Source: Bradyrhizobium sp. CCBAU 53421
GTDB taxonomy: Bacteria > Pseudomonadota > Alphaproteobacteria > Rhizobiales > Xanthobacteraceae
Assembly: GCF_015291625.1 (NCBI RefSeq)
Contig: NZ_CP030047.1
Location: 8,364,501-8,428,500, forward strand
Length of the DNA: 64,000 bases
Direction of reading: 5' to 3'
The notes beneath the pieces are model-generated. The model was not told the origin of the DNA. It did not search any database and saw only the letters and a list, made by a program, of their open reading frames with translations. The stretch's first letter is position 1; each line of letters starts with the position of its first letter. The position numbers and the translations under genes are program-made. This document shows, one piece after another, positions 1 to 64,000 of the stretch.

Positions 1-250
1 GATCCGACGTCGCGAGCAGATTGCTGATCGCGAGGATCCCGGTCAGCGGCGTCCGAACCTCATGGGCAAAGGCGGCAAGCGCGGTTTCGACCATGCCGGG
101 AGCAGCCTTCGGGGCAGCCCGCTTGCGGCCCGACTTGGCCGCCATCTTGACCGCGCGTGGCTTGGCAGTCCGCGTTTTGGCAGCGCGCGCCTTCGGCGGC
201 ATCCTTTTGGATGGCCGCTTGCTGCGCCGTACGCGCGATTTTGACGCCAT
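1..250 (-). CDS. Histidine kinase, N-terminal fragment (gene continues beyond the left edge)
   Basis: Reading leftwards from the ATG at 248-250, the first 83 codons encode a basic tail followed by the start of a HisKA dimerisation/phosphoacceptor domain. The H-box AFAHEVRTPLTG is visible at residues 60-71, with the likely phosphorylated histidine at residue 63. The tail (residues 1-50) is rich in Lys, Arg, Ala and Pro and looks histone-H1-like, which is unusual before a HisKA domain. No membrane segment precedes the H-box, so a cytoplasmic kinase is likely. The ATPase domain and any receiver domain lie outside the window. Internal Met codons at residues 17, 36 and 53 could also start translation. 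Confidence 0.75.
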   Translation of the reverse strand, partial: MASKSRVRRSKRPSKRMPPKARAAKTRTAKPRAVKMAAKSGRKRAAPKAAPGMVETALAAFAHEVRTPLTGILAISNLLATSD

Positions 251-384
251 GGCCTCAGTAATCCCCGCCCCTGCCAACAACATGGCATGCCAGGCGTGCC
301 GGAGTCACTGCGCCGTTTGCGGCGCGCCACAGCTGAGCCCCGTGATGGTAACCACCCTGTTTCGCGACCAAATGCGGCCAGGAT

Positions 385-1254
385 CTATGGCAAGCCGACC
401 AGGCGGCGGATATCGGCCGGGCTGGCGCCCTCTGCCCGCAGTTCGCGCAGCCCCGTCGCCTGGGTCGATTTCGACAGCTTTTGGCCGACGGCGTCCCGGA
501 TCAGCGCATGGTGCCGGTAGACCGGCACGGGCAGGCCAAGCAGTTCCTGCAACAGCCGGTGCACGCTGGTCGACCAGAACAGGTCAACGCCCCTGACCAC
601 ATCGGTGACGCCTTGCAGGGCGTCGTCGATCACGACCGAGAGATGGTAACTGGTTGGGGTCTCCTTGCGCGCCAGGATCACATCGCCCCAGGCCTCAGGC
701 CGCGCCGCCACCTCTCCGCTCTCACCGGCCGGACCCTCGCCCGCTTCCCGCCAGCGCAGGCCGTCGGCGCGGGCGCATGCTGCGGCCATGTCGAGCCGCA
801 GCGCGAACGGCGCGCCCTGCCCGATCAGCCGGTCGCGCTCCCCGGATGGGAGCGATTTGGCCGTTCCCGGATAGAGCGGCGCGCCATCGGGGTCGCGCGG
901 CCACACTCCGCCGGCTTCGCGCTCCGCGACCAGCCGCGCGATATCGGCGCGGCTTTCGAAGCTCGGATAGACCAACCGCTCGGCCGTCAGGCGGTCGATC
1001 GCGGCGCCATAGGCGGAAAAATGCTCCGACTGCCGCCGCACCGGAGTCTCCCAGGCGATGCCGAGCCAGGCCAGATCTTCATAGATCGCCTGCTCGAATT
1101 CGACCCGGCAACGCGTCGCGTCGATGTCCTCGATCCGCAGCAGGAAGCGTCCGCCCGCGGCGCGCGCGAGGTCGTGGTTGAGCAGCGCCGAATAGGCATG
1201 GCCGAGATGAAGGTAGCCATTCGGACTCGGTGCAAAACGGAAAACGGGTGGCAT
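385..1254 (-). CDS. gluQ: Glutamyl-Q tRNA(Asp) synthetase
   Basis: 289 residues. Members of this family activate glutamate and attach it to the queuosine base of tRNA-Asp. The class I synthetase signature FAPSPNGYLHLGHA (HIGH-type) is at residues 7-20, the glutamate-binding RIEDIDATR follows near residue 40, and the KMSKS-type loop KLSKS is near 259-263. The protein ends soon after that loop, so the anticodon-binding domain of true GluRS is absent, as expected for GluQ. The cysteine zinc-site pattern seen in some GluQ proteins is not evident. It stands alone, 134 bases from the divergent histidine kinase start. The family call is firm; substrate specificity is inferred from the family. Confidence 0.93.
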   Translation of the reverse strand: MPPVFRFAPSPNGYLHLGHAYSALLNHDLARAAGGRFLLRIEDIDATRCRVEFEQAIYEDLAWLGIAWETPVRRQSEHFSAYGAAIDRLTAERLVYPSFESRADIARLVAEREAGGVWPRDPDGAPLYPGTAKSLPSGERDRLIGQGAPFALRLDMAAACARADGLRWREAGEGPAGESGEVAARPEAWGDVILARKETPTSYHLSVVIDDALQGVTDVVRGVDLFWSTSVHRLLQELLGLPVPVYRHHALIRDAVGQKLSKSTQATGLRELRAEGASPADIRRLVGLP

Positions 1255-1303
1255 GGCGTTCGATCGCGCGTCATTGCCGGGCCGGGCCCGGCGATCCTGG
1301 TTT

Positions 1304-1376
1304 GGGCATGATCTTCGCGCGAACGCCTTAAGTTGGTCGCGCGGGAAAACCGATTTCCAATTTTCCGGACCATGCG
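1304..1376. repeat. Extragenic palindromic repeat, Bradyrhizobium type
   Basis: In the gap between gluQ and the glycosylase gene. It begins GGGCATGATC and ends GGACCATGC, with GAAAACCGATTTCC inside. I recognise the pattern from intergenic Bradyrhizobium DNA. The rest of the 1255-1520 gap shows nothing else I can support. Confidence 0.5.
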
Positions 1377-1520
1377 GCTAGACAAGACTCTGTTACGATA
1401 GGAGATGGATGCGCGGGTCCCGGCTACGCCAAGGCTTCGCCGAGGCCCTCGCATCCAGGCCCGCCGGAGCTTTAGCAGGGGCGGCAAGCCCGCGCATGAC
1501 TAGCCAATGCAGATCCCGCA

Positions 1521-2174
1521 ATGCTGATCCATCTCGAAACCCAGGCCGACCTCGACGAGGCCATCCACAGACTGGTCGACCAGGATCGACGGCTGCGCCC
1601 GATCCTCGAACTGACCGGCATGCCGGCCATCCGGCAGCGCGAGCCGGGGTTTGCGGGTCTTGCCGCGATCATCTGCGGGCAGCAGCTGTCGACCGCGAGT
1701 GCTGCCGCGATCTGGGGCCGCGTCAGCAAGGCATTCGATCCGTTCCACCACGATGTGATCCGCAAGGCGCGCGCCGACCGGCTCGGCCGGCTCGGGCTCT
1801 CCGCGGCCAAGATCAAGACGCTGAAGCACATCGCGCGCGAGCTCGCCGAGGAGCGGCTGAACCTCGACGTGCTCGCCAACGAAGAGGCCGATGCCGCGCA
1901 CAACACGCTGACCGCGCTGCCCGGGATCGGCCCGTGGACCGCCGACGTCTATCTCCTGTTCTGCCTCGGCCATGGCGATGCGTGGCCGGCGGGCGACCTC
2001 GCCGTCCAGGAGGCGGTCAAGGTCGGGCTGGGGCTGAAGGAGCGCCCGACGCCGAGGCAGATGGCACCGCTTGCCGAGCCGTGGCGCCCGATGCGCGGCG
2101 CGGCCGCGCATCTGTGGTGGGCCTATTATCGCGTGCTCAGGAATCGCGAAGGCGTGATCGCCGGCGCAAAGTAG
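1521..2174 (+). CDS. DNA-3-methyladenine glycosylase II family protein (HhH-GPD)
   Basis: 217 residues, AlkA/HhH-GPD superfamily; members remove alkylated bases by cutting the N-glycosidic bond, starting base-excision repair. The helix-hairpin-helix LPGIGPWTADVY is near residue 133 and is followed by the glycine/proline-rich loop and the catalytic aspartate (D159) in GDLAVQEAV. IICGQQLSTASA near residue 50 is the substrate-pocket helix typical of the family. The length fits a short AlkA without the E. coli N-terminal domain. The ATG at 1521 is used; its ribosome binding site is weak. It appears monocistronic. Confidence 0.88.
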   Translation: MLIHLETQADLDEAIHRLVDQDRRLRPILELTGMPAIRQREPGFAGLAAIICGQQLSTASAAAIWGRVSKAFDPFHHDVIRKARADRLGRLGLSAAKIKTLKHIARELAEERLNLDVLANEEADAAHNTLTALPGIGPWTADVYLLFCLGHGDAWPAGDLAVQEAVKVGLGLKERPTPRQMAPLAEPWRPMRGAAAHLWWAYYRVLRNREGVIAGAK

Positions 2175-2284
2175 GGTACGAAAAAACACTTGCCGTGTGA
2201 TCGCGCGATATATCATGAGTAGACCAATACTTTTTCAATTTGCCGGCCTCGCGCATTGACGACGCCCAGCACATCCTTCCCGCA

Positions 2285-2290
2285 AGGAGG
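2285..2290 (+). promoter_or_regulatory. Strong Shine-Dalgarno AGGAGG that decides the GH17 start
   Basis: AAGGAGG sits six bases before an in-frame CTG at 2297, with no ATG, GTG or TTG at that spacing. The only upstream in-frame start codon is TTG 2240, which has no comparable site. This favours a rare CTG start. Confidence 0.5.
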
Positions 2291-2296
2291 ACGGAC

Positions 2297-3910
2297 CTGG
2301 TTTCGCTTCGCACCCCGCTGACGCTTCTCCTGATATCCCTGGGGGCCATCGCCGCGGCGTGGTGGTGGCTGGGCATCCCGGTCGGCTTGCCGCGCGCACC
2401 GATCGATCCAAACGATAAAGTTCAGTGCATCTCCTACGCCCCGTTCCGCAACAATCAGACATCGCTTGCTCCCGCGACGCAGGTCACGCCGGAACAGATC
2501 GCGGAAGACCTCGCGCAACTTGCGAAGATATCGCACTGCATCCGCACCTACGCGACCGATCTCGGTCTCGACCAGATTCCCGGGCTCGCAGCCAAGGCGG
2601 GGCTGAAAGTCATTCAGGGCATATTCCTCGATCGGGACCGAAAGAAGAATGCGACACAGGTCGAAACGGCGATACGCCTCGCCAAGCAATATCCGGACAC
2701 GATCATTGCACTCGTGGTCGGCAACGAGGTGCTGCTGCGCAAGGAAATGTCGCCGTCCGACCTTGCCGCAATGATCCGCTCGATCAAGGCACAGGTCAGC
2801 GTCCCCGTCACCTATGCCGACGTCTGGGAGTTCTGGCTGAGCAATCGCGAACTTTCCGACGCCGTCGACTTCATCACGATTCACATCCTGCCATACTGGG
2901 AGAATATCCCGATCCCCGCGGAACGTGCCGCCGCTCACGCCGACGAGATGCGCCGGCAGATCGCGGCGGTCTTTCCCGGCAAGGAAATCTTTATCGGAGA
3001 AGTAGGTTGGCCGAGCGAAGGGCGCATGCGCGAATCCGCGCTGCCGTCGCGCGTCAATCAGGCGCGGGTGGTCTCGGAAGTGCTCGACCTTGCCCGGCGC
3101 GAGCATTTCCGCGTCAACCTGTTCGAGGCGTACGATGAAGGATGGAAGCGGGAGATCGAGGGCACGGTCGGCGGATCCTGGGGCCTGTTCGATTCAGAAG
3201 AGCGCACGCTGAAATATCCGGCTGGGGTGCCGATCAGCAATTTTCCGTTCTGGAAACTGCAGATGGGCAGCGGAATGGCGCTAGCGATCCTGGTGTTCGG
3301 CGCGGCATGGCTGACCTTGCGCCGCAAGCCGAGGGAGCCAAAGGAAGCAAGGCTCGTGTCATGGCTTGCGGTCGCGCTCTCTGCGACCACAGCCGGAATC
3401 CTGTTCGGGATCGCTGCGCAACGACTGGTCTATGAAAGTTACGGAACCGAAGGCTGGCTTGTGTGGGGCTCGCTCCTGGCGGCGGCAACGGCGTCGCCCG
3501 TGTTCGGCGCCAATGCCCTGGTGTCGGGTCGCGCACCGCCAAGCTTTGCCGAATTGCTGGGCCCGAAGGGCTACCACACTGAATCGATGCTGGTGACGAT
3601 GCACGGATTGGCCTTGATGGTCACCGCCGTGATCGGCACGGCGACGGCACTCGGCCTGATCTTCGACCCGCGCTTCATCGATTTTCCGTTCGCGCCCCTC
3701 ACGATGGCGGCAGTGCCTTTTGCAGCCATGACGCTGCTCAATCCTCCGGGGAAGGGAAACCGCCCTCTGGCGGAATCGATGTTTGCCGGCATTTTCCTTG
3801 CAGCGGCAATCTACACAGGGCTCAACGAAGGGCCGGAGAACTGGCAGGCGCTGTGGACTTGCGCTGCCTTCATGTTGCTCGCGGCAACGCTATGGCGGGC
3901 CCGCGCCTGA
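2297..3910 (+). CDS. Glycoside hydrolase family 17 protein with C-terminal membrane domain
   Basis: 537 residues from the CTG at 2297 (556 if TTG 2240 is used). An N-terminal hydrophobic anchor (about residues 8-26) is followed by a GH17 TIM barrel. The two family glutamates are visible: VVGNEV (E144, acid/base) and IGEVGWPSEG (E235, nucleophile). GH17 enzymes hydrolyse or rearrange beta-1,3-glucans. After residue ~325 come several hydrophobic segments, so the catalytic domain is membrane-tethered, probably facing the periplasm. Rhizobial proteins of this type are often annotated as beta-(1,6)-glucan synthases, so a role in making or remodelling periplasmic cyclic beta-glucans is likely but inferred. 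No ndvB/ndvC glycosyltransferase is adjacent. Confidence 0.83.
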   Translation: MVSLRTPLTLLLISLGAIAAAWWWLGIPVGLPRAPIDPNDKVQCISYAPFRNNQTSLAPATQVTPEQIAEDLAQLAKISHCIRTYATDLGLDQIPGLAAKAGLKVIQGIFLDRDRKKNATQVETAIRLAKQYPDTIIALVVGNEVLLRKEMSPSDLAAMIRSIKAQVSVPVTYADVWEFWLSNRELSDAVDFITIHILPYWENIPIPAERAAAHADEMRRQIAAVFPGKEIFIGEVGWPSEGRMRESALPSRVNQARVVSEVLDLARREHFRVNLFEAYDEGWKREIEGTVGGSWGLFDSEERTLKYPAGVPISNFPFWKLQMGSGMALAILVFGAAWLTLRRKPREPKEARLVSWLAVALSATTAGILFGIAAQRLVYESYGTEGWLVWGSLLAAATASPVFGANALVSGRAPPSFAELLGPKGYHTESMLVTMHGLALMVTAVIGTATALGLIFDPRFIDFPFAPLTMAAVPFAAMTLLNPPGKGNRPLAESMFAGIFLAAAIYTGLNEGPENWQALWTCAAFMLLAATLWRARA

Positions 3911-3927
3911 AAACTTCTTGGTTCGGC

Positions 3928-3971
3928 GCGTTTTCTTCACGCGAACCGGTGTCCGCTTCGCTTGAAAACGC
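3928..3971. repeat. Extragenic inverted repeat between convergent genes
   Basis: Arms GCGTTTTC (3928-3935) and GAAAACGC (3964-3971) flank 28 bases containing ACGCGAACCGG. It lies between the convergent ends of the GH17 and LysR genes and may act as a bidirectional terminator. The sequence type is one I associate with Bradyrhizobium intergenic regions. Confidence 0.55.
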
Positions 3972-3979
3972 TCTGGTTT

Positions 3980-4867
3980 CTATCCGCGCAGCCTGATGCG
4001 GTCCTCGCGCGCGCAATCGGTGACGAAGCCGATGACGGCGCGCACCGAGGGAAGCTCGACCAGGTCGGGATGGGCGAGCAGCCAGAGATCGGAGAGGCTC
4101 GACAGCTTTTGCGGAGCGACCCGCACCAGATCGGGATAGTCGGCCCCGACCAGACAGGACAGTGCGCAAATCCCGAGCCCGGCCCGCGCCGCCGCCAGCA
4201 TGTCGCCCTGCGAGGAGCAGCGCATCACCAGCGTGCCTTGCCGCGTGATGAAATCGCTCCACCGCGCGAGGCGCACATTCGAGGCCTGGTCGGCAAACCC
4301 GATCACGCTGTGCCCCCGCCACTCGTCCGGCCGCTCCGGCAGCTTGCGCCCGGCCGCATAACCGCGTGACGCATAGAAGCCGGCGCCGAGCCGTCCGATC
4401 CTGCGCCCGATCAGGTTCTCGTCCCCGGCATCGACCGGCCGCAGCACCACGTCGGCCTCGCGCCGCCGCACGCTCGCCGGAAACGGGTGGGTGATGATCT
4501 CGAGCTGGATGTTGGCGTGATCGCGCAGGAACGGTCCGAGCCGCGGCATCAGCCAATGCGCCGCCAGCGTCGCGCCGATCGACAGCTTCACGACGCCGCG
4601 GGCCTGCTCGCCGGTGGCGGACGCGGCCGCCTCTGCGCGCAAGGCGGCCGCCGCCATCACCTCGGTGTGCTCGCGGAATTTGCGGCCGTGCGACGTCAGC
4701 GACAGGCCGTCGTTGGAACGGGCGAACAGGCGGGTCCCGAGCTGCTTCTCGAGCGCCGCGACGTTGCGGCCGACGGTCGGATGGCTGATGCGCAGCCGCC
4801 GCGCCGCGCCGGCGAAGCTGCGCGTCTCCGCGACCGCGACGAACGTCTTGCAAAGCTCCCAGTCCAT
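3980..4867 (-). CDS. LysR-family transcriptional regulator
   Basis: 295 residues. The winged HTH occupies residues 1-60 (WELCKTFVAVAETRSFAGAA, then ISHPTVGRNVAALEKQLG), followed by a LysR substrate-binding domain. The ATG at 4867 is chosen because LysR proteins begin a few residues before the HTH; a TTG at 4912 would add 15 unconserved residues. It is divergent from the nitronate monooxygenase gene, and a perfect 14-bp palindrome lies between them, so it probably controls that cluster and itself. The inducer cannot be predicted. Confidence 0.9.
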   Translation of the reverse strand: MDWELCKTFVAVAETRSFAGAARRLRISHPTVGRNVAALEKQLGTRLFARSNDGLSLTSHGRKFREHTEVMAAAALRAEAAASATGEQARGVVKLSIGATLAAHWLMPRLGPFLRDHANIQLEIITHPFPASVRRREADVVLRPVDAGDENLIGRRIGRLGAGFYASRGYAAGRKLPERPDEWRGHSVIGFADQASNVRLARWSDFITRQGTLVMRCSSQGDMLAAARAGLGICALSCLVGADYPDLVRVAPQKLSSLSDLWLLAHPDLVELPSVRAVIGFVTDCAREDRIRLRG

Positions 4868-4906
4868 GCCGCCCGCCTGTGCCTGTTCATTTTTGGCAAA
4901 TTGGCT

Positions 4907-4920
4907 GTTCAATATTGAAC
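4907..4920. promoter_or_regulatory. Perfect palindrome GTTCAATATTGAAC, candidate LysR operator
   Basis: A perfect 14-bp dyad, 39 bases before the chosen LysR start and 121 bases before the nitronate monooxygenase start. LysR regulators commonly bind AT-rich interrupted dyads in such divergent gaps. The binding itself is inferred. Confidence 0.55.
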
Positions 4921-5041
4921 GTCATAACGCAGCCGTCCAGCCCTATATTGCCGCGCCAAGGGAGCCGACGCTCCAGCCATCACAACAAATCGCGATCCGC
5001 CCCGGCACCCGGCCGGGCGGTACGCATGGAGGATCCGAACA

Positions 5042-6013
5042 ATGTCGCTGCCCGCTTCGCTCGCCAACAGGCTTGACCTGCCGGTCGTCGGCTCCCCGCT
5101 GTTCATCGTCTCGGGGCCGGAGCTCGTGATCGCGCAGTGCAAGGCGGGCATCGTCGGCTCATTCCCGGCGCTCAACGCCCGCCCGGTCGAGAAGCTCGAC
5201 GAGTGGCTGACGCGGATCGAGAACGAGCTCGGCGAGTACCAGGCGCTGCATCCGGAGAAGAAGGTCGCGCCCTACGCGGTCAACCAGATCTGCCACGCCT
5301 CCAACGACCGCCTGATGCACGACATGGAAACCTGCGTGAAGCACAAGGTGCCGATCATCATCACCTCGCTGCGCCCGCCGTCCGAGATCGTCGAGGCCGC
5401 GCATTCCTACGGCGGCGTCGTGTTCCACGACGTCATCAACGTGAAGCACGCCCGCAAGGCCGCCGAGCAGGGCGTCGACGGATTGATACTGGTCTGCGCC
5501 GGCGCGGGCGGCCACGCCGGCACGCTGTCGCCGTTCGCGCTGGTGCGCGAGGTCAAGCAGTGGTTCAAGGGCACAATCCTGCTGTCGGGCGCGATCTCCG
5601 ACGGCTGGAGCATCGCGTCCGCACTCGCGCTCGGCGCCGACCTCGCTTATGTAGGCACGCGCTTCATCGCGACCGAGGAAGCCAATGCCGACATCAGGTA
5701 CAAGCAGGCGCTGACCGAATACGCCGCGCACGACATCGTCTATTCGAACCTGTTCACGGGCGTGCACGGCAACTATCTCGGACCGTCGATCGCAGCGGCG
5801 GGCCTCGATCCGGCCAACCTGCCCGTCGCCGACAAGTCGAAGATGAATTTCGGCTCCGGCGGCAACACCAAGGCCAAGGCCTGGCGCGACATCTGGGGCT
5901 CGGGCCAGGGCATCGGCCAGATCACCGACGCCCCGCCGGTCGCCGAGCTGGTGGCGCGGCTGAAAGCGGAGTTTAATGAGGCCCGCAACGATTTCGTCCG
6001 TGCCAGCGCCTGA
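5042..6013 (+). CDS. Nitronate monooxygenase family protein
   Basis: 323 residues, FMN-dependent TIM barrel of the nitronate monooxygenase/2-nitropropane dioxygenase family, which oxidises alkyl nitronates or propionate-3-nitronate to aldehyde and nitrite. Visible marks are PLFIVSGPELVIAQCKAG near the N-terminus, CAGAGGHAGT with the family histidine (H158), and the FMN-phosphate segment GADLAYVGTRFIAT near residues 198-211. A GGAGG ribosome site precedes ATG 5042. It is the first of five genes in the same direction and divergent from the LysR gene. The real substrate is unknown; many family members are annotated on homology only. Confidence 0.87.
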   Translation: MSLPASLANRLDLPVVGSPLFIVSGPELVIAQCKAGIVGSFPALNARPVEKLDEWLTRIENELGEYQALHPEKKVAPYAVNQICHASNDRLMHDMETCVKHKVPIIITSLRPPSEIVEAAHSYGGVVFHDVINVKHARKAAEQGVDGLILVCAGAGGHAGTLSPFALVREVKQWFKGTILLSGAISDGWSIASALALGADLAYVGTRFIATEEANADIRYKQALTEYAAHDIVYSNLFTGVHGNYLGPSIAAAGLDPANLPVADKSKMNFGSGGNTKAKAWRDIWGSGQGIGQITDAPPVAELVARLKAEFNEARNDFVRASA

Positions 6014-6040
6014 CTTGGACGCCGCCTGGAGAAGTGCAGC

Positions 6041-7558
6041 ATGATCATCAGCGGCGACAGACAGATCAGCTACAGCGATATTCACGCCCGCATTGCGCGG
6101 GCCGCAACTGGCTTCCGCGCGCTTGGCGTTCAGGGCGGCAAGCCGGTCGGCATGATGCTGCGCAACGATTTCGCGCTGTTCGAGGTGGTCGCAGCCTCGG
6201 CCGCGCTCGGCAGCCCGGTGGTGCCGATCAACTGGCATCTGAAGGCCGACGAGGTCGCCTACATCCTGTCCGACAGTGGCGCCAACACGCTGGTCTGCCA
6301 CGCCGACCTGCTGCCGCAGATCCGCGACGGGTTGCCGCCGGCGATCAAGCTCCTGGTGGTGACGACGCCGCCGGAGATCGCCGCGGCCTATGGCGTGGCG
6401 CCGGAGAACACGCGGGTGCCCGACGGCATGACCGATTGGGACATCTGGCGTGACACGCATCAACCGCTGACCGACGCCCCGATCGGGGCAGCGCCAATGT
6501 TCTATACATCGGGCACCACCGGCTTGCCGAAGGGCGTCCAGCGCAAGCCGCTGCCGCTCGCGCAGCAGGCCGCCGCCGCGCGCATCAGCACCATTACCTT
6601 CGGCATCAGGCCGGACGACGGCCAGGTGATCCTGATGAACGGGCCGATGTACCATTCGGCCCCGCACTCCTATGGGATGTTCGCGTTCCGCAACGGCTGC
6701 ACCGTCGTGCTGGAGCCGCGCTTCGATCCCGAGGACCTGCTGCAACTCACCGAACGCCACCGCGTCACCCACATGCACATGGTGCCGACCATGTTCGTGC
6801 GCCTGTTGCGGCTGCCGGAGGAGGCGCGGCGCCGCTACGACCTGTCCTCGCTACGCTTCATCGTGCATGGCGCGGCGCCCTGCCCGGTCGAGGTCAAGCG
6901 CGCGATGATCGAGTGGTGGGGATTGGTGATCAACGAATATCTCGGCGCCACCGAGACCGGCATCCCGGTCTGGCATACGGCGGCGGAAGCGCTGGCCAAG
7001 CCCGGCACCGTAGGCCGCGCCATCGAGGGCGGCATCGTCAAGGTGTTCCGGCCGGACGGCACGCCTTGCGACGTCGGCGAGCCCGGCGAGATCTTCATGC
7101 GCCAGACGTTGATATCGGATTTCGACTATCACGGTAACGCCAAGGCGCGCGCCGAGGCCGATCGCGACGGCCTCGTCAGCGTCGGCGACGTCGGCTATCT
7201 CGACGCGGACGGCTATCTGTTCCTGTGCGACCGCAAGCGCGACATGGTGATCTCGGGCGGCGTCAATATCTACCCCGCCGAAATCGAGAATACCCTGATC
7301 GGCATGGAAGGCGTCCGTGACTGCGCGGTGTTCGGCGTTCCCGACGACGAATATGGCGAGCGGCTGTTCGCCTGCGTCGAGCCGGAAGCCGGTAGCACGC
7401 TGTCGGTCGCCGCGATCCAGGAATTCCTCCGCGGCAAGCTCGCCAATTTCAAGGTGCCGAAGGACATCCGCTTCATGGATGCGCTGCCGCGCGAGGCGAC
7501 CGGCAAGATCTTCAAGCGCAAGCTGCGCGACCTCTACCGCGAAGGTCAGCTTCGCTGA
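6041..7558 (+). CDS. Acyl-CoA synthetase (AMP-forming), ANL superfamily
   Basis: 505 residues. It activates a carboxylic acid via acyl-AMP to the CoA thioester. The P-loop FYTSGTTGLPKG is at residues 154-165, the adenine-binding NEYLGATETG near residue 310, the hinge aspartate region GDVGYLDADGYLFLCDRKRDMVISGG near 385-410, and the C-terminal catalytic lysine region PREATGKIFKRKL close to the end. A GGAG site precedes ATG 6041, 27 bases after the monooxygenase gene, so the two are probably cotranscribed. It resembles medium-chain or aromatic acid ligases; the substrate is not predictable. Confidence 0.9.
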   Translation: MIISGDRQISYSDIHARIARAATGFRALGVQGGKPVGMMLRNDFALFEVVAASAALGSPVVPINWHLKADEVAYILSDSGANTLVCHADLLPQIRDGLPPAIKLLVVTTPPEIAAAYGVAPENTRVPDGMTDWDIWRDTHQPLTDAPIGAAPMFYTSGTTGLPKGVQRKPLPLAQQAAAARISTITFGIRPDDGQVILMNGPMYHSAPHSYGMFAFRNGCTVVLEPRFDPEDLLQLTERHRVTHMHMVPTMFVRLLRLPEEARRRYDLSSLRFIVHGAAPCPVEVKRAMIEWWGLVINEYLGATETGIPVWHTAAEALAKPGTVGRAIEGGIVKVFRPDGTPCDVGEPGEIFMRQTLISDFDYHGNAKARAEADRDGLVSVGDVGYLDADGYLFLCDRKRDMVISGGVNIYPAEIENTLIGMEGVRDCAVFGVPDDEYGERLFACVEPEAGSTLSVAAIQEFLRGKLANFKVPKDIRFMDALPREATGKIFKRKLRDLYREGQLR

Positions 7559-7663
7559 ACCGGGTGACGGTGAAGCCGAACGGCGTTTGAAACTTAGTTG
7601 CTGTTGCAAAAGGCCGGCGATCGACGCAACGATGCCGGCGCATCCCCAGCCCGGATCATCGCC

Positions 7664-8749
7664 ATGAACTCGACCGACTTCATCGTCATCCGCAACGACC
7701 TGCAGCAATGCAAGGTGATCGAGACGCAGCTGCCCGACGCCGCGGCCCTGCCGGCCGACGCGCTGCTGGTGAAAGTGACCCGCTTCGCCTTCACCGCCAA
7801 CAACATCACCTACGCCGTGATCGGCGAGCAGCTGAAATACTGGCAGCTGTTCCCGGCGCCCGACGGCTACGGCATCATCCCGGTGTGGGGTTTTGGCGAG
7901 GTGCTGGCGTCGAAACATCCCACGATCGCAGCCGGCGAAACGCTGTTCGGCTATTTCCCGATGGCGACCCATCTCGTGATCGAGGCGGCCGACGTCAGCA
8001 AGCGCGGTCTGCGCGATGCGGCCGCGCACCGGCAGGAGGTCTCGCCGGTCTACAATGCCTATGCCCGCGTCTCCGGCGATCCGACCTATGCCGGCCGGCA
8101 GGGCGACTTCCGCGCGCTGCTGCTGCCGCTGTTCATGCTGTCGTTCCTGGTCGATGACGCCCTCGCCGAGAATGAATTCTACGGCGCGCGCCGCGTCATC
8201 CTGTCGTCGGCCTCGAGCAAGACCGCGTTCGGGCTCGCCCACCTGCTGCACAAACGAGGTATCCGGGTGATCGGGCTGACCTCGAAGGGCAATGTCGATT
8301 TCGTCAGCTCGCTCGGCTGCTATGACGAGGTCGTCACCTATGACCAGGTCAGCGCGATCCCGGCGGCCGAGCCTGTCGCCTATGTCGACATGGCCGGCAA
8401 CAGCGCGCTGCGCGAGAGCCTGCACCGGCACTTCGGCGCGCAGATGGTCTATTCCGGCCGGGTCGGGCTCACGCATCGTGCGAGCGAGCCGGACGAGCCG
8501 ACGCTGCCCGGCGCCAAGCCGGTGTGGTTCTTCGCGCCGGACCAGATCCGCAGGCGCGCCAAGGAATGGGGGCCCGGCGGCATCGACCAGCGTTTCGGCG
8601 CCGCCTGGACCGAGCTCGTGCCGCATCTGCCCGATTGGCTCGATGTCGTCGAACGGCGCGGCCCGGCCGCGGTGCGCGAGGCCTATCTCGATACCCTGCA
8701 GGGCCGCGTTCCGCCGGATCAAGGCCTGATCCTGTCGCTGGCCGAATAG
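7664..8749 (+). CDS. DUF2855 family protein
   Basis: 361 residues matching the DUF2855 family as I recognise it, whose function is not established. The arrangement recalls quinone-oxidoreductase-like medium-chain dehydrogenases: an N-terminal domain with PVWGFGEVLASKHP near residue 72, then a nucleotide-binding-like segment (RRVILSSASSKTAFGLAHLL near residue 180) with a serine-rich stretch instead of a glycine motif. The ATG at 7664 gives the family-like N-terminus; an in-frame upstream start (7598) would add 22 unlikely residues. It sits mid-cluster between the CoA ligase and the FAD monooxygenase and may act on the same substrate. Confidence 0.78.
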   Translation: MNSTDFIVIRNDLQQCKVIETQLPDAAALPADALLVKVTRFAFTANNITYAVIGEQLKYWQLFPAPDGYGIIPVWGFGEVLASKHPTIAAGETLFGYFPMATHLVIEAADVSKRGLRDAAAHRQEVSPVYNAYARVSGDPTYAGRQGDFRALLLPLFMLSFLVDDALAENEFYGARRVILSSASSKTAFGLAHLLHKRGIRVIGLTSKGNVDFVSSLGCYDEVVTYDQVSAIPAAEPVAYVDMAGNSALRESLHRHFGAQMVYSGRVGLTHRASEPDEPTLPGAKPVWFFAPDQIRRRAKEWGPGGIDQRFGAAWTELVPHLPDWLDVVERRGPAAVREAYLDTLQGRVPPDQGLILSLAE

Positions 8750-8860
8750 GCGCTATCCCGTCACGCCCTTTCTGCGGCCTTGCCAATGGGTATAGGCTCG
8801 ACGCCAAGGGAACGCCGCCAAGAAAACCTCACCAAGGCGGCCGATGACGAGAAACGCTCA

Positions 8861-10648
8861 ATGCTCGACAAGACGGACGATATTTCGGTCGCCGCCGACA
8901 ATTGGCTTGTGCAGTTCGAGGATGCGCTGGCGGGTCCCGACGATGTGCTGCTGAAGCCGCTGGTCCACCCCGAGAGCTACTGGCGCGACGTGCTGGCGCT
9001 GAGCTGGAACATCCAGACCGTCAACCGCGCCTTTGCCATCGTCGAGGAACTGCCCGCGCACGCGCGCCGCAGCACGCCGCATGACTTCCGCATCGATGCC
9101 GAGCGCGCGCCGCCCCGCCGGGTGATGCGCGCCGGCACCCATGCGATCGAGGCGATCTTCAAGTTCGAGACTGCCGTCGGCCGCGGCCACGGCATCGTGC
9201 GGCTGATCCCTGACGCCGCCGACGGCGATCGACTGAAGGCCTGGACGCTGCTGACGGCGCTCGAGGAATTGAAGGGCTTTGAGGAGCAGCAGGGCCACAC
9301 GCGGCCGCGCGGCCAAGCTTACTCGCGCGACTTCCGCGGACCCAACTGGCTCGACTTGCGCAAGGCATCCGCCGAATATGGCGACCGCGATCCCGACGTG
9401 CTCGTGGTCGGCGGCGGACAGGCCGGGCTGGCGATCGCCGCGCGGCTCAAGCAGCTCAAGATCGACGCACTGATCGTCGACCGCGAGGCCCGGGTCGGCG
9501 ACAATTGGCGCAAGCGTTACCACGCGCTGACCCTGCACAACCAGGTGCAGGTCAATCATTTGCCCTACATGCCGTTCCCGCCGAACTGGCCGACCTACAT
9601 CCCCAAGGACAAGCTCGCCAACTGGTTCGAATCCTATGTCGATGCCATGGAGCTGAACTTCTGGACCGGCACGGAATTCGTCGGGGGCAGCTATGACGAG
9701 GCCAAGGGACGCTGGACCGTCGAGCTGCGCCGCGCCGACGGCACGACGCAGACAATGCAGCCGCGCCATGTCGTGATGGCGACCGGCGTCAGCGGCATTC
9801 CGAGCTTGCCTGATATCCCGTCGCTGGAGAGTTTCTCCGGCAAGGTGCTGCATTCCAGTGGCTATGAGGACGGCGAACATTGGGCCGGCAAGCGCGCGCT
9901 TGTCATCGGCACCGGCAACAGCGGCCACGACATCGCACAGGACCTGCATTCATCCGGCGCCGAGGTCACGCTGGTGCAGCGTTCTTCGACGCTGGTTACC
10001 AATATCGAGCCGTCGGCGCAGCTGGCCTATGCCGCCTACAATGATGGCTCGCTCGAGGACAATGATCTGATCGCGACCTCGATGCCGCTCGCGCTCGCCA
10101 AGCGCAGCCATGTGCTGATGACGGAGCAGTCGAAAGAGCTCGACAAGCCGCTGCTCGACGGCCTCGCGCGCAAGGGCTTCAAGCTCGATTTCGGCGACGG
10201 CGGCACCGGCTGGCAGTTCAAGTACCTGACCCGCGGCGGCGGCTACTACTTCAACGTCGGCTGCTCCGACCTCGTCGCCAGCGGCGCGATCGCTCTGAAG
10301 CAATTTGCCGATATCGACACCTTCGTGAGCGAAGGCGCGCGACTGAAGAATGGCGAGACGGTTACCGCCGACCTGATCGTGCTCGCGACCGGCTACCGGC
10401 CGCAGGAAGAACTGGTGAAGAGGCTGTTCGGGGAAGCCATGGCTGCGCGCGTCGGCCCGATCTGGGGTTTTGGCGACGGCCAGGAGCTGCGCAACATGTA
10501 CACCCGCACGCCGCAGCCCGGCCTGTGGTTCATCGCCGGCAGCCTCGCGCAATGCCGCATCAACTCGCGCTATCTGGCGCTGCAGATCAAGGCGATCGAG
10601 GCAGGCCTGTTACCGCGCAATGTCGGGCCGGTGGCGAAGCTTTCGTAG
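8861..10648 (+). CDS. FAD-dependent NAD(P)H monooxygenase, FMO/YUCCA-like, with extra N-terminal domain
   Basis: 595 residues from ATG 8861. Residues 1-170 look like an NTF2/SnoaL-type domain. A flavin-dependent monooxygenase follows: FAD-binding VVGGGQAGLA (glycines at 184-189), the NADPH motif IGTGNSGHDIA (350-355) and the C-terminal LATGYRP (from 509). Such enzymes oxygenate a carbon or heteroatom, and plant YUCCA and bacterial relatives act on indole-3-pyruvate. Neighbours suggest oxidative catabolism rather than auxin synthesis, but this cannot be settled here. An in-frame upstream start at 8780 gives a non-conserved basic extension and was not chosen. Confidence 0.87.
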   Translation: MLDKTDDISVAADNWLVQFEDALAGPDDVLLKPLVHPESYWRDVLALSWNIQTVNRAFAIVEELPAHARRSTPHDFRIDAERAPPRRVMRAGTHAIEAIFKFETAVGRGHGIVRLIPDAADGDRLKAWTLLTALEELKGFEEQQGHTRPRGQAYSRDFRGPNWLDLRKASAEYGDRDPDVLVVGGGQAGLAIAARLKQLKIDALIVDREARVGDNWRKRYHALTLHNQVQVNHLPYMPFPPNWPTYIPKDKLANWFESYVDAMELNFWTGTEFVGGSYDEAKGRWTVELRRADGTTQTMQPRHVVMATGVSGIPSLPDIPSLESFSGKVLHSSGYEDGEHWAGKRALVIGTGNSGHDIAQDLHSSGAEVTLVQRSSTLVTNIEPSAQLAYAAYNDGSLEDNDLIATSMPLALAKRSHVLMTEQSKELDKPLLDGLARKGFKLDFGDGGTGWQFKYLTRGGGYYFNVGCSDLVASGAIALKQFADIDTFVSEGARLKNGETVTADLIVLATGYRPQEELVKRLFGEAMAARVGPIWGFGDGQELRNMYTRTPQPGLWFIAGSLAQCRINSRYLALQIKAIEAGLLPRNVGPVAKLS

Positions 10649-10660
10649 AAAACTTACCGG

Positions 10661-10735
10661 CGTTCCGGGACGCGAAGCGAACCCGGAACCTCGAGATTCC
10701 GGGTTCGATGCTGCGCATCGCCCCGGAATGACGAC
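10661..10735. repeat. REP-like palindromic element
   Basis: Nested inverted repeats in the gap before the NHL gene. The core is GAACCCGGAA (10679-10688) and TTCCGGGTTC (10697-10706), perfect 10-bp arms around an 8-base spacer. The outer ends are CGTTCCGGGACG and GCCCCGGAATG. This is a Bradyrhizobium-type repeat by recognition and may attenuate transcription inside the cluster. Confidence 0.65.
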
Positions 10736-10750
10736 CTTGGGGGACATTAC

Positions 10751-11728
10751 ATGCCAACCATCCTCGGCACCGGCGACCATCGCTACCGCGTGGTGGAAAA
10801 CTTCGCAAAACTCCCCGACGGCTGGAGCCTGACTGATGTCGCCTCCGTCGCAGTCGACAGCAGGGATCGCGTCTATGTGTTCAACCGTGGCGAACATCCG
10901 ATGGTGGTGCTCGACCGCGAAGGAAACTTCATCCGGAGCTGGGGCGAAGGCGTGTTCGCGCGCGCCCATGGCCTGCACATCGATGCTGACGACAATCTCT
11001 ATTGCACCGACGACGGCGACCACACCGTGCGCAAGTGCTCGACCGACGGCAAGGTGCTGCTGACGATCGGTATCCCGAACAAACCCGCGCCTTTCATGAG
11101 CGGCGAGCCGTTCCATCGCTGCACCCATACCGCGCTGTCGCCGCAGGGTGAGATCTACGTCTCCGATGGCTACGGCAATGCCTGTGTCCACAAATACACG
11201 CCGGACGGCACGCTGATCAAAACCTGGGGCGAGCCGGGCACCGATCCCGGCCAGTTCAACATCGTGCACAACATCGCAACCGACGCCGACGGCTGGGTCT
11301 ATGTCGCCGACCGCGAGAATCATCGCGTCCAGGTGTTCGACGGCAACGGCCGATACGAGACGCAGTGGAACAACCTGCACCGGCCTTGCGCGCTGTGCTG
11401 CTGCTCCGGCGGCAAGCAACCGAACTTCGTGATCGGCGAGCTCGGCCCCGGCATGGCCGTGAACCGCAGGGTGCCCAATCTCGGCCCGCGGCTGTCGATC
11501 GTAGATGGCACCGGCAAGCGCATCGCCCGGCTCGGCGGCGAGCACGGCCCGGGCGTCGAGACCGGCAAATTCCTGGCGCCGCATGGCATCGCGCTGGACT
11601 CGCGCGGCGACATCTATGTCGGCGAAGTCGGCGTCACCGACTGGAAGACCAGCTTTCCCGACACCGAGATGCCGGCCGCCGTGCGGGTGACGCGGTGTTT
11701 GCAGAAGCTGGAGCGGGTGATGGGGTAA
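10751..11728 (+). CDS. NHL-repeat beta-propeller protein (peptidylglycine lyase/SMP-30-like fold)
   Basis: 325 residues with repeated NHL blades: VAVDSRDRVYVFNRGEHPM, then further blades near 75-95, 130-150 and 175-195, and IALDSRGDIYVGEVGVTDW near the end. Together they form a six-bladed propeller of the kind found in peptidyl-alpha-hydroxyglycine amidating lyases and lactonase-like enzymes. No signal peptide is seen, so it is probably cytoplasmic. Between blades there is an odd cluster CALCCCSGG (C213, C216, C217, C218) that could bind metal. It is the last gene of the cluster; a GGGGGA ribosome site precedes ATG 10751. The reaction is unknown. Confidence 0.78.
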   Translation: MPTILGTGDHRYRVVENFAKLPDGWSLTDVASVAVDSRDRVYVFNRGEHPMVVLDREGNFIRSWGEGVFARAHGLHIDADDNLYCTDDGDHTVRKCSTDGKVLLTIGIPNKPAPFMSGEPFHRCTHTALSPQGEIYVSDGYGNACVHKYTPDGTLIKTWGEPGTDPGQFNIVHNIATDADGWVYVADRENHRVQVFDGNGRYETQWNNLHRPCALCCCSGGKQPNFVIGELGPGMAVNRRVPNLGPRLSIVDGTGKRIARLGGEHGPGVETGKFLAPHGIALDSRGDIYVGEVGVTDWKTSFPDTEMPAAVRVTRCLQKLERVMG

Positions 11729-11762
11729 CCGCGCTGTATTGAAGCAGAGCGCCTACTATCAC

Positions 11763-11869
11763 CGTCACCCTGAGGTGGCCGCTTCTTCAGCGGCCCTCGA
11801 AGGGTCGACGGCCCGGCCGGTGGCCGTGCATCCTTCGAGACGCCGCTTCGCGGCTCCTCAGGATGACGG
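11763..11869. repeat. REP-like palindromic element at the 3' side of the ClC gene
   Basis: It starts CACCCTGAGG and ends CCTCAGGATGAC, with an inner hairpin GGCCGC/GCGGCC (11777-11782 and 11790-11795) and a second pair CTCGAAGG/CCTTCGAG (11796-11803 and 11832-11839). It sits between the convergent NHL and ClC genes and could form a bidirectional terminator. Confidence 0.65.
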
Positions 11870-11893
11870 GTCGAACAGTGCGCGCCCGCGTAA

Positions 11894-13654
11894 TCAAACC
11901 TCTCCGATCACCTCGCGGCGGCGCTGCTCGGATTCTTCCGCATAGCGCCGCATCGCGTGCGCTTCGGTGAGCAGGCCGATCGGCCGCCGGTCGCCGTCGC
12001 CTTCGACCACGGCAAGCGATTCCGCTTCGGCGGCGTCGAACACCGCGATTGCCTCCTGCACGTTCATGCCGGGATGCAGCACCACGTCGGCGTAGCGCAG
12101 GATGGCCGCAAGGCCCTTGTCGGCCTCGAGATCGGGCGCGTGCGCTTCCGCGACCAGCGCGAGCCCGGCATAACGCCCCTCGCCGTCGACCGCGACGACC
12201 TGGGTCTTCGAGCCGGGCGGGAATTCCTCGCGGAACGTCTCGATCGGCATTGCGGCGTTCACCGTCGTCATGTCCTGCCGCATCATCTTGCCGACCGTGA
12301 GATCGCGGATCCAGCCGATATCGGCGGCACTGCGGATGGTCTCGCCGCGCAGATGCAGCCGCCAGGTCGCGAACGAGTAGCCGAACAGCTCGCGCGTGAT
12401 CGTGGTCGAGATGATGACCGCGACCAGCACCGCGGTGGTGAGCCAGAGATTGCCGGTGGATTCCAGCGCGATGAACGACATCGTCAATGGACCGCCGATC
12501 ACCGAGGCCGACAGCGCGCTCATGCCGATGACAGCATAGGCGTTGGGATCGAGATTGAGCCCAGGCCACACGATGTCGACGCCGGCCGCGAACAGCCGGC
12601 CGCCGAGCGCGCCCATGAACAGCGTGGCGAAGAACAATCCGCCGCGGAAACCCGAACCCAGCGACACGATCGAGGCCACCGCCTTCAGCACGAACACGCC
12701 GGCGATGATGGTCAGTGGCATCGCCACGATGCCGGCGAAGCGCAGCGCGCCATGGCCCGACGACATCACCTGCGGCGTCAGCAGCGCCATCGCGCCGACC
12801 GCGAGCCCGCCGAGCGCCGGCCGCAGCGGCTGCCATAGCCGGGTCTTGGTGAGCAGCGCCTCGCACAGCGTCACCCCGCGCATGATCGCGATTCCGGTCA
12901 GCGCCGCGACCATGCCGAGCAGCGTGGCGATGGCAAGATCCCGCCCCAGTACGTCGCCGACAGTTCCGACGCCGACGCCAAGCGGTAGCGGCTCGAAGGC
13001 ATGGGCGACGAAATAGCCAGTCACCGCCGCCACGCCGACCGGGGTCAGGCTCGCCGGCGTGTAGCCGCCGATCACAAGTTCGAAAGCGTAGAACGCACCG
13101 GCGAGCGGCGCGCTGAAGGCCCCCGCGATCGCCGCCGCGGCGCCGCAGCCGACCATGATTCGCTGGTCGTTGCGGCGGAGATGAAAACCGCGGCCGAGCG
13201 AGGCCGCGAGGCCGCTGGACAGCTGGGTATAGCCGGCCTCGAGCCCGACCGAGCCGCCGACGCCGCTCGACCAGATCGTCTGCAGCGCCACGATCACGCT
13301 GCCGCGGAACGACATCCGGCCGCCATAAAGCGCGTTGGCCTCGATCGGGTCGATTTCCCGGGCCGGCCGGACCCGAAGCAGCAGCAGGAACGCCACTCCA
13401 AGCACCAGTCCGCCAACCGTGGGAACCACGAGGGCGCGCGCGGGGTCGATGCTCGGCTGGCTCGACAGCCGTTCTCCCAGCGGCAGATTGAACAGCACCG
13501 AATGCAGCACCGTCACGAGGCCGCTCATGACCGCCACCACGAGGCCGCCAATGGCGCCAATCAGCACCGCCAGCACCACGAGGCTGGTCTCGTGCGCACG
13601 CACGAATGCGCGCAACCGGCGCGGCGCCTCGATATAGCTTGTGGTCGTCGTCAT
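11894..13654 (-). CDS. ClC-family chloride channel/transporter with C-terminal CBS pair
   Basis: 586 residues. About ten membrane helices (residues 20-440) are followed by two CBS domains (about 455-575). ClC selectivity-filter segments are visible as GVGGSVGLEAGYTQL near residue 140 and GSGFRGGLFFATLFMGALGG near 335. ClC proteins move chloride or fluoride or exchange it for protons; the CBS pair usually senses nucleotides. The glutamate of GLEAG sits at the gating position used by H+/Cl- exchangers, so exchange is plausible. It appears to be a single-gene unit, opposite in orientation to both neighbours. Confidence 0.9.
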   Translation of the reverse strand: MTTTTSYIEAPRRLRAFVRAHETSLVVLAVLIGAIGGLVVAVMSGLVTVLHSVLFNLPLGERLSSQPSIDPARALVVPTVGGLVLGVAFLLLLRVRPAREIDPIEANALYGGRMSFRGSVIVALQTIWSSGVGGSVGLEAGYTQLSSGLAASLGRGFHLRRNDQRIMVGCGAAAAIAGAFSAPLAGAFYAFELVIGGYTPASLTPVGVAAVTGYFVAHAFEPLPLGVGVGTVGDVLGRDLAIATLLGMVAALTGIAIMRGVTLCEALLTKTRLWQPLRPALGGLAVGAMALLTPQVMSSGHGALRFAGIVAMPLTIIAGVFVLKAVASIVSLGSGFRGGLFFATLFMGALGGRLFAAGVDIVWPGLNLDPNAYAVIGMSALSASVIGGPLTMSFIALESTGNLWLTTAVLVAVIISTTITRELFGYSFATWRLHLRGETIRSAADIGWIRDLTVGKMMRQDMTTVNAAMPIETFREEFPPGSKTQVVAVDGEGRYAGLALVAEAHAPDLEADKGLAAILRYADVVLHPGMNVQEAIAVFDAAEAESLAVVEGDGDRRPIGLLTEAHAMRRYAEESEQRRREVIGEV

Positions 13655-13846
13655 CGGCAGGGTCCGTCACTGGCCGACAGGGCCTTTGCGGCTCCCTTTA
13701 CGGGCCTCGCGGGCGGGAGGCAATCGGGGCAGGAACATGGCAGGGCATGGCGGATAAGCCGCTCATTGCTCTTCACAATCCCGTCACGCTGCCTGTAGTA
13801 TGTGAGTGCGTGCTGCTTCGCAGCTAATGGGAGTCAGGAGCGTTAT

Positions 13847-14404
13847 TTGAACGCACATGTCTCGCAAGGCGGTTGGCCGGTGCTGGTCTTGAATGCGGAC
13901 TTCCGGCCGCTGAGTTATTACCCGCTGTCGCTCTGGTCCTGGCAGGACGCGATCAAGGCGGTGTTCCTCGATCGTGTCAACATCGTCGAATATTACGACC
14001 GCGCGGTACGAAGTCCTTCCTTCGAAATCCAGTTGCCCAGCGTCGTATCCCTGAAATCCTTCGTCAAGCCGACCACCCACCCCGCCTTCACCCGGTTCAA
14101 CGTTTTCCTTCGCGACCGATTCAGCTGCCAATATTGCCTGTCGGCCGACGACCTCACCTTCGATCACATCATTCCGCGCAGCAAGGGTGGCCAGACCACC
14201 TGGGAGAACGTCGTCGCCGCCTGCTCGCCCTGCAATCTGCGCAAGGGCAATTTGACGCCGCAGCAGGCCAAGATGTTTCCGAAGCAGACGCCGTACGCCC
14301 CAACCGTGCATCAGCTCCACCGCAACGGCCGGCTGTTCCCGCCGAACTATCTGCACGAGAGCTGGCTCGACTATCTCTACTGGGATACGGAGCTCGATCC
14401 GTAG
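13847..14404 (+). CDS. HNH endonuclease domain protein
   Basis: 185 residues from the TTG at 13847, chosen because AGGAG (13836-13840) lies six bases before it; a GTG at 13802 has no such site. The HNH domain is bounded by two zinc-binding pairs, CQYC (C94, C97) and CSPC (C126, C129). Between them LTFDHIIPRSKGG carries the catalytic histidine (H107), and the Asn of the motif follows in TTWENVVAAC. This family is widespread as a single chromosomal gene in Alphaproteobacteria, and nothing around it suggests a toxin or restriction role. Its substrate is unknown. Confidence 0.87.
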   Translation: MNAHVSQGGWPVLVLNADFRPLSYYPLSLWSWQDAIKAVFLDRVNIVEYYDRAVRSPSFEIQLPSVVSLKSFVKPTTHPAFTRFNVFLRDRFSCQYCLSADDLTFDHIIPRSKGGQTTWENVVAACSPCNLRKGNLTPQQAKMFPKQTPYAPTVHQLHRNGRLFPPNYLHESWLDYLYWDTELDP

Positions 14405-14451
14405 CGCGGCGCTGCAGCAGCCGTATGCGTGGCGGCAGCCGCAGTTCGTAG

Positions 14452-14664
14452 CTATGCCGGCTGCTTGGTGAGGGCCGCCTCGCCCTCATCGCGTCCGGGA
14501 ACGCTGACGTGGACCTCGTGACCCAGCCTGATTGCCAGCGCAGCGGCAGCCGCCGCCGACTCGAATGCAGCTTCCTTGGTGGCGTATCCGGCATTGAGAT
14601 TGCCGTCGTGCAGGACGCCCCACTCCTCGCCGGCTGGAATTACCGCATATTGAGCCAATCCCAT
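14452..14664 (-). CDS. Small hypothetical protein (DUF2188-like)
   Basis: 70 residues. AAGGAGG lies five bases before the second of two adjacent ATGs (14664), so that start is preferred over 14667. The sequence (YAVIPAGEEWGVLHDGN..., then an alanine-rich helix and HEVHVSVPGRDEG) resembles small DUF2188-type proteins with a beta-hairpin, a helix and a final strand. There is no signal or membrane segment. Function unknown. It faces the HNH gene convergently. Confidence 0.65.
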   Translation of the reverse strand: MGLAQYAVIPAGEEWGVLHDGNLNAGYATKEAAFESAAAAAALAIRLGHEVHVSVPGRDEGEAALTKQPA

Positions 14665-14833
14665 CATCTCCTCCTTGCGCGAACAGTGCAGCGCATCCGC
14701 GCGCCTTCGAATGAGGCCTCAACAATGCCCTCGGAGCGAGGTTCCTAAGCCGACCCGGTTCGGCTGCGACACAATTAGGAACGAAGCTGCATCGGCCGCG
14801 TCGGACTATGTTGTTACAAGCAGGACGCCAACC

Positions 14834-14980
14834 ATGGTCCGAGAAGGTCCCGCTGAGCCAGCTCCGGCAAGTACCGCGGAGACAACGCAGGCGATACGGG
14901 CGCGTCCCTACGGGATGATGATCACGTCTGCGATCATCGCACTCGTGATCGCCGTCCTGGCTTACACGCTGACGCGATAG
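14834..14980 (+). CDS. Small single-pass membrane protein, hypothetical
   Basis: 48 residues from ATG 14834. A Pro/Ala/Thr-rich head is followed by one clear C-terminal hydrophobic helix (MMITSAIIALVIAVLAYTL) and a final Arg, giving a tail-anchored look. No family is recognised. In-frame codons continue upstream to 14675 without obvious coding character, so the short form is preferred. It could be a chance reading frame, but the helix and the plausible start support a real gene. Confidence 0.45.
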   Translation: MVREGPAEPAPASTAETTQAIRARPYGMMITSAIIALVIAVLAYTLTR

Positions 14981-15158
14981 CTAGCGGTCACGCGCGAGGG
15001 CACGTCTCGAGCAAAGGCTCCGGGATCGTGCGGTCTGTCGCCATGCGTATCGCGGCATGCGCGTTGCGCAGAAATCAATCATCCATGGCTTCGTTCCGCG
15101 TTTCTGCGCGTTCATGGAACATGCCCGATCGCAAAGCGACGTCTTCTGCGCCTGCACA

Positions 15159-15607
15159 CGTTGGCCCCTGCTCGCCGTGAACTTCCTCATGGCAGACATG
15201 CAGTCGCGGATTGGGCCGTTCGTCGGGGTTTTCCTCCAGTTGCACGGCTGAACCAGCGGCTTGATCGGGACGGCGCTCACGTTCGGTAGTGTCGCGGGCA
15301 TGCTGATCACGACGCCGATCAGCGGCTGCATCGATACGACCGACCACAAGCGCGCCTGGGTGATCGTGCCTGGTGTCGCCGTCGTAGCGGCGTCGATCGT
15401 CATCCTGATGTCGCAAAGCTTCTGGGCCGTCGCCCTGTCCTAGGTTGCGGCATGCAGTACGGCTACGTGACGGTCTTCCTTCTCGCCGCCTTGTTTGGCG
15501 CGATCACGATCGCTTGCGTCCTGATGATTCCGGGGGAGTCTGTCGGTCGCAAGCTGGATCATCTTCCGATCGACCGTGCAGAAATACTGACGGCCTCTCA
15601 CGCGTGA
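15159..15607 (+). pseudogene. Decayed MFS transporter
   Basis: Frame 1 from 15159 reads RWPLLAVNFLMADMQSRIGP..., a typical first MFS helix, up to TGA at 15249-15251 exactly where relatives have Trp. The same frame resumes with TSGLIGTALTFGSVAGMLIT and runs to TAG at 15441-15443, at a position where Gln is expected. Immediately after, another frame (15452-15607) encodes what looks like the final MFS helix (YVTVFLLAALFGAITIACVLMIP). So there are two nonsense changes plus a large internal deletion with a frameshift. The flank 14981-15158 holds an inverted repeat (GCGCAGAAA 15066-15074, TTTCTGCGC 15101-15109) and nothing else I can support. Confidence 0.72.
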
Positions 15608-15647
15608 TCGCATCTGCGTGATCATCCACGCCTTCGATGCAATATGG

Positions 15648-15678
15648 TTGTATCCTATTAGTTTGTATCCTATCTAAT
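15648..15678. promoter_or_regulatory. Direct repeat TTGTATCCTAT, candidate MarR operator/promoter
   Basis: TTGTATCCTAT occurs at 15648-15658 and again at 15663-15673, a 15-base period. The second copy is also framed by ATTAG (15657-15661) and CTAAT (15674-15678), an inverted pair. It lies immediately before the marR ATG at 15683, so binding would block the operon. MarR autorepression is common; the match to this protein is inferred. Confidence 0.55.
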
Positions 15679-15682
15679 TTGC

Positions 15683-16186
15683 ATGGCTCCGTCGCAATCC
15701 CATATCCACGCCGAGATCGGCCGCCTGATCACCAGGCTTGGCCGGATCTGGCGTCGCGAGTCGGATCAGGCGCTGTCCGATCACGGCCTGTCCTACGCGA
15801 CGGCGATCCCGCTGCTGGTGCTGTCGCGGCAGGGGGAGAACGTCCGGCAGGGCGTGCTCGCCGACGAACTGGGGATCGAGGGACCTTCGCTGGTGCGGCT
15901 GATCGATCTGCTGCAGTCCGAAGGCCTGGTCGAGCGTCGTGAGGATCCGACCGACCGGCGCGCCAAGACGCTGCATCTCACCGCGGCCGGCGAAGCCAAG
16001 GTCGAGGAGACCAACCGGGTGCTGCGCCGGGTGCGGGCCAGCGTGCTCAAGGATATCGGCAGCGAGGAGCTTGCGGTAACCTTCGAGACGCTGCAGCGCA
16101 TCGACGAGCGAGCGAGCCGCCTGCACGACGCCAAGGCCGCTCCAGCCAAGACTGCTCCAGCCAAGACCACGCCAGAGGCGAAATAG
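15683..16186 (+). CDS. MarR-family transcriptional regulator
   Basis: 167 residues with a MarR winged helix: DELGIEGPSLVRLIDLLQSEGLVERREDPTDRRAKTLHLTAAG carries the recognition helix and the wing (DxRxxR type) at residues 55-100. The C-terminus ends in a short Ala/Lys/Pro repeat (APAKTAPAKT). It is the first gene of an efflux operon; the FUSC gene starts three bases after its stop. Such regulators usually repress the pump until an aromatic or other lipophilic ligand binds. The repeats at 15648-15678 are the probable operator. Confidence 0.9.
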   Translation: MAPSQSHIHAEIGRLITRLGRIWRRESDQALSDHGLSYATAIPLLVLSRQGENVRQGVLADELGIEGPSLVRLIDLLQSEGLVERREDPTDRRAKTLHLTAAGEAKVEETNRVLRRVRASVLKDIGSEELAVTFETLQRIDERASRLHDAKAAPAKTAPAKTTPEAK

Positions 16187-16188
16187 TC

Positions 16189-18240
16189 ATGCGCGCGGAA
16201 GAGCCGTTCCTGGTCCGCCACGCGGATCTGATCTTCGCGTTGAAGACGTTCGCCGCGTCGATGCTGGCGCTGGTCATCGCACTGGCGATCGATCTGCCGC
16301 GGCCCTATTGGGCGATGGCGACGGTCTATATCACGTCGCAGCCGCTGGCCGGCGCGACCAGCTCGAAGGCGTTCTTCCGCGTGATCGGCACCCTGGTCGG
16401 CGCGAGCATGACGGTCGCCCTGGTGCCGAACCTGATCAACGCGCCGGAGCTGCTGTGCCTCGCGATCGCGCTCTGGGTCGGACTCTGCCTCTACCTTTCG
16501 CTGCTCGACGGCACGCCGCGCAGCTATGTCTTCATGCTGGGCGGCTACACCGTCGCACTGATCGGCTTTCCGTCGGTGGCCGACCCCGGCAGCATCTTCG
16601 ATGTCGCGCTGGCGCGGGTCGAGGAGATCTCGCTCGGCATCATCTGTGCGAGCCTGGTGTCGACCGTGGTGTTTCCGCGCAGCGTCGCGCCGGCGGTCGG
16701 CGGCCGCGTCGGGAGCTGGCTGTCGGATGCGCGCCGGCTGTCCCGCGACGTGCTGCTCGATCACGGGACCAGCGAGACGCGAAGGGCGCAGCGGCTTCGC
16801 CTTGCGACCGACATCGTCGAGATCGATACGCTGGCGACCCATGTCGCCTATGACCGGCTCGCCGAAATCGGCACCGTGCGCGGCCTCGGCGAGATCCGGC
16901 TGCGCATGCTGATGCTGTTGCCGATCATCACGTCGATCGAAGACCGGCTCGCCGCGCTCGGCGAAGCGGCGCTGCAAAGGCAGCCGGAGCTGCGGCACCT
17001 GATCAGCGATCTCGCCGCCTGGATCATCGACGACGATCGCCAACGGCAATCCGGCGACGAGATCCGCGCTGCGATCGCCGAGCGGCAGTCTGCCCTCGAC
17101 GGCCTCGCGCCGCGGGAGCGCATCATCACGATCAGCCTGCTGCTCCGGCTCCGCGAGCTGGTCGACATCTCGGCCGACTGCCGCGCAATCGGCGATGCGA
17201 TTGCCGCGGGCCGGGATATCTCCAGCGTGCCGCTGGCATTCCACCCGGAATCCGGGGCCGCGCCGGTCCGTCATCGCGACCACGGCATGGCGCTGTGGTC
17301 GGCCGCGGGGGCGGCGGTCGCCATCCTGATCTGCTGCGGCCTGTGGATTGCGACCGGCTGGGCCGACGGCGCCTCGGCGCCGATGATGGCCGCGGTCGCC
17401 TGCTCCTTCTTCGCCGCGCAGGATGAGCCGGCGCGCAGCATCCGGGCCTTCGGCCTGTTTTCGCTGGTCGCGATCGTCGTCGTCGCGATCTATCAGTTCG
17501 CGCTGGTGCCGGGCATCTCCCATGTCGAGGTGCTGATCGCCGCGCTGGCGCCGACCTTCCTGACGTACGGCTTCCTGATCGCGCGGCCCAAAACCGCGCC
17601 GATCGGCATGGCGCTCGCCGCCAACACCGCGACGCTGCTGGCGCTGCAATCGACCTACAGCGCGGATTTTGCCAGCTTTGCCAACACGTCGGTCGCCTTC
17701 TTCCTCGGCGTCGTCATCGCCGAGATCGTGACGCGGATCGCGCGCGGCGTCGGCGCCGAATGGATCGCCAAGCGGCTGATGACGTCGGGCTGGCAGACGC
17801 TCGCGGTCGCAGCCGAGCGGCGCGGCCACGGCGACCGCGCGCAGTTTGCCGGCCTGATGCTGCATCGGCTCGGCCTCCTGGTGCAGCGCATCGCCTTCAT
17901 CTCCGAAAGCGACCGCCGCGATGCCGACAGCCTGGTCCAGCTGCGCATCGGGCTCAACATCATCGACCTCAGGCGGGCCCGCTACGGCCTCGCCGCATCG
18001 ACCGTGCGTACAATCGACGACATGCTGGACGACCTCGCGGCCGCGTTTCGCGCCCATGCCGACGAGGCGATGCCGGCCGAATTGCTGTCATGCGTCGATG
18101 CGGCGGTGACCGCGGTGGTCAAGGATCCCAATGAGCGCGCGCGGGACGATGCATTGCTTGGCCTCGTCGGCATCCGCCGTGGCCTGTTTCCGGATGCACC
18201 TGCGTATCGATCGCAGCCCGAGGAGAGTTTTGCTGCATGA
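16189..18240 (+). CDS. FUSC-family inner-membrane efflux protein (AaeB-like)
   Basis: 683 residues. Two hydrophobic blocks (about residues 20-160 and 365-510) alternate with two large soluble segments, the layout of fusaric-acid-resistance/AaeB proteins that export aromatic carboxylic acids. PYWAMATVYITSQPLAGATSSKAFFR near residue 45 is typical of the first block. The stop overlaps the DUF1656 start by four bases (ATGA, 18237-18240), so translation is coupled. With DUF1656 and HlyD partners it probably forms a tripartite pump; the outer-membrane channel is not here. Substrate unknown. Confidence 0.9.
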   Translation: MRAEEPFLVRHADLIFALKTFAASMLALVIALAIDLPRPYWAMATVYITSQPLAGATSSKAFFRVIGTLVGASMTVALVPNLINAPELLCLAIALWVGLCLYLSLLDGTPRSYVFMLGGYTVALIGFPSVADPGSIFDVALARVEEISLGIICASLVSTVVFPRSVAPAVGGRVGSWLSDARRLSRDVLLDHGTSETRRAQRLRLATDIVEIDTLATHVAYDRLAEIGTVRGLGEIRLRMLMLLPIITSIEDRLAALGEAALQRQPELRHLISDLAAWIIDDDRQRQSGDEIRAAIAERQSALDGLAPRERIITISLLLRLRELVDISADCRAIGDAIAAGRDISSVPLAFHPESGAAPVRHRDHGMALWSAAGAAVAILICCGLWIATGWADGASAPMMAAVACSFFAAQDEPARSIRAFGLFSLVAIVVVAIYQFALVPGISHVEVLIAALAPTFLTYGFLIARPKTAPIGMALAANTATLLALQSTYSADFASFANTSVAFFLGVVIAEIVTRIARGVGAEWIAKRLMTSGWQTLAVAAERRGHGDRAQFAGLMLHRLGLLVQRIAFISESDRRDADSLVQLRIGLNIIDLRRARYGLAASTVRTIDDMLDDLAAAFRAHADEAMPAELLSCVDAAVTAVVKDPNERARDDALLGLVGIRRGLFPDAPAYRSQPEESFAA

Positions 18241-18443
18241 GATATGAGCTCGACATCTACGGTGTCCTGGTCCCGGCGCTGCTGCTGTGGCTGATCGTTG
18301 CCTACGCGCTGAGCGCGGTGGTGAGCCGGATCATGCAGCGCTTCGGGCTCTACCGGCTGGTCTGGCACCGCGCGCTGTTCAATTTCGCCCTGTATGTATG
18401 CCTGCTGGGCATGGTCGTCTATCTTTCGGAGTTTTTGCCATGA
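18237..18443 (+). CDS. DUF1656 membrane protein (AaeX-like)
   Basis: 68 residues with two membrane helices (VPALLLWLIVAYALSAVV near residue 10, then LFNFALYVCLLGMVVYL near the end). DUF1656 proteins accompany FUSC and HlyD components in aromatic acid efflux operons. It overlaps the gene before it by four bases and the gene after it by four (18440-18443). Its exact role in the pump is unknown. Confidence 0.88.
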   Translation: MRYELDIYGVLVPALLLWLIVAYALSAVVSRIMQRFGLYRLVWHRALFNFALYVCLLGMVVYLSEFLP

Positions 18444-19306
18444 AGGGGAATTTCGCCTGGCTCGGCCGGGTTGCGCTGACCGCGGTCGCGCTCGTTGCCG
18501 CGCTTGCCGTCGGCCGCGCGCTCTGGGCCTACTATATGGAGTCGCCGTGGACTCGTGACGGCAGGGTCCGCGCCGATGTGGTTCAGGTCGCTCCCGACGT
18601 ATCCGGATTCGTCACCGACGTGCTGGTCAAGGACAATCAACAGGTGCATCGCGGCGATATCCTGTTCCGGATCGATCGCGCCCGCTTTGCCCTGGCGTTG
18701 CAGCAGGCCGACGCGGCGGTCGCCGGCCATCGCGCGACGCTGGATCAGGCCGACGCCGACCTCAAACGCTACAGCGCGCTGACCACCGATGCGGTGTCGC
18801 AGCAGAAGCAGGAGCAGGTTCTGGCCACGCAGCTTCAGGCCAAGGCCGCCTATGACCAGTCGGTCGCCGATCGCGCGGTGGCGCAGCTCAACCTCGATCG
18901 CAGCGAGGTGCATGCATCTGTCAACGGCACCATCACCAATATGGACCTGCGGCCCGGCGCCTACGTTACCGCGGGCAAGGGCGTCATGGCGCTGGTCGAC
19001 ACCGATACGCTGCATGTCGAGGGCTATTTCGAGGAGACCAAGCTCGCGCGCATTCGCGTCGGCGACAAGGCGCAGGTCCGGCTGATGGGCGAGCCGGTCC
19101 GGCTCACCGGACACGTCGAGAGCATTGCGGCCGGCATCGCGGACCGCGACCGCACGGACGGCGCGAACCTGCTCGCAAACGTCAATCCGACCTTCAGCTG
19201 GGTCCGGCTCGCACAGCGTGTCCCGGTGCGCATCACGCTCGATCACCTGCCGGATCGCATCGCACTGGTCGCCGGCCGCTCGGCAACGGTCGAGATCATG
19301 GACTAG
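18440..19306 (+). CDS. HlyD-family periplasmic adaptor of the efflux pump (AaeA-like)
   Basis: 288 residues from the ATG at 18440, preceded by a GGAG site. An N-terminal anchor (residues 8-30) is followed by the biotinyl-lipoyl half QVAPDVSGFVTDVLVKDNQQV, a coiled-coil hairpin (about 90-155) and the second lipoyl half with DLRPGAYVTAGKGVMALVD, then a beta-barrel domain (HVEGYFEETKLARIRVGD). It would link the FUSC pump to an outer-membrane channel. Its stop overlaps the stop of the convergent TPR gene (19303-19306). Confidence 0.92.
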   Translation: MKGNFAWLGRVALTAVALVAALAVGRALWAYYMESPWTRDGRVRADVVQVAPDVSGFVTDVLVKDNQQVHRGDILFRIDRARFALALQQADAAVAGHRATLDQADADLKRYSALTTDAVSQQKQEQVLATQLQAKAAYDQSVADRAVAQLNLDRSEVHASVNGTITNMDLRPGAYVTAGKGVMALVDTDTLHVEGYFEETKLARIRVGDKAQVRLMGEPVRLTGHVESIAAGIADRDRTDGANLLANVNPTFSWVRLAQRVPVRITLDHLPDRIALVAGRSATVEIMD

Positions 19307-20169
19307 TGCACGCCGTAGCGGGTGAAGTCGTCGCCGATGCTGCCCTGGATCGCCTTGGCCGCCGCGATATCGACATTGCCACCGGCCTTGTCGCCCTGCT
19401 TCAGCTTCGCCAGCCCGCGTCCATAGAGCGCGCTTGCCAGCTTCGGGTCGATGCGAAGAGCCGAGCTATAGTCGTCGATGGCTGCGCCAAGCTCGCCGGT
19501 CTTCAGATAGATCAGGCCGCGCGAGTCAAAGGTAGCAGCGTTGGCCGACCCCGATTGCAGCGCCTTGTTGCAGTCTTGCAGCGCCTCCTGCAACGCGCCA
19601 AGAATGGCGCGGCTCCAGCAGCGTCCGTTCCACACGCCGTCCAGGTTCGGCTCGAGGCGAATGGCCTGATCGTAGTCTTTCACGGCGCGGGTATAATCAT
19701 TCTTCTTCAGGTAGGCACCGGCGCGGTTGGCAAAGGCTTCGCCGTAATTCGGGTTGAGCTTGATGGCCTCATCGAACGCGTCGGTCGCGCGATCGTAGTC
19801 GCGCTTCCTGAAATAGGCCACGCCGCGGTTGTTGAACGGCTTGGTGTAGGTCGGATTGAGCTCGATGGATCGATCGAAATCCTGGATGGCGCGGTCATAG
19901 TCTGCCTTGGCGGCGTAGGCATTGCCGCGGTTGTTGTAGGCGATCGCAAGGCCGGCCGGCGTCATGTCCTGACCCGCATCGATCAAGGCCGTACAGGCAC
20001 CAATGCGTGCGTCGACCTGCGCGTGATCGAGGCCGCTGCACAGCTCGATGTTCCGCAGGTAGTTGCTCTTTTGCTTCGGGTTCTGCGCGCCCGCCGGCGA
20101 TGCGAGCAACAGCAGGATGAACAGCGCCGCACGGCCGCCGCTGCCCCCGGAAGCTGCGCGAGGCTTCAT
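19303..20169 (-). CDS. Exported TPR-repeat protein
   Basis: 288 residues from the ATG at 20169, chosen because it starts a clear signal peptide (basic residues, ALFILLLLASPAGA, cleavage before QNPKQ). In-frame upstream starts extend to 20259 and would overlap the fecR-like gene. About six tetratricopeptide repeats follow (AYNNRGNAYAAKADYDRAIQ, FNNRGVAYFRKRDYDRATD and similar), so it is probably a periplasmic scaffold. It may be cotranscribed with the FecR-domain gene upstream. Partners are unknown. Confidence 0.83.
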   Translation of the reverse strand: MKPRAASGGSGGRAALFILLLLASPAGAQNPKQKSNYLRNIELCSGLDHAQVDARIGACTALIDAGQDMTPAGLAIAYNNRGNAYAAKADYDRAIQDFDRSIELNPTYTKPFNNRGVAYFRKRDYDRATDAFDEAIKLNPNYGEAFANRAGAYLKKNDYTRAVKDYDQAIRLEPNLDGVWNGRCWSRAILGALQEALQDCNKALQSGSANAATFDSRGLIYLKTGELGAAIDDYSSALRIDPKLASALYGRGLAKLKQGDKAGGNVDIAAAKAIQGSIGDDFTRYGVH

Positions 20170-20243
20170 ATCGGGCTCCGGTTTTGACGACGCCGCGTCA
20201 CTGGTTTCCATGAATGGCCGCTCAAGGCCGACGCCCTGCTCGC

Positions 20244-20900
20244 CTAGCACCCTCGACAAACATTCGGATTGAACCTGTGGTGGGTGTTTTGCTCGGGCTG
20301 CGGCGCCATGCGTGTCGCGGGCTTCCTGAGCAGCTTGCTCTTGCCCTCTTCCACAAGCGTCGCGAACCTGACCGTTCCATCGTCGGAGATTTCGATGCGC
20401 GGCGTGGTGCCTCGAATTCCCATCGTCGCGGCGGGCGTGTCGATCTTCATGTCACCGGTCTTCGCGACGTTGCCGGCAACGAAGGTGAAGGTGCCATTGG
20501 CCAGCTTGAACAAGGTCGAATTCGACTTGCCGTTCGGGTCGTATACAAACTCGGTCAGGGTCATCTTGGCATTGCTCGACAGATTGAACGAGGTACCATC
20601 GGTGAAGTTGATCCCGACGCGTCCATCGACTCCGGTCTGCACAACATCGCCCAAATAGACGGGGTCGCCAACCTGCGTCTGAGGCAGTTTGTCGGGCAGC
20701 CCTGCTTGAACGACGACTGCACTCTCATGCTCGATCGTGACCGAACCGGTCGCCGTTACGACTCTCCCGATGAATTTCAAGGGAGAGTTCTGGACTGCGG
20801 GCTGCGCCGGCTCGGTTTGCGCCTGCACCTGGCCGGGTGCAAGAGTTGCGAGCGCCAGGACAAAGCCCGCAAGCAATTGAACAAGCAAATGGATGCGCAC
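20244..20900 (-). CDS. Exported FecR-domain protein
   Basis: 218 residues. The GTG at 20900 follows a strong AAGGAGGGGG site. The signal peptide (LLAGFVLALATLAPGQVQA) leads into a FecR domain at residues 45-175: ATGSVTIEHESAVV, GDPVYLGDVVQTGVDGRVGINFTDGTSFNLSS and MGIRGTTPRIEISDDGTV. There is no N-terminal anti-sigma domain or internal membrane helix, so it is a free periplasmic protein rather than a sigma regulator. It is divergent from the large repeat protein, whose N-terminal segment is itself FecR-like. It ends with a short Cys-containing tail (NVCRGC). Confidence 0.82.
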   Translation of the reverse strand: MRIHLLVQLLAGFVLALATLAPGQVQAQTEPAQPAVQNSPLKFIGRVVTATGSVTIEHESAVVVQAGLPDKLPQTQVGDPVYLGDVVQTGVDGRVGINFTDGTSFNLSSNAKMTLTEFVYDPNGKSNSTLFKLANGTFTFVAGNVAKTGDMKIDTPAATMGIRGTTPRIEISDDGTVRFATLVEEGKSKLLRKPATRMAPQPEQNTHHRFNPNVCRGC

Positions 20901-21301
20901 GATCCCCCTCCTTTGAGAAGATTTCGTCGTGTCGCAGCGCGATGGTAACCGGACCGTCGGGCCGAGACCGCAGGACCTTGAGTGCCAAATGAGTTGCCGC
21001 AGTCAGACCTAAGCACCTGACACAGTTAGACTAAAAATTAATAAGTGGACAATTTGCTTGGTAACTATACTATTAATCTCGTGGGGCTGCACGCGCGATA
21101 AAGGACAGCTGTTCTGCCATTTTCGTAAGGCTCCGCGCAGTACTGGAATTCGATTTTCACTACCGAATTTAGTTTCAATCAGGACGTTTCGGCGGGCAAG
21201 CCTATGGCTGTTGACGCGAGGATTTTTCACCTCGCGGCGAGCCAAACCAAAAAACTGCGGCAACCACGTTCCGTCTGAATTGCTCAGCAGGCGAAAAGCC
21301 A
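20901..21301. other. 401-base divergent intergenic region, AT-rich relative to neighbours
   Basis: The region between the fecR-like gene and the 1232-residue protein gene is visibly richer in A/T (21020-21080 and 21150-21180) than the surrounding coding DNA. It should hold both promoters, but I see no convincing -35/-10 pair, repeat or small gene. Confidence 0.4.
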
Positions 21302-24300
21302 ATGTTAGTTGCGTCCGGCGTCGAGTTCGGGGGCGTGTGCGTGGCCGCTTTGGGCCAGCCGCCACGATTGATCGGCAACATTCAGACGGCGATTGGCTGC
21401 GGCACTATCAGGCGTGCAAGCGGCATCGCGGTTCGAGGCGCGATTGGCGATCCCGTTCGCGACGGCGACGTCATCGAGGTCGCAGCTGGCGGGCGGATCG
21501 AGATACGCTTGATCGATGGCAGGGTGCTCGACGTGCCAGGCGGCACCTGCCTTGAGCTAAATGGGTGCGCGCAGGACCCCGGCGACATCGCGCAACCGGG
21601 CCTGCTCGCGAAGACCAGGGGCATCTTCCGTTCCATTGGCAGTTGGCTGGCGAGGTCGGGCACTCCGACAACGGCCCCGTCGGTGGGCAACATTCGAGCG
21701 GGCGGCTTCGGCACGCTGTCGCTCACCGCGCTGACCTTCTCGCTCCTGGAGGACGCCCGGGCTGCGGAGCCGAACGTCACGTTCCTGGACGACGACAGCA
21801 TCAGCTACAAGGACCTCCACCACGGCGTGTTTGAGCTCGTGACCAAGGAGGCAATCCCTCGGCACATCATTGTCGAGGATCCCGGCGAGACGATCGTCCT
21901 GAGCAAAAGAGGGTCCTCTGTCGGCGTAAGCCATGTCACGAATTCTCCTGCGCACATGGAGGAGTTGCGGGAGGCCCAACAGGAGGCGCTTGCCAATTTC
22001 GAGAAGGGAGCAGGATCAAAAGGGTCCGGCATGCCCGCCCTCGAAGGGTCGCCGTTGCTGCAACCGATCAATTTTCAGCCTGGCGCGCCGCCACTGACGC
22101 AAGATCCGCTCGCGCCCGTGCCGGAGGTTATCTTCGCCACCATTCAGACCTTCAAGCCACCGCCGGTGCCACCGAGCCTGAACCTCGGAGCAGGGATCGC
22201 AGAAATCGACACGGCGAAATTTGACAACTTCAGTGCAGCGAGCGGGACTTTTTCTGCGAGCAGCAAGAACGGTGCAGTGACATTCGGCATCGGCGGAGGA
22301 ATTGCAGGCAACGTGGTGCTGGGCCAGTTGACCTACGACGTGTCGAGCACTGGACAGTTTGGCACGCTCTACCTCAACAGCGCGACGGGAAACTACACAT
22401 TCGTTCCGAACAATGCCGCGATCAACGCGCTGAAGGTCAACTCGAGCCAAAGCTTCGTTATCACCGTATCGGATGGCACGCTCGCGACGAGTGAGAGCTT
22501 CAACATCACCATCGTCGGGGTCGATGATGCCTCCATCATCTCCGGAGCCAAGGCTGGCGCGGTGGTGGGGGCAGTCGGTGTCAGCGGAGCCTCGCCCGGT
22601 CTGCTCATCGCGACCGGCACGCTCACCGATACCGATGTCGACGACCCCGCCAACACCTTCACCGCGGTGAACGTGCCGACGGCAAGCACGGGCGGGCATG
22701 GCACATTCACACTAACGACGGCCGGCGTGTGGACCTATACGCTCAACAACGCCGACGGCTCCGTGCAAGCCCTCCATGTCGGCGACACGCTGACCGACAG
22801 CTTCACGGTGACCACGATCGGTGGAACGCCGCAGGTGGTGACAATCACCATCCACGGCCCGCTGATCGAGGCCAGAACGGCGCCGTCCCTGACGCTGAGC
22901 GAGACGCATCTGACAGCGACGGCGCTGGACGACCACATCGCCGGCTCGGCACCGGACGCCGCGTTGACGACGACCTCTGGCGAGTTCTCGGCGGCATTCG
23001 TTACCGAAGCGGGTCTGGCAGTCAGCTACGCGCTGACGATCACCGGCGGCAACGGTGCAGCGTCCGGGCTGATCGACTCGCACACCGGCCTCTCCGACGT
23101 GCTGGTTCTGAACGGTAACACCATCGAAGGCCATGTCGGCACAGCAAGCGGCACGCTCGCATTCACCATCACGGTCGATCCGGCCACGGGCCGCGTGACC
23201 TTCGTCGACCAGCGCGCGGTGGAACAATCGTCCGACACCAGCCCGGACAGCGGCGAAGCGATCGCGCTGGGGACGGGCATTGTAAACCTGATAGCGACGG
23301 TGACGAACAGCGACGGCCAGTACCAGGATATAAGCATCGATCTCGGCAAGCAGCTGACGATCACCGACGATGGCCCGAGCATCAAGGCGAACGCAACGAC
23401 CCCGTCGCTGACGCTGAGCGAGACGCATCTGACGGCAACTGCGCTGGACGACCACATCGCGGGCTCGGCACCGTGCGCGGCGCTGACGACGATTTCGGCT
23501 GATTTCTCGACGGCATTCACTTCGGTACAAGGCGCCGATGGCGCGACGACCCACTATGCCCTGATGATCAACGGAGGTAACAGCACTCCGTCCGGTCTGA
23601 CCGACTCACATACCGGCCTCGCCGACGTGCTGGTTCTGCACGGCAACACCATTGAAGGCCATGTTGGCACGGCAAGCGGGGAGCTGGCATTCACCATCGC
23701 GGTTGATCCGGCCACGGGAAGCGTCACCTTCACCGAGTATCGCGCGGTGACGCATCCGTCCTGCACCAGCGCCGACGAAGCCGTGTCGCTCACCTCCGGC
23801 ATCGTAGACCTCGTTGCCACCATCACCGACAAGGACGGCGACTTCCAGAGCGCGTCGATCGATCTCGGCAAGCAACTGACGATCACGGACGACAGTCCGA
23901 CGATTTGCAACTTTTCAAAGATTTGCGTCGCCGACCAGGACAATCAGTTCGCGACCGGTACTTACGATGTCAATTTCGGCGCTGACGGTGACGCCGCGAT
24001 GCTCGTTGCCATCCATAATGGTGCAGTTGGCAACACAGGATTCGATCTGGCGGCGTCGCACCTGGCCGACGGCAATACCGCGGTGCACGTCACTGGAAAT
24101 GGCGACAACTTCACCTTCTACTATTCAACCCACGAGGTGGGCGGCGGCGTCGAACTGGACGCCTATCGTGCGGATTGCGGCGGCACCCTCACCGATCCGT
24201 ATTTCAAGCTGCTGATCGATCCGCACGGAACCTTTTGCTTCAATCTCGAGAACGTCGATCTGCTCAAGGACGTCACCGCGACCGGCTCCGATTTCGGCGC

Positions 24301-25000
24301 CCCGGGCGACGCGAAGCCGTCACTGACCGCTGCGGACGGACAACTCGTTATCACCGGTTCTGATAGCTGCGGCCATCCCCTCGACGTAAAGTCGTCGAGC
24401 AGCGGGATTGCGGTCGGCGATTGCGGGCTGCAGATGGACCCCGACGAGCAGTTGAACCTCGCGTTCTCCGAGAAGCAGTCGCAAGTCGGTTTCACCCTCG
24501 CTCACTGGCAGGGTTGCGGCGCAGCGAACGTGACCTTCAAGGTCCTTGATGGCTGCGCCGATGTCCACGATTTCAACATCTGCGTTCCGAAGCCACCCGA
24601 TGGCTGCACCGGAATAGTGGTGAAGGAAACCTCGAATGCTTCGCTGATCAATACCTACACATTTGACAATACGACGTTGACCTACACGCTCTACGTCGGA
24701 AAGGAGTTCAATCAGGTCGAGGTTGACTACGATCATGCGGCAGGCGGCAACGCCACCTTCACGGTCAACAACATCGCCTATACCGAGAAGACGACCATCC
24801 CGGGCACCGATCTGCTGTTCGATGTGTCCGCCATCGACAAGGACGGCGATGCGGCCACGGCCATCCTTCCGGTCGATATTCAGGACCTCAAGACCTGGAC
24901 GTCTGCCCCGACATTCGCACCCAGCCCGGCAAGCGTTGCGATGGCCGGCAGCATTCTGTCAGACCCGGTTACACACGTGCAGCACGATCTGATCATGTAA
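21302..25000 (+). CDS. Large repeat surface protein (VCBS/T1SS-143-like), cysteine-rich, no RTX repeats
   Basis: 1232 residues. Residues 30-95 resemble a FecR/retention-type module (GDPVRDGDVIEVAAGGRIEIRL). A VCBS/cadherin-like section follows (about 300-520), then two tandem ~170-residue repeats starting SLTLSETHLTATALDDHIAGSAP near 528 and 700, and a C-terminal part with further beta modules. Such proteins are normally large adhesins exported by type I secretion. No GGxGxD nonapeptides are present near the end, and no type I secretion genes are nearby. Unusually, about 16 cysteines are spread through it, whereas type I substrates normally avoid them. It starts at ATG 21302 with a weak ribosome site. 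Confidence 0.72.
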   Translation: MLVASGVEFGGVCVAALGQPPRLIGNIQTAIGCGTIRRASGIAVRGAIGDPVRDGDVIEVAAGGRIEIRLIDGRVLDVPGGTCLELNGCAQDPGDIAQPGLLAKTRGIFRSIGSWLARSGTPTTAPSVGNIRAGGFGTLSLTALTFSLLEDARAAEPNVTFLDDDSISYKDLHHGVFELVTKEAIPRHIIVEDPGETIVLSKRGSSVGVSHVTNSPAHMEELREAQQEALANFEKGAGSKGSGMPALEGSPLLQPINFQPGAPPLTQDPLAPVPEVIFATIQTFKPPPVPPSLNLGAGIAEIDTAKFDNFSAASGTFSASSKNGAVTFGIGGGIAGNVVLGQLTYDVSSTGQFGTLYLNSATGNYTFVPNNAAINALKVNSSQSFVITVSDGTLATSESFNITIVGVDDASIISGAKAGAVVGAVGVSGASPGLLIATGTLTDTDVDDPANTFTAVNVPTASTGGHGTFTLTTAGVWTYTLNNADGSVQALHVGDTLTDSFTVTTIGGTPQVVTITIHGPLIEARTAPSLTLSETHLTATALDDHIAGSAPDAALTTTSGEFSAAFVTEAGLAVSYALTITGGNGAASGLIDSHTGLSDVLVLNGNTIEGHVGTASGTLAFTITVDPATGRVTFVDQRAVEQSSDTSPDSGEAIALGTGIVNLIATVTNSDGQYQDISIDLGKQLTITDDGPSIKANATTPSLTLSETHLTATALDDHIAGSAPCAALTTISADFSTAFTSVQGADGATTHYALMINGGNSTPSGLTDSHTGLADVLVLHGNTIEGHVGTASGELAFTIAVDPATGSVTFTEYRAVTHPSCTSADEAVSLTSGIVDLVATITDKDGDFQSASIDLGKQLTITDDSPTICNFSKICVADQDNQFATGTYDVNFGADGDAAMLVAIHNGAVGNTGFDLAASHLADGNTAVHVTGNGDNFTFYYSTHEVGGGVELDAYRADCGGTLTDPYFKLLIDPHGTFCFNLENVDLLKDVTATGSDFGAPGDAKPSLTAADGQLVITGSDSCGHPLDVKSSSSGIAVGDCGLQMDPDEQLNLAFSEKQSQVGFTLAHWQGCGAANVTFKVLDGCADVHDFNICVPKPPDGCTGIVVKETSNASLINTYTFDNTTLTYTLYVGKEFNQVEVDYDHAAGGNATFTVNNIAYTEKTTIPGTDLLFDVSAIDKDGDAATAILPVDIQDLKTWTSAPTFAPSPASVAMAGSILSDPVTHVQHDLIM

Positions 25001-25022
25001 GGGCCCTGAAGCCTGGTGGAGG

Positions 25023-25057
25023 TCCTGGCCCGTGTCAGTTGTTGACGCGGGCCAGGA
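25023..25057. terminator. Strong bidirectional terminator
   Basis: A 15-bp stem (25023-25037 with 25043-25057) has one G-T wobble and a five-base loop, and TTGTTTCT follows on the + strand. It lies between the convergent stops of the repeat protein (25000) and phosphoesterase 1 (25070) and probably serves both. Confidence 0.85.
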
Positions 25058-25069
25058 TTGTTTCTCGCG

Positions 25070-26839
25070 TCAGTGCCAGCCTTCGCCAGCCTTCAGCGCC
25101 GCCGAGAGGCTGCGCACCGGGCGCGTCACCAGCGGATCGAGATCGAAGCGCTTTTCGAGCAGCCGGAGGATCGACGTGGTGTCGAAGTCCTCGTGCGCGA
25201 CGCCCGACTTGTTGAAGCGCTTGGCAATCAGCAGCGCCGGAATGCGGGTGCCCGGCCCCCACTGGTCCGCAGCACGGGCTTCGGCACCACGACGGTTGTG
25301 CGGCGGGGGCGGAACGTGGTCCCACTGCCCACCGAACTCGTCATAGGTGATGATGATCAGGGTGTCCTTGCCATCCGGCCCTTCGACGATCGCCTTGACG
25401 AGATCGACGAGATGCTGGCTGCCTTCGGATTCGCTGGTGTAGCCCGGATGCTCGTTCTCCTCGCCGATCGGCTTGACGAAGCTGACCTGCTTCAGCCGGC
25501 CGTTCTTGGCCGCCTGGATGAATTCCGCCTCGTCCTTCAGGTGATCCCTGCGGGCCTGCGTTCCCGGCGCGTAGCTGGCGAAGTAGTTGAGCGCCTGATG
25601 GTGGTACTGGAAGTCCACGTCGGGGCAGTTCGGGAACACCGCCGTCGAGACGTGGTTCGGATCGGTGCAGGTCGTGCCGTTGCCGTTGGTCCAGCCGGAC
25701 GCGCCGACATCGCCATTGGCGTTCGACCAGCCGCCCGAATACCAGGCCCAGTCGATATGCTTGGCCGACAGCCGATCGCCGATGTTCGGCGTGTGCAGCG
25801 GCGGCAGGCGCTTGATGTCCGAAGTGCCCGGTGAGTAGGGCTGATAGGTCGGCTGCGTGGTGTTGACCGCATAGTCGCCGCAGGCGAGGCCGGCCGGCAG
25901 ACCGGGCTGGTTGCATTTCGCCGTCAGCTGCGCGTCCTTCACGGTCGAGAGCGGCGTATAGAGCGGCGTGCTGGTCGGCATGCCGTTCGCATCAACGATC
26001 GCGTGGAAGTCATTGGCGCTGCCGTCGTTCAAGGCACCGACGAACTGCGGCGCCGCGGCCGCGACCAGGAACTGGTGGTTGAGGAACGAACCGCCGAAGG
26101 CGCCTTGGAAAAAGCTGTCGGCGATCACATAGTTCGGCGCGCCGTGGCCGTGCAGGTAGGTGTAGATGGGCAGCTTCTTGGTATCGTAGTAGCCCATGAC
26201 AAGACCCGCAGCGTCGCTGCCGGTCATGTAGCGGTTCTGCCGGCCGCCATTGAGCTGGTACTGCTCGCTGTAGAAGCGGTGCACGATGTCCGCGGTGCAG
26301 CCGCCGGGCGCGCCGGTGCCGTTGAGGAAGCCGTGCGCCGCGAAAGCGCCGAGCGGCTTCGGACAGGTGGTCGCCGAGGTCGGGATGAAGTCGTTGATCT
26401 CGAACGGCTTGTTCTTGAAGGCGCTGAGGATCGCGACCGAGCCCGTATTGTCGGTGCAGGTGGTGGGCTGCGGCGACGGCGAGGTCAGGTTGACGTCATT
26501 CTGCAACAGGCAGGCGTAGGCGGTCTGGTTGTCCTGCCGGACCTGCAGCGTATGCGCCTGATCGGCGTCGGAGGTGCCGTTGATCCGGTCACGGCCGACA
26601 TCGCCCCAGTGTCCGTAGAGGTTATCGAAGCTGTGGTTCTCCTGGTAGATGACGACGACGTGCTTGTACTGGTGCACGCCTTCATGACCGCGATCGCGCA
26701 GGTCACGCAGCTCGTCCCTGACCTCGTGCTTGAACTCATCAACGATCTTTTCGACCAAATTCTCGGCGTTTGCCACCGGCGAGATGGCAACGGCGCCAGC
26801 AACAACTGCGAGCGCCGGAATGGCTCCCCAAAGCCGCAT
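25070..26839 (-). CDS. Secreted phosphoesterase 1 (phospholipase C/acid phosphatase AcpA superfamily)
   Basis: 589 residues with a signal peptide (AVVAGAVAISPVANA). The family's first metal/active-site motif is VVIYQENHSFDNLYG near residues 66-80 and the last is IITYDEFGGQWDHVPPP near 495-511, both intact. Members hydrolyse phosphomonoesters or phospholipids outside the cytoplasm. The fold is about 500 residues, so the protein is full length. It is divergent from peroxidase 1, sharing a 307-base regulatory region with a PhoB-box-like sequence, which fits a phosphate-scavenging role. It could be a substrate of the type II system encoded downstream; that is inference. Confidence 0.87.
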   Translation of the reverse strand: MRLWGAIPALAVVAGAVAISPVANAENLVEKIVDEFKHEVRDELRDLRDRGHEGVHQYKHVVVIYQENHSFDNLYGHWGDVGRDRINGTSDADQAHTLQVRQDNQTAYACLLQNDVNLTSPSPQPTTCTDNTGSVAILSAFKNKPFEINDFIPTSATTCPKPLGAFAAHGFLNGTGAPGGCTADIVHRFYSEQYQLNGGRQNRYMTGSDAAGLVMGYYDTKKLPIYTYLHGHGAPNYVIADSFFQGAFGGSFLNHQFLVAAAAPQFVGALNDGSANDFHAIVDANGMPTSTPLYTPLSTVKDAQLTAKCNQPGLPAGLACGDYAVNTTQPTYQPYSPGTSDIKRLPPLHTPNIGDRLSAKHIDWAWYSGGWSNANGDVGASGWTNGNGTTCTDPNHVSTAVFPNCPDVDFQYHHQALNYFASYAPGTQARRDHLKDEAEFIQAAKNGRLKQVSFVKPIGEENEHPGYTSESEGSQHLVDLVKAIVEGPDGKDTLIIITYDEFGGQWDHVPPPPHNRRGAEARAADQWGPGTRIPALLIAKRFNKSGVAHEDFDTTSILRLLEKRFDLDPLVTRPVRSLSAALKAGEGWH

Positions 26840-27146
26840 AGTGCTCTCCTGATTTCAGAAAGAAATAGAAATGGAGTTACACGCTATGCAAAACACATTT
26901 CGCTGGAATGACTGTTTTTCGACGCGAGCACAAACGCGTGAAAAGATGCGCGGGTGCCGACAAGTTTTCGTTCTCTCACATGCAAGTCGGTCTGTGTTTC
27001 GTTGATCGATCGTCATCAAACCGCAATCAACAGTCGTCTATCCAAACAGATGGTCATTGATCCTGCCGACAGGAAACTGTCACCTCCGTGACATCTTCCG
27101 AGGTGCGGCGGCGCAATTGCATTGTGACAGGGGCGTTTTCTCGCAA
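26840..27146. other. 307-base divergent regulatory region of phosphoesterase 1 and peroxidase 1
   Basis: It contains overlapping inverted repeats GACAG/CTGTC (27068-27072, 27077-27081) and TGTCAC/GTGACA (27078-27083, 27088-27093), plus TGTGACAG at 27123-27130. No small gene is convincing. In-frame codons of the peroxidase extend into it from a TTG at 27057, but the ATG at 27147 is the better start. Confidence 0.5.
27077..27094 (+). promoter_or_regulatory. PhoB-box-like sequence CTGTCACCTCCGTGACAT
   Basis: The half-sites CTGTCAC and GTGACAT are four bases apart and match 12 of 14 half-site positions of the classic PhoB box (CTGTCAY-N4-CTGTCAY). It lies 53 bases before the peroxidase 1 ATG and about 240 bases before phosphoesterase 1. 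Because the same bases form a dyad, another regulator is possible. Confidence 0.5.
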
Positions 27147-28577
27147 ATGGCTTGGGATATTCTGGCGTCCGGCTCCGGAAAATGTCGTACGGCATCTGCC
27201 GATCGTGGCGCGCGACCGGCGCGGGTCGCGTTGCTGGCGCTCGTCGTTGCCTTCCTCCCGTCGCGCGCGATGGCATTCCCGCTCGGCGGCGACCAGACCG
27301 TGCTGCCGGCCGGCACCGAATTTTCCGAGGAGGCGCTGGCGCGGCCGCGCGAGCTCTTTCACTCCGAGGCGATCGGTGGTCACAAATCCTATTTGGTCAA
27401 TCTCGGCGATCTCGCGTTCAATTCGCCCTCCGTCTTCGGCGGCAAGGCCCGTCAGGCCGAGATGAGCTGCGGCACCTGTCACGTCAACGGCGCATCAAAC
27501 CCGAAATTGTTCGTTCCGGGCGTATCCTCCCGCCCTGGCACCTTCGACACGACCAGCCTTGTCTTCAATGCGAAGACGTTCAACAGCATCCTCGATCCGG
27601 TCCGGATTCCGAGCCTGCGGGGTGCCCGCTTCCTCGCGCCTTACGGACATGACGGGCGCATGACCTCGCTGCGCGACTTCGTATATAATGTCATCGTCAA
27701 CGAGTTTTCCGGGCCGCGGCCGAGCGATGCGGTTCTCGATGGCCTCGTCGCCTATATCAACGACATCGATTTCCTCCCCAATCCGAAGATTGCGCCGGGC
27801 GGCCGGCTTGCCGCGCAGGCCAGTGTTGAGGAACGGCGCGGCGAGGCGCTGTTCTTCAAGCCATTCCCGAAGCAGGCCGAGCTGAGCTGTGCCGGCTGTC
27901 ATATTCCGGCCGGGACCTTCAACGACCAGCTGCGTCACGACGTCGGATCCGGCGGACTGGTCAAGACCCCCACTCTGCTCAACGCCAACTTCAATGCACC
28001 CTACTTCCACGATGGCCGCTACGACAGCTATGAACAGGTCGTCGATCATTTCGATCGCCTGTTCGACCTCGAACTGTCGACCCAGGACACGCAGGATCTC
28101 GTGGCCTATCTGAAAGCGGTCGGCGACGGCGAACGCCCCTTCGACAAGGACGGCGTCGTGCTCCGGATGAAGGAAGTGCTTGAACTCTCGAGCGTCCTCG
28201 AGGTCGCGATCCCGGCCGCCGATACCGCGGTGGTGTCGCTGGCCGTCACCGGAGTGGGCGCCGAACTGCGTGAGTTGACCGAGCACATCCCCGACATCAG
28301 AAACACCTCGATCGGCGGCAAGGACGAGCGGCTCGCCGCCCGCGCGATCCTGAAGGATCTGGTTCTGACCTTGCGTCGCATCGACCTCGAGGTCGGAGCC
28401 GGTCGGATCGACGAAGCGATGGCGGAGTACCGCAAGTTTGCCCAGCTGGTGAACTTCGACGTTCCGGTCGCCCTGAAAAAGGCCGAGCCCTGGTCGCTGT
28501 TCAACAGCAACGTGCATCAGTCGCACTACACCGCGCTTGGCCGGATGCTGCCAGTGACGAGCCGGCAATCGCAGTAA
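27147..28577 (+). CDS. Di-haem cytochrome c peroxidase-family protein 1 (MauG/CcpA superfamily)
   Basis: 476 residues from ATG 27147. A long n-region precedes the signal peptide helix (VALLALVVAFLPSRAMA), with cleavage before FPLGG. Two haem c sites are visible, CGTCH at 108-112 and CAGCH at 248-252, each at the head of a cytochrome-like domain. The superfamily includes H2O2-reducing peroxidases and MauG-like enzymes that oxidise partner proteins; which applies cannot be told. The C-terminal ~130 residues form an extra helical region. It is a paralogue of the protein at 31693-33069 and is convergent with the small exported protein at 28590. Confidence 0.87.
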   Translation: MAWDILASGSGKCRTASADRGARPARVALLALVVAFLPSRAMAFPLGGDQTVLPAGTEFSEEALARPRELFHSEAIGGHKSYLVNLGDLAFNSPSVFGGKARQAEMSCGTCHVNGASNPKLFVPGVSSRPGTFDTTSLVFNAKTFNSILDPVRIPSLRGARFLAPYGHDGRMTSLRDFVYNVIVNEFSGPRPSDAVLDGLVAYINDIDFLPNPKIAPGGRLAAQASVEERRGEALFFKPFPKQAELSCAGCHIPAGTFNDQLRHDVGSGGLVKTPTLLNANFNAPYFHDGRYDSYEQVVDHFDRLFDLELSTQDTQDLVAYLKAVGDGERPFDKDGVVLRMKEVLELSSVLEVAIPAADTAVVSLAVTGVGAELRELTEHIPDIRNTSIGGKDERLAARAILKDLVLTLRRIDLEVGAGRIDEAMAEYRKFAQLVNFDVPVALKKAEPWSLFNSNVHQSHYTALGRMLPVTSRQSQ

Positions 28578-28589
28578 CGCGCGACGCGA

Positions 28590-29276
28590 TCACTGCGAGG
28601 CCGGCGGCTCGACCCATACGTCGCTCTGCTGAATCCTGCGGATTAGCGCTTGCGGGTCGAATCTGCGCAGACCTGCGGGCACTTCAAAGATTTGTGCCGG
28701 CTGCGGTTCGTCGCGGATGCGATCGGCCGCGATCACCGTCCCATCCGCAGTCTTGATCTGCACCGGAAACCTGCGCGCGCGGTCGACCCAGCCGGTAAAG
28801 CTCAAACCGGACGGCGCCTCGATTCGATAGACGTCGGTGTTGCACCCCGCGATTGCTTCCTCTCCATCGCGCTGGCATTGCCATGTCGCAAGATCGACCG
28901 GCGCGGACAGCTGCGCGATCGCCTGCCATTGCCGGCACGGGTCATCCAGATCGACCGGAACGAACATCCGGGTCAGCGGGCTGGACTGCCTCGCTTCCAT
29001 GAAAACATGTGCACCCGGACGGACGAAATACGCCGCAGGCTTGGCCATGTCGATCAGGAAGAAGCCATCCGGCAGTGCCTTTGCTTCGATCCGTGTCTTC
29101 TGTTGCGAGACACGGATCGTTCCCAGCATGGCCGTCGCTTCGTCCTTGCGCTCAACGAGATCGGCGGAAAACTGCTGGGCCGCGGCCGGCGTCGGAGCAT
29201 GGGCCAGGATCGCAACGGCAACCAGGAAGGTCGCCGCGCTCCGGCTCATCGAGCACGTCTTCACATAGCGCTTCAT
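28590..29276 (-). CDS. Exported hypothetical protein
   Basis: 228 residues from the ATG at 29276, which gives a standard signal peptide (MKRYVKTCSMSRSAATFLVAVAILAHAPTPAAA in outline, cleaved before QQFSADLV). The mature part reads as a beta-rich, LolA/DUF4412-like fold (FSADLVERKDEATAMLGTIRVSQQKTRIEAK, then DGFFLIDMAKPAAYFVRPG), with two cysteine pairs in the middle. I do not recognise a defined family. It lies between the two phosphoesterase/peroxidase modules, 120 bases downstream of phosphoesterase 2 on the same strand, and may be cotranscribed with it. Function unknown. Confidence 0.72.
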   Translation of the reverse strand: MKRYVKTCSMSRSAATFLVAVAILAHAPTPAAAQQFSADLVERKDEATAMLGTIRVSQQKTRIEAKALPDGFFLIDMAKPAAYFVRPGAHVFMEARQSSPLTRMFVPVDLDDPCRQWQAIAQLSAPVDLATWQCQRDGEEAIAGCNTDVYRIEAPSGLSFTGWVDRARRFPVQIKTADGTVIAADRIRDEPQPAQIFEVPAGLRRFDPQALIRRIQQSDVWVEPPASQ

Positions 29277-29396
29277 CGCATATTCCCGGTCGACCAATTG
29301 GCGGGCTGGCAAAACATGACAGCGCCGACCGAACCATCGGTTCGATCGGCGCCGATCTCAGTTCAAATCAAGACCTCGTCCTCGACGAGGGCTCGA

Positions 29397-31454
29397 TCAC
29401 TCGGTGTAGGACAAATTGACCGGCTTGCTGAAGTCGAACGCGTCGAACAGGTCAGACAGGGCCGGGCTGTTGGTCGGGACGTACTCGTTGTTCTTCGTGT
29501 AGGTCGGGTTCGGCAGGTTGTCGCGGCTGCGGTTCGTGAGCGGCTGGAGGGCCCAGTTGCGTTCGATGAACTTCAGCAGCGAAACGTGGTCGGCGTAGTT
29601 GTGGTTGACCTTGCCGCCCGTCGAATAGGGCGAGAGGATCAGGGTCGGGATGCGCGGTCCGTCACCGAAGAAGTCGATCGACTGGGTGTAGCCGGAGTCC
29701 CAGTAGCCGCCGGCTTCGTCCCAGGTGATGAAGACCGCAGTGTCGGCCTTCAGCTCCGGATTGTTGTCCAGCGCGTTGAGCACGTTCAGGACATAGGCCT
29801 CGAACAGATCAACCTTCGAGCTCTGCGGATGACCGTCGAGCAGACCGTCCGGCTTGCCGAACGACACCGCAGGCAGGGTGTTGTTCTGGATCGCCGTGAT
29901 CAGATCGGCCGTGTCCTTCATGTGAGCCTGACGCACGGTCGCATTGGCCATGATCGAGGTCGCATACTGGAACGGATTGCAGATCTGGCAGTAGGCAACA
30001 CCGAGCGCGTGTGCCGGATCGGCAACCGCGGCGGCGCTGAGGTTAGGGTTCGACGGATTGGCGGCGACCGCGGCGTTGGCAAGTGCCACGGCGTCGTTGA
30101 ATGCACCACCATAGAACGCCCAGGTAATGTTCTTCTCGATCAGCGCGTCACCGATCGTGCGAACCGACGACGGCGGAACGTTGTTGCCGCCCGACAGCGC
30201 GCCGTTCGGCAGATAGCCCGGATTGACGTTGTTGAGCATGTAGTAGTGGTTGGGCTTGCAGTTCGGCTCCGCCGCGTACGGCAGATTGTTGAGGTAGGTG
30301 ACGATCGGCTTCACGCCGGGCTGGAACACGTCGGAGCAGTTGCTCCAATTGCCGTCGACGGTGTAGCGGTTGACCGATCCCGCGACCGGGTTCGGGTTGG
30401 CGATCAGGTTCGCCGGCGGCGTCACCGGATTGCCCTTGCCGTCGCTCCAGAAGGCCGCATCGCCGGTGCCGAGCATGAAGTGGTTCGCGCCGGTGCCACC
30501 ATGGAACGACTGGTGGAAGTTGTCGCTCAGCGTGAAGCGGTCGGCGAGCATCTTCAGGATCGGGGCCTGACCCTGCTGGGCGTTGTAGAAGCCCATCGAG
30601 TTGGCCATGCTCTTGTTGGACGCCGAATAAGTCGCCATCACGAACGGGAACAGGTCGTTGAGGCAGCCCGAATTGTTCTTCTTGGTGGCGTTGGCGGCGC
30701 TGCAATCTTCCTGCTGCCAATCCTGATAGAAGCGATGGGTCGAGTCGCCGGTGTAGTCGTCGTCGCTGATCTGCTCACCCTGCAGCTGGAACGGTCCGTT
30801 CAGACCGCCGGCGCCGGGAATGCGGGTATCAAGCACACCGGTGGGCAGGCCGCTGAAGCCAGTGGTGAGGATGTCGAGATCCGCCGGATCCATGTCCTTC
30901 TCGACGCTGGCCTCAGTGATCGTCTTGAACGGAGGCGACGTGTCGCTCTGCGCGGTCGGCGTGCCATTGGTGTTCGGCTGCGGCATCAAATTGGTCGCGT
31001 TGTAGGGCGACTTCGCGATCGCCGGCGCACCGATGTAGAAGGACGGCTGGCCCGCGACCGAGTACTGCTGCGCTTGCGCAAAGTTCGGTCCCGGCGTTCC
31101 ATCCTCGTTGACGATCCCCTTCGACAACAGATTGGAGATGGTCTGCCCCTTGCCCTTCGGCTTGTAGATACCGAACGTGTGATCCAGACCGCGATTCTCG
31201 CCGATCAGGATGATGACGTGCTTGATCGGCGAAGCGGTCTTGCCCTTGTCGCCGTGATCCTTGTCGTCATGATCGTGGTCATGCTTGACGCGATCAGCTT
31301 CCTGATGCGCCTGGTTGTTGTGATGCGGACGCTTGTCCCAATCACTGCGGCCGCCCGGATAGTGAGCGGCATATGCGGCTGTTGCGACGAGCACCGTTGA
31401 CGCGATGCAGAGCGCGGTGCTGGTTCGCCAGTGCTTTTTGTAATTCAAACTCAT
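29397..31454 (-). CDS. Secreted phosphoesterase 2 (phospholipase C/acid phosphatase-like)
   Basis: 685 residues from the ATG at 31454, which begins the signal peptide (STALCIASTVLVATAAYAA). A 36-residue upstream in-frame extension was rejected. A His/Asp-rich stretch (residues 50-75, HDHDHDDKDHGDKG) could bind metal. The first family motif is IILIGENRGLDHTFG near residue 82. The last is ITWDEAGGYWDSG, which lacks the usual histidine after the final Asp. So it is a divergent relative of phosphoesterase 1, about 100 residues longer. It lies downstream of imelysin-peroxidase 2 on the same strand with a structured 238-base gap. Substrate unknown. Confidence 0.83.
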   Translation of the reverse strand: MSLNYKKHWRTSTALCIASTVLVATAAYAAHYPGGRSDWDKRPHHNNQAHQEADRVKHDHDHDDKDHGDKGKTASPIKHVIILIGENRGLDHTFGIYKPKGKGQTISNLLSKGIVNEDGTPGPNFAQAQQYSVAGQPSFYIGAPAIAKSPYNATNLMPQPNTNGTPTAQSDTSPPFKTITEASVEKDMDPADLDILTTGFSGLPTGVLDTRIPGAGGLNGPFQLQGEQISDDDYTGDSTHRFYQDWQQEDCSAANATKKNNSGCLNDLFPFVMATYSASNKSMANSMGFYNAQQGQAPILKMLADRFTLSDNFHQSFHGGTGANHFMLGTGDAAFWSDGKGNPVTPPANLIANPNPVAGSVNRYTVDGNWSNCSDVFQPGVKPIVTYLNNLPYAAEPNCKPNHYYMLNNVNPGYLPNGALSGGNNVPPSSVRTIGDALIEKNITWAFYGGAFNDAVALANAAVAANPSNPNLSAAAVADPAHALGVAYCQICNPFQYATSIMANATVRQAHMKDTADLITAIQNNTLPAVSFGKPDGLLDGHPQSSKVDLFEAYVLNVLNALDNNPELKADTAVFITWDEAGGYWDSGYTQSIDFFGDGPRIPTLILSPYSTGGKVNHNYADHVSLLKFIERNWALQPLTNRSRDNLPNPTYTKNNEYVPTNSPALSDLFDAFDFSKPVNLSYTE

Positions 31455-31644
31455 TGTCGACCTCAGGGTGTTTGCGGTTAGCAACACGCCCTGCTTAGTG
31501 CGACAGTATGACGCATGGTTTTCGCTTACGTGAAAGCGCCCAAGAATTTTCGAACCGTTCAAAAAATTTCCGCGGAGATATTCTGCTGCCGCACGCTGCG
31601 TCTCCGCGATTCAACTCTTCAATTGAAGATCGAAAATAGATGGA

Positions 31645-31670
31645 GCGCTCCACGCAATAACGCGGAGCGC
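31645..31670 (-). terminator. Possible terminator after peroxidase 2
   Basis: GCGCTCC (31645-31651) and GGAGCGC (31664-31670) form a 7-bp stem with a 12-base loop just past the peroxidase 2 stop (31693), followed on the minus strand by TCCATCTATTTTC. The left arm is also part of a perfect palindrome TGGAGCGCTCCA (31641-31652). The T-tract is imperfect. Confidence 0.4.
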
Positions 31671-31692
31671 GAATGCTGTTTGATTCTGCGCA

Positions 31693-33069
31693 TCAATGCG
31701 AGACGTGCCTGGAGCGCATCACCTCGCGAAGCGCAGCGTAATGCTGATCATGCACATCCTGATTGAACAACGACCACGGCTCGGCGCTCGCCAAAAGCGC
31801 CGGCACCGCGGCAGCCATCAGGTTGCGATAATTCCTGAACTCGTTCGCAGCATCGGCGCTGCGACCCGCCGCAACGGCCATCTCGATTCGCCGCAGCGTG
31901 AGCACGAGCTCCTTCAGTCCGTTGCGCGCAAGCACGCGCTGCTGTTCGCCGCCCGATACGCTGGTGTTCTTGCGATCGGGATATTGCTCGGTCAACTCGC
32001 GCAGTTCGCGGCCGATCGTATCGACCGCAAGCGCGACGATGTCCTTGTCGCCGGCAGGGATCGCGGTCACGAGCACCGTGGAGAAATCGTTGATCTCCTT
32101 CAGCGTTGCCGCGGCACCGTCGCGTTCATAAGGCTGCACGCCGTCGCCGACGGCCGTGAGGTAGGCGACGAGGTCGCCCTTGTCCTGCGCCGAGAGCTCG
32201 AGCTGAAAGGTCCGGTCGAAATAATCGACCACCTGGTTGTAACTGTCGAAGCGGCCATCGTGGAAATACGGTGCGTTGAAGTCGGCGTTGCGCAGGGTCG
32301 GCGTCTTGAACAGGCCGCCCGAGCCGACGTCATGCTGCTGGTGATCGACGAAGCCGGACGATGGAACGTGGCACCCCGCGCAGCTCAACGACGGATCGTG
32401 CCGGAACGGCTTGGTGAACAGCGCTTCGCCGCGGCGCTCCGCGTCGGTGATCTTGCCGGCCAGCCGGCCGGCGGGACCGAGGCTCGGATTGGGCAGGAAA
32501 TCGATATCGTGAAGATAGGCCACGATCGCATCGAGCGTTGCCGGCGACGGCTCGGGACCCGCGAACTCGCTGGTGATGACGTTATGGACGAAGTCACGCA
32601 ACGAGGCGAACCGGCCGTCGGCGCCGTAGGGCGCAAGATAGCGGGCGCCGCGCAGGCTCGGGATCCGCACCGGATCGAACGCCAGATTGTTGGCCTTCGG
32701 ATTGAACAGCGGACCGGTGGTGTCGAACGTGCCGGGCCGGCTCGACATCTTCGGCATGAAGAACTTGGCGTTGTTCGCGCCATTGACGTGACAGGTGCCG
32801 CAGCTCACGCCGGCTTGCCGGGCCACCTCGCCTAGCAGCCCCGGCGAATTGAAGGCGAGATCGCCGAGATTGACGAGATACGACTTGGCTCCGGTTCGCT
32901 CGGACTGGAACACCTCGCGCGGCTTGTCGAGCGCGTCCTCGTTCAGCTCGGTCGCAACCGGCAGCACCGTCTTGTCGCCGTCGACCGGAAACGCCGCCGC
33001 GCGTCCGAGCAGAGCAAGGGCGACGGCGCCGGAGACCAGCGCTGCCAAATGCAGGCGAAGCGATCTCAT
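31693..33069 (-). CDS. Di-haem cytochrome c peroxidase-family protein 2
   Basis: 458 residues. The signal peptide (HLAALVSGAVALALLGRAAA) is cleaved before FPVDG. Haem c sites are CGTCH at 90-94 and CAGCH at 230-234. It is clearly paralogous to peroxidase 1 along its whole length, including the motifs PSLRGARYLAPYG and APYFHDGRFDSYNQVVDYFD and the helical C-terminal domain. Its ATG overlaps the imelysin stop by four bases (33066-33069), so the two are translationally coupled. Imelysin-peroxidase pairs occur in iron- or metal-related loci, which suggests periplasmic metal or redox work, but the substrate is unknown. Confidence 0.88.
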   Translation of the reverse strand: MRSLRLHLAALVSGAVALALLGRAAAFPVDGDKTVLPVATELNEDALDKPREVFQSERTGAKSYLVNLGDLAFNSPGLLGEVARQAGVSCGTCHVNGANNAKFFMPKMSSRPGTFDTTGPLFNPKANNLAFDPVRIPSLRGARYLAPYGADGRFASLRDFVHNVITSEFAGPEPSPATLDAIVAYLHDIDFLPNPSLGPAGRLAGKITDAERRGEALFTKPFRHDPSLSCAGCHVPSSGFVDHQQHDVGSGGLFKTPTLRNADFNAPYFHDGRFDSYNQVVDYFDRTFQLELSAQDKGDLVAYLTAVGDGVQPYERDGAAATLKEINDFSTVLVTAIPAGDKDIVALAVDTIGRELRELTEQYPDRKNTSVSGGEQQRVLARNGLKELVLTLRRIEMAVAAGRSADAANEFRNYRNLMAAAVPALLASAEPWSLFNQDVHDQHYAALREVMRSRHVSH

Positions 33070-33866
33070 CGCGCCTGCGCCTCCAGGGTCGGACGCTGCA
33101 GCCCGAGCTTTGCCGAGGCGCTCTGCAACGCGACGACCAGTTCCTCGCTGGTCTGGCGCAGATCGGCGATATTGACATGCGGCAGGTCGGGCGTGGCGAC
33201 GATCGCCTCGAGCTGCTCGATCCGATTCGTCACCATCTCGTCGAGCTTGCCGTCGACCGTATTCAGCGCGGCGGAGAAGATCGTGTGATAGGCGAAGTCG
33301 ATGCCGGCGATATTGTTGCGCATATCGTCCAGCGAGGTGCCGCTGATGCGCGACTCGCCGCCATCGGCCTTGCTCTCGCCGACTTCGTAAGCGAGCCGCA
33401 CCGTGCCATCCAGCAGGCCCTGCGGTGTCAGCTTGATATCCTTGAGCTTGCCGTGAAGATCGTTCAGGTGATCAACCAGGCCCGTCGCATCGGTGGCGAC
33501 ATCGGTACTACCAGCTCCGAACAGCTTCGCTTCGATGGCGTGAAACCCGCTGTCGGCGTTGGGCCAGGCGTCGATCTGCGCGTCGAGCTCGGGCACGAAG
33601 CCTGCGGTGAACACTTCCGAGCGTTCCCAGCCGGCGCGCGCCGACAACCAAGCCTTCTTGGCACCGGGCAAATCCGCCACGGCAGCGCGCTCGCGCAATG
33701 CACGCGCCCCGGCCAGCGCGCTGGCAACGCCCTCGATCAAATACGGCCGATAGCGCTCGGCACCGTCCTCGAGCGCGCCCGCGTTCGCGGCGCGCGCGCC
33801 TGCCGACGCTGCTAGCAGAGCCAGGCACGCCGCCACTCGCATCTTGTGCATAGTCAACCCACTCAT
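33066..33866 (-). CDS. Imelysin/EfeO-like periplasmic protein (M75 superfamily)
   Basis: 266 residues. The signal peptide (VAACLALLAASAGARA) starts best at Met 6 or Met 9, so the true start may be 33851 or 33842. The imelysin signature GxHxxE is present as GFHAIE (G107-E112), the proposed metal-binding site, in an all-helical protein. The family includes EfeO/EfeM-type iron-uptake proteins. It is the first gene of a coupled pair with peroxidase 2. The region upstream on the minus strand contains CTGTCACAAAT, a perfect PhoB half-site plus linker. Confidence 0.85.
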   Translation of the reverse strand: MSGLTMHKMRVAACLALLAASAGARAANAGALEDGAERYRPYLIEGVASALAGARALRERAAVADLPGAKKAWLSARAGWERSEVFTAGFVPELDAQIDAWPNADSGFHAIEAKLFGAGSTDVATDATGLVDHLNDLHGKLKDIKLTPQGLLDGTVRLAYEVGESKADGGESRISGTSLDDMRNNIAGIDFAYHTIFSAALNTVDGKLDEMVTNRIEQLEAIVATPDLPHVNIADLRQTSEELVVALQSASAKLGLQRPTLEAQAR

Positions 33867-33927
33867 CTGCCGCGAAGGGCTCGCGGCACGTAGCGGTGCG
33901 AACTATTGTCGGTATCCTATGCGGATT

Positions 33928-33936
33928 TGTGACAGC
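33928..33936. promoter_or_regulatory. TGTGACAGC motif in the imelysin/prepilin peptidase divergent region
   Basis: The same nine bases occur at 42881-42889 before the gsp genes. On the minus strand it reads CTGTCACAAATC, matching a PhoB half-site and linker, but the second half-site is poor. The 33867-34095 gap also holds GATCGT/ACGATC (33969-33974, 33980-33985) and AGTGTG/CACACT (34063-34068, 34078-34083). Confidence 0.4.
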
Positions 33937-34095
33937 GCAGACTTTTTGTCGCATCTTTTCTGCTTCGCGATCGTTGTCGACGATCACAATCCCGCAAACG
34001 CATCATGCGGCTGCCGGGCAATTGAAAATGCACTGTTCAACGCGCGCGAGTTGTTGCAACACAGTGTGTCCACGCGTCACACTTGTCCCGCCACC

Positions 34096-34587
34096 ATGCC
34101 AATCGATCGCGAAGCTCTTTATTTCATTGCATCTTATGGCGCGCTTTGCGTGCTCTGCTGCACCGTCGCGCTGATCGATCTTCGCCACGGCATCATTCCC
34201 GATTGGCTGAATCTTGCGATCGCGGTACTCGGGCTTGCCAATGTCGTCGTCACTGAAAGCACGACGGCCGCATTCAGCGCCATGGCGAGCGCCGCCCTCG
34301 TCGGCGTCCTGTTCTTCCTGTTGCAGCGCCTTTATTTCGTCTTGCGGCATGTGGACGGGTTGGGACTTGGCGACGTCAAGTTTCTTGCCGCCGCGACGAT
34401 CTGGGTCGGAGCCTTGGGGATTCCGACCCTGCTGCTGATCGCAGCGCTCGCAGCCCTTGCCGTCGCAGGCAGCCTGCAACTCGCAGGACACGAGATGAAG
34501 CGCCAGACGTCGATCCCGTTTGGTCCCTTCCTGGCGCTCGGACTTCTCCTGACGCCGGCCCTGCAGAACTGGCTGGCGTTGAGCTAA
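34096..34587 (+). CDS. Prepilin peptidase, A24 family (GspO/CpaA type, no methyltransferase domain)
   Basis: 163 residues from ATG 34096, almost entirely membrane helices. The two catalytic aspartates of type IV prepilin peptidases are visible: D28 in IDLRHGIIPDWLN and D93 in GLGDVKF. The N-terminal cytoplasmic zinc/methyltransferase domain of PilD is absent, so it is the short form. It lies convergent with the end of the gspE-N operon, 11 bases away, and most likely processes the pseudopilins GspG, H, I, J and K made by that operon. Confidence 0.87.
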   Translation: MPIDREALYFIASYGALCVLCCTVALIDLRHGIIPDWLNLAIAVLGLANVVVTESTTAAFSAMASAALVGVLFFLLQRLYFVLRHVDGLGLGDVKFLAAATIWVGALGIPTLLLIAALAALAVAGSLQLAGHEMKRQTSIPFGPFLALGLLLTPALQNWLALS

Positions 34588-34598
34588 CGAACCTGCAG

Positions 34599-35246
34599 TC
34601 ACCTCTGGATCCGCGCAGCCAACGGCTTCCTGTCGCTGCTGACCGGAACGAGGCGGACATCGCCGCTCTCCTCGGCGCCCGGCTGGGGCAATGAGAGCAC
34701 GGCATCGTGCTCGTCCTTCTGCATCGTGACTTCGCGCCCGCTGATGGTTCGCAGCTTCCATCCCTGGAAATCGTCGCCGAGCTTCAGCCGCAATGCGCTC
34801 TTGTTCGACTGATCGAGGAAGATCCCAAAACTTTCATCGTCGCCCGCGATCGTGCCGACGAGCACCAGCGGCGGCGGCTCGATCGCGACCTTGCGCGGCG
34901 GCGGCGGCAACGGTTTGCTCACCTCCGGTTCCGCGACGACGGCAGGCGGCGGTCGCCGCGACGGCGAGAACACCGGGCGGTCGCGAGTGTTAGACAGCGT
35001 CTTGAGCGGAATGCCCCACAGCGGATTTGCGCTGAGCGGCCGGGGCGTCGGCGCTGGCGAAGGCGCGACCCGCACCGACGTCACCGGTTCGGACGGCGGC
35101 GGTGAACTCAGCACCGGTCCGCCGAGACGGGTATCGTCGAGCAGCCCGGCATCCAGCGCATCGCCGGACCGGTCAGGCATGGCAGCCGGTACGGCCTGGA
35201 CCGACGCCACCAGCAGCACGATGGTTGCAGCGAAGCGTCGCATCAT
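34599..35246 (-). CDS. gspN: Type II secretion protein N/C-like (GspN-like)
   Basis: 215 residues with an N-terminal signal or anchor (FAATIVLLVASVQAVPAA). A proline-rich linker contains NPLWGIPLKTLSNTRDRPVF and SPSRRPPP, and the C-terminal beta domain (VLVGTIAGDDESFGIFLDQ, then WKLRTISGREVTMQ) resembles the HR domain of GspC/PilP, which contacts the secretin. No separate gspC is present, so this protein may fill that place. Its ATG (35246) overlaps the gspM stop. It is the last gene of the operon. Confidence 0.75.
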   Translation of the reverse strand: MMRRFAATIVLLVASVQAVPAAMPDRSGDALDAGLLDDTRLGGPVLSSPPPSEPVTSVRVAPSPAPTPRPLSANPLWGIPLKTLSNTRDRPVFSPSRRPPPAVVAEPEVSKPLPPPPRKVAIEPPPLVLVGTIAGDDESFGIFLDQSNKSALRLKLGDDFQGWKLRTISGREVTMQKDEHDAVLSLPQPGAEESGDVRLVPVSSDRKPLAARIQR

Positions 35247-35806
35247 TTGGCTCCCCGCCATTGGCCGGACACGCCGAGCAGCACACGCAGCTTGCCGGGA
35301 TCGGCGCCCTTGGCCGCCTCGTCGGCGACGGGTTGCACGACCAGTTGATCGATGAACAGGAACGGCATGCCTGCTTCGAGATCGTAGAGCACCTGCTGCA
35401 ATTGCGCCTGTTCGATCTCGCTGCTCGCGACCATGCTGATGAAGCCAGCCTTGGCCGGCGCGTTGGGTACGTCGAGCTGCGTCGACAGCACATTGCCGCC
35501 GGCCTTGATCACCGCGCCCGACACCCGTTGCAGCAGAGTGGCGCCGGCAACCGTGACGGTCGCCCCCTCGAGATAGGCGGAACCGGTCGGCATCGGGGAC
35601 TGACCGGGCGCGGTATTCGCCTTGGATCGCCCTTCGAGCTGCTCCAGCATTCCGGCTGATGCCGCAACATCGCTGCGCAGGCCAATGATATCGGACAGCG
35701 AGGAGATGACGACGAAGAGCAGCAGCACGAAGAGGCCGAGATAGCTCGCGGTCGCGACCAGTGGCGAAGTGCTGACGGCCGTCAGCGATCGGGATGCTGC
35801 GCTCAT
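35243..35806 (-). CDS. gspM: Type II secretion inner-membrane protein GspM (subtype b)
   Basis: 187 residues with one N-terminal membrane helix (ASYLGLFVLLLFVVISSLSDI) and a periplasmic ferredoxin-like domain (AGATLLQRVSGAVIKAGGNV, then FISMVASSEIEQAQLQQVLYDLEAGMPFLF). GspM and GspL form the inner-membrane platform that couples the ATPase to the pseudopilus. It overlaps gspL and gspN by four bases on either side, which indicates translational coupling. Confidence 0.85.
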   Translation of the reverse strand: MSAASRSLTAVSTSPLVATASYLGLFVLLLFVVISSLSDIIGLRSDVAASAGMLEQLEGRSKANTAPGQSPMPTGSAYLEGATVTVAGATLLQRVSGAVIKAGGNVLSTQLDVPNAPAKAGFISMVASSEIEQAQLQQVLYDLEAGMPFLFIDQLVVQPVADEAAKGADPGKLRVLLGVSGQWRGAK

Positions 35807-36879
35807 GAGCCGGACCCAAAGTAGGCTGATATGTTGGCCTCGACGTGGAACCGCTCCGCCGATTCATTCGCGGCGCGGGTCGTCGGTGCGAAGAACGTCG
35901 CGCGGGTGAATTGCGGCGACTGCTCCAGCAGGCGGATCAGGGACGGCGCATCCTGGGTCAGTCCCACCACCTGCACCTTGTTGCCCTCGATACGGAGCTC
36001 CGTCACGTACGTTGTGTCGGGCAGCACGCGCGAGATCGCTTCCAGGACCATGACGCTCGATGGCGTCGTCTGCTTGCGCTTGGCGAGCAGGCCGATGCCG
36101 GACGAGTCGCCATTGGTATCGAGACGCAAGGCGGCGCGGCGCTGCGAGATCCGGTGTTGCAGGTCCTCCTGCTCGGACTGCAGCCATCCGCCGAGATAGA
36201 TGTTGAGCATCAGGGAGACCGCGGCCGCGGCTGCTGTCGAGATCAGGCCGATGCGCAACAGGCGCGGAACCGCAGGCCCGGCGAGGCCGCGCAGCGATCT
36301 GTCGAGCAGCGTCACCTGCTGCTCGGCGCCGTCGCTGCCGACCGCCGGCGCCGAGACCGCAACGGACGCTGCGCCAAATATCCTGGCCATCCGGATCAGC
36401 GGATCGACCTTGCTCGCCGCCGTCGCACTGAACGCGACCTCTATCCGGTCATTGGAGATCGGCTGCGGCGAACCCCAACCGAAGACCGCATCGGCGGCGG
36501 TCCATGGTGTCAGCCGGTCGACTTGCGCGCGGATCATGCCATCGAGGAAATCGCCGGCCTGGCTCGGGAAATCGAGCACGCGGCTGACGACATGATCCGA
36601 TCGCAACCGCACCTCGATGCGGCTGCCGTCGAACGCCGTCTTCCACTCCGTTGACAATGGAGGCTGCGGTGCGTCGTGATCGAGCCGGAACGAGACCGGG
36701 GCCGACGGCGCGCCGTCCTTCGCCACGGCGAGACGGGCCGTGAACGTTCCGTCGGCGTTTTCATCGAGCTCGACGCTGCGCCGTCGCATGAACCTACCCG
36801 CAACGCCATCGACAGCAGTCGCGACCGCGCCGATCCATTGCTCGAACCATTGCCGTGCCTCAGTGAGCATTGCTATCAA
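35803..36879 (-). CDS. gspL: Type II secretion protein GspL (PilM/PilN-like)
   Basis: 358 residues. A cytoplasmic actin-like part is followed by one membrane helix (IGLISTAAAAAVSLMLNIYLGG near residue 210) and a periplasmic PilN-like domain (VMVLEAISRVLPDTTYVTELRIEGNKVQVVGLT). GspL anchors the GspE ATPase to the membrane. The cytoplasmic domain is shorter and more divergent than in Pseudomonas. It overlaps gspK (36876-36879) and gspM by four bases each. Confidence 0.85.
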   Translation of the reverse strand: MIAMLTEARQWFEQWIGAVATAVDGVAGRFMRRRSVELDENADGTFTARLAVAKDGAPSAPVSFRLDHDAPQPPLSTEWKTAFDGSRIEVRLRSDHVVSRVLDFPSQAGDFLDGMIRAQVDRLTPWTAADAVFGWGSPQPISNDRIEVAFSATAASKVDPLIRMARIFGAASVAVSAPAVGSDGAEQQVTLLDRSLRGLAGPAVPRLLRIGLISTAAAAAVSLMLNIYLGGWLQSEQEDLQHRISQRRAALRLDTNGDSSGIGLLAKRKQTTPSSVMVLEAISRVLPDTTYVTELRIEGNKVQVVGLTQDAPSLIRLLEQSPQFTRATFFAPTTRAANESAERFHVEANISAYFGSGS

Positions 36880-37793
36880 CCTTTCCTCCGCGGCAGAACC
36901 ATCGTTCGCGGCTCGGCATCGTTCTGCCAGGACAACACACGATAGGGCTCGACCTTGTCGCCGAGCGCAATCACCGCTTCGGACGTGGTGCGGTGACCGT
37001 TGCGGAACCGGATCGAGATCGCGATCCGGTAGCAGGGGCTCTGCGCGGTCGACGCCGCAGCTTGCGGGTTCGGAGCCTGCGATCCGGCGGCGGTGCCGCC
37101 GTTCGGCGGCGGAGCCGGCGAGCCGAAGCCGTCCTGTTGCTTTCCCGATGCCTTGTCCACCGCGAGAGCGACTTCCGGCGCGGCGATGGCCGGGTCGACA
37201 TCCGGACTGCCGTTGAACACCGTCACGAACGGCAACACACGATCGACGAAGGCTTCGGGGATGCCGGCGACCAGCGCCAGCTCGTTGACGTGGGTGAACA
37301 GTCCTTGCCGTGGCGCATAGCCGAGCGCGTTGTAGCGCGCGGCCTCCACATTCTCGCTGCCCGGCACCGGCCGGGTCCGCCAGCCGACGATCCGGTCGGC
37401 ATATTCGGTCGCGGCGTCCTTCCGGGCGCCGAGCACGACGAAGAGGCCGCTCAGCATCTCCTTCGACGCGTAGTTCAGATCGACGCGGCCGGCCTCCGAC
37501 GTAAAGGTGACGCCGACGCTGGCGTCGTCCAGGCCGAAATGAAACGCCCCGTACTGCGGCCTCGTCTTCTCATCCGTCAGCGTCAGTTGATAGGCGGTGA
37601 GCTCGAGCCCCGCCGAGACCAGCGCCTCGGTCTGCAACGACAAGTCGCTGGCCGCCAGCGCTCGCGCCGACGCGGCAAGATAGGCCGAGAAGATGATCGC
37701 CAGCGACGACAGCGCCAGCAGGATCCAGAGCACCGCAACGATGACGAAGCCGCGGTTGGGCGGCGATCGGCCGAACTTGCCGGATGCGCCCAT
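36876..37793 (-). CDS. gspK: Type II secretion minor pseudopilin GspK
   Basis: 305 residues from ATG 37793. The prepilin-like leader ends NRG before FVIVAVLWILLALSSLAII; the usual Glu at +5 is absent, as is typical of GspK. The GspK helical domain with helix-hairpin-helix-like segments follows (FTHVNELALVAGIPEAFVDRVLPF). GspK caps the pseudopilus tip with GspI and GspJ. An Ala/Gln/Pro insertion lies near residues 225-255. The start overlaps the gspJ stop by one base (TAATG). Confidence 0.87.
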   Translation of the reverse strand: MGASGKFGRSPPNRGFVIVAVLWILLALSSLAIIFSAYLAASARALAASDLSLQTEALVSAGLELTAYQLTLTDEKTRPQYGAFHFGLDDASVGVTFTSEAGRVDLNYASKEMLSGLFVVLGARKDAATEYADRIVGWRTRPVPGSENVEAARYNALGYAPRQGLFTHVNELALVAGIPEAFVDRVLPFVTVFNGSPDVDPAIAAPEVALAVDKASGKQQDGFGSPAPPPNGGTAAGSQAPNPQAAASTAQSPCYRIAISIRFRNGHRTTSEAVIALGDKVEPYRVLSWQNDAEPRTMVLPRRKG

Positions 37794-38503
37794 TACGTCT
37801 TCCCCTGATCCGTAGCAGCACCGTCGGAGCTCTGCTTGTCGCCGCAATTGCCGTCCGGCTTGGTGCAGTCGCTCGGAATCTGGACATGGACCGGCGCGAT
37901 GGTCGAAACCGACAGGACGCGCTGGCTCGCTGCATCGCGCACGGTCAACCGGATCATCGCCGGCAGCTTGTTGGCATCCTTCCACGCGCCCTTCCAGGCC
38001 CGGTCGGGACCGGCATAGGCGAACGACAGCCGATAGGGTGCGCGCAGCAGCACGACGGGGCTGCCGAGATGCACCTGCTCCGACAGCGACACGCCGTCGG
38101 CCAGCGGCGTGAAGCGCGCCTGCGACCGAACCGTGACGAACTCGCCGCGATCTCTGACCTCGCCAAGGTGTACCACGTCGAGCCCCGGTCCTGCGTTCGG
38201 CCCGACCGACGTGCGCACGAACGTCACTGCCAGTTCCGATCCGTCGAACAGCGGCTTGTGGGTATCGCGGTTGGCGGCAACGAACTCGGCCGCGGCGAGA
38301 TCGGCGCCGATCCGTTCCAGCGCGATCCCGATCAGCTCGCTGCGCTGAATCCGGTCGAGCCCCCGGTTCCAGCTCGGCAGCCACTGCGCCGTGATGCTGG
38401 CGAGTGCCGACAGTAATAGTCCCATCAGCGCCAGTGCGACGATGGTCTCGATCAGCGTGAAGCCGCGCTCACCCGTTCGCGGTGTAATCTTTGCCCGGGT
38501 CAT
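37793..38503 (-). CDS. gspJ: Type II secretion minor pseudopilin GspJ
   Basis: 236 residues. The prepilin cleavage site is G/FTLIETIVALALMG (residues 14-28), with Glu at +5. A GspJ-type beta domain follows. The C-terminus carries two cysteines (DCTKPDGNCGDK) that may form a disulphide. The gene overlaps gspI by four bases and gspK by one, consistent with a stoichiometric tip complex. Confidence 0.87.
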   Translation of the reverse strand: MTRAKITPRTGERGFTLIETIVALALMGLLLSALASITAQWLPSWNRGLDRIQRSELIGIALERIGADLAAAEFVAANRDTHKPLFDGSELAVTFVRTSVGPNAGPGLDVVHLGEVRDRGEFVTVRSQARFTPLADGVSLSEQVHLGSPVVLLRAPYRLSFAYAGPDRAWKGAWKDANKLPAMIRLTVRDAASQRVLSVSTIAPVHVQIPSDCTKPDGNCGDKQSSDGAATDQGKT

Positions 38504-38910
38504 TCCGATGACCTCGGCATCAGGCGCACGGTGCGAATGTCGGACAAGGCGCCGCCTGGAGACTTGACGCGAATCCGCACCAGCTCAGGCGCCCAGGGCA
38601 CGTTGCCCTCGGGCACGGTCCAGTCGCCGCCGAGCGGGCTGACCTCGATGGTCCAGCGGTAGCCCTCCGCCTGCCCCGTCGACGTGCCCGACTGCAATTC
38701 GGCGCGCGGCGGAATACCGACCGTCATCAAGGTGCGCACCGCCTGCATCAGCGCGACGTGCTGCTCCATGGCCCGGACGCCGCGCGTCTTGACGCCCATG
38801 ACGGCGCCGATCGCAACGATCGAGACAGCCACCAGCGCCAGCGCCACCAGCACCTCGATGATGGTGAACCCCGCATCCCAGCGGTTAGTTGGCGGCGACG
38901 TCGCGAGCAA
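38500..38910 (-). CDS. gspI: Type II secretion minor pseudopilin GspI
   Basis: 136 residues from the TTG at 38910, which gives a normal 14-residue leader ending DAG before FTIIEVLVALALVAVS. GGAAGG precedes it. The alternative ATG at 38961 would give a 31-residue leader and a 77-base overlap with gspH. The small beta domain (GYRWTIEVSPLGGDW, then VRIRVKSPGG) is typical of GspI, which seeds the pseudopilus tip. The stop overlaps the gspJ start. Confidence 0.83.
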   Translation of the reverse strand: MLATSPPTNRWDAGFTIIEVLVALALVAVSIVAIGAVMGVKTRGVRAMEQHVALMQAVRTLMTVGIPPRAELQSGTSTGQAEGYRWTIEVSPLGGDWTVPEGNVPWAPELVRIRVKSPGGALSDIRTVRLMPRSSE

Positions 38911-39358
38911 CGATTTCAACCCTTCCGGTGAGCCAGTTGACGCGGACCTCGTATCCCGCATCGAGCCGCGTCAGCGCGATGGAGCCGCCGCAGGAACCGC
39001 CATTGGCGAAGAAGCGGATGGTCGAGAGCGCGGCGCGGCGCTGACAGCTCTGCGGCAGCACCGCATCGAACCGCACGTCATCGGGGATCCGAACCGTCAT
39101 GCGCGAGGCCCCCGAATGGATCACCCGGCTCGCCGCATCGACCAGCGTCGCAACGCTGGTGCTGCGCTCGATCGCGGCGTTCCGGTCGGCCTTCAGCAGC
39201 GTCGCGGTCTGCAGCGCATAGGCCTGCAAGCGCGATCGCGAGGTCTGGTGCGGAATGAACGGAAGCAGCACGGCCGCCAGCAACGCGATGATGGCGAGCA
39301 CGCACACCATCTCGAGCAGGGTGAAGCCGCGCTGCGCCACATCATTCATGCGCGCCAT
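38885..39358 (-). CDS. gspH: Type II secretion minor pseudopilin GspH
   Basis: 157 residues. The leader is cleaved at RG/FTLLEMVCVLAIIALLAAV. The GspH beta domain follows, with a cysteine pair (SCQRR, GSCGG). Met 4 is an equally good start (39349). It lies six bases after gspG and overlaps gspI. Confidence 0.85.
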   Translation of the reverse strand: MARMNDVAQRGFTLLEMVCVLAIIALLAAVLLPFIPHQTSRSRLQAYALQTATLLKADRNAAIERSTSVATLVDAASRVIHSGASRMTVRIPDDVRFDAVLPQSCQRRAALSTIRFFANGGSCGGSIALTRLDAGYEVRVNWLTGRVEIVARDVAAN

Positions 39359-39364
39359 GCATCC

Positions 39365-39880
39365 TCATTGGTCGTTGTTGGCGGCCGTCGTCTTCTCGAG
39401 CGAAATGTCGGCAGAGGTGCCGCTGCCCCCTTCCTGACCATCGGAGCCGTAGGAGACGATGTCGTAAGGCCCGTGTTCGCCCGGCGAGCGATAGAGATAG
39501 GGATGGTTCCAGGGATCGTTCGGAACGTTGCCGCCCTTCAGATAGGGACCGTTCCAGGCGGCGACGCCGGGCGTGCGCCGGACCAGCGCGGCAAGCCCCT
39601 CCGCCGTGGACGGGAAACGCCCGGCATCGAGGTAGAACAGGTCGAGCGCGCTGGAGAAGCTCTGCAACTGAATGCGCGCGGTCTTGACCTTGGATTCGCT
39701 GAGATAGTTGAGCACGCGCGGCCCGATCAGCCCCATGATGAGGCCGATGATCGCGATCACGACCAGCATTTCGACCAGCGTGAAACCCTCCTGCCCCGTA
39801 CGTCTGTGCCGTTGCGACTGCGTGCGATCACGTCCCGCTCGCATGGAGAATGTTTCGATGATGGTGTTGCGCGATATCAT
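39365..39880 (-). CDS. gspG: Type II secretion major pseudopilin GspG
   Basis: 171 residues. Cleavage is at G/FTLVEMLVVIAIIGLIMGLIGP with Glu at +5. The family's C-terminal features are present: AGRFPSTAEGLAALV, WNGPYLKGG, DPWNHPYLYRSPG and the calcium-loop region SYGSDGQEGGSG. The 32-residue leader is long; Met 13 (39844) would shorten it, but only the first ATG has a purine-rich site (AGGGG) upstream. GspG forms the body of the pseudopilus. Confidence 0.92.
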   Translation of the reverse strand: MISRNTIIETFSMRAGRDRTQSQRHRRTGQEGFTLVEMLVVIAIIGLIMGLIGPRVLNYLSESKVKTARIQLQSFSSALDLFYLDAGRFPSTAEGLAALVRRTPGVAAWNGPYLKGGNVPNDPWNHPYLYRSPGEHGPYDIVSYGSDGQEGGSGTSADISLEKTTAANNDQ

Positions 39881-39897
39881 GACCGATGACCCCTGCT

Positions 39898-41109
39898 CTA
39901 ACCGACTAACTGCGTGACCGAGAGCAGCGCCGTCATGACCGATACGATCAGTCCGCCGACGACCGTGCTGATCGTGATGATCGCCAGTGGACCGACGATG
40001 CCGACGACACGGTCGAGGCTGCGCTGCAACTTTGCTTCGTAGAATTCCGCGACCCGCCCGGCCAGCACCGGCAGCTGCCCGGTCTCTTCACCGAGCCGCA
40101 GCATGCGGACCGCCATCGGCGGCAGGCTGTCCGCCACCGCGAGCGCTTCCGATAATTTTCCGCCATGGCGGACGCGGTCGGCGGCGGCGGTCCAGTTCGC
40201 CTCGCTGCCGGTCACTGCCATGATGTCGACGAGGATCCGCAATGCGGCCGTGAGGTTGACGCCGCTGCCGAGCAGGACACCCAGATTGCGGCAGAACAGG
40301 CTGGCGCGATAGAACTGGAAAGCGCTGCTGATGCCCGGCACCCGCGAGATGCCGTTGACCAGCGCGGCGCGCACGCGCGCCTGCCGCAGCAGCCACCAAG
40401 CGAGGGCCATCGTCGCCGCACTGATCAGGCTCGCCGCCGTGGCGTTGGCGCGCAGGAAATCCGACACCGCGATGAAGCTGGCGAGCGCCGTATCCGACTT
40501 GCCGCCGAAATCGCCGAGCACGGTCGAGAATTGCGGCAGCACGAACAGCAGGAAGAACAGCATCACGCCGGATGCCGCGACCAGCACGAAGGCCGGATAC
40601 TGCATGGCGTCGGTCAGCTTGCGCCGCATCTGCTCGGAACGCGCGCGCTCGGTTCCCAGCATTTCCAGCACGGAGTCGAGTGTGCCGGAGATTTCCCCGA
40701 CCCGGACCAGAGCGATGTACATCGGCTGGAATAAGGTCGGGTGATCCGCCACCGCATCGGCAAAGCTCTCACCGGTCAGCAACGCGGCGCGGATCTTGGC
40801 CACCACCGGACGCATCCGCCCGACATCGGTATCGCCGGACAAAAGCTCCAGCGCATCGTCGAGGCGCGCGCCGGCTTTCAGCAGCAGCGCAAGATCGCGC
40901 GTGAACGTGGTGACCTCGACGGCACTCGGCCCGCCGAACAGGCTGCGGCCACCGGCGGCGCCGGATGCGCGCTTGTCCTCGGTGGTTTCGATCGGCAGCA
41001 GCTTGAGATATTCGATCCGTCGCGCCACCTCGGCCGCCGTCGGCGCCGAGATCGTGCCATTCACGATCTCGCCGGCTTGGGTCAAGGCGCGATAGCGATA
41101 ATTCGGCAC
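39898..41109 (-). CDS. gspF: Type II secretion inner-membrane protein GspF
   Basis: 403 residues: two repeated GspF domains (about 70-190 and 275-395) with three membrane helices (FVLVAASGVMLFFLLFVLPQF, a second near 225 and the C-terminal ITISTVVGGLIVSVMTALL). LLKAGARLDDALELL and the second copy GKLSEALAVADSLPPMAVRMLRLGEETGQL are characteristic. GspF is the central platform around which the ATPase is thought to turn pseudopilin assembly. It starts four bases after gspE. Confidence 0.92.
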   Translation of the reverse strand: MPNYRYRALTQAGEIVNGTISAPTAAEVARRIEYLKLLPIETTEDKRASGAAGGRSLFGGPSAVEVTTFTRDLALLLKAGARLDDALELLSGDTDVGRMRPVVAKIRAALLTGESFADAVADHPTLFQPMYIALVRVGEISGTLDSVLEMLGTERARSEQMRRKLTDAMQYPAFVLVAASGVMLFFLLFVLPQFSTVLGDFGGKSDTALASFIAVSDFLRANATAASLISAATMALAWWLLRQARVRAALVNGISRVPGISSAFQFYRASLFCRNLGVLLGSGVNLTAALRILVDIMAVTGSEANWTAAADRVRHGGKLSEALAVADSLPPMAVRMLRLGEETGQLPVLAGRVAEFYEAKLQRSLDRVVGIVGPLAIITISTVVGGLIVSVMTALLSVTQLVG

Positions 41110-41113
41110 GGCG

Positions 41114-42790
41114 TCACCGCACGGTCGCGACGCGGAGGATCTCGGCGGGCGAGGTCAATCCGGCGCGGCATTTGGCGACCCCGTCGTCGAGCATCGTGGT
41201 CATGCCCGAGCGGATCGCCACCGTATCGATCTTCAGTCCGTCGGTTCGCTCTCCGATCAGTTCGCGCAGTTCATTGGACAGTTCGAGCAACTCGAACACG
41301 CCGAGACGGCCGCGATAGCCGGTCCCGCCGCAACGTTCGCAGCCGCATGGCTCGTGAATGATCTCGTCGGCCTTAAAGCCGAGCGCGGCGAGCCGCGGAT
41401 CCTCGGCGAGATCGGCGGCTGCCAGCGGCCGCGCCGTCTTGCAGCGCTCGCACAATTGCCGGACCAGGCGCTGCGCGATCACGCCGCGCAGCACCGAACG
41501 CAGCAGATAGCCTTCGACCCCGAGGTCGAGCAGGCGCGGCACCGCGGCAGCCGCCGTCTCGGTGTGCAGCGTCGTCAGCACGAGATGGCCGGTCAGCGCC
41601 GCATGCACCGCGACATGCGCGGTCTCCGTGTCGCGGATTTCTCCGACCATGATCACGTCAGGGTCCTGACGGACGAAGGACCGCAGCGCGGTCGCGAAGG
41701 TCAGGCCGATCGCGGGCTTGATCTGGGACTGGTTGACGCCGGGCAGCTCGTATTCGACCGGGTCCTCGATGGTCAAGATCTTGCGGCTGGGCTCGTTGAG
41801 GATCGACAGGATCGTCGCCAGCGTCGTGGTCTTGCCGCTCCCGGTCGGTCCCGTGATCACGACCATGCCATGCGGCAGCTTCAGGAGCCACCGCAGCTTG
41901 GCTTCGTCAGGCTCCGAGAAGCCCAGCTTCTCGACTACCAGCAGGCCGCGATCCTTGGGCAGGATACGGATGACGCAGGATTCGCCGTGCTGCGTCGGCA
42001 TGATCGCGACGCGGATATCGATGTCGGTGCGCCCGGCCCGCAGCCGCGCCGCACCGTCCTGCGGCAGGCGGCGCTCGGCAATATTGAGATTGGCGATGAT
42101 CTTGATGCGGGAGACCACCGCCTGCGGCAGCACCCCCGACAGCGCTGCGACCGGCCGCAGCAGGCCGTCGATGCGCAAGCGTACCATCAGGCCGGCGGAA
42201 AACGGCTCGATATGGATGTCGCTGGCGCGAAGCTCGACCGCCTTCTCGATCAGATCATTGACCGCGCGCACCACCGGCGCGCCGCTGGCGAGATCGCGCA
42301 GGCTCTCGATGTCGTCTTCCCGGGGCAGCGCCGCCGCCGTATCGGCGGTCTCGGCCTCTTCAGTGCTGGAGGAGTTGTTCAGCGCGATGGCGACGTCTTC
42401 CGACGATGCCACCTTCACATCGATGCCGGCGCCGAGCACGATCTGCGCCGCCCGCAAGGTCGCCTGGTCGGTCGGATCGACCACCGCGAGGACCGTGGCC
42501 CCATCGGCCGCCCGGCATGGATAGACCATGGTCTCGCGCAGGAAGCGCGCCGAGAACGCCCCGACCAACGGTTCGGCTGAGGTCATCTCCTGGAGTGTCA
42601 GGCGGCCGAGCGCGAAGAAGCGCGCGGCCTCGTCGGCGAATTCGGTCGGTGAAAGGCTGGTGACCTCCCACAGCTTCAACTGCCTGACGTCGGCGCCCTG
42701 CCCGGTCCGCTCGGGCGATCCGTCGATCGGCGCCAGGTGATTGTTCTGACGGAGATAATCCACGAACCGAACGGACAGGTCGTTGGCCAT
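41114..42790 (-). CDS. gspE: Type II secretion ATPase GspE
   Basis: 558 residues. An N-terminal domain (1-150) is followed by the N2 domain (RASDIHIEPFSAGLMVRLRIDG), Walker A GPTGSGKTT near residue 315, the Asp box, Walker B DPDVIMVGEIRD near 380 and the His box TGHLVLTTLHT. The zinc tetracysteine near residues 449-493 is present as CERC and CGCERC. This hexameric ATPase powers pseudopilus assembly in the cytoplasm. It is the first gene of the ten-gene minus-strand operon and is divergent from gspD. Confidence 0.93.
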   Translation of the reverse strand: MANDLSVRFVDYLRQNNHLAPIDGSPERTGQGADVRQLKLWEVTSLSPTEFADEAARFFALGRLTLQEMTSAEPLVGAFSARFLRETMVYPCRAADGATVLAVVDPTDQATLRAAQIVLGAGIDVKVASSEDVAIALNNSSSTEEAETADTAAALPREDDIESLRDLASGAPVVRAVNDLIEKAVELRASDIHIEPFSAGLMVRLRIDGLLRPVAALSGVLPQAVVSRIKIIANLNIAERRLPQDGAARLRAGRTDIDIRVAIMPTQHGESCVIRILPKDRGLLVVEKLGFSEPDEAKLRWLLKLPHGMVVITGPTGSGKTTTLATILSILNEPSRKILTIEDPVEYELPGVNQSQIKPAIGLTFATALRSFVRQDPDVIMVGEIRDTETAHVAVHAALTGHLVLTTLHTETAAAAVPRLLDLGVEGYLLRSVLRGVIAQRLVRQLCERCKTARPLAAADLAEDPRLAALGFKADEIIHEPCGCERCGGTGYRGRLGVFELLELSNELRELIGERTDGLKIDTVAIRSGMTTMLDDGVAKCRAGLTSPAEILRVATVR

Positions 42791-43102
42791 TCTCGATATC
42801 CCGCCACACTATCCCGGATCAGTCCGTGCCATCCGCCGCAGCGTTCGGCTCCCGGCAATTGTGCGGTTATCGATCCGAAGTGTGACAGCTGTGCGAAGTC
42901 ACATCGTTTGCCTCGCTCAAGAAACCTTGACGTGGCATCGCGGACACGGCGGCGCGGTTTGGTGCGATGCGATGGGCCGCTCGCGAACGACAATCATGTA
43001 ACCAATTTATTTCTGTCATGTTCGATCGCTAAGAGTCCCACCGGGGTAGGACCGATCGTCGCAAGCAATCGAAATTTCAGTTAGTCAGAGCGAAGGGCCT
43101 TC
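42791..43102. other. 312-base divergent promoter region of gspE and gspD
   Basis: It contains the inverted repeat TGTGAC-N11-GTCACA at 42881-42903, whose left part is the TGTGACAGC motif shared with 33928. A CTGTCAT (perfect PhoB half-site) is at 43013-43019 without a clear partner. The stretch 42998-43020 is AT-rich and could hold the gspD promoter. No small gene is seen. Confidence 0.5.
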
Positions 43103-45478
43103 ATGCAACGCGTAGGCACAGTGGGCCGCTGCCCGACGATCCGTGGCGGCCTGGCAGCCATTTTTGCCCTGACGTCACTGGGGTTGCTGGCGTCGTGCAA
43201 TTCCGCGACGGTCGGCGAGAGCGTGGATGCGTCCCAGGTCGATGTCACCGACAAGGTACGATCGCTCGATCTCTTGCCGCGCCAGCCGCAACCGGTGAGC
43301 GGGCTGGCTGCAACTGGCGGCAGCCAGAGCGGCGCCGTCCGTGCGGCGATGTATGAGGGAAGCGAGGTGACCGGGGTCGCCGACGCGCGGCCACAGCCGG
43401 CGTCGAACGGCAACGGCTTCGATCTGAACTTCGAGAGCACGCCGGTGGCGACCGTCGCCAAGGTCGTGCTCGGCGACATCCTGCATGTCGGATACACCAT
43501 CGATCCGCGGGTACAGGGCACGGTGAGCCTGGTGTCGGTCCGCCCGGTGCCGAAATCCGACATGGTCTTCGTGCTGGAAAACGCGCTGCGCTTGAGCGGC
43601 GTGGTGTTGCTGAAGGATACCGCGGGCTATCGCCTGACGCCGCTCGGCGACGCCGTCGGCGGCGGCCGTGTCGATGCCGCGGCGGCCAATCCCGAACCCG
43701 GATTCGGCATCTCGGTGGTCCCGCTGCAATATGTGTCGGCGCAAACCCTGCTGAAGCTGACCGACAGCTTCGCCACCAGGGCGGGCTCGATCCGCGCCGA
43801 CACGACGCGCAATCTGCTCCTGATCCAGGGCACCGGCGCCGAGCGCCGCACCGCGGTCGATACCGTGCTCAGCTTCGACGTCGACTGGATGCGCGGCCAA
43901 TCGGTCGGCATCTTCCCGATCTCGAGCGGCTCGCCCGCGCCCGTTATCGCGGAGCTCGAGAAGATCGTCGATTCCGGCGAGAACGGCCTCAGCCAGAACG
44001 TCATCAAGTTCATGCCGATCGCACGCCTCAACGCGGTGCTTGTCGTGACCAAGAAGCCGGACATGCTGCACACGGCAGCGACCTGGATCAAGCGCCTCGA
44101 CCGCAACGACACCGCGCGCACCTCGGTCCATGTCTACCGCGTCAAATACGGCGATGCGCGCCAGATCGCGCGGGTTCTGACCGACATGTTCCTCGGCGGA
44201 TCGTCCGGCAATCTGCTCGACAGCGCCGACAGCCAGCTGGCGCCCGGCTCCGGCACCTCGTCGACGTCAAGCGTCGCCGACCGCCTGTCGGCGAACGGCA
44301 ATCTGGGCTCGAACTCGAACAGCTTTGCCTCGCGCGGCACTTCGGGGACCGGCGCGACGGGCCAGGGCCTCGGCCAGGGATTCGGCGCCGGCGGGCAAGC
44401 GAACAATCCCAACAATCAAGGCCAGGGCAACAATGCCGCGCTGGATAGCGGACGCGGCGCCGGCTCCGGCAATGGCCAGCCGGTCATGCAGGACGTGCGG
44501 ATCACGCCCGATGTCGTCAACAACAATCTGCTGATCTATGCCGACCAGGCCAATTACCGCATCATCGAGGCAACGCTGCAGCAGATCGACGAGCCGCAGC
44601 TCCAGGTCGCGATCGACGCGACGATCGCCGAGGTCACGCTCAACAACACTTTGTCCTATGGTGTGCAGACCTATCTCACCAGCAGGAACCTCGGCCTGAA
44701 GCCGAACGTCGGCTCGTTCACGGGCACCCAGGCTACCACGGCGCCTACGACCACCGTCGACCCGACCACCGGTGTCGCCTCCGTCGCCGGCTCGGTCACC
44801 AATGCCTTCATCAACCGCGCCTTCCCGGGCTTCAACTTCCTGATCGGATCCGAGACGCAGCCGAGCCTGATCCTGGATGCGCTGCATGCCGTCACCAGCG
44901 TCAAGGTGCTCTCCAATCCATCGCTGGTCGTGATCAACAATCAGGTCGCAACCTTGCAGGTCGGTGACGTCGTCCCGGTATCGACCGGCAGTGCGACGGT
45001 GCTGACCGGGAGCAACACGGTGGTCAACACCATCGACTATCGCAACACCGGCATCATCCTGCGGGTTTCGCCGCGCGTCAGCGTGAACGGCACCGTGCGG
45101 CTCGATGTCGAGCAGGAGATCAGCAACGTCCCGCAGACCAGCGCGAACAGCCTGACCCCGACGGTGTCGGAGCGGCGGGTCAAGAGCCAGATCGCGGTCG
45201 CCAATGGCCAGACCGTGCTGCTGGCGGGCCTGATCAGCGAACAGCAGAGCGGCAGCCGCAATGCGCTTCCGGTGCTCGACCAGATTCCCGGCCTCGGTGA
45301 TGCCTTCGGGCATCAGAGCAACGGCACCCAGCGAACCGAGCTGATCATCTTCATCCGCCCGCAGATCATCCGCAACGGTTCCGACGCCCAAATTGTGGCC
45401 GAGGAGCTGCGATCGAAATTGCGCGGCAACATCGCGACGACATCGACCAATGCGCCGATCACCACCGCCTACCACTGA
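43103..45478 (+). CDS. gspD: Type II secretion outer-membrane secretin GspD (lipoprotein form)
   Basis: 791 residues. The signal peptide ends in a lipobox LASC (C32), so it is predicted to be lipidated and may reach the outer membrane without a GspS pilotin. The N0 domain (FDLNFESTPVATVAKVVLGDILHVGYTID in outline) starts near residue 110, then N1-N3. N3 is interrupted by a Gly/Asn/Ser-rich linker of about 90 residues (370-460). The secretin core closes with VSERRVKSQIAVANGQTVLLAGL and TELIIFIRPQII. It is divergent from the other gsp genes and is followed 22 bases later by a Sel1 gene. Confidence 0.93.
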   Translation: MQRVGTVGRCPTIRGGLAAIFALTSLGLLASCNSATVGESVDASQVDVTDKVRSLDLLPRQPQPVSGLAATGGSQSGAVRAAMYEGSEVTGVADARPQPASNGNGFDLNFESTPVATVAKVVLGDILHVGYTIDPRVQGTVSLVSVRPVPKSDMVFVLENALRLSGVVLLKDTAGYRLTPLGDAVGGGRVDAAAANPEPGFGISVVPLQYVSAQTLLKLTDSFATRAGSIRADTTRNLLLIQGTGAERRTAVDTVLSFDVDWMRGQSVGIFPISSGSPAPVIAELEKIVDSGENGLSQNVIKFMPIARLNAVLVVTKKPDMLHTAATWIKRLDRNDTARTSVHVYRVKYGDARQIARVLTDMFLGGSSGNLLDSADSQLAPGSGTSSTSSVADRLSANGNLGSNSNSFASRGTSGTGATGQGLGQGFGAGGQANNPNNQGQGNNAALDSGRGAGSGNGQPVMQDVRITPDVVNNNLLIYADQANYRIIEATLQQIDEPQLQVAIDATIAEVTLNNTLSYGVQTYLTSRNLGLKPNVGSFTGTQATTAPTTTVDPTTGVASVAGSVTNAFINRAFPGFNFLIGSETQPSLILDALHAVTSVKVLSNPSLVVINNQVATLQVGDVVPVSTGSATVLTGSNTVVNTIDYRNTGIILRVSPRVSVNGTVRLDVEQEISNVPQTSANSLTPTVSERRVKSQIAVANGQTVLLAGLISEQQSGSRNALPVLDQIPGLGDAFGHQSNGTQRTELIIFIRPQIIRNGSDAQIVAEELRSKLRGNIATTSTNAPITTAYH

Positions 45479-45500
45479 GCAGAGCAGCACGCTGCGCCCC

Positions 45501-46028
45501 GTGTTCTGGCAACGGACCGCCCTTTGCGCTTCGGTTGCGATCGCGCTTTGGGCTGTGACCGCGTCTGTCGCCAGTGCCGACAGCGTCGCGCGCGGAACGG
45601 TCGCCTTCCATCACGGCGATTATGTCAGGGCGTCCCGCGAGCTCGGGCCGGCCGCCGACCGCGGCAACCCGAGAGCACTCGGCATGCTCGGCTTCATGTA
45701 CGAGCACGGCTTCGGCGTTCCGCAGGCCTATGACGCCGCGGCCGATCTCTATTATCGCGGCGCCGTGCAGGGCGACCCGTTCGCGCAAGCCATGCTCGGC
45801 CTGATGTACGATAAAGGCCACGGCGTTCCGAACGATTACGTGCTGGCCTACAAATGGCTCAATCTGGCGGCGGCCCGCACCGTCGGTCGGCAACGCGATG
45901 CCTATCTCCGGTTCCGCGATGCCGTCGCGATGAAGCTCTCGAAGAACGAGATCGTCGCCGGCCAGCGGTTTGCGTTGGGATGGGTCCCCGGCCGCCCGGT
46001 ACCGGACGTGCACCTGACGGTCAAGTAA
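45501..46028 (+). CDS. Exported Sel1-repeat protein
   Basis: 175 residues from the GTG at 45501, chosen because it begins a signal peptide (RTALCASVAIALWAVTASVASA). An upstream in-frame start would overlap gspD. At least two Sel1-type repeats follow (ALGMLGFMYEHGFGVPQAYDAAADLYYRGA and AQAMLGLMYDKGHGVPNDYVLAYKWLNLAA in outline). It is cotranscribed with gspD, so a periplasmic accessory role in secretin assembly or substrate handling is possible, though unproven. Confidence 0.82.
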   Translation: MFWQRTALCASVAIALWAVTASVASADSVARGTVAFHHGDYVRASRELGPAADRGNPRALGMLGFMYEHGFGVPQAYDAAADLYYRGAVQGDPFAQAMLGLMYDKGHGVPNDYVLAYKWLNLAAARTVGRQRDAYLRFRDAVAMKLSKNEIVAGQRFALGWVPGRPVPDVHLTVK

Positions 46029-46079
46029 TCGCCGATCGCATAAACCCGGGCTGCGCGCATGACGCTGGCGCTTCCCGGA

Positions 46080-46106
46080 AGCGACATTCGCATGCGTTGT
46101 CGCTTT
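46080..46106. terminator. Bidirectional hairpin between the Sel1 and exoprotein genes
   Basis: AAGCGACA (46080-46087) pairs perfectly with TGTCGCTT (46099-46106) around an 11-base loop and lies between two convergent stops (46028 and 46139). A second short palindrome (46070-46084) overlaps it. The T-tract is short, so it is only a probable terminator. Confidence 0.5.
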
Positions 46107-46138
46107 CCCCGGGGCCGCGATCCAGCAGCCTCGCTGCA

Positions 46139-49100
46139 TCACCTGCCCGACGCGCCCGTCGCATCACCGAGCCCGATGACCTGGAAGGCGCTGTTCTCAT
46201 TGTAGGTCTGCTTGTCGCGCGGTTTGGGCTGCTGTTCCGGCGGCTCCTGCGACGGGCTTCCGTCACCGCCGCCGTAGCCCATGACCTCGACGATGATGAC
46301 CGACGGCTGGTCATTGTTCTTCGGCGGCGGCGCCGCGGCCTGCTGGCTGGCGGCGGTCGTATTTGATGCGGCAGTCAGCGCGCCGACAGGCGGCCCCTGC
46401 ACGGTCGGAATGCCGGTCGAGGTGCCCTGCACCTGGATGTTGGCGGCGTTGACCACCTGCAGCGCGGCGAGGTTGACGTTGCCGGAGACGCGGATGCCGG
46501 CTTCGCCCGCATCGATGGTGCCGAGCGGCGCGATCAGGTCAACGTCGCTCGGCGGCGTCCCCGGAATGGGGGCGAGCGTCGCGATGCCGGCGCCACTGGC
46601 CGGTGCCGCCGGCGACAGTTTGATATTGCCATACGCGTCATAGCTGCGCAGCGGCGGCGTATAGATCACCGTCGTCTTCGAGCCGCGGCCGGCGTTGATG
46701 TCGCCGATCGCCGACCACGCCAGGATGTTGCCACCGAACGTGGTCATGATGCGGCTCTGGCCGAGCAGCACGCTGCCGAGCGAGTACACATCGATATTGC
46801 TGTTCTGGCCTTGCGTGATCAGGCCAGCGCCGGGACCCGGCGTCACGCCCTCGATTCCGACGATCGTCTGCCCTCCCGGATTGAGGACCTGAATGTCGCC
46901 GCCGAACTGGGTCTGGATGCCGGCGTCGGCAAGATACGTGTTGCTAAAAATGTCCTTCGTGAAGCCGCTGAACATCGTGATCTTGCCCGAATACGCCAGC
47001 GGCTTGCCTTGCGCATCCTGATCCGGGAACAGAGTGGCAATCGCCTCGCGACCGCGCAAATAGCTCTTGTGGCGACTGCTGTGCTCGTTGTTGTACTCGC
47101 GGCCGCTTTCCTTCAGCTCGGTATAATAGACCTGCCGAACGAAAACGCCCTGCTGCTGTACCGGCAAGGTCAGGAAGAAAGCGAGCGCATCCTGCTTCGC
47201 GCCGGTGAAGACGTAGGACCGGCCGTCATACGAATAATTCCGGCTCGGCGAAAACCGTTCGCGCAGCCAATCATACAGCTCGTCGGCATAGGTCTTTGCG
47301 ACCTTGCCGCTACCCGCGAGCGGCGTGCCGTCGCCCGGAAGCTGGTTCGCGGCATCGAAATACAGCTTGGCGAAATCGGTGTAGTCGGGGCCGTTGGCCC
47401 CAGTACCGGCGATCGCAACGATTCCCGCACCGCCTGCGGTGTTGGACTGGTTGACGATATCGCCGGCGCTGACCAGCGAGCCGAAATAGCCCTGGTACAG
47501 GTTGCGGCCGGCTTGCAGCTGGAACAGACCGGGACCGAGGACGGTGACCGATTGATAGAAGATGTCGCGCCCGGCCTGCATCAACGAGATGTCGTCCGGG
47601 CCGTTGTTGAGGAACACGCTCGGCACGGGACCGGTGCCGACGATATCGCGGCCGGCGATCACCTCGAACGGCTTGGCCGCGATATACCAGGTGCTATGGG
47701 TGGGATAGAAACCCGCGGAGGCGGTTCGCGTCTTTGTCAGCACCTGTCCAAGGGTAAGATCGACGATGTCGACACCGGCATAAACCAGGGCCGGCTGGCT
47801 GTCGCCTGCGTGCAGGTTGGAGATCGGCAAGTCCTCGCCGAAGGCAATTGGATTGAACGAATTGTCACGGAAAGCGGCGTTCGCCCAGGCGTTGCTGTAA
47901 CCGCCTCCGCCGGTGCGGGTGGCAAAGACGGGATTGAACGGCGTCGCCAGCGTGCTCATTTCCGCGCCCGATATCGCCACGACTTGGCCTGTCCCGTAGA
48001 TCGAGCCGGCCGCCAGCAATTCGAGTTGGCCGAGCGGTGACGGCGTCAGCTCAATGATCGAATTACCTCCGCCAGATCCAGGCTCCGTGAACCGGATGTC
48101 GCCGTTGGCGGCCGCGACGATCAACGTTCCCGGAAAGAAACCGGTGCCATTCAGGGAGACCCCACTCAATACGGCCGCATCGCCGCCCGCCGCGTAAAGA
48201 TTGATCGCCGTCCCCGGCCTCCACAATGTGAAATTCGACTGGCCGCCGCTCGTGAGCGTCGTGGTGCCGTCCGCGTTGCGTACCGTATACGCAATGCCGT
48301 TCAGATCGACCGGCTGCGCCATGCCGGCGTCGCCCGCGCCGCCGAGCACGAGGTCGCCACGCGTCGTGATGCTGACGCTGCCGTCGCCTGGAATGACGAG
48401 CGGCCCCGGTGTCTTGAGCGAGCGCTTGAAGACGTTGGGATCGACCGCGCGCGGATCGTACGAAACCAGATAGGATCCCCAGGTGTTCGGGGCCAGTGCG
48501 CCGACGGATCCGGCACTGACGGTGGTGTCGCCGCGCAGGTTGGTGAAGGAGCCGAAATAGTCCGGCACCTGACCCTGACCGTTAGGTGTTGTTGGCACCA
48601 CCGGATTGAGTCCGCCGCCAATCTTCACGACCAGATTGCCGCCGCCGGTCTCTACCAGCGTGCCATTCGCCAGAACACGGCCGGTCGAGGCGACCGCCAG
48701 GTCGAGGCCGGTCGAGCTGTTGCCCGTCACGCCGGCATTGCCGCCGGCGATCACGGTGAGATTGCCGCCGCCGAGCGTGCCGATCCCCTGGAATCCGATC
48801 AGCTGTTGGCTGTTACTATAGGGGTAGGTCTTCGCAAGCGAGCCGAAATTGATCCACCACGCAGCCGGGTCGGCGGAGGCGCCACCTCCTTGCAGCCGGA
48901 GCCAGTTGGCGGTGAGATTGGAGTCGGCGAACCGGGTGTTGTTGTCCGCGATCTGGAGATTGCCGGTGATATCCTGTTGTGCGGTGAGCAGGAGGTCGCC
49001 GCCATGCTCGGTGTACCAGGCGTGCGAGTTGCCGCTGCTGGTGACACCGACGAGGTCGTAGGGATTGCTGCCGTCGGCCGCCAGGATCGGCGCCGCCTGC

Positions 49101-52100
49101 GTGCCGGCCGTATAGACGCCATACGGCGTGGCCTCGCTGAAGCTGCCGCCGGACAGCAGGTCGAGACTGCCGGTGCCGGTGCGCAGCACGCTGAAGAACG
49201 TGCCGTTGCGCGATGAATTGTAGGCCGGATCGCTGAGCGTCAGGTTGCCGCGCCCGTTCAGCGCCTGTGTCGTTTGCAACGCGCGCTGGTCGGCGGCGGT
49301 AAGGTCCGCGCCCGCGACGAGGCGAATCGATGCGGAGAGCGAGCCGGGCGCGAGCATCTGGGCCCCTGGCGTCGTGGCGGCGGCACCCGGAATTGCAGGC
49401 GTGTTCACAATTGCGACGGTCGGCATGTTGCCGGGCTCGAACGCGAACCCATAGCTGTTGCCGGCGCTCAGTATCGTACCGGCCGGGATCGTATCTCCGG
49501 GGTTGTAGGAGTTGTTATTGGTATCGACCAGGGGGCCCCAGTAGTTGGACATCCACCAGTTATAGAAGGCGTCGTTCGGAACCGTCCAATTGCTCACGAC
49601 GTAGACGTCAGTCTGATCACCGAACCAGTAAGTGTAACCGTTGGATGAGCGCTGAGCGAAGAACGAACTGTTGGTGATATCGAAGATCGTGACACGCGCC
49701 GGCGCTCCCGGTGACGATTTGAATCCGTCCGAGATGCTTCCATTGACGGCCACATTGCCGCCGGCACGAATGACAAGCGCCATCGGCTCGCCGGCACCAT
49801 AGTTCGCCGAGTTCGGATCACGATCTGCGCCCACGCCGTAGCGATATTTCGCAAGGTCGATATCGCCCGAAGTCGAGAGGTCGCCGCTCGACGTGATCTG
49901 GACGCCCGGCCGCAAATGATAGGCGCTGCCGTAAGCGGACAGACCCGCGACGCGCGCCGCCAATGCCGCGTTACCCGACGCGGCGTTGATGAACGCCGTG
50001 CTCGCGATATCGTAACCATCGAGCGTTGCCTGGCTGATGCTGCTGCCGCCCGGCAGGTCATAGGTCCAGAACGCGTTGAGCGCGATGCTGTAAGCGCCGT
50101 TGATGTTGAGCCGACCTGCCGCGTTGATGGCGATGTCGCCCGAAGTCTCGCCGGTGCGCTGTGCGTTCAGCACCACGTCGCCATAGGCGATGCCGTTCGG
50201 CGTGCTGAGATTCATGGTGGCGCCTGGTGACAGCGTGAGAGCGCCGCCCGCCGCGGTCAGTTCGATATGGCCGCGGTTCCTGGCCCCGATCGGCTGGCCG
50301 TAGCTGTCGACCTGGAGCACCGTGCCGTGAACATCGAGCACGGCGCTCGGCGCAAGCGCGAGCCCATTGCCGGCGGAGAGCCGGATGGTGCCGGGCGCGG
50401 CACCGGATGCATCGATGGTGCCGACGACGGACAGGCTGCCGTTGTCGACGGCAACCGTGACGCTACTGGCCTTCACACCGTCGCCGATGACGAGATCGCC
50501 GTTCCTGATATCGAAGGCACGCGCGTCGAAGAAGCCGCCCCGGGTCAGCAGGACGTTGAGCGCGGCGAAGTCCGAACTCGAAAGCGTGCCGCTGGACACA
50601 CTGAAGTCACCACTGGCGTAACCACCCGTCGCCGCGCCGTTGAGCGCTCCTCCCAGCGTAACCTGGCCGTTCGCCGCGGCGATGCTGATCGACCCGGCAC
50701 CGGCATTGGTCGCGGAAACATCGATCACGGAGCCGGCAAGCTGTGTCAGGCTGCCCTGTGCGCTGTTGAAGATCGCGGTGCCGCCGAACCCATAGACGGT
50801 CGCCGTCTGAATCGTGGACGGCCGACCGCCGAGGTCGATACGGCTTGCGCCGCCGAGCGCGATATCACCTGTCGCGTTGACGACCAGCTTGCCGCTCGGC
50901 AACAGGATCGTGCTGTAGATCCCGACGCTGCCGCCGGTCAGGTCGATCTCGGCGCCGGCCACGGTGGACCCGGCTGCGCTTGGCGCAATACCCGCGGGCG
51001 CGACGACGTTGAGGGCGCCGCCAGCGGAATAGGCCATGATCGACTTCTGCGCGCCGGTCAGCAGTGGCGTCGTCAGCGTCAGATTGCCGCCGATCCCGCT
51101 CTGGCCGAATACGGCAGCGGGATCGGCGCTCGGCGCTTGGTAGACGAACAGCTTGCTGTTGCCGGCCGAGACGATCCTCGAGTTGGCGGTGATATTGACG
51201 TTGCTGAAGCCGTAGATCACGCGGCTCGCGGTCGATGCGTCGAGCGAGGCAAACCGGCCGAAGTCAATCTCGTCCGCGACGAAATTGAGGGTGCCGGCTC
51301 CGGTGCCAGGCCCGCCTGCGGCGATCGCCGGCGGGGTCGCCCCGCTCAGGCCATTCCACGTGATCTTGTTGGCGGCGATGGTGGAGTTGTCGCCGGCTGC
51401 GCCGTAGCCATAGATCGCCGAGGTGTTCAGCACCAGGTTGACACCGCTGCCGGTGGCATCCAGACCGGCACCTCCGAACAGATTGATGGAATTCGCCGCA
51501 GACAATGTGATGGTCTTCAGCTCCGGCGCGCCATGCAGCGGATCGCCATGGAGAAGAGTGTTGAACAGCGTCTGATCGAACATCAGTCCGGCGGGTGCGC
51601 CGGCCGCGGCCACGGTCGCGGCGTCGCCGATATTGATGGTGCCGACCGCGAGCGCGATGTTGCTCGACCCGAAATGGGCGGTCGGATCGAGCGTGGAAGC
51701 GCCGTTGGTCACGAACGCCAGCGTCCCTTCGGAATAGAGCGACGAGCCGGCGCCGATGGTAATCGAACCGTTGCCGACATTCGAGGGAAGGAAGTTGACG
51801 TTACCATTGGACAGCGCCAGCACAGTGAACTGGTTGACCGCATAGCTCATGCCGGTCGACACGGAATCGAACGGGACTGCGCCCTGTCCGACGGTGCTGA
51901 GCGTCACGTTGTTACCGACGCTGATATTGTTGCCGATAAAGAACATCTCCCCGGCGGAAAGGGAGACGCCATCGCGGATGAAAAGATCATAACCGTAGGG
52001 CTGCGTAAGGGTCAGCGTGCCATTCGCGACGATGACGGTTCCGTTGATCAGGAGGCGTGGCGCCTTGAGCGCATTGAGATCGGCGGCGTCGACCGAGGGA

Positions 52101-55100
52101 CTGGAAAATCCCTGGGTCGGCGCGTCAGCATAGATTTCGCCGACATTCAGCAACGCCACCTGACCGGCGTTACCGCCCTGCGTACCCTGAAACAGCGCGG
52201 TGCCGTCGAATGTGAGCGCAGGTCCGATCGGGGTGGCGTTCGGCCTCTCGAACATGATCTCGAGCGTCTTGCCGTCGCTCGGCAGCAGCGGACGGACGCC
52301 GCCGAATTGCGCCACGTTGGCAAGCAGGAAATCGCTGTAGCTCTGCTCGTTGAATTGCGAATATTTGCGGACCGAAGTGCCCGCGGTGATCAGCGCCGTC
52401 ACCGGCAGGCTGTCCTTGATTGCGGTGTTTGCGATGCCGGTGGTGACCGAAGCGGCGTAGGTGCCGTTGCCGATTGTGATCGGGCTGCCGACCGGCGTCG
52501 TGGTGCTGCCGCCGAGTTCGACACGGTATGCGCCGGGCAACAGCGTGTAGTTGGACGGCAGTAGCGTATATGTTCCCGCCGGCAATCCCGGGACACCGGC
52601 TGGAACGGTGATCTGCTGGCCGACGACGGGATCGCCGGCGCCGTTTTCGGGTGCGATCGGTGCGTAGCTGGAGCTATAGCCAGGCAGGATGGCGTAAACC
52701 TTGTCGGTCGCCTTGCTGACGGGAGTAGCCGGGTTCGCATTGACCAGCGGCGTGCTGATCACGTTGACCGAGCCGCCGCGTCCGGAGACGAAGCCCGCGC
52801 CGGCGAGCGTGCCGCCGCCCGACATATCGAGGATCGCGCCGCTCGCGACGTTGATCGACTGCCCGTCCAGGATGATGCCGGATTGCGGTCCGTTGTTGTT
52901 GAAATTGGTGACGCCGATCGCACGGATGCTGGTGCCGTTATACGTGTAGGTCACCCCGTCGATCGTACCGCCGTAGGGGATGGTGAGGCCTGCCATCGAA
53001 ACGGAAGTCAGGCTGCCAGGCAGCAGATCGACGTGTGGCGTGAAGACCGGCCAGCTCAGGCCGAAGGTCAGTAGGCCGAGCGGTGCACGGACGATGCCGC
53101 CCTGCTCGATCACCGGCGCCTGGAACGCGAGCTGGCCGAACACGGAGAGCGGTGCGTCCGGAATGGCATCGGTGGTGCGTCCGATCGTGAGCGTCGTCGT
53201 CGGATCGGAATTTCCACTGCCCGCGATGACGGTGGCAACGGTGTTGGTCGCGGGATAGATCTGCGCGGCGAGCAGTTCGAGATTGCCGCTGGTCGACAAC
53301 TGGGTTGCGACAACCCCGGGCATCGACAGGAAGCGGATGTCGCCCTGGCTGACGAACCTGGTCGTGAGGAATCCCGGCGCATACATGTTCTCCGGCGCCC
53401 GCGCCGAGAAGCCGATGAGACCCTGGATGTCGATCTGGTTTGCGTCGGCCTCGAACGTCGCCGTGGTCGGCAAGGCCGCACCACCCGGATTGCGGATGCT
53501 GCCGCTGACAGCCGTGTCCGGCACATTGGCTAGCGGCTCAGTGAACAGGATGTAGGGGGCCGACACTTTCACGCTGCCGGTCGTTGCCGGCATCGAAGCA
53601 TCGATCGGTCCAGCCACCGGAACTCCCGACGTGAAGGCTGCCGCCGTCAGCGTTAGACTGCGCCCCAGCGTCAGTGACACATTGCCGGAGAACGCCATGT
53701 AGTCGCCGGAGGTAAGCGTCAGGCTGTCGAACCCGCCGGCCTTGACCATGTCGGCGCTCACCGTGGCCTGACCGAACGCCAGACGCGACGCACCTGTTCC
53801 CGGCGCGATATCCTCCGGCAGCGAGGAGTTGGGACGCGCCTGCACCACGGTCATCACACTTGGAAAGACCACGTTGTCGGGTGGCGCTTCGTGGGGGAAG
53901 AGGCTCTTGGCGAAATTCGGTGTGGTCAACGCGATGGACAAGCTGCCGCCGGCGGCGCTGCCGCCACCGGAGAAGGCGTGGATGTCCCCGTCGAGATAGA
54001 GTCCGCTCTGTGACGCCAGCGCAATGGAGCCGCCATTCGTCGTGATTGCCTGCGGCAGGCTCGACGCAGTTGCGCCACCTGCCGCAAGATCGATCGTAAC
54101 CTGGGTGCCGTCTGCATTGAGTTTCGCGCCCGGGCGCACAATCACGAAGGCGCCGCCGCCGTTGATGGTGATGGAGCCGCCGTCTGTCGCTCGCCCGAAC
54201 AGATGTCCGGCTGTATCGGTGGCCTGGTAGGCCAGGCCCGAGACATCGAGCTTTGCAGCGGCATCGATCCAGATCGAAACGCCGCGGCGATTGCCATTCA
54301 GGTCGAAATTAAGGCCTGCCGGAACCGGCGCACTGTAGGCATCATTGACCAGGTTGATGCTGCCGCCATGCGCGGTGAGATTGCCGAACACGCTGATCTG
54401 ACCGAACGCATCGAGCGTGATGCTCTGGCCCGGATCGACGCTGAGCGAGGCGCCGTCGCCGACCACGATTGCGCCGCCGCCCGCGAGAGGACCGCTCCCG
54501 GACCTGATGAGCGATCGCAGCGTGAGGCTCGCACCGTCGCGCTGGGTCACCGCGGCCTTGAGCGAATTCCCGGTGAACAGCGGCGGCGTCCATAGCGCCA
54601 ACGCCGCTGCCGGATCGCTGCCGGTCGGCGCGGCGTAGCTGTTCGACGTGAACCGGTAGACCGGCATCGCGGCCGCAAGCACAGTGTTGTTGGCCACCAC
54701 GACACCGAGCCCGCCATTTATATCGTAGTTGGAGAAGCCGGCGGTGAAGAACGACGGATTGAGCGCAGGCGCTGGCGTAATCTGGACCGTCTGCGGCAGC
54801 ACCACACCGGCTGGAATAACGGCGCCGACCGGATAAGTCATCGGCGTGGATTGAATCGATCCCGCGGCATAGGTGACTTGATAGGGCGCAATTGGAATGC
54901 CGTTCGGGAAGACATTGGATGGAATGACGACTCCCGCCGAAATGTGGCCGGTGCCGCTCCAGGCGGTGAACACCGTCCCGGCCGGAATCACATCGCCTGT
55001 GCCCCAATAGTGCGTCTGGCCATTACTGTCCTTGCTCTGGGGGCCGTCAATGCCCTGCGGCAGGGTCCAATCCGCACCGGTCGGCGCCGTCGGCACACCG

Positions 55101-58100
55101 GATGCCGTGACGTCTGCCGGTATCGGTACGTCGTACATCAGCGTGGTGAAGGTGAGAGTCAACGCCGTCGGCAGCGGTCGACCTGCCGGAATCGTGAACG
55201 ATTGCTTGAGCTTTACGGCAGAGGGCGTCGGCGTGCCTGCGGGCAGCACACCGCCCGCCAGTTCGGCGTTGTCGCCGATCAGGATGTTGCCGGCTGTCGA
55301 GATCGTCAGCGTGCCGCCGTCCGTGACGCCCCAGGCGCGGATCGTACCGTCGAGAACAAGGTTTCCATCGCCCGGCGTTCCGCCATCCTGCTGGGTGTGC
55401 CCCGCGATGATCGTGACGTTGCCGCCTTTTCCGCCTCGCGTCTTGCCGTTGGCAAGAACGGCGCCGCCGGAGGACACGTCGATCACGCTGCCGGCAGCGA
55501 GCGTGACATTCTGAGTGGAATCGAAGGTGACGTTGCCGCCATCGAGGAAGCCGAGGCCCGACGCGCTGTCCGGATTGGTCAACGCATTGACCCACAGGCC
55601 GCGCGTATCGATGGTGACGCCGGATTCCAGCGTCAGCGACGCGCCCCCGGTCGCGTTGGTCAGCGTGACCGTGCCGGTCGCAGTATTGAGGATGTTGCTG
55701 ACCGTGACGCTACCGGAGCGCGCGGCGATGTCGGCTGCGATATCGACCGCCGGCGCGATCAGCTTGACCTGCGCCCCCGCCGAGAACTCTAGCGGCGCAT
55801 TGACGGCGATCTTGTTAGCCGTGTTGATGTTGAGGCCGCCGAGTCCGAAGCCGTTGAGCGTCGGCGCGTCGAACCAGGCCGTGTTCACGCGATCCGCCGG
55901 CAGCGCGGAAGTCAAACCAAGATTGCCGGTGACTGGCGCAACGTTGCCGAACGACACATCGGTGTTGTAGGCGCCGGCGAGGCCATAGCCGTTGTACTGC
56001 CCGAGCGTCAGCGTGCCGGCGAGCGGCACGGTGTTCTGCGTCAACTTGTAGCCGTCGGTGACGCCGGTCGGACGTTTGGTGACCTGCGCTTCGCCGTCGA
56101 CCACGTTGGCGAGGATCGTGCCTTCGAACACCGAGGTCGGGGTCGCGAGAATGAGGCTACCCGCGTCGCGGCCCACGGTGTAGCCGTTTTCCCAGCGCGT
56201 GCGGCCTTTACCGAACGGGCTGAGATAGACCTCGACGACGTTCCAGTGCGCGTGATTGACGATGAAGCCGTTCGCCACCGCGACATAGGTCAGATTGGCC
56301 GGGGCATCATCGGCATTGTAGATGCGGCCGTCACTGCCGAGCAGCATCGTCTGCTGCACATAGCCGCCCTGGTACTGCACAGCGCCGCCGGAGATGTTGA
56401 AGATCGAGCCGTGCTGCGCCACCACTTCCGGCGCGGACAGCGTGATGGTGCCGCCGACCGCGGTCCATTCGCCGATCTTGTGGCCGGTGTTGTTGAGATA
56501 GCCGGACACCTCGAGCAGGCCGCCCGCGGTGTAGTAGCGGTCCGTCGCATAGCCGCCGGTGCCGGCCGGCACCAAAGTGAGATCGCGGGCATCGATCCAC
56601 ATGTTGCTGTTGAGCAGCGTGCCGTTGTCGCGGTTCTGCGGGCTGTCGCGCAGCTCGTTGCCCTGGACGTTGACCTTGATCGAATTGGCCGACGCGGGCA
56701 GCACGGTGCCGGTGGTGCCGGAGACGTCGATGACGGATCCGCTTTCGGCGAACACGCGCTTGCCGGCGGAGGCCGTGACCTGGCCGCCTTGCGCCATGCT
56801 CAGCGAGCCATTCCTGAAATCGATGGTGCCGCCAGTGACGATCTCGATCCGCGACTGGTCGGGGCGATCGGACAGCGTGGAGAGATTGTCGAACTGACCG
56901 GTCGCGAGCTGGTTCGGCTTGGCCGACGCGATCAGCGCATCGCGCTGCGAATTGAACGCGGTCACGCTCGGATCGATGCCGGACACCAGCGCGGCTGCGG
57001 CATCGGTCTCCGGCAGGATCAGGCTGATGCCGTTGTTGGTCAGCGTAATGCTGCCGGTGGCATCGGACGCCGAGTTGAGCAGATGGATGGTGCCGCGCTG
57101 ATTGACCGAGGTGGTGGAGAGAACAATGCCGTCCTGGGTGACGGCATGACCGGCGAGCGTGATGTCGCCCTGCTGGGCGAGCACGAGACCCGTGTTGGTG
57201 ACCGTGCCGCTGCTGCTTCCGCCGCGCAGCACCGGCGCGATCTCGTTGCCGCGCGTGGTCGAGTTCTGGTTGGTATTGGTGCCATAGCCGGCGCGCAGGA
57301 TGAAATCGTCGCCGGCCGCGAACTGGGTCTGTCCCTTCGGCGTGGTGATGGCGCCGGCATTGTCGACTTCGGTGCCCATCAGCAGCACGAAGCCGCCGCC
57401 TCCCGTGATCGAGGACGGCGCATTGGTGGTGATCAGCGCGCCGCTCTCGACCACGATCTTGCCGCCGGCGCCGGTGAAGCTCGGCAGATAATTGGTGCCG
57501 CTCTGGGTCGAATAGAGACCGTTGGCGAGGAACCGGCTGTCGGCGATATTGGCGCTGGACGCAATCAGCGAGCCGACATTGATCTGGCTCGCGCCGCCGA
57601 AAATGATGCCGTTCTGGTTGATCACCAGCACCTGCCCCGGTGCGGTGATGCGGCCGAGGATCTGGCTCGGTCCGGTATTGCCGACGACGCGATTGAGCGC
57701 GGTCCAGTTGCTGGCCTGCTGGTTGAAGTTGAGCGTGGTCTGGCTGCCGACGTTGAAACTCTGCCAGTTGAGGATCGCCTGCGGCGCGGTCTGATTGACG
57801 CTGACATTGGTCTGGCCGCCGCTTGCGGTCTGGCTCGGCAGCGCGGCGCCTTGCCAAAGGCTCGAGCCGGGCACGGCGCCCGGGGCAACCTGAAGCCCGC
57901 CCGGCGCGAGGCCGTTCGGCACTGCCACTTGCGGCAACGTGGTCGATCGCTGCGAGGCGGCAGCCGCGTTGCGTGCGGCGGATTGCGCGGCCTGCAACGC
58001 CTGGATGGCCTGGGTCGCCCGCGTCAACGCGCCCTGGCTTTGCCTCGCGACGTCGGCCGCCCGCTGGGCCGCGGCCGCTGCCGCATCGCTGGCGATTGCC

Positions 58101-58294
58101 GGCGCCGCCGTCGTCGTCGCGAAACTGCCGAACGGACGCGCGAATGCGCCCTCGAACCCGCTCAGCAGCAGCGCCAGCGTGCTCGTTCCGGCGAGCAGCA
58201 TGGAGCGGGACGCCCATCCGATCCGCTGCCGCGGAGGCGCGACCCTATGCGGGTCGAGGCGAGGACGGCGGGCAACGCGCTGACGAGACGGCAT
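46139..58294 (-). CDS. Giant filamentous-haemagglutinin-like exoprotein (TpsA type, PdtA-like)
   Basis: 4051 residues from ATG 58294 (a GTG at 58315 is possible). The signal region is extended (basic residues 1-30, then SMLLAGTSTLALLLSG). An Ala/Gln helical stretch covers 65-118. A TPS haemagglutination-activity domain spans about 155-300, with ILNWQSFNVG and INQNGIIFGG at 174-234. Several thousand residues of beta-helix repeats follow, then a DUF3739-like region and a Gln/Pro-rich tail. TpsA proteins are exported through a TpsB channel into adhesins or processed exoproteins; no tpsB lies in the window. It is downstream of fecR and the sigma gene on the same strand, like pdtA in the PUMA3 locus. 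Confidence 0.88.
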   Translation of the reverse strand: MPSRQRVARRPRLDPHRVAPPRQRIGWASRSMLLAGTSTLALLLSGFEGAFARPFGSFATTTAAPAIASDAAAAAAQRAADVARQSQGALTRATQAIQALQAAQSAARNAAAASQRSTTLPQVAVPNGLAPGGLQVAPGAVPGSSLWQGAALPSQTASGGQTNVSVNQTAPQAILNWQSFNVGSQTTLNFNQQASNWTALNRVVGNTGPSQILGRITAPGQVLVINQNGIIFGGASQINVGSLIASSANIADSRFLANGLYSTQSGTNYLPSFTGAGGKIVVESGALITTNAPSSITGGGGFVLLMGTEVDNAGAITTPKGQTQFAAGDDFILRAGYGTNTNQNSTTRGNEIAPVLRGGSSSGTVTNTGLVLAQQGDITLAGHAVTQDGIVLSTTSVNQRGTIHLLNSASDATGSITLTNNGISLILPETDAAAALVSGIDPSVTAFNSQRDALIASAKPNQLATGQFDNLSTLSDRPDQSRIEIVTGGTIDFRNGSLSMAQGGQVTASAGKRVFAESGSVIDVSGTTGTVLPASANSIKVNVQGNELRDSPQNRDNGTLLNSNMWIDARDLTLVPAGTGGYATDRYYTAGGLLEVSGYLNNTGHKIGEWTAVGGTITLSAPEVVAQHGSIFNISGGAVQYQGGYVQQTMLLGSDGRIYNADDAPANLTYVAVANGFIVNHAHWNVVEVYLSPFGKGRTRWENGYTVGRDAGSLILATPTSVFEGTILANVVDGEAQVTKRPTGVTDGYKLTQNTVPLAGTLTLGQYNGYGLAGAYNTDVSFGNVAPVTGNLGLTSALPADRVNTAWFDAPTLNGFGLGGLNINTANKIAVNAPLEFSAGAQVKLIAPAVDIAADIAARSGSVTVSNILNTATGTVTLTNATGGASLTLESGVTIDTRGLWVNALTNPDSASGLGFLDGGNVTFDSTQNVTLAAGSVIDVSSGGAVLANGKTRGGKGGNVTIIAGHTQQDGGTPGDGNLVLDGTIRAWGVTDGGTLTISTAGNILIGDNAELAGGVLPAGTPTPSAVKLKQSFTIPAGRPLPTALTLTFTTLMYDVPIPADVTASGVPTAPTGADWTLPQGIDGPQSKDSNGQTHYWGTGDVIPAGTVFTAWSGTGHISAGVVIPSNVFPNGIPIAPYQVTYAAGSIQSTPMTYPVGAVIPAGVVLPQTVQITPAPALNPSFFTAGFSNYDINGGLGVVVANNTVLAAAMPVYRFTSNSYAAPTGSDPAAALALWTPPLFTGNSLKAAVTQRDGASLTLRSLIRSGSGPLAGGGAIVVGDGASLSVDPGQSITLDAFGQISVFGNLTAHGGSINLVNDAYSAPVPAGLNFDLNGNRRGVSIWIDAAAKLDVSGLAYQATDTAGHLFGRATDGGSITINGGGAFVIVRPGAKLNADGTQVTIDLAAGGATASSLPQAITTNGGSIALASQSGLYLDGDIHAFSGGGSAAGGSLSIALTTPNFAKSLFPHEAPPDNVVFPSVMTVVQARPNSSLPEDIAPGTGASRLAFGQATVSADMVKAGGFDSLTLTSGDYMAFSGNVSLTLGRSLTLTAAAFTSGVPVAGPIDASMPATTGSVKVSAPYILFTEPLANVPDTAVSGSIRNPGGAALPTTATFEADANQIDIQGLIGFSARAPENMYAPGFLTTRFVSQGDIRFLSMPGVVATQLSTSGNLELLAAQIYPATNTVATVIAGSGNSDPTTTLTIGRTTDAIPDAPLSVFGQLAFQAPVIEQGGIVRAPLGLLTFGLSWPVFTPHVDLLPGSLTSVSMAGLTIPYGGTIDGVTYTYNGTSIRAIGVTNFNNNGPQSGIILDGQSINVASGAILDMSGGGTLAGAGFVSGRGGSVNVISTPLVNANPATPVSKATDKVYAILPGYSSSYAPIAPENGAGDPVVGQQITVPAGVPGLPAGTYTLLPSNYTLLPGAYRVELGGSTTTPVGSPITIGNGTYAASVTTGIANTAIKDSLPVTALITAGTSVRKYSQFNEQSYSDFLLANVAQFGGVRPLLPSDGKTLEIMFERPNATPIGPALTFDGTALFQGTQGGNAGQVALLNVGEIYADAPTQGFSSPSVDAADLNALKAPRLLINGTVIVANGTLTLTQPYGYDLFIRDGVSLSAGEMFFIGNNISVGNNVTLSTVGQGAVPFDSVSTGMSYAVNQFTVLALSNGNVNFLPSNVGNGSITIGAGSSLYSEGTLAFVTNGASTLDPTAHFGSSNIALAVGTINIGDAATVAAAGAPAGLMFDQTLFNTLLHGDPLHGAPELKTITLSAANSINLFGGAGLDATGSGVNLVLNTSAIYGYGAAGDNSTIAANKITWNGLSGATPPAIAAGGPGTGAGTLNFVADEIDFGRFASLDASTASRVIYGFSNVNITANSRIVSAGNSKLFVYQAPSADPAAVFGQSGIGGNLTLTTPLLTGAQKSIMAYSAGGALNVVAPAGIAPSAAGSTVAGAEIDLTGGSVGIYSTILLPSGKLVVNATGDIALGGASRIDLGGRPSTIQTATVYGFGGTAIFNSAQGSLTQLAGSVIDVSATNAGAGSISIAAANGQVTLGGALNGAATGGYASGDFSVSSGTLSSSDFAALNVLLTRGGFFDARAFDIRNGDLVIGDGVKASSVTVAVDNGSLSVVGTIDASGAAPGTIRLSAGNGLALAPSAVLDVHGTVLQVDSYGQPIGARNRGHIELTAAGGALTLSPGATMNLSTPNGIAYGDVVLNAQRTGETSGDIAINAAGRLNINGAYSIALNAFWTYDLPGGSSISQATLDGYDIASTAFINAASGNAALAARVAGLSAYGSAYHLRPGVQITSSGDLSTSGDIDLAKYRYGVGADRDPNSANYGAGEPMALVIRAGGNVAVNGSISDGFKSSPGAPARVTIFDITNSSFFAQRSSNGYTYWFGDQTDVYVVSNWTVPNDAFYNWWMSNYWGPLVDTNNNSYNPGDTIPAGTILSAGNSYGFAFEPGNMPTVAIVNTPAIPGAAATTPGAQMLAPGSLSASIRLVAGADLTAADQRALQTTQALNGRGNLTLSDPAYNSSRNGTFFSVLRTGTGSLDLLSGGSFSEATPYGVYTAGTQAAPILAADGSNPYDLVGVTSSGNSHAWYTEHGGDLLLTAQQDITGNLQIADNNTRFADSNLTANWLRLQGGGASADPAAWWINFGSLAKTYPYSNSQQLIGFQGIGTLGGGNLTVIAGGNAGVTGNSSTGLDLAVASTGRVLANGTLVETGGGNLVVKIGGGLNPVVPTTPNGQGQVPDYFGSFTNLRGDTTVSAGSVGALAPNTWGSYLVSYDPRAVDPNVFKRSLKTPGPLVIPGDGSVSITTRGDLVLGGAGDAGMAQPVDLNGIAYTVRNADGTTTLTSGGQSNFTLWRPGTAINLYAAGGDAAVLSGVSLNGTGFFPGTLIVAAANGDIRFTEPGSGGGNSIIELTPSPLGQLELLAAGSIYGTGQVVAISGAEMSTLATPFNPVFATRTGGGGYSNAWANAAFRDNSFNPIAFGEDLPISNLHAGDSQPALVYAGVDIVDLTLGQVLTKTRTASAGFYPTHSTWYIAAKPFEVIAGRDIVGTGPVPSVFLNNGPDDISLMQAGRDIFYQSVTVLGPGLFQLQAGRNLYQGYFGSLVSAGDIVNQSNTAGGAGIVAIAGTGANGPDYTDFAKLYFDAANQLPGDGTPLAGSGKVAKTYADELYDWLRERFSPSRNYSYDGRSYVFTGAKQDALAFFLTLPVQQQGVFVRQVYYTELKESGREYNNEHSSRHKSYLRGREAIATLFPDQDAQGKPLAYSGKITMFSGFTKDIFSNTYLADAGIQTQFGGDIQVLNPGGQTIVGIEGVTPGPGAGLITQGQNSNIDVYSLGSVLLGQSRIMTTFGGNILAWSAIGDINAGRGSKTTVIYTPPLRSYDAYGNIKLSPAAPASGAGIATLAPIPGTPPSDVDLIAPLGTIDAGEAGIRVSGNVNLAALQVVNAANIQVQGTSTGIPTVQGPPVGALTAASNTTAASQQAAAPPPKNNDQPSVIIVEVMGYGGGDGSPSQEPPEQQPKPRDKQTYNENSAFQVIGLGDATGASGR

Positions 58295-58450
58295 GGGATG
58301 TTCCCCGGGAACCACGGACGGAAGGATGCGCAGATCCGATCTGCGCCGGTGCTCGTCACACGGCTTGACCGTATGGCAGGCTTCTCGTCCCCAAGGACGC
58401 CATTTGATCGGCGGGACCGAACGACAAAATCGCGACCTGCATCACAATTC

Positions 58451-58458
58451 CTGTCACA
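58451..58458. promoter_or_regulatory. CTGTCACA motif upstream of the giant exoprotein gene
   Basis: On the minus strand this is TGTGACAG, identical to motifs at 27123, 33928 and 42881. It lies about 157 bases before the exoprotein start in the 195-base gap after fecR. A second TGTGA follows 12 bases further in the transcription direction. Confidence 0.4.
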
Positions 58459-58489
58459 GGCGATCCGCGCTTTCATGGCTCGCGCGACA

Positions 58490-59470
58490 TCAGCTCAGCA
58501 GCACGATGCCGCCGGGCAGGTGTCGCGCCTTCGCGCCGAAAATCTGCTGGAACATGTTGAGGATGTCGTCGACATTGTCGATGCGGAACCGGCCGTTGAC
58601 GAGACGGTGTTCCAATTCCGCGTTCGTCACCATGACCTTGCCCGGCCGGTAACGATTGATCTCCGTCACGACATTGCCCAGCGGAGTGTCATGAAAGATC
58701 AGCATTCCGTCGCGCCAGGCTGTCACCTCGGCGAGATCGACCGACATGGGCGCGGCGAGACCAAGCGCTGTATAGCTGACCTGCTGCCCCGCGCGCAGCG
58801 CCGCGACGGAGCCGTGGCGAGTGACCTGCACCTCGCCATCGAGACACGTCACGCAGGTGCTGCGCTGCTCATGACGGACGTTGAACTGGGCCTGACGCGC
58901 CCTCATCTCGCCATCGCCGGCAACCACGCGCACCTCGCGGCTCGCGGACGACGCAGCGATCACGGCTTCCCCGGTCAGGATCTCGATGCGATCGAGGTTG
59001 GCATCGCCCGGCTGGACATTGACGCTGGTGCCGGTGTTCAGCGTCATCTTGATCCCGCCATCGATCGTGAGCTTGCGCTGCTCGCCGGCGGCGGTGCGAT
59101 AATCCGCCATCACGTCCTGCAGCGATGGCCACAGTTGCAGCGGCGGCGACACCACGAGATATGCGGCGGCCGACGTCGCAAGCGCGCCTCCGAGCATCGC
59201 CCGCCGCGTCATGCGCGGCTGCCGCCGGACGTCCGCCAGTACGGAATCGCCACGCCGCTTCAATAGGTTGGCGCCGGCCGGGCCGAGCTGATCCCACAGC
59301 AGGCTGGCCTGAGCCAGCGCCTCCGAATGAGCGCTGCTCCGGCTTCCCCAGTGCCTGGTGTCCTCGATGTCCCGCCGGGTAGCCTGACCCGAACCAAGCC
59401 GCTGGACGCGTGCAAGCGCCTCGCTCTCGATCGCGGTCAGCTCCTCCGACGGTTCGTCGCTACGTGTCAT
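58490..59470 (-). CDS. FecR-family anti-sigma/sigma regulator (VreR-like)
   Basis: 326 residues from the ATG at 59470. The cytoplasmic N-terminal part (8-75, DUF4880-like) should bind the sigma factor. A membrane segment covers about 91-110 and is preceded by RMTRRAM. The periplasmic FecR domain spans 130-235 (DRIEILTGEAVIAASS, ARQAQFNVRHEQRSTCVTCLDGEVQV) and includes a CVTC pair that could form a disulphide. The last ~70 residues resemble an STN module (HDTPLGNVVTEINRYRPGKV). The sigma gene is 69 bases upstream and the exoprotein gene follows, so it most likely controls that sigma. Confidence 0.88.
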   Translation of the reverse strand: MTRSDEPSEELTAIESEALARVQRLGSGQATRRDIEDTRHWGSRSSAHSEALAQASLLWDQLGPAGANLLKRRGDSVLADVRRQPRMTRRAMLGGALATSAAAYLVVSPPLQLWPSLQDVMADYRTAAGEQRKLTIDGGIKMTLNTGTSVNVQPGDANLDRIEILTGEAVIAASSASREVRVVAGDGEMRARQAQFNVRHEQRSTCVTCLDGEVQVTRHGSVAALRAGQQVSYTALGLAAPMSVDLAEVTAWRDGMLIFHDTPLGNVVTEINRYRPGKVMVTNAELEHRLVNGRFRIDNVDDILNMFQQIFGAKARHLPGGIVLLS

Positions 59471-59539
59471 CGACCGGGCGTTTCTCTTGCCAGCACTTCC
59501 ATCCAACTACGCAACACTCCGACACTCTCCTATCAGGTA

Positions 59540-60082
59540 TCAGGACGTTTCCCGTGGTGCCGGACCGAAACGTCTTGTGACCTTTTTATTAAACCGCTTG
59601 GCGCAATGCTCGAGCGCGGCTTTCAACTCAAGCTCCACCAAGCGCTGGGAGACCCCGAGATGCTCGGCGATTTCCCGGAGCGGGGTACCGTCCAGGCGCG
59701 ATGCGAGCAGGATCGTCCGGCGGCGCGGCGTGAGTTCCTCGAGCACCTGCTCCAGGTACGCAATCTGTGCCCGCGACTCGACCTCGCGTTCCGGCCCGGG
59801 CGCCGCGTCGACGATCTCGAGCATCGGCTGCACCTCGAACCGCTTGATCCGGCGCGTCTCCTGGCGCTCCCGGCTGATCGCAAGATTGAGCGCGCTGCGC
59901 AGCAGATAGCCGATCGGGCTGTCCACCACGCCCGGACCGTTCTTGTCGCGAAGATGCAGCCAGGTCTCGTGCAGGGTCTCGCGCGCCCGCTCGTCGCCGA
60001 GGCGACGCGCGAGGCGGCGCCGAAGCTCGTCGTAGCGCTCGACGAGCACCTGCCGAAGCGTCGTCCAAGTGGTCTCCGTCAT
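59540..60082 (-). CDS. ECF RNA polymerase sigma factor, FecI/VreI-like
   Basis: 180 residues. Region 2 (about 10-75) includes ARETLHETWLHLRDKNGPGVVDSPIGYLLRSALNLAISRERQ in outline, and region 4 (about 110-165) has the HTH REIAEHLGVSQRLVELELKAALEHC. The iron-starvation/cell-surface-signalling class is indicated by the FecR partner gene and by this region 4 style. Its ATG overlaps the stop of the STN gene by four bases (60079-60082). It probably directs transcription of the exoprotein and secretion genes, as VreI does in Pseudomonas. Confidence 0.9.
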   Translation of the reverse strand: MTETTWTTLRQVLVERYDELRRRLARRLGDERARETLHETWLHLRDKNGPGVVDSPIGYLLRSALNLAISRERQETRRIKRFEVQPMLEIVDAAPGPEREVESRAQIAYLEQVLEELTPRRRTILLASRLDGTPLREIAEHLGVSQRLVELELKAALEHCAKRFNKKVTRRFGPAPRETS

Positions 60083-60765
60083 CGCGAGACCAGTCCCGGG
60101 CGCCTAGGATCCCGCGCAGCGCAGTCGCCGGTCTCGGACGGCGGCCGCGGCGAAACCGCCATCACGACGGGTTGCGGCATATCCGGTGGCGGCGGCCGGC
60201 CGATCACGACGGCACGCAACATAGCGGTGATCGCCTGATCGCGCGCGCTGTCATCGGTCGAACCGAGCAGCTGGGGCTGCAGTACCTCGCCCGCATGCCC
60301 GATCCAGAATTTGAACTTGATCCGATAGCCACCCGGCGCGGTCAGCGCGGAGGCGCAGAATGCCTCCTCGATGCTGCTCTGGACGGAAGCAAGATACGGC
60401 ATGAAACCGCGGATCGACGCCGTTTGCGGCGGAGCCGTCGCCGGCACGATCGTGAAGGCGTTCGCCGCGGCATAGACCGCAACCAGACCGGTGCCTTCGA
60501 GCAGAAGCTGCAACGCCATGTCGGGCGTCATCGATCCCTTGACGGCCCGTGCGCGGCGGCCCGCGGCCAGGGTGGCGTCGTAGACGACCTGACGCCCCGT
60601 GGCCGCGCTGTAGGCGTCGAGCGCGGAGACAAGCGGTTGGCTGCCAATATCGAAATCGACCGCTGCCGGTGTCCGAACTGATTCAAGGCTCGCGGCCATC
60701 GTTACCGTCTGAATATTCCCGGCAACGAGAGTGCCTATGACCAGGCCAAGAAAGCGCTGCCACAT
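60079..60765 (-). CDS. Free-standing STN plus TonB-C-like protein (VreA-like signal transducer)
   Basis: 228 residues from ATG 60765, which gives a clean signal peptide (FLGLVIGTLVAGNIQTVTMAA); longer in-frame starts exist at 60804 and 60858. The STN domain is at about 38-108 (VDFDIGSQPLVSALDAYSAATGRQVVYD in outline, then GSMTPDMALQLLLEGTGL). A TonB C-terminal-like domain follows at 120-195 (GYRIKFKFWIGHAGEVLQPQ, ARDQAITAMLRAVVIGRPPPP). There is no beta-barrel or plug, unlike FecA-type receptors. The same architecture characterises VreA of the P. aeruginosa PUMA3 system. It is coupled to the sigma gene. Confidence 0.85.
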   Translation of the reverse strand: MWQRFLGLVIGTLVAGNIQTVTMAASLESVRTPAAVDFDIGSQPLVSALDAYSAATGRQVVYDATLAAGRRARAVKGSMTPDMALQLLLEGTGLVAVYAAANAFTIVPATAPPQTASIRGFMPYLASVQSSIEEAFCASALTAPGGYRIKFKFWIGHAGEVLQPQLLGSTDDSARDQAITAMLRAVVIGRPPPPDMPQPVVMAVSPRPPSETGDCAARDPRRPGLVSR

Positions 60766-60922
60766 CCGATCATGCTTCGAGCGCAGCCCGATCTTCCGAC
60801 CCATTGAACAAAGTGCATGAGGCGCCGCCTTGATCCTCAAGCCCCAGCTGAGCGGCACGATCTATCGGCGATCGATACAGCCGTTCGTCAAACCCGCGGC
60901 AGGCGCAACATAGAAACAGATT

Positions 60923-60940
60923 GTGACAATTTGCTAACAG
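60923..60940 (-). promoter_or_regulatory. PhoB-box-like sequence upstream of the STN-sigma genes
   Basis: On the minus strand this reads CTGTTAGCAAATTGTCAC: half-sites CTGTTAG and TTGTCAC, 11 bases apart, matching 11 of 14 half-site positions of the classic box. It overlaps the PepSY stop codon (60934-60936) and lies 157 bases before the STN start, in the right orientation for that operon. Confidence 0.55.
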
Positions 60941-62418
60941 CGACGGAGACCTCGCGCTGGCTGCACCTTGCGCCGCCGCAGCCGGCGCCAACCGAGCACG
61001 ATACCGCTGATCGAGATAATCGTGCCGACCGCCGACAGCAGCCAGACCACGACGTCGCGCGCCGGTGAGGCGCGCAGCAGCAGCGGGAAGTCCAGGCTGT
61101 GCAGCGCGTTGAACAGCCAGCGATAGGACCGGCGGCTGTCGTCGCTGCGGTCGAGGATCTCGGCGGTGACGGGGGAGATGTGCAGCCAGGTGTGGACGGG
61201 ATCGTCGAACGCGACCCGCAAAACGGGAAGCTCGCGCGCATGGTGCAACGTGTACCAATAGGCGTCCGCTTCATCGAGCTGGCGCACTGATAGCATCGCA
61301 GCGGCGGGCATCGCGCCGCGGGCAGCCGCGACGATCTCGTCCTGCGTGAGCGTCCGAGGCGCGCCGGTTGCGGGATCGGCTAGGCTGCGACGCCCGCTAC
61401 GATCGTCGAGCACCATCAGTCGGCGTCCGCCGATCCAGACGAAGCTCGCCTCCACTGTCGATACCGACGGCGGCGACTGTAAGCGGGCGGCGATATCGGG
61501 CGTGTCGTGGCCGCTGTAGCCGACCGCGATCTCGCGCGTGAGGCCGCGACCGGAGAACGCGCCGCCGGGATTGAGCGACAGCCAGCCGCTGAACATCCAG
61601 GTGAGGACGAAGATGCCGCCGACGAGGCCCGCGATATGATGCCAGGCCAACCAGCCGCGATAGGGCGAGACCGCGCCATCAGCGTAACGGCGGGTCAGCC
61701 GCAGGCGGAGGATGCCGATCCAGAAGCCGGTGACCGCGACGACCAGGCACACGCCCGAGATCCACAGCACCACGTCCCGCCACAGCGGGCCGTCCTTGCG
61801 CAGCACCGTCGGATAGATCCAGTGCGGGATCGAGCCGAGCCAGTTCCAGATGCGCTCCCGCCGTGTGGTGTCGAGCGCGATCTCGCCGCTGCGCGAGGAG
61901 ACGTAAAGCTCAGTGCCGTCAGTATCGCCGAGGCCGATCAGATAGAGCGGCCGCAGCGGATCAAAGCGCGCGGTGACCGACCATTGGTCGCGCGTCACGG
62001 TATCGAGCAATTGCGGCCGCACCGCATGCGGATGATGCCGGGCAACAGCAAGGGCCTGATCCGGCGTGATGCCGTCGATCACGCGGCCGTCGATTGCAGA
62101 AATGGTGACGGCGGCTCCCTTCCAGCCAGTCACGCGATAGACCGGAACATCGTCCATCATCGAGAGCCGGAGATCGCGCGGATACTGCTCTGCACCCGCG
62201 ATCGCCATCGCGCGATCGGGGCCGACCTGCACCTTGTCCCACGGAATGACAGGGAGCGCGGCAAGGCGCTCGCTGTCGGTGAGGCGCGGAAACGCCACGT
62301 ACATCATGACGAGGCCGGAGATGAACCACATCGCGAACAGGATGCACGTCGCAATGCCGATCCAGCGATGGACGACATAAAGCCATCGCCGCGCTCGCCG
62401 GATCAGAGCGTTGCGCAT
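60934..62418 (-). CDS. PepSY-associated membrane protein
   Basis: 494 residues from the ATG at 62418, two bases after the TonB receptor stop. The first membrane helix (WIGIATCILFAMWFISGLVMMYVAFPRL) follows a basic start. A large periplasmic section with PepSY-like repeats (PDQALAVARHHP, IDGRVIDGI) comes next, then further helices near residues 190-215, 255-280 and 455-480. Proteins of this group are found beside siderophore receptors, often as ferric-siderophore reductases or assembly factors. The tight spacing makes it the partner of the receptor gene. The function is family-based only. Confidence 0.82.
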   Translation of the reverse strand: MRNALIRRARRWLYVVHRWIGIATCILFAMWFISGLVMMYVAFPRLTDSERLAALPVIPWDKVQVGPDRAMAIAGAEQYPRDLRLSMMDDVPVYRVTGWKGAAVTISAIDGRVIDGITPDQALAVARHHPHAVRPQLLDTVTRDQWSVTARFDPLRPLYLIGLGDTDGTELYVSSRSGEIALDTTRRERIWNWLGSIPHWIYPTVLRKDGPLWRDVVLWISGVCLVVAVTGFWIGILRLRLTRRYADGAVSPYRGWLAWHHIAGLVGGIFVLTWMFSGWLSLNPGGAFSGRGLTREIAVGYSGHDTPDIAARLQSPPSVSTVEASFVWIGGRRLMVLDDRSGRRSLADPATGAPRTLTQDEIVAAARGAMPAAAMLSVRQLDEADAYWYTLHHARELPVLRVAFDDPVHTWLHISPVTAEILDRSDDSRRSYRWLFNALHSLDFPLLLRASPARDVVVWLLSAVGTIISISGIVLGWRRLRRRKVQPARGLRRC

Positions 62419-62420
62419 GG

Positions 62421-64000
62421 TCAGAACTTCACGTTGACGGACAGTTCGGCGGTGCGCGGCATGCCGAGCAGCCACTGCCCCGTGCCGTTCGAGGTTACCG
62501 CGTAGAGCTTGTCGAACAGATTGTAGACGCGGAACGCGACCGTGGTGCGGTCATCGGGCTTCCATTTGATGCCGCCATTGACCACATTGTAGCCTGGCCG
62601 CAACTGGGTGTTGGCGAGATCGGAGTACATCGCACCGACCATTTGCACGCCGCCATAGACCGACCAGTTGGGCGCGAAGTCCCAGGTCAGCCAGACGTTC
62701 GCGACCTGCTGCGGCACGTTCACCGGGACATTGCCGTTGTAGCTGACGATCTTGCCGCCGACCACCTGGCTGTTGTTGTCGTACCTCGCGCGCAGCAGCG
62801 CAAGATTGGCGTCGACGCGCCAGCCATCATTCAGTGCGAGCCCGACCGATCCTTCGACGCCGCGGGAGGATTGCTGGCCGATCTGCAGCGCCAGGCCGGC
62901 GGTGGGATTGCTCGGATCTGGAATCGTCAGGCCGGTCTTGACGATCTCGTAAGCAGCCAGCGTCCACTCGCCGCGCCCGCCCCAGAACGACTGCTTGACC
63001 CCGATCTCGGTCTGCTTGCCGGTGGCGAGCTGGAAGGTTTTCTGCGAGACGGGCAGCGAGATCAGGTTGCTGACCGGATCGACGCCGACCGCGTACTGGC
63101 CATAGAACGCAAGGTTCTTGATCGGCTCATAGACGAGGCCGGTACGCCAGCTGGTCCCCGACAGCGTGGTTTCAAAACTGTTCGCCGGCGTCTTGTAATC
63201 GGTGCGATCGACCTCCGGGCGATCATATCTGACGCCGGTGACGAGCGACAATTGATCGGTCAGCGATATCCGGTCTTCGGCAAACAGCGCGTATTGATTG
63301 ACGGACGCGTTGAAGCCCGGCGTCGTCGCCGTGGTCGTCGCGAAGAACGATCCGGGATCGAACACGTAAGGATTGACCGACGACGCGCCGCCATAGGGCG
63401 AGTTGTTGGTGTGGGTGAAGTCGATCCGGTTGACGTCGAACCCGGCAACGAACTGGTTGGCTAGTCCGAGGACGTGGCCGCTGAAGGTCGCATCCATGCG
63501 GTTGCCGAGCTGCTTCTGGTCGTGGAAGATCTCGATATAGCTCGAGCGGTCGATCAGCTGGGTCTTCGAATTCCAGGTGTAGTTTTCGATGTCGCGCCAG
63601 TGCCGCTCGCTGGTCAGATAGTACAGCGTGTTGTTGATCTTGACGCCGTCGGCGACGTCCCACTCGGTCTTGAACTGGGTCCAGCTGTCCTGATAACGGA
63701 TCGCGCTGTCTGATGCATTGTAGTTCTTGAAGCGCAGCGCGTCCTGGATCGAGCCGCCAACCAGCGGCGTGCCGAAATAGCGCGACGGGCTGCGGTCGCC
63801 ATAATCCTCTGACAGCGTGAAGGCGAGATTTTCGGACGCCTGCACCCGCACCGCGGCGGAGATCACCGCATTCGAGGTCTTGTCGCGATCGACCCAGCCG
63901 TCCGACACGTTGCCGGTGGCGTTGATGCGATAGGACACATTGGGATTGATGGGACCGGTGCTGTCGACCGACAACCGCCGCGTCATGTTGCTGTCGAGCG
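62421..64000 (-). CDS. TonB-dependent siderophore receptor, C-terminal ~525 residues (start lies beyond the right edge)
   Basis: The visible part is beta-barrel: repeated extracellular-loop/strand patterns (LAFTLSEDYGDRSPSRYFG, SLVTGVRYDRPEVDRTDYK, GRGEWTLAAYEIVKTGL) and the closing segment VAFRVYNLFDKLYAVTSNGTG, with an aromatic final residue (VNVKF). It is of the ferrisiderophore (FhuA/FoxA-like) type. The plug and any N-terminal STN domain lie outside the window. It is followed immediately by the PepSY gene and then by the STN-sigma-fecR genes. Confidence 0.92.
   Translation of the reverse strand, partial: LDSNMTRRLSVDSTGPINPNVSYRINATGNVSDGWVDRDKTSNAVISAAVRVQASENLAFTLSEDYGDRSPSRYFGTPLVGGSIQDALRFKNYNASDSAIRYQDSWTQFKTEWDVADGVKINNTLYYLTSERHWRDIENYTWNSKTQLIDRSSYIEIFHDQKQLGNRMDATFSGHVLGLANQFVAGFDVNRIDFTHTNNSPYGGASSVNPYVFDPGSFFATTTATTPGFNASVNQYALFAEDRISLTDQLSLVTGVRYDRPEVDRTDYKTPANSFETTLSGTSWRTGLVYEPIKNLAFYGQYAVGVDPVSNLISLPVSQKTFQLATGKQTEIGVKQSFWGGRGEWTLAAYEIVKTGLTIPDPSNPTAGLALQIGQQSSRGVEGSVGLALNDGWRVDANLALLRARYDNNSQVVGGKIVSYNGNVPVNVPQQVANVWLTWDFAPNWSVYGGVQMVGAMYSDLANTQLRPGYNVVNGGIKWKPDDRTTVAFRVYNLFDKLYAVTSNGTGQWLLGMPRTAELSVNVKF

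Follow-up and report, generated by a model that had tools for sequence, protein, structure and literature searches.

A PUMA3-type cassette with a PhoB-like promoter signature beside a type II secretion island in Bradyrhizobium

Gene organization of the locus

The window, the 64,000-nucleotide stretch of the Bradyrhizobium sp. CCBAU 53421 genome analysed here, contains a type II secretion system (T2SS) island and an adjoining cassette of signalling and exoprotein genes (Table 1). The genes named in a sequence-only reading of this DNA, namely phosphoesterases, a prepilin peptidase, a T2SS set, a TpsA exoprotein, FecR, an ECF sigma factor and an STN/TonB-C protein, are all found where it placed them, with the GspC call resting solely on an NCBIfam hit that falls short of the threshold (20 bits, where the cut-off is 150). 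The T2SS genes run C (weak)-M-L-K-J-I-H-G-F-E on the minus strand, with gspD on the plus strand. Parts of the two oppositely oriented peroxidase genes, A and B, form an inverted repeat (70–76%). Family scans of the exported protein at 28590-29312 gave, at the thresholds used, nothing but one chance-level match. Directly upstream of the cassette are genes for a PepSY_TM protein and a TonB-dependent receptor, neither of which appeared in the sequence-only reading. The open reading frames scanned within the window yielded neither exbB nor tonB.

Table 1. Features of the locus, in window coordinates
Feature	Position	Strand	Basis or remark
Phosphoesterase 1 (PF04185)	25070-26839	-	Pfam
Di-haem peroxidase A (CCP_MauG)	27057-28577	+	Pfam
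Exported protein, no assigned family	28590-29312	-	Linked to island by conserved position
Phosphoesterase 2 (PF04185)	29397-31562	-	Pfam; Sec-type signal judged by eye
Di-haem peroxidase B (CCP_MauG)	31693-33069	-	Pfam
Imelysin (Peptidase_M75)	33066-33866	-	Pfam
Prepilin peptidase GspO (Peptidase_A24)	33844-34587	+	Pfam
GspC-like protein	34599 to ~35250	-	Weak NCBIfam match
GspM (T2SSM_b)	35243-35806	-	Pfam
GspL	35803-36879	-	Pfam
GspK	36876 to ~37800	-	Pfam
GspJ pseudopilin	37793-38503	-	N-methylation motif and gene order
GspI pseudopilin	38500-38961	-	Pfam/NCBIfam
GspH pseudopilin	38885-39358	-	N-methylation motif and gene order
GspG pseudopilin	39365-39880	-	Pfam/NCBIfam
GspF	39898-41109	-	Pfam
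GspE ATPase	41114-42790	-	Pfam
GspD secretin	43103-45478	+	Exceeds TIGR02517 cut-off
Sel1-repeat protein, adjoining GspD	45393-46028	+	Pfam
Cassette, approximate extent, Sel1 to PepSY	46029-60940		Empty site in 4 relatives
TpsA/PdtA-like exoprotein, 4058 codons	46139-58315	-	PF05860 (TPS) and PF12545 (DUF3739)
VreR-like FecR anti-sigma factor	58490-59506	-	Pfam FecR and FecR_C
VreI-like ECF sigma factor	59540-60082	-	Sigma70_r4_2, sigma70-ECF
VreA-like STN/TonB-C protein, no barrel	60079-60858	-	Pfam STN and TonB_2; start tentative
-10-like hexamer TATGTT, exactly 10 nt past Pho-box-like element	60907-60912	-	TAnnnT statistics
Pho-box-like element CTGTTAGCAAATTGTCAC, upstream of STN gene	60923-60940	-	Overlaps PepSY stop codon
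PepSY_TM protein, flanking-island member	60934-62475	-	Pfam; beside Sel1 in 4 empty-site relatives
TonB-dependent receptor	62421-64751 (window ends at 64000)	-	Pfam on in-window part

The signalling module and its exoprotein

The VreA-like protein has an N-terminal membrane or signal helix, an STN signalling domain and a TolA/TonB C-terminal domain. In Foldseek searches its AlphaFold2 model matches the signalling domains of FpvA and PupB and domain III of TolA (including P. aeruginosa 1lr0, at E 0.04), and the protein is predicted to combine an FpvA/PupB-type signalling domain with a TolA-type C-terminal domain. The C-terminal part of FecR is of the PupR type, with a sequence match to chain 6ovk_R. 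The exoprotein frame of 4058 codons is GTG-started, its start being tentative. TPS genes adjoin the sampled modules, although in one sample genome (G032) tpsA precedes the STN gene instead of following FecR. The assignment of STN-ECF-FecR-TpsA as a PUMA3-type (VreA-VreI-VreR-PdtA) module is supported by its domain architecture, its predicted fold and the order of its genes. The claimed likeness to PUMA3 is supported for these four genes, but not for the whole combination as one conserved system. A GC profile in 2-kb steps over the cassette (62–67%) has nothing striking.

The genome carries further copies of this machinery. The only matches to the ECF factor in its own genome are three other such modules, and there are three DUF3739 TpsA proteins, that of the window included. 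No tpsB, exbB or tonB was found within the cassette's locus; the only ShlB-type TpsB of the genome is encoded about 400 kb away, together with ExbB and TonB genes and its own module copy.

Since the TonB receptor and PepSY genes are directly upstream, and the PDB entries that match the STN domain in sequence are iron and haem receptors, the module could be read as iron-type surface signalling for that receptor. Unlike in iron-type Fec signalling, however, the STN domain is here on a separate barrel-less protein, and none was found in the adjacent receptor, by Pfam in its in-window part or on reading the full frame. The receptor and PepSY genes remain with the T2SS in four genomes that do not have the module, of the modules tested in this genome only VreA-type ones have a similar ECF and FecR, and the promoter signature is PhoB-type. 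With no STN domain found in the receptor, a receptor-PepSY pair independent of the module and this kinship of ECF and FecR, the iron-type reading is rejected as very unlikely.

A phosphate-type promoter before the STN gene

The element at 60923 is the sole composite site (Pho box plus TAnnnT) scoring at least 8 in 77.5 kb, that is, the window plus 13.5 kb. The composite signature is kept in the window and in all eight aligned orthologous upstream regions, and B. embrapense keeps it although its cassette is located elsewhere. The box departs from the consensus at four of its 14 fixed bases. When only mismatches are counted, a random stretch of the same size equals it in 17% of draws, while by weight matrix this occurs in 0.7%. 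Scanning the window with the plain consensus at three or fewer mismatches misses this site and stays at chance level (four sites against 3.2 expected). Over the genome, Pho boxes with at most two mismatches number 39, against six in a reversed control, and the only perfect one is about 4 kb upstream of phoU.

The spacing is the distinctive feature. Among 30 sampled VreA-like upstream regions, which include close relatives (G028/G039/G267b and G369/G161/G460), TAnnnT follows the best weight-matrix site at exactly 10 nt in 16 and the composite signal is missing from the other 14; 30 other offsets give one count in total, and random windows have it at 0.6%. The same offset is found in none of the upstream regions of TpsA (0/26), FecR (0/30), ECF (0/36), TpsB (0/13), ExbB (0/14), GspD (0/8) or GspE (0/8), that is, 0/135 for the seven non-VreA classes pooled. 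These counts and those that follow cover regions with at least 200 nt of upstream DNA and at or above the stated bit score. With the plain consensus in place of the matrix, TAnnnT lies at offset 10 from the best site in 11/30 regions; when up to six mismatches are allowed, 18/30 have the combination at offset 10, compared with 0 to 3 at 15 other offsets tested. Without the spacing, the matrix score is far less telling, because it reaches P <0.05 in 5/26 TpsA regions as well as in 11/26 STN regions, and the coding strand exceeds the other strand in 15/26 TpsA and 17/26 STN regions.

The exact 10-nt spacing supports, in silico, the idea of phosphate control for the cassette, whose promoter looks PhoB-type. 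The proposal that the region encodes a phosphate-stress surface programme thus keeps its footing at the cassette promoter, by signature and conservation, but not in the T2SS island, where the 77.5-kb scan at a score of at least 8 found no PhoB-type composite site. Between phosphoesterase 1 and peroxidase A, a match at 27077-27094 recurs with two to four mismatches in the window and in 10/10 aligned relatives. It was rejected as a PhoB site (three mismatches): it is a palindrome, TGTCAC-N4-GTGACA, with no TAnnnT at +10, and may therefore belong to another regulator.

Before tpsA, the best Pho box scores no better than random stretches. A motif search there first returned the end of the FecR coding sequence. 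Confined to non-coding DNA (16 sequences, with seven near-identical relatives set aside), it gave an AT-rich motif scoring 122.5 at width 30, compared with a maximum of 97.6 in ten shuffles, and 128.6 at width 36, compared with a shuffle maximum of 111.1. This motif was not used because its instance in the window is weak, and the search did not securely find a sigma-dependent tpsA promoter in the non-coding upstream DNA.

Relationship between the cassette and the T2SS island

Gene order compared across Bradyrhizobium is conserved in one part and variable in the other. The linkage of imelysin to the T2SS is kept in all 12 genomes of the genus sample where it could be tested, this one counted, while the module is beside the island in a minority: the T2SS-phosphoesterase-peroxidase-imelysin island has no adjoining module in 10 of its 13 carriers. 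The peroxidase and imelysin genes, described earlier as additions to a PUMA3 system, are indeed present, but peroxidase B and imelysin belong to this separate island. In four relatives the site is empty, with 34–113 bp from Sel1 to PepSY. A single insertion of the cassette is the simplest reading, though a weakly supported one, because the branch joining the two cassette-plus groups in the relatives' tree has a support of 45; the branch placing B. embrapense has 53. This tree covers 19 genomes, G063, G037 and G065 with partial data, and leaves out G002, G009, G014 and the other modules of the same genome.

A different view is that the entire region was inherited as one PUMA3/Hxc-like locus, with the T2SS and phosphoesterase genes under the ECF factor just as VreI governs such genes in P. 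aeruginosa. There, in the available parts of two accounts, VreI overproduction raises the hxc genes and lapA (PMC2729926, PMC7035377). The same functional classes are adjacent here, the order VreAIR-T2SS-TpsA is found in four sampled genomes and VreAIR-FHA-T2SS in Cupriavidus basilensis pRK1-2, and the tree branch favouring late insertion has little support. Against it, besides the carriers with no adjoining module, is the ancestry of both parts. GspD is 26–30% identical to that of the T2SS sets beside other PUMA3 modules, and a long branch separates the two in a GspE+GspF tree, although GspE is still 43–50% identical between these lineages; the comparators are genomes with Hxc-like gene order and Cupriavidus, in place of P. 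aeruginosa Hxc itself. In an ECF/FecR/STN tree of 36 modules, restricted to ECF matches of at least 50 bits with FecR within 3 kb, the window's module is outside the T2SS-linked group, and its sister is module L150 on a plasmid of Methylosinus trichosporium OB3b (support 100). That module likewise has STN-sigma-FecR-filamentous haemagglutinin, but no T2SS gene is annotated in the stretch examined; a tblastn comparison of its TonB receptor region with the window's receptor gave no match at E 0.001. Counts from the phylum search, which scored at most seven candidates per genome, are to be read as "at least". Finally, the stretch around the gspE-gspD gap (42650-43250) is 90–92% similar to the window in the four empty-site genomes and 89–96% in seven cassette-plus genomes; being equally similar with or without the cassette, it has no evident cassette-specific element. 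Inheritance of the cassette within an Hxc-like locus does not seem to fit, and this reading is rejected as highly improbable on module absence, module tree and T2SS distance, with the relatives' tree weak. The suggestion that one conserved combination recurs here is not supported, on the same points together with the module's closest sampled relative, which has no T2SS gene in the stretch examined, and the island's lack of a detected PhoB-type site.

Whether the two neighbours cooperate is a separate question. That the cassette is beside the T2SS by chance, with no functional connection, has somewhat less than an even chance of being right. It agrees with a cassette present or absent at one site, with the failure to find a promoter common to cassette and T2SS, and with the genome's other two TpsA modules, around which no T2SS genes lie in the stretches examined. 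However, T2SS and DUF3739-type TPS genes also adjoin in the four VreAIR-T2SS-TpsA genomes and on Cupriavidus pRK1-2, and in three Bradyrhizobium genomes a different T2SS adjoins TpsB-ExbB. A more speculative idea, which we consider rather unlikely, is that VreAIR-TpsA cassettes under PhoB control travel as phosphate-stress units and have more than once come to lie beside unrelated T2SS sets because the exporters cooperate. If so, the Bradyrhizobium island would have been put together recently and have evolved separately as a counterpart to the PUMA3-Hxc programme of Pseudomonas, and sister species with and without the cassette would form a natural experiment.

Proposed mechanism

The reading we favour, and hold to be reasonably probable, is that a PUMA3-type cassette entered a Bradyrhizobium subclade, most simply once, between the Sel1 and PepSY genes. 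The insertion point would be the edge of an older island, with TonB receptor-PepSY on one side and Sel1-T2SS-imelysin-di-haem peroxidases-phosphoesterases on the other. Under phosphate starvation, PhoB would switch on the promoter at 60907-60940, leading to expression of the STN-ECF-FecR operon. The sigma factor would stay sequestered by FecR until a signal is relayed through the periplasmic STN/TonB-C protein and, once released, would transcribe tpsA. The exoprotein would be exported through the distant ShlB-type transporter, while the T2SS island, separately controlled, would export a different set of proteins, probably including the phosphoesterases.

The signature of Pho box, 10 nt and TAnnnT offers a testable marker of many VreA-type modules outside Pseudomonas, and its presence in so many suggests a signalling system with phosphate control at its core. 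Comparison of cassette-plus with empty-site Bradyrhizobium would be a direct test of what the exoprotein contributes to a T2SS-phosphoesterase island.

Comparison with known systems

The titles and abstract openings searched do not describe this island. In the parts of the P. aeruginosa accounts available (PMC2729926, PMC4971064, PMC7035377), PUMA3 shares with the present locus a barrel-less receptor of STN plus TolA/TonB type, an ECF factor, FecR, a giant TPS exoprotein, a Pho-box promoter before the vreA gene and a T2SS nearby. Compared with PUMA3-Hxc as described there, the T2SS here belongs to a separate island on the far side of tpsA and is only distantly related to the T2SS of the other modules sampled, no tpsB is present at the locus, the phosphoesterases are PF04185, a TonB receptor, peroxidases and imelysin are nearby, and no Pho box was found before tpsA, unlike before pdtA. 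In Caulobacter crescentus, an alphaproteobacterial T2SS is likewise tied to phosphate starvation and phosphatase activity through ElpS, though the available part of that account mentions no PUMA3 module (PMC2996285).

An account of PUMA3 clusters in Rhodopseudomonas palustris appeared in 2009 (Llamas 2009, PMC2729926). As far as the available text goes, R. palustris has four copies per genome; tpsA follows three of them, and tpsB with exbB and a porin follows the fourth, the same arrangement as in the present genome, and a link to a T2SS is not mentioned. PUMA3 was thus already known in a relative of Bradyrhizobium, and the Bradyrhizobium layout looks like that of Pseudomonas but was apparently assembled separately.

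Gene content of the window

All gene classes claimed in the sequence-only reading were found by profile searches of the window, which lies in a genome of 9.26 Mb on a single contig. The cassette, made up of the STN/TonB-C (VreA-like), ECF (VreI-like), FecR (VreR-like) and TpsA/DUF3739 exoprotein (PdtA-like) genes, is, as judged from sequence, a PUMA3-type unit with a putative PhoB-type promoter signature. It is present or absent beside an older island of type II secretion system (T2SS) and phosphoesterase genes.

Genes and sequence elements of the window
Feature	Position	Strand	Remarks
TPR protein	19303-20259	-
FecR-domain protein, second	20244-20900	-
DUF5801-repeat exoprotein	21302-25000	+	1232 residues
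Phosphoesterase 1 (PF04185)			Leftmost of series
Element CCGACAGGAAACTGTCACCTCCGTGACAT	27066-27094		Gap between phosphoesterase 1 and peroxidase A
Di-haem peroxidase A	27057-28577	+	Second in series
Exported protein	28590-29312		Third in series; 240 residues, no known family
Phosphoesterase 2			Fourth in series
Di-haem peroxidase B	31693-33069		Fifth in series
Imelysin			Sixth in series
Prepilin peptidase		+	Seventh in series
T2SS C (weak), M, L, K, J, I, H, G, F, E		-
T2SS D (GspD)		+
Sel1 protein		+	After T2SS set
TPS/DUF3739 exoprotein (TpsA)			After Sel1; 4058 codons
FecR	58490-59506		Followed by ECF
ECF			Followed by STN/TonB-C protein
STN/TonB-C protein
TATGTT of composite site	60907-60912
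Box of composite site	60923-60940
PepSY_TM and TonB-dependent receptor			Immediately upstream of STN/TonB-C gene; receptor 776 residues

The VreA-like protein has STN and TonB_2 domains (Pfam) and matches the signalling domains of FecA, FemA, FpvA and PupB in a sequence search of the PDB. Foldseek matches its AlphaFold2 model (mean pLDDT 83, pTM 0.50) to the PupB and FpvA signalling domains at E about 1e-6; the matches to TolA domain III are weaker, with a best E of 0.001 and E 0.04 for P. aeruginosa 1lr0. Llamas et al. modelled VreA with the help of FpvA and of the TolA domain from P. aeruginosa, which appears in print as 1LRO (PMC2729926). No STN domain was found in the adjoining TonB-dependent receptor, by Pfam scan of its in-window part or on reading the full frame. 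The window FecR matches chain 6ovk_R in the PDB sequence search; a twin-arginine-like stretch, RRQPRMTRRAMLGG, precedes its membrane segment.

The two di-haem peroxidase genes are related and lie in opposite orientation on either side of phosphoesterase 2, as an inverted repeat (70-76%); copy B alone was seen in the stretch examined in five outer relatives (G015, G041, G032, G053 and G048). The exported protein keeps its place beside phosphoesterase 2 in the island and in relatives. CCGACAGGAAACTGTCACCTCCGTGACAT, which contains the palindrome TGTCAC-N4-GTGACA, is largely conserved in the window and 10 relatives, while the rest of the gap varies more. The DUF5801-repeat exoprotein adjoins the T2SS island in several relatives (53-86% identity); beside it in the window are an unrelated FecR-domain protein and a TPR protein.

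Distribution of the cassette in Bradyrhizobium

Among 60 genomes of the genus, own genome included, 13 have an orthologue of the window T2SS (GspD 76% or more) and three an orthologue of the window STN protein (89% or more). Gene order, which the sequence-only reading suggested comparing across Bradyrhizobium genomes, is conserved for the linkage of T2SS, imelysin, peroxidase B and phosphoesterase 2, found in all 12 members whose contig reaches far enough (own included; the thirteenth, G037, ends too soon). The cassette is absent beside the T2SS in 10 of the 13 carriers within the stretch fetched. At the empty site in four genomes (sample members G010, G042 and G049 plus B. embrapense, G066), TonB receptor-PepSY directly adjoins Sel1-GspD, 34 to 113 bp separating the aligned Sel1 and PepSY protein ends. 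The cassette occupies the site in the own genome, G004, B. macuxiense, Bradyrhizobium sp. C9 and B. tropiciagri, as well as in NAS96.2, which is counted since its STN and T2SS loci come from contigs of equal length (30167); it is partly visible in G060 and G062, where the stretch or contig stops within TpsA.

Nine island proteins, concatenated from 19 genomes, give a tree compatible with a single gain of the cassette, but support is 45 for the branch joining the two cassette-plus groups and 53 for the placement of B. embrapense. In B. embrapense, a separate contig carries a related cassette (STN 79%, FecR 89% identical).

Promoter signature

The own genome has 39 matches to CTGTCATN4CTGTCAT with up to two mismatches, versus six for the reversed pattern, and none of the 39 falls within the window. 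The sole perfect match lies some 4 kb ahead of phoU, at the position expected for pstS. A weight matrix built from the 39 sites was used to find the best coding-strand site in the 400 nt preceding each of 30 VreA-like genes, some of which are close relatives, so that independent cases are fewer than 30. TAnnnT lies exactly 10 nt past this site in 16 of the 30 regions, the other 30 offsets together giving one count. The same offset gave TAnnnT in 0.6% of random windows (n=2000) and in none of 135 regions before TpsA, FecR, ECF, TpsB, ExbB, GspD and GspE. With the plain consensus instead of the matrix the figure is 11/30, and with up to six mismatches 18/30, against 0 to 3 at 15 other offsets tested. 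Carriers of the composite signal include Bradyrhizobium, the betaproteobacterium Cupriavidus and genomes of other classes. The Pho-box score without the spacing is less telling (P below 0.05 in 11/26 STN and 5/26 TpsA regions), and by mismatch count the site in the window does not stand out (P 0.17).

Over the window and a further 13.5 kb, the site ahead of the STN gene is the sole composite site scoring 8 or more. Its box is conserved in the window and all eight orthologous regions aligned, including that of B. embrapense, in which the DNA further upstream is unrelated to the window's. Scans of the island stretches from the four empty-site genomes and from the cassette-less G003, G037, G015, G041, G032, G053 and G048 gave no such composite site. 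Mismatch and matrix scans gave no good Pho box ahead of the window tpsA; in G351, G369, G197 and G460 a high-scoring box precedes tpsA on the opposite strand.

T2SS of other PUMA3 modules

The order VreA-VreI-VreR-T2SS-TpsA, which resembles that of P. aeruginosa, occurs in at least four genomes with sampled modules (G197, G369, G161 and G460; counts from the wider module search are lower bounds), and Cupriavidus basilensis pRK1-2 has the order VreAIR-FHA-T2SS. The T2SS of these five, the set compared here in place of P. aeruginosa Hxc itself, form a clade separated by a long branch from the window T2SS, with identities of 26-30% (GspD), 28-31% (GspF) and 43-50% (GspE). In a tree of ECF, FecR and STN from 36 modules, the window module groups with its orthologues, and the sister of this group, with support 100, is the module on the Methylosinus OB3b plasmid. 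No T2SS gene accompanies that plasmid module in the stretch shown; T2SS-linked modules occupy three other positions. Another T2SS type (GspD 53-56%) occurs in three Bradyrhizobium genomes (G014, G002 and G009), close to an ECF gene that adjoins TpsB-ExbB-Porin_5 and is divergent from it; no STN or FecR was found beside this ECF gene. In G014 it lies at L098:4887-5582. Since the VreAIR-T2SS-TpsA genomes, pRK1-2 and these three loci all pair them, T2SS and TPS genes are neighbours in several settings. In the window, the sigma factor would control tpsA, the T2SS may secrete the phosphoesterases and the two exporters might cooperate.

Comparison with known systems

A related STN protein was found at nine named loci, seven of them Bradyrhizobium, and the window STN protein has six matches in its own genome. 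Combined with FecR and ECF matches, these give full modules at 8424 kb (the window), 6113 kb, 626 kb and 8828 kb, to which the genome matches of the window ECF are confined. The three DUF3739 occurrences in the genome lie one each beside the first three modules. After the fourth module come genes for TpsB (ShlB/POTRA) and for ExbB-type, TonB and Porin_5 proteins, and the genome encodes a single ShlB-family protein. The window FecR is not significantly similar to the FecR regions L002, L005, L006 and L008. The ExbB-type protein at L020:8101-10137 has DUF2341 and laminin-G domains ahead of its MotA/ExbB domain, and its relatives occur in other TpsB clusters.

The likeness to P. aeruginosa PUMA3 is drawn from domains, fold, gene order and published descriptions. 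In P. aeruginosa, PhoB binds Pho boxes ahead of vreA, pdtA and phdA (PMC4971064); pdtA thus differs from the window tpsA, which has no good box. The soil Pseudomonas SBW25 is described as secreting, on phosphate depletion, a large exoprotein that contains an adhesin-related domain (PMC5082522), in keeping with the overall picture. Llamas et al. (PMC2729926) report four PUMA3 clusters in Rhodopseudomonas palustris, three with tpsA and one with tpsB-exbBD. Since this arrangement resembles the four modules described here (three exoproteins, one transporter), PUMA3 is not new in this family.
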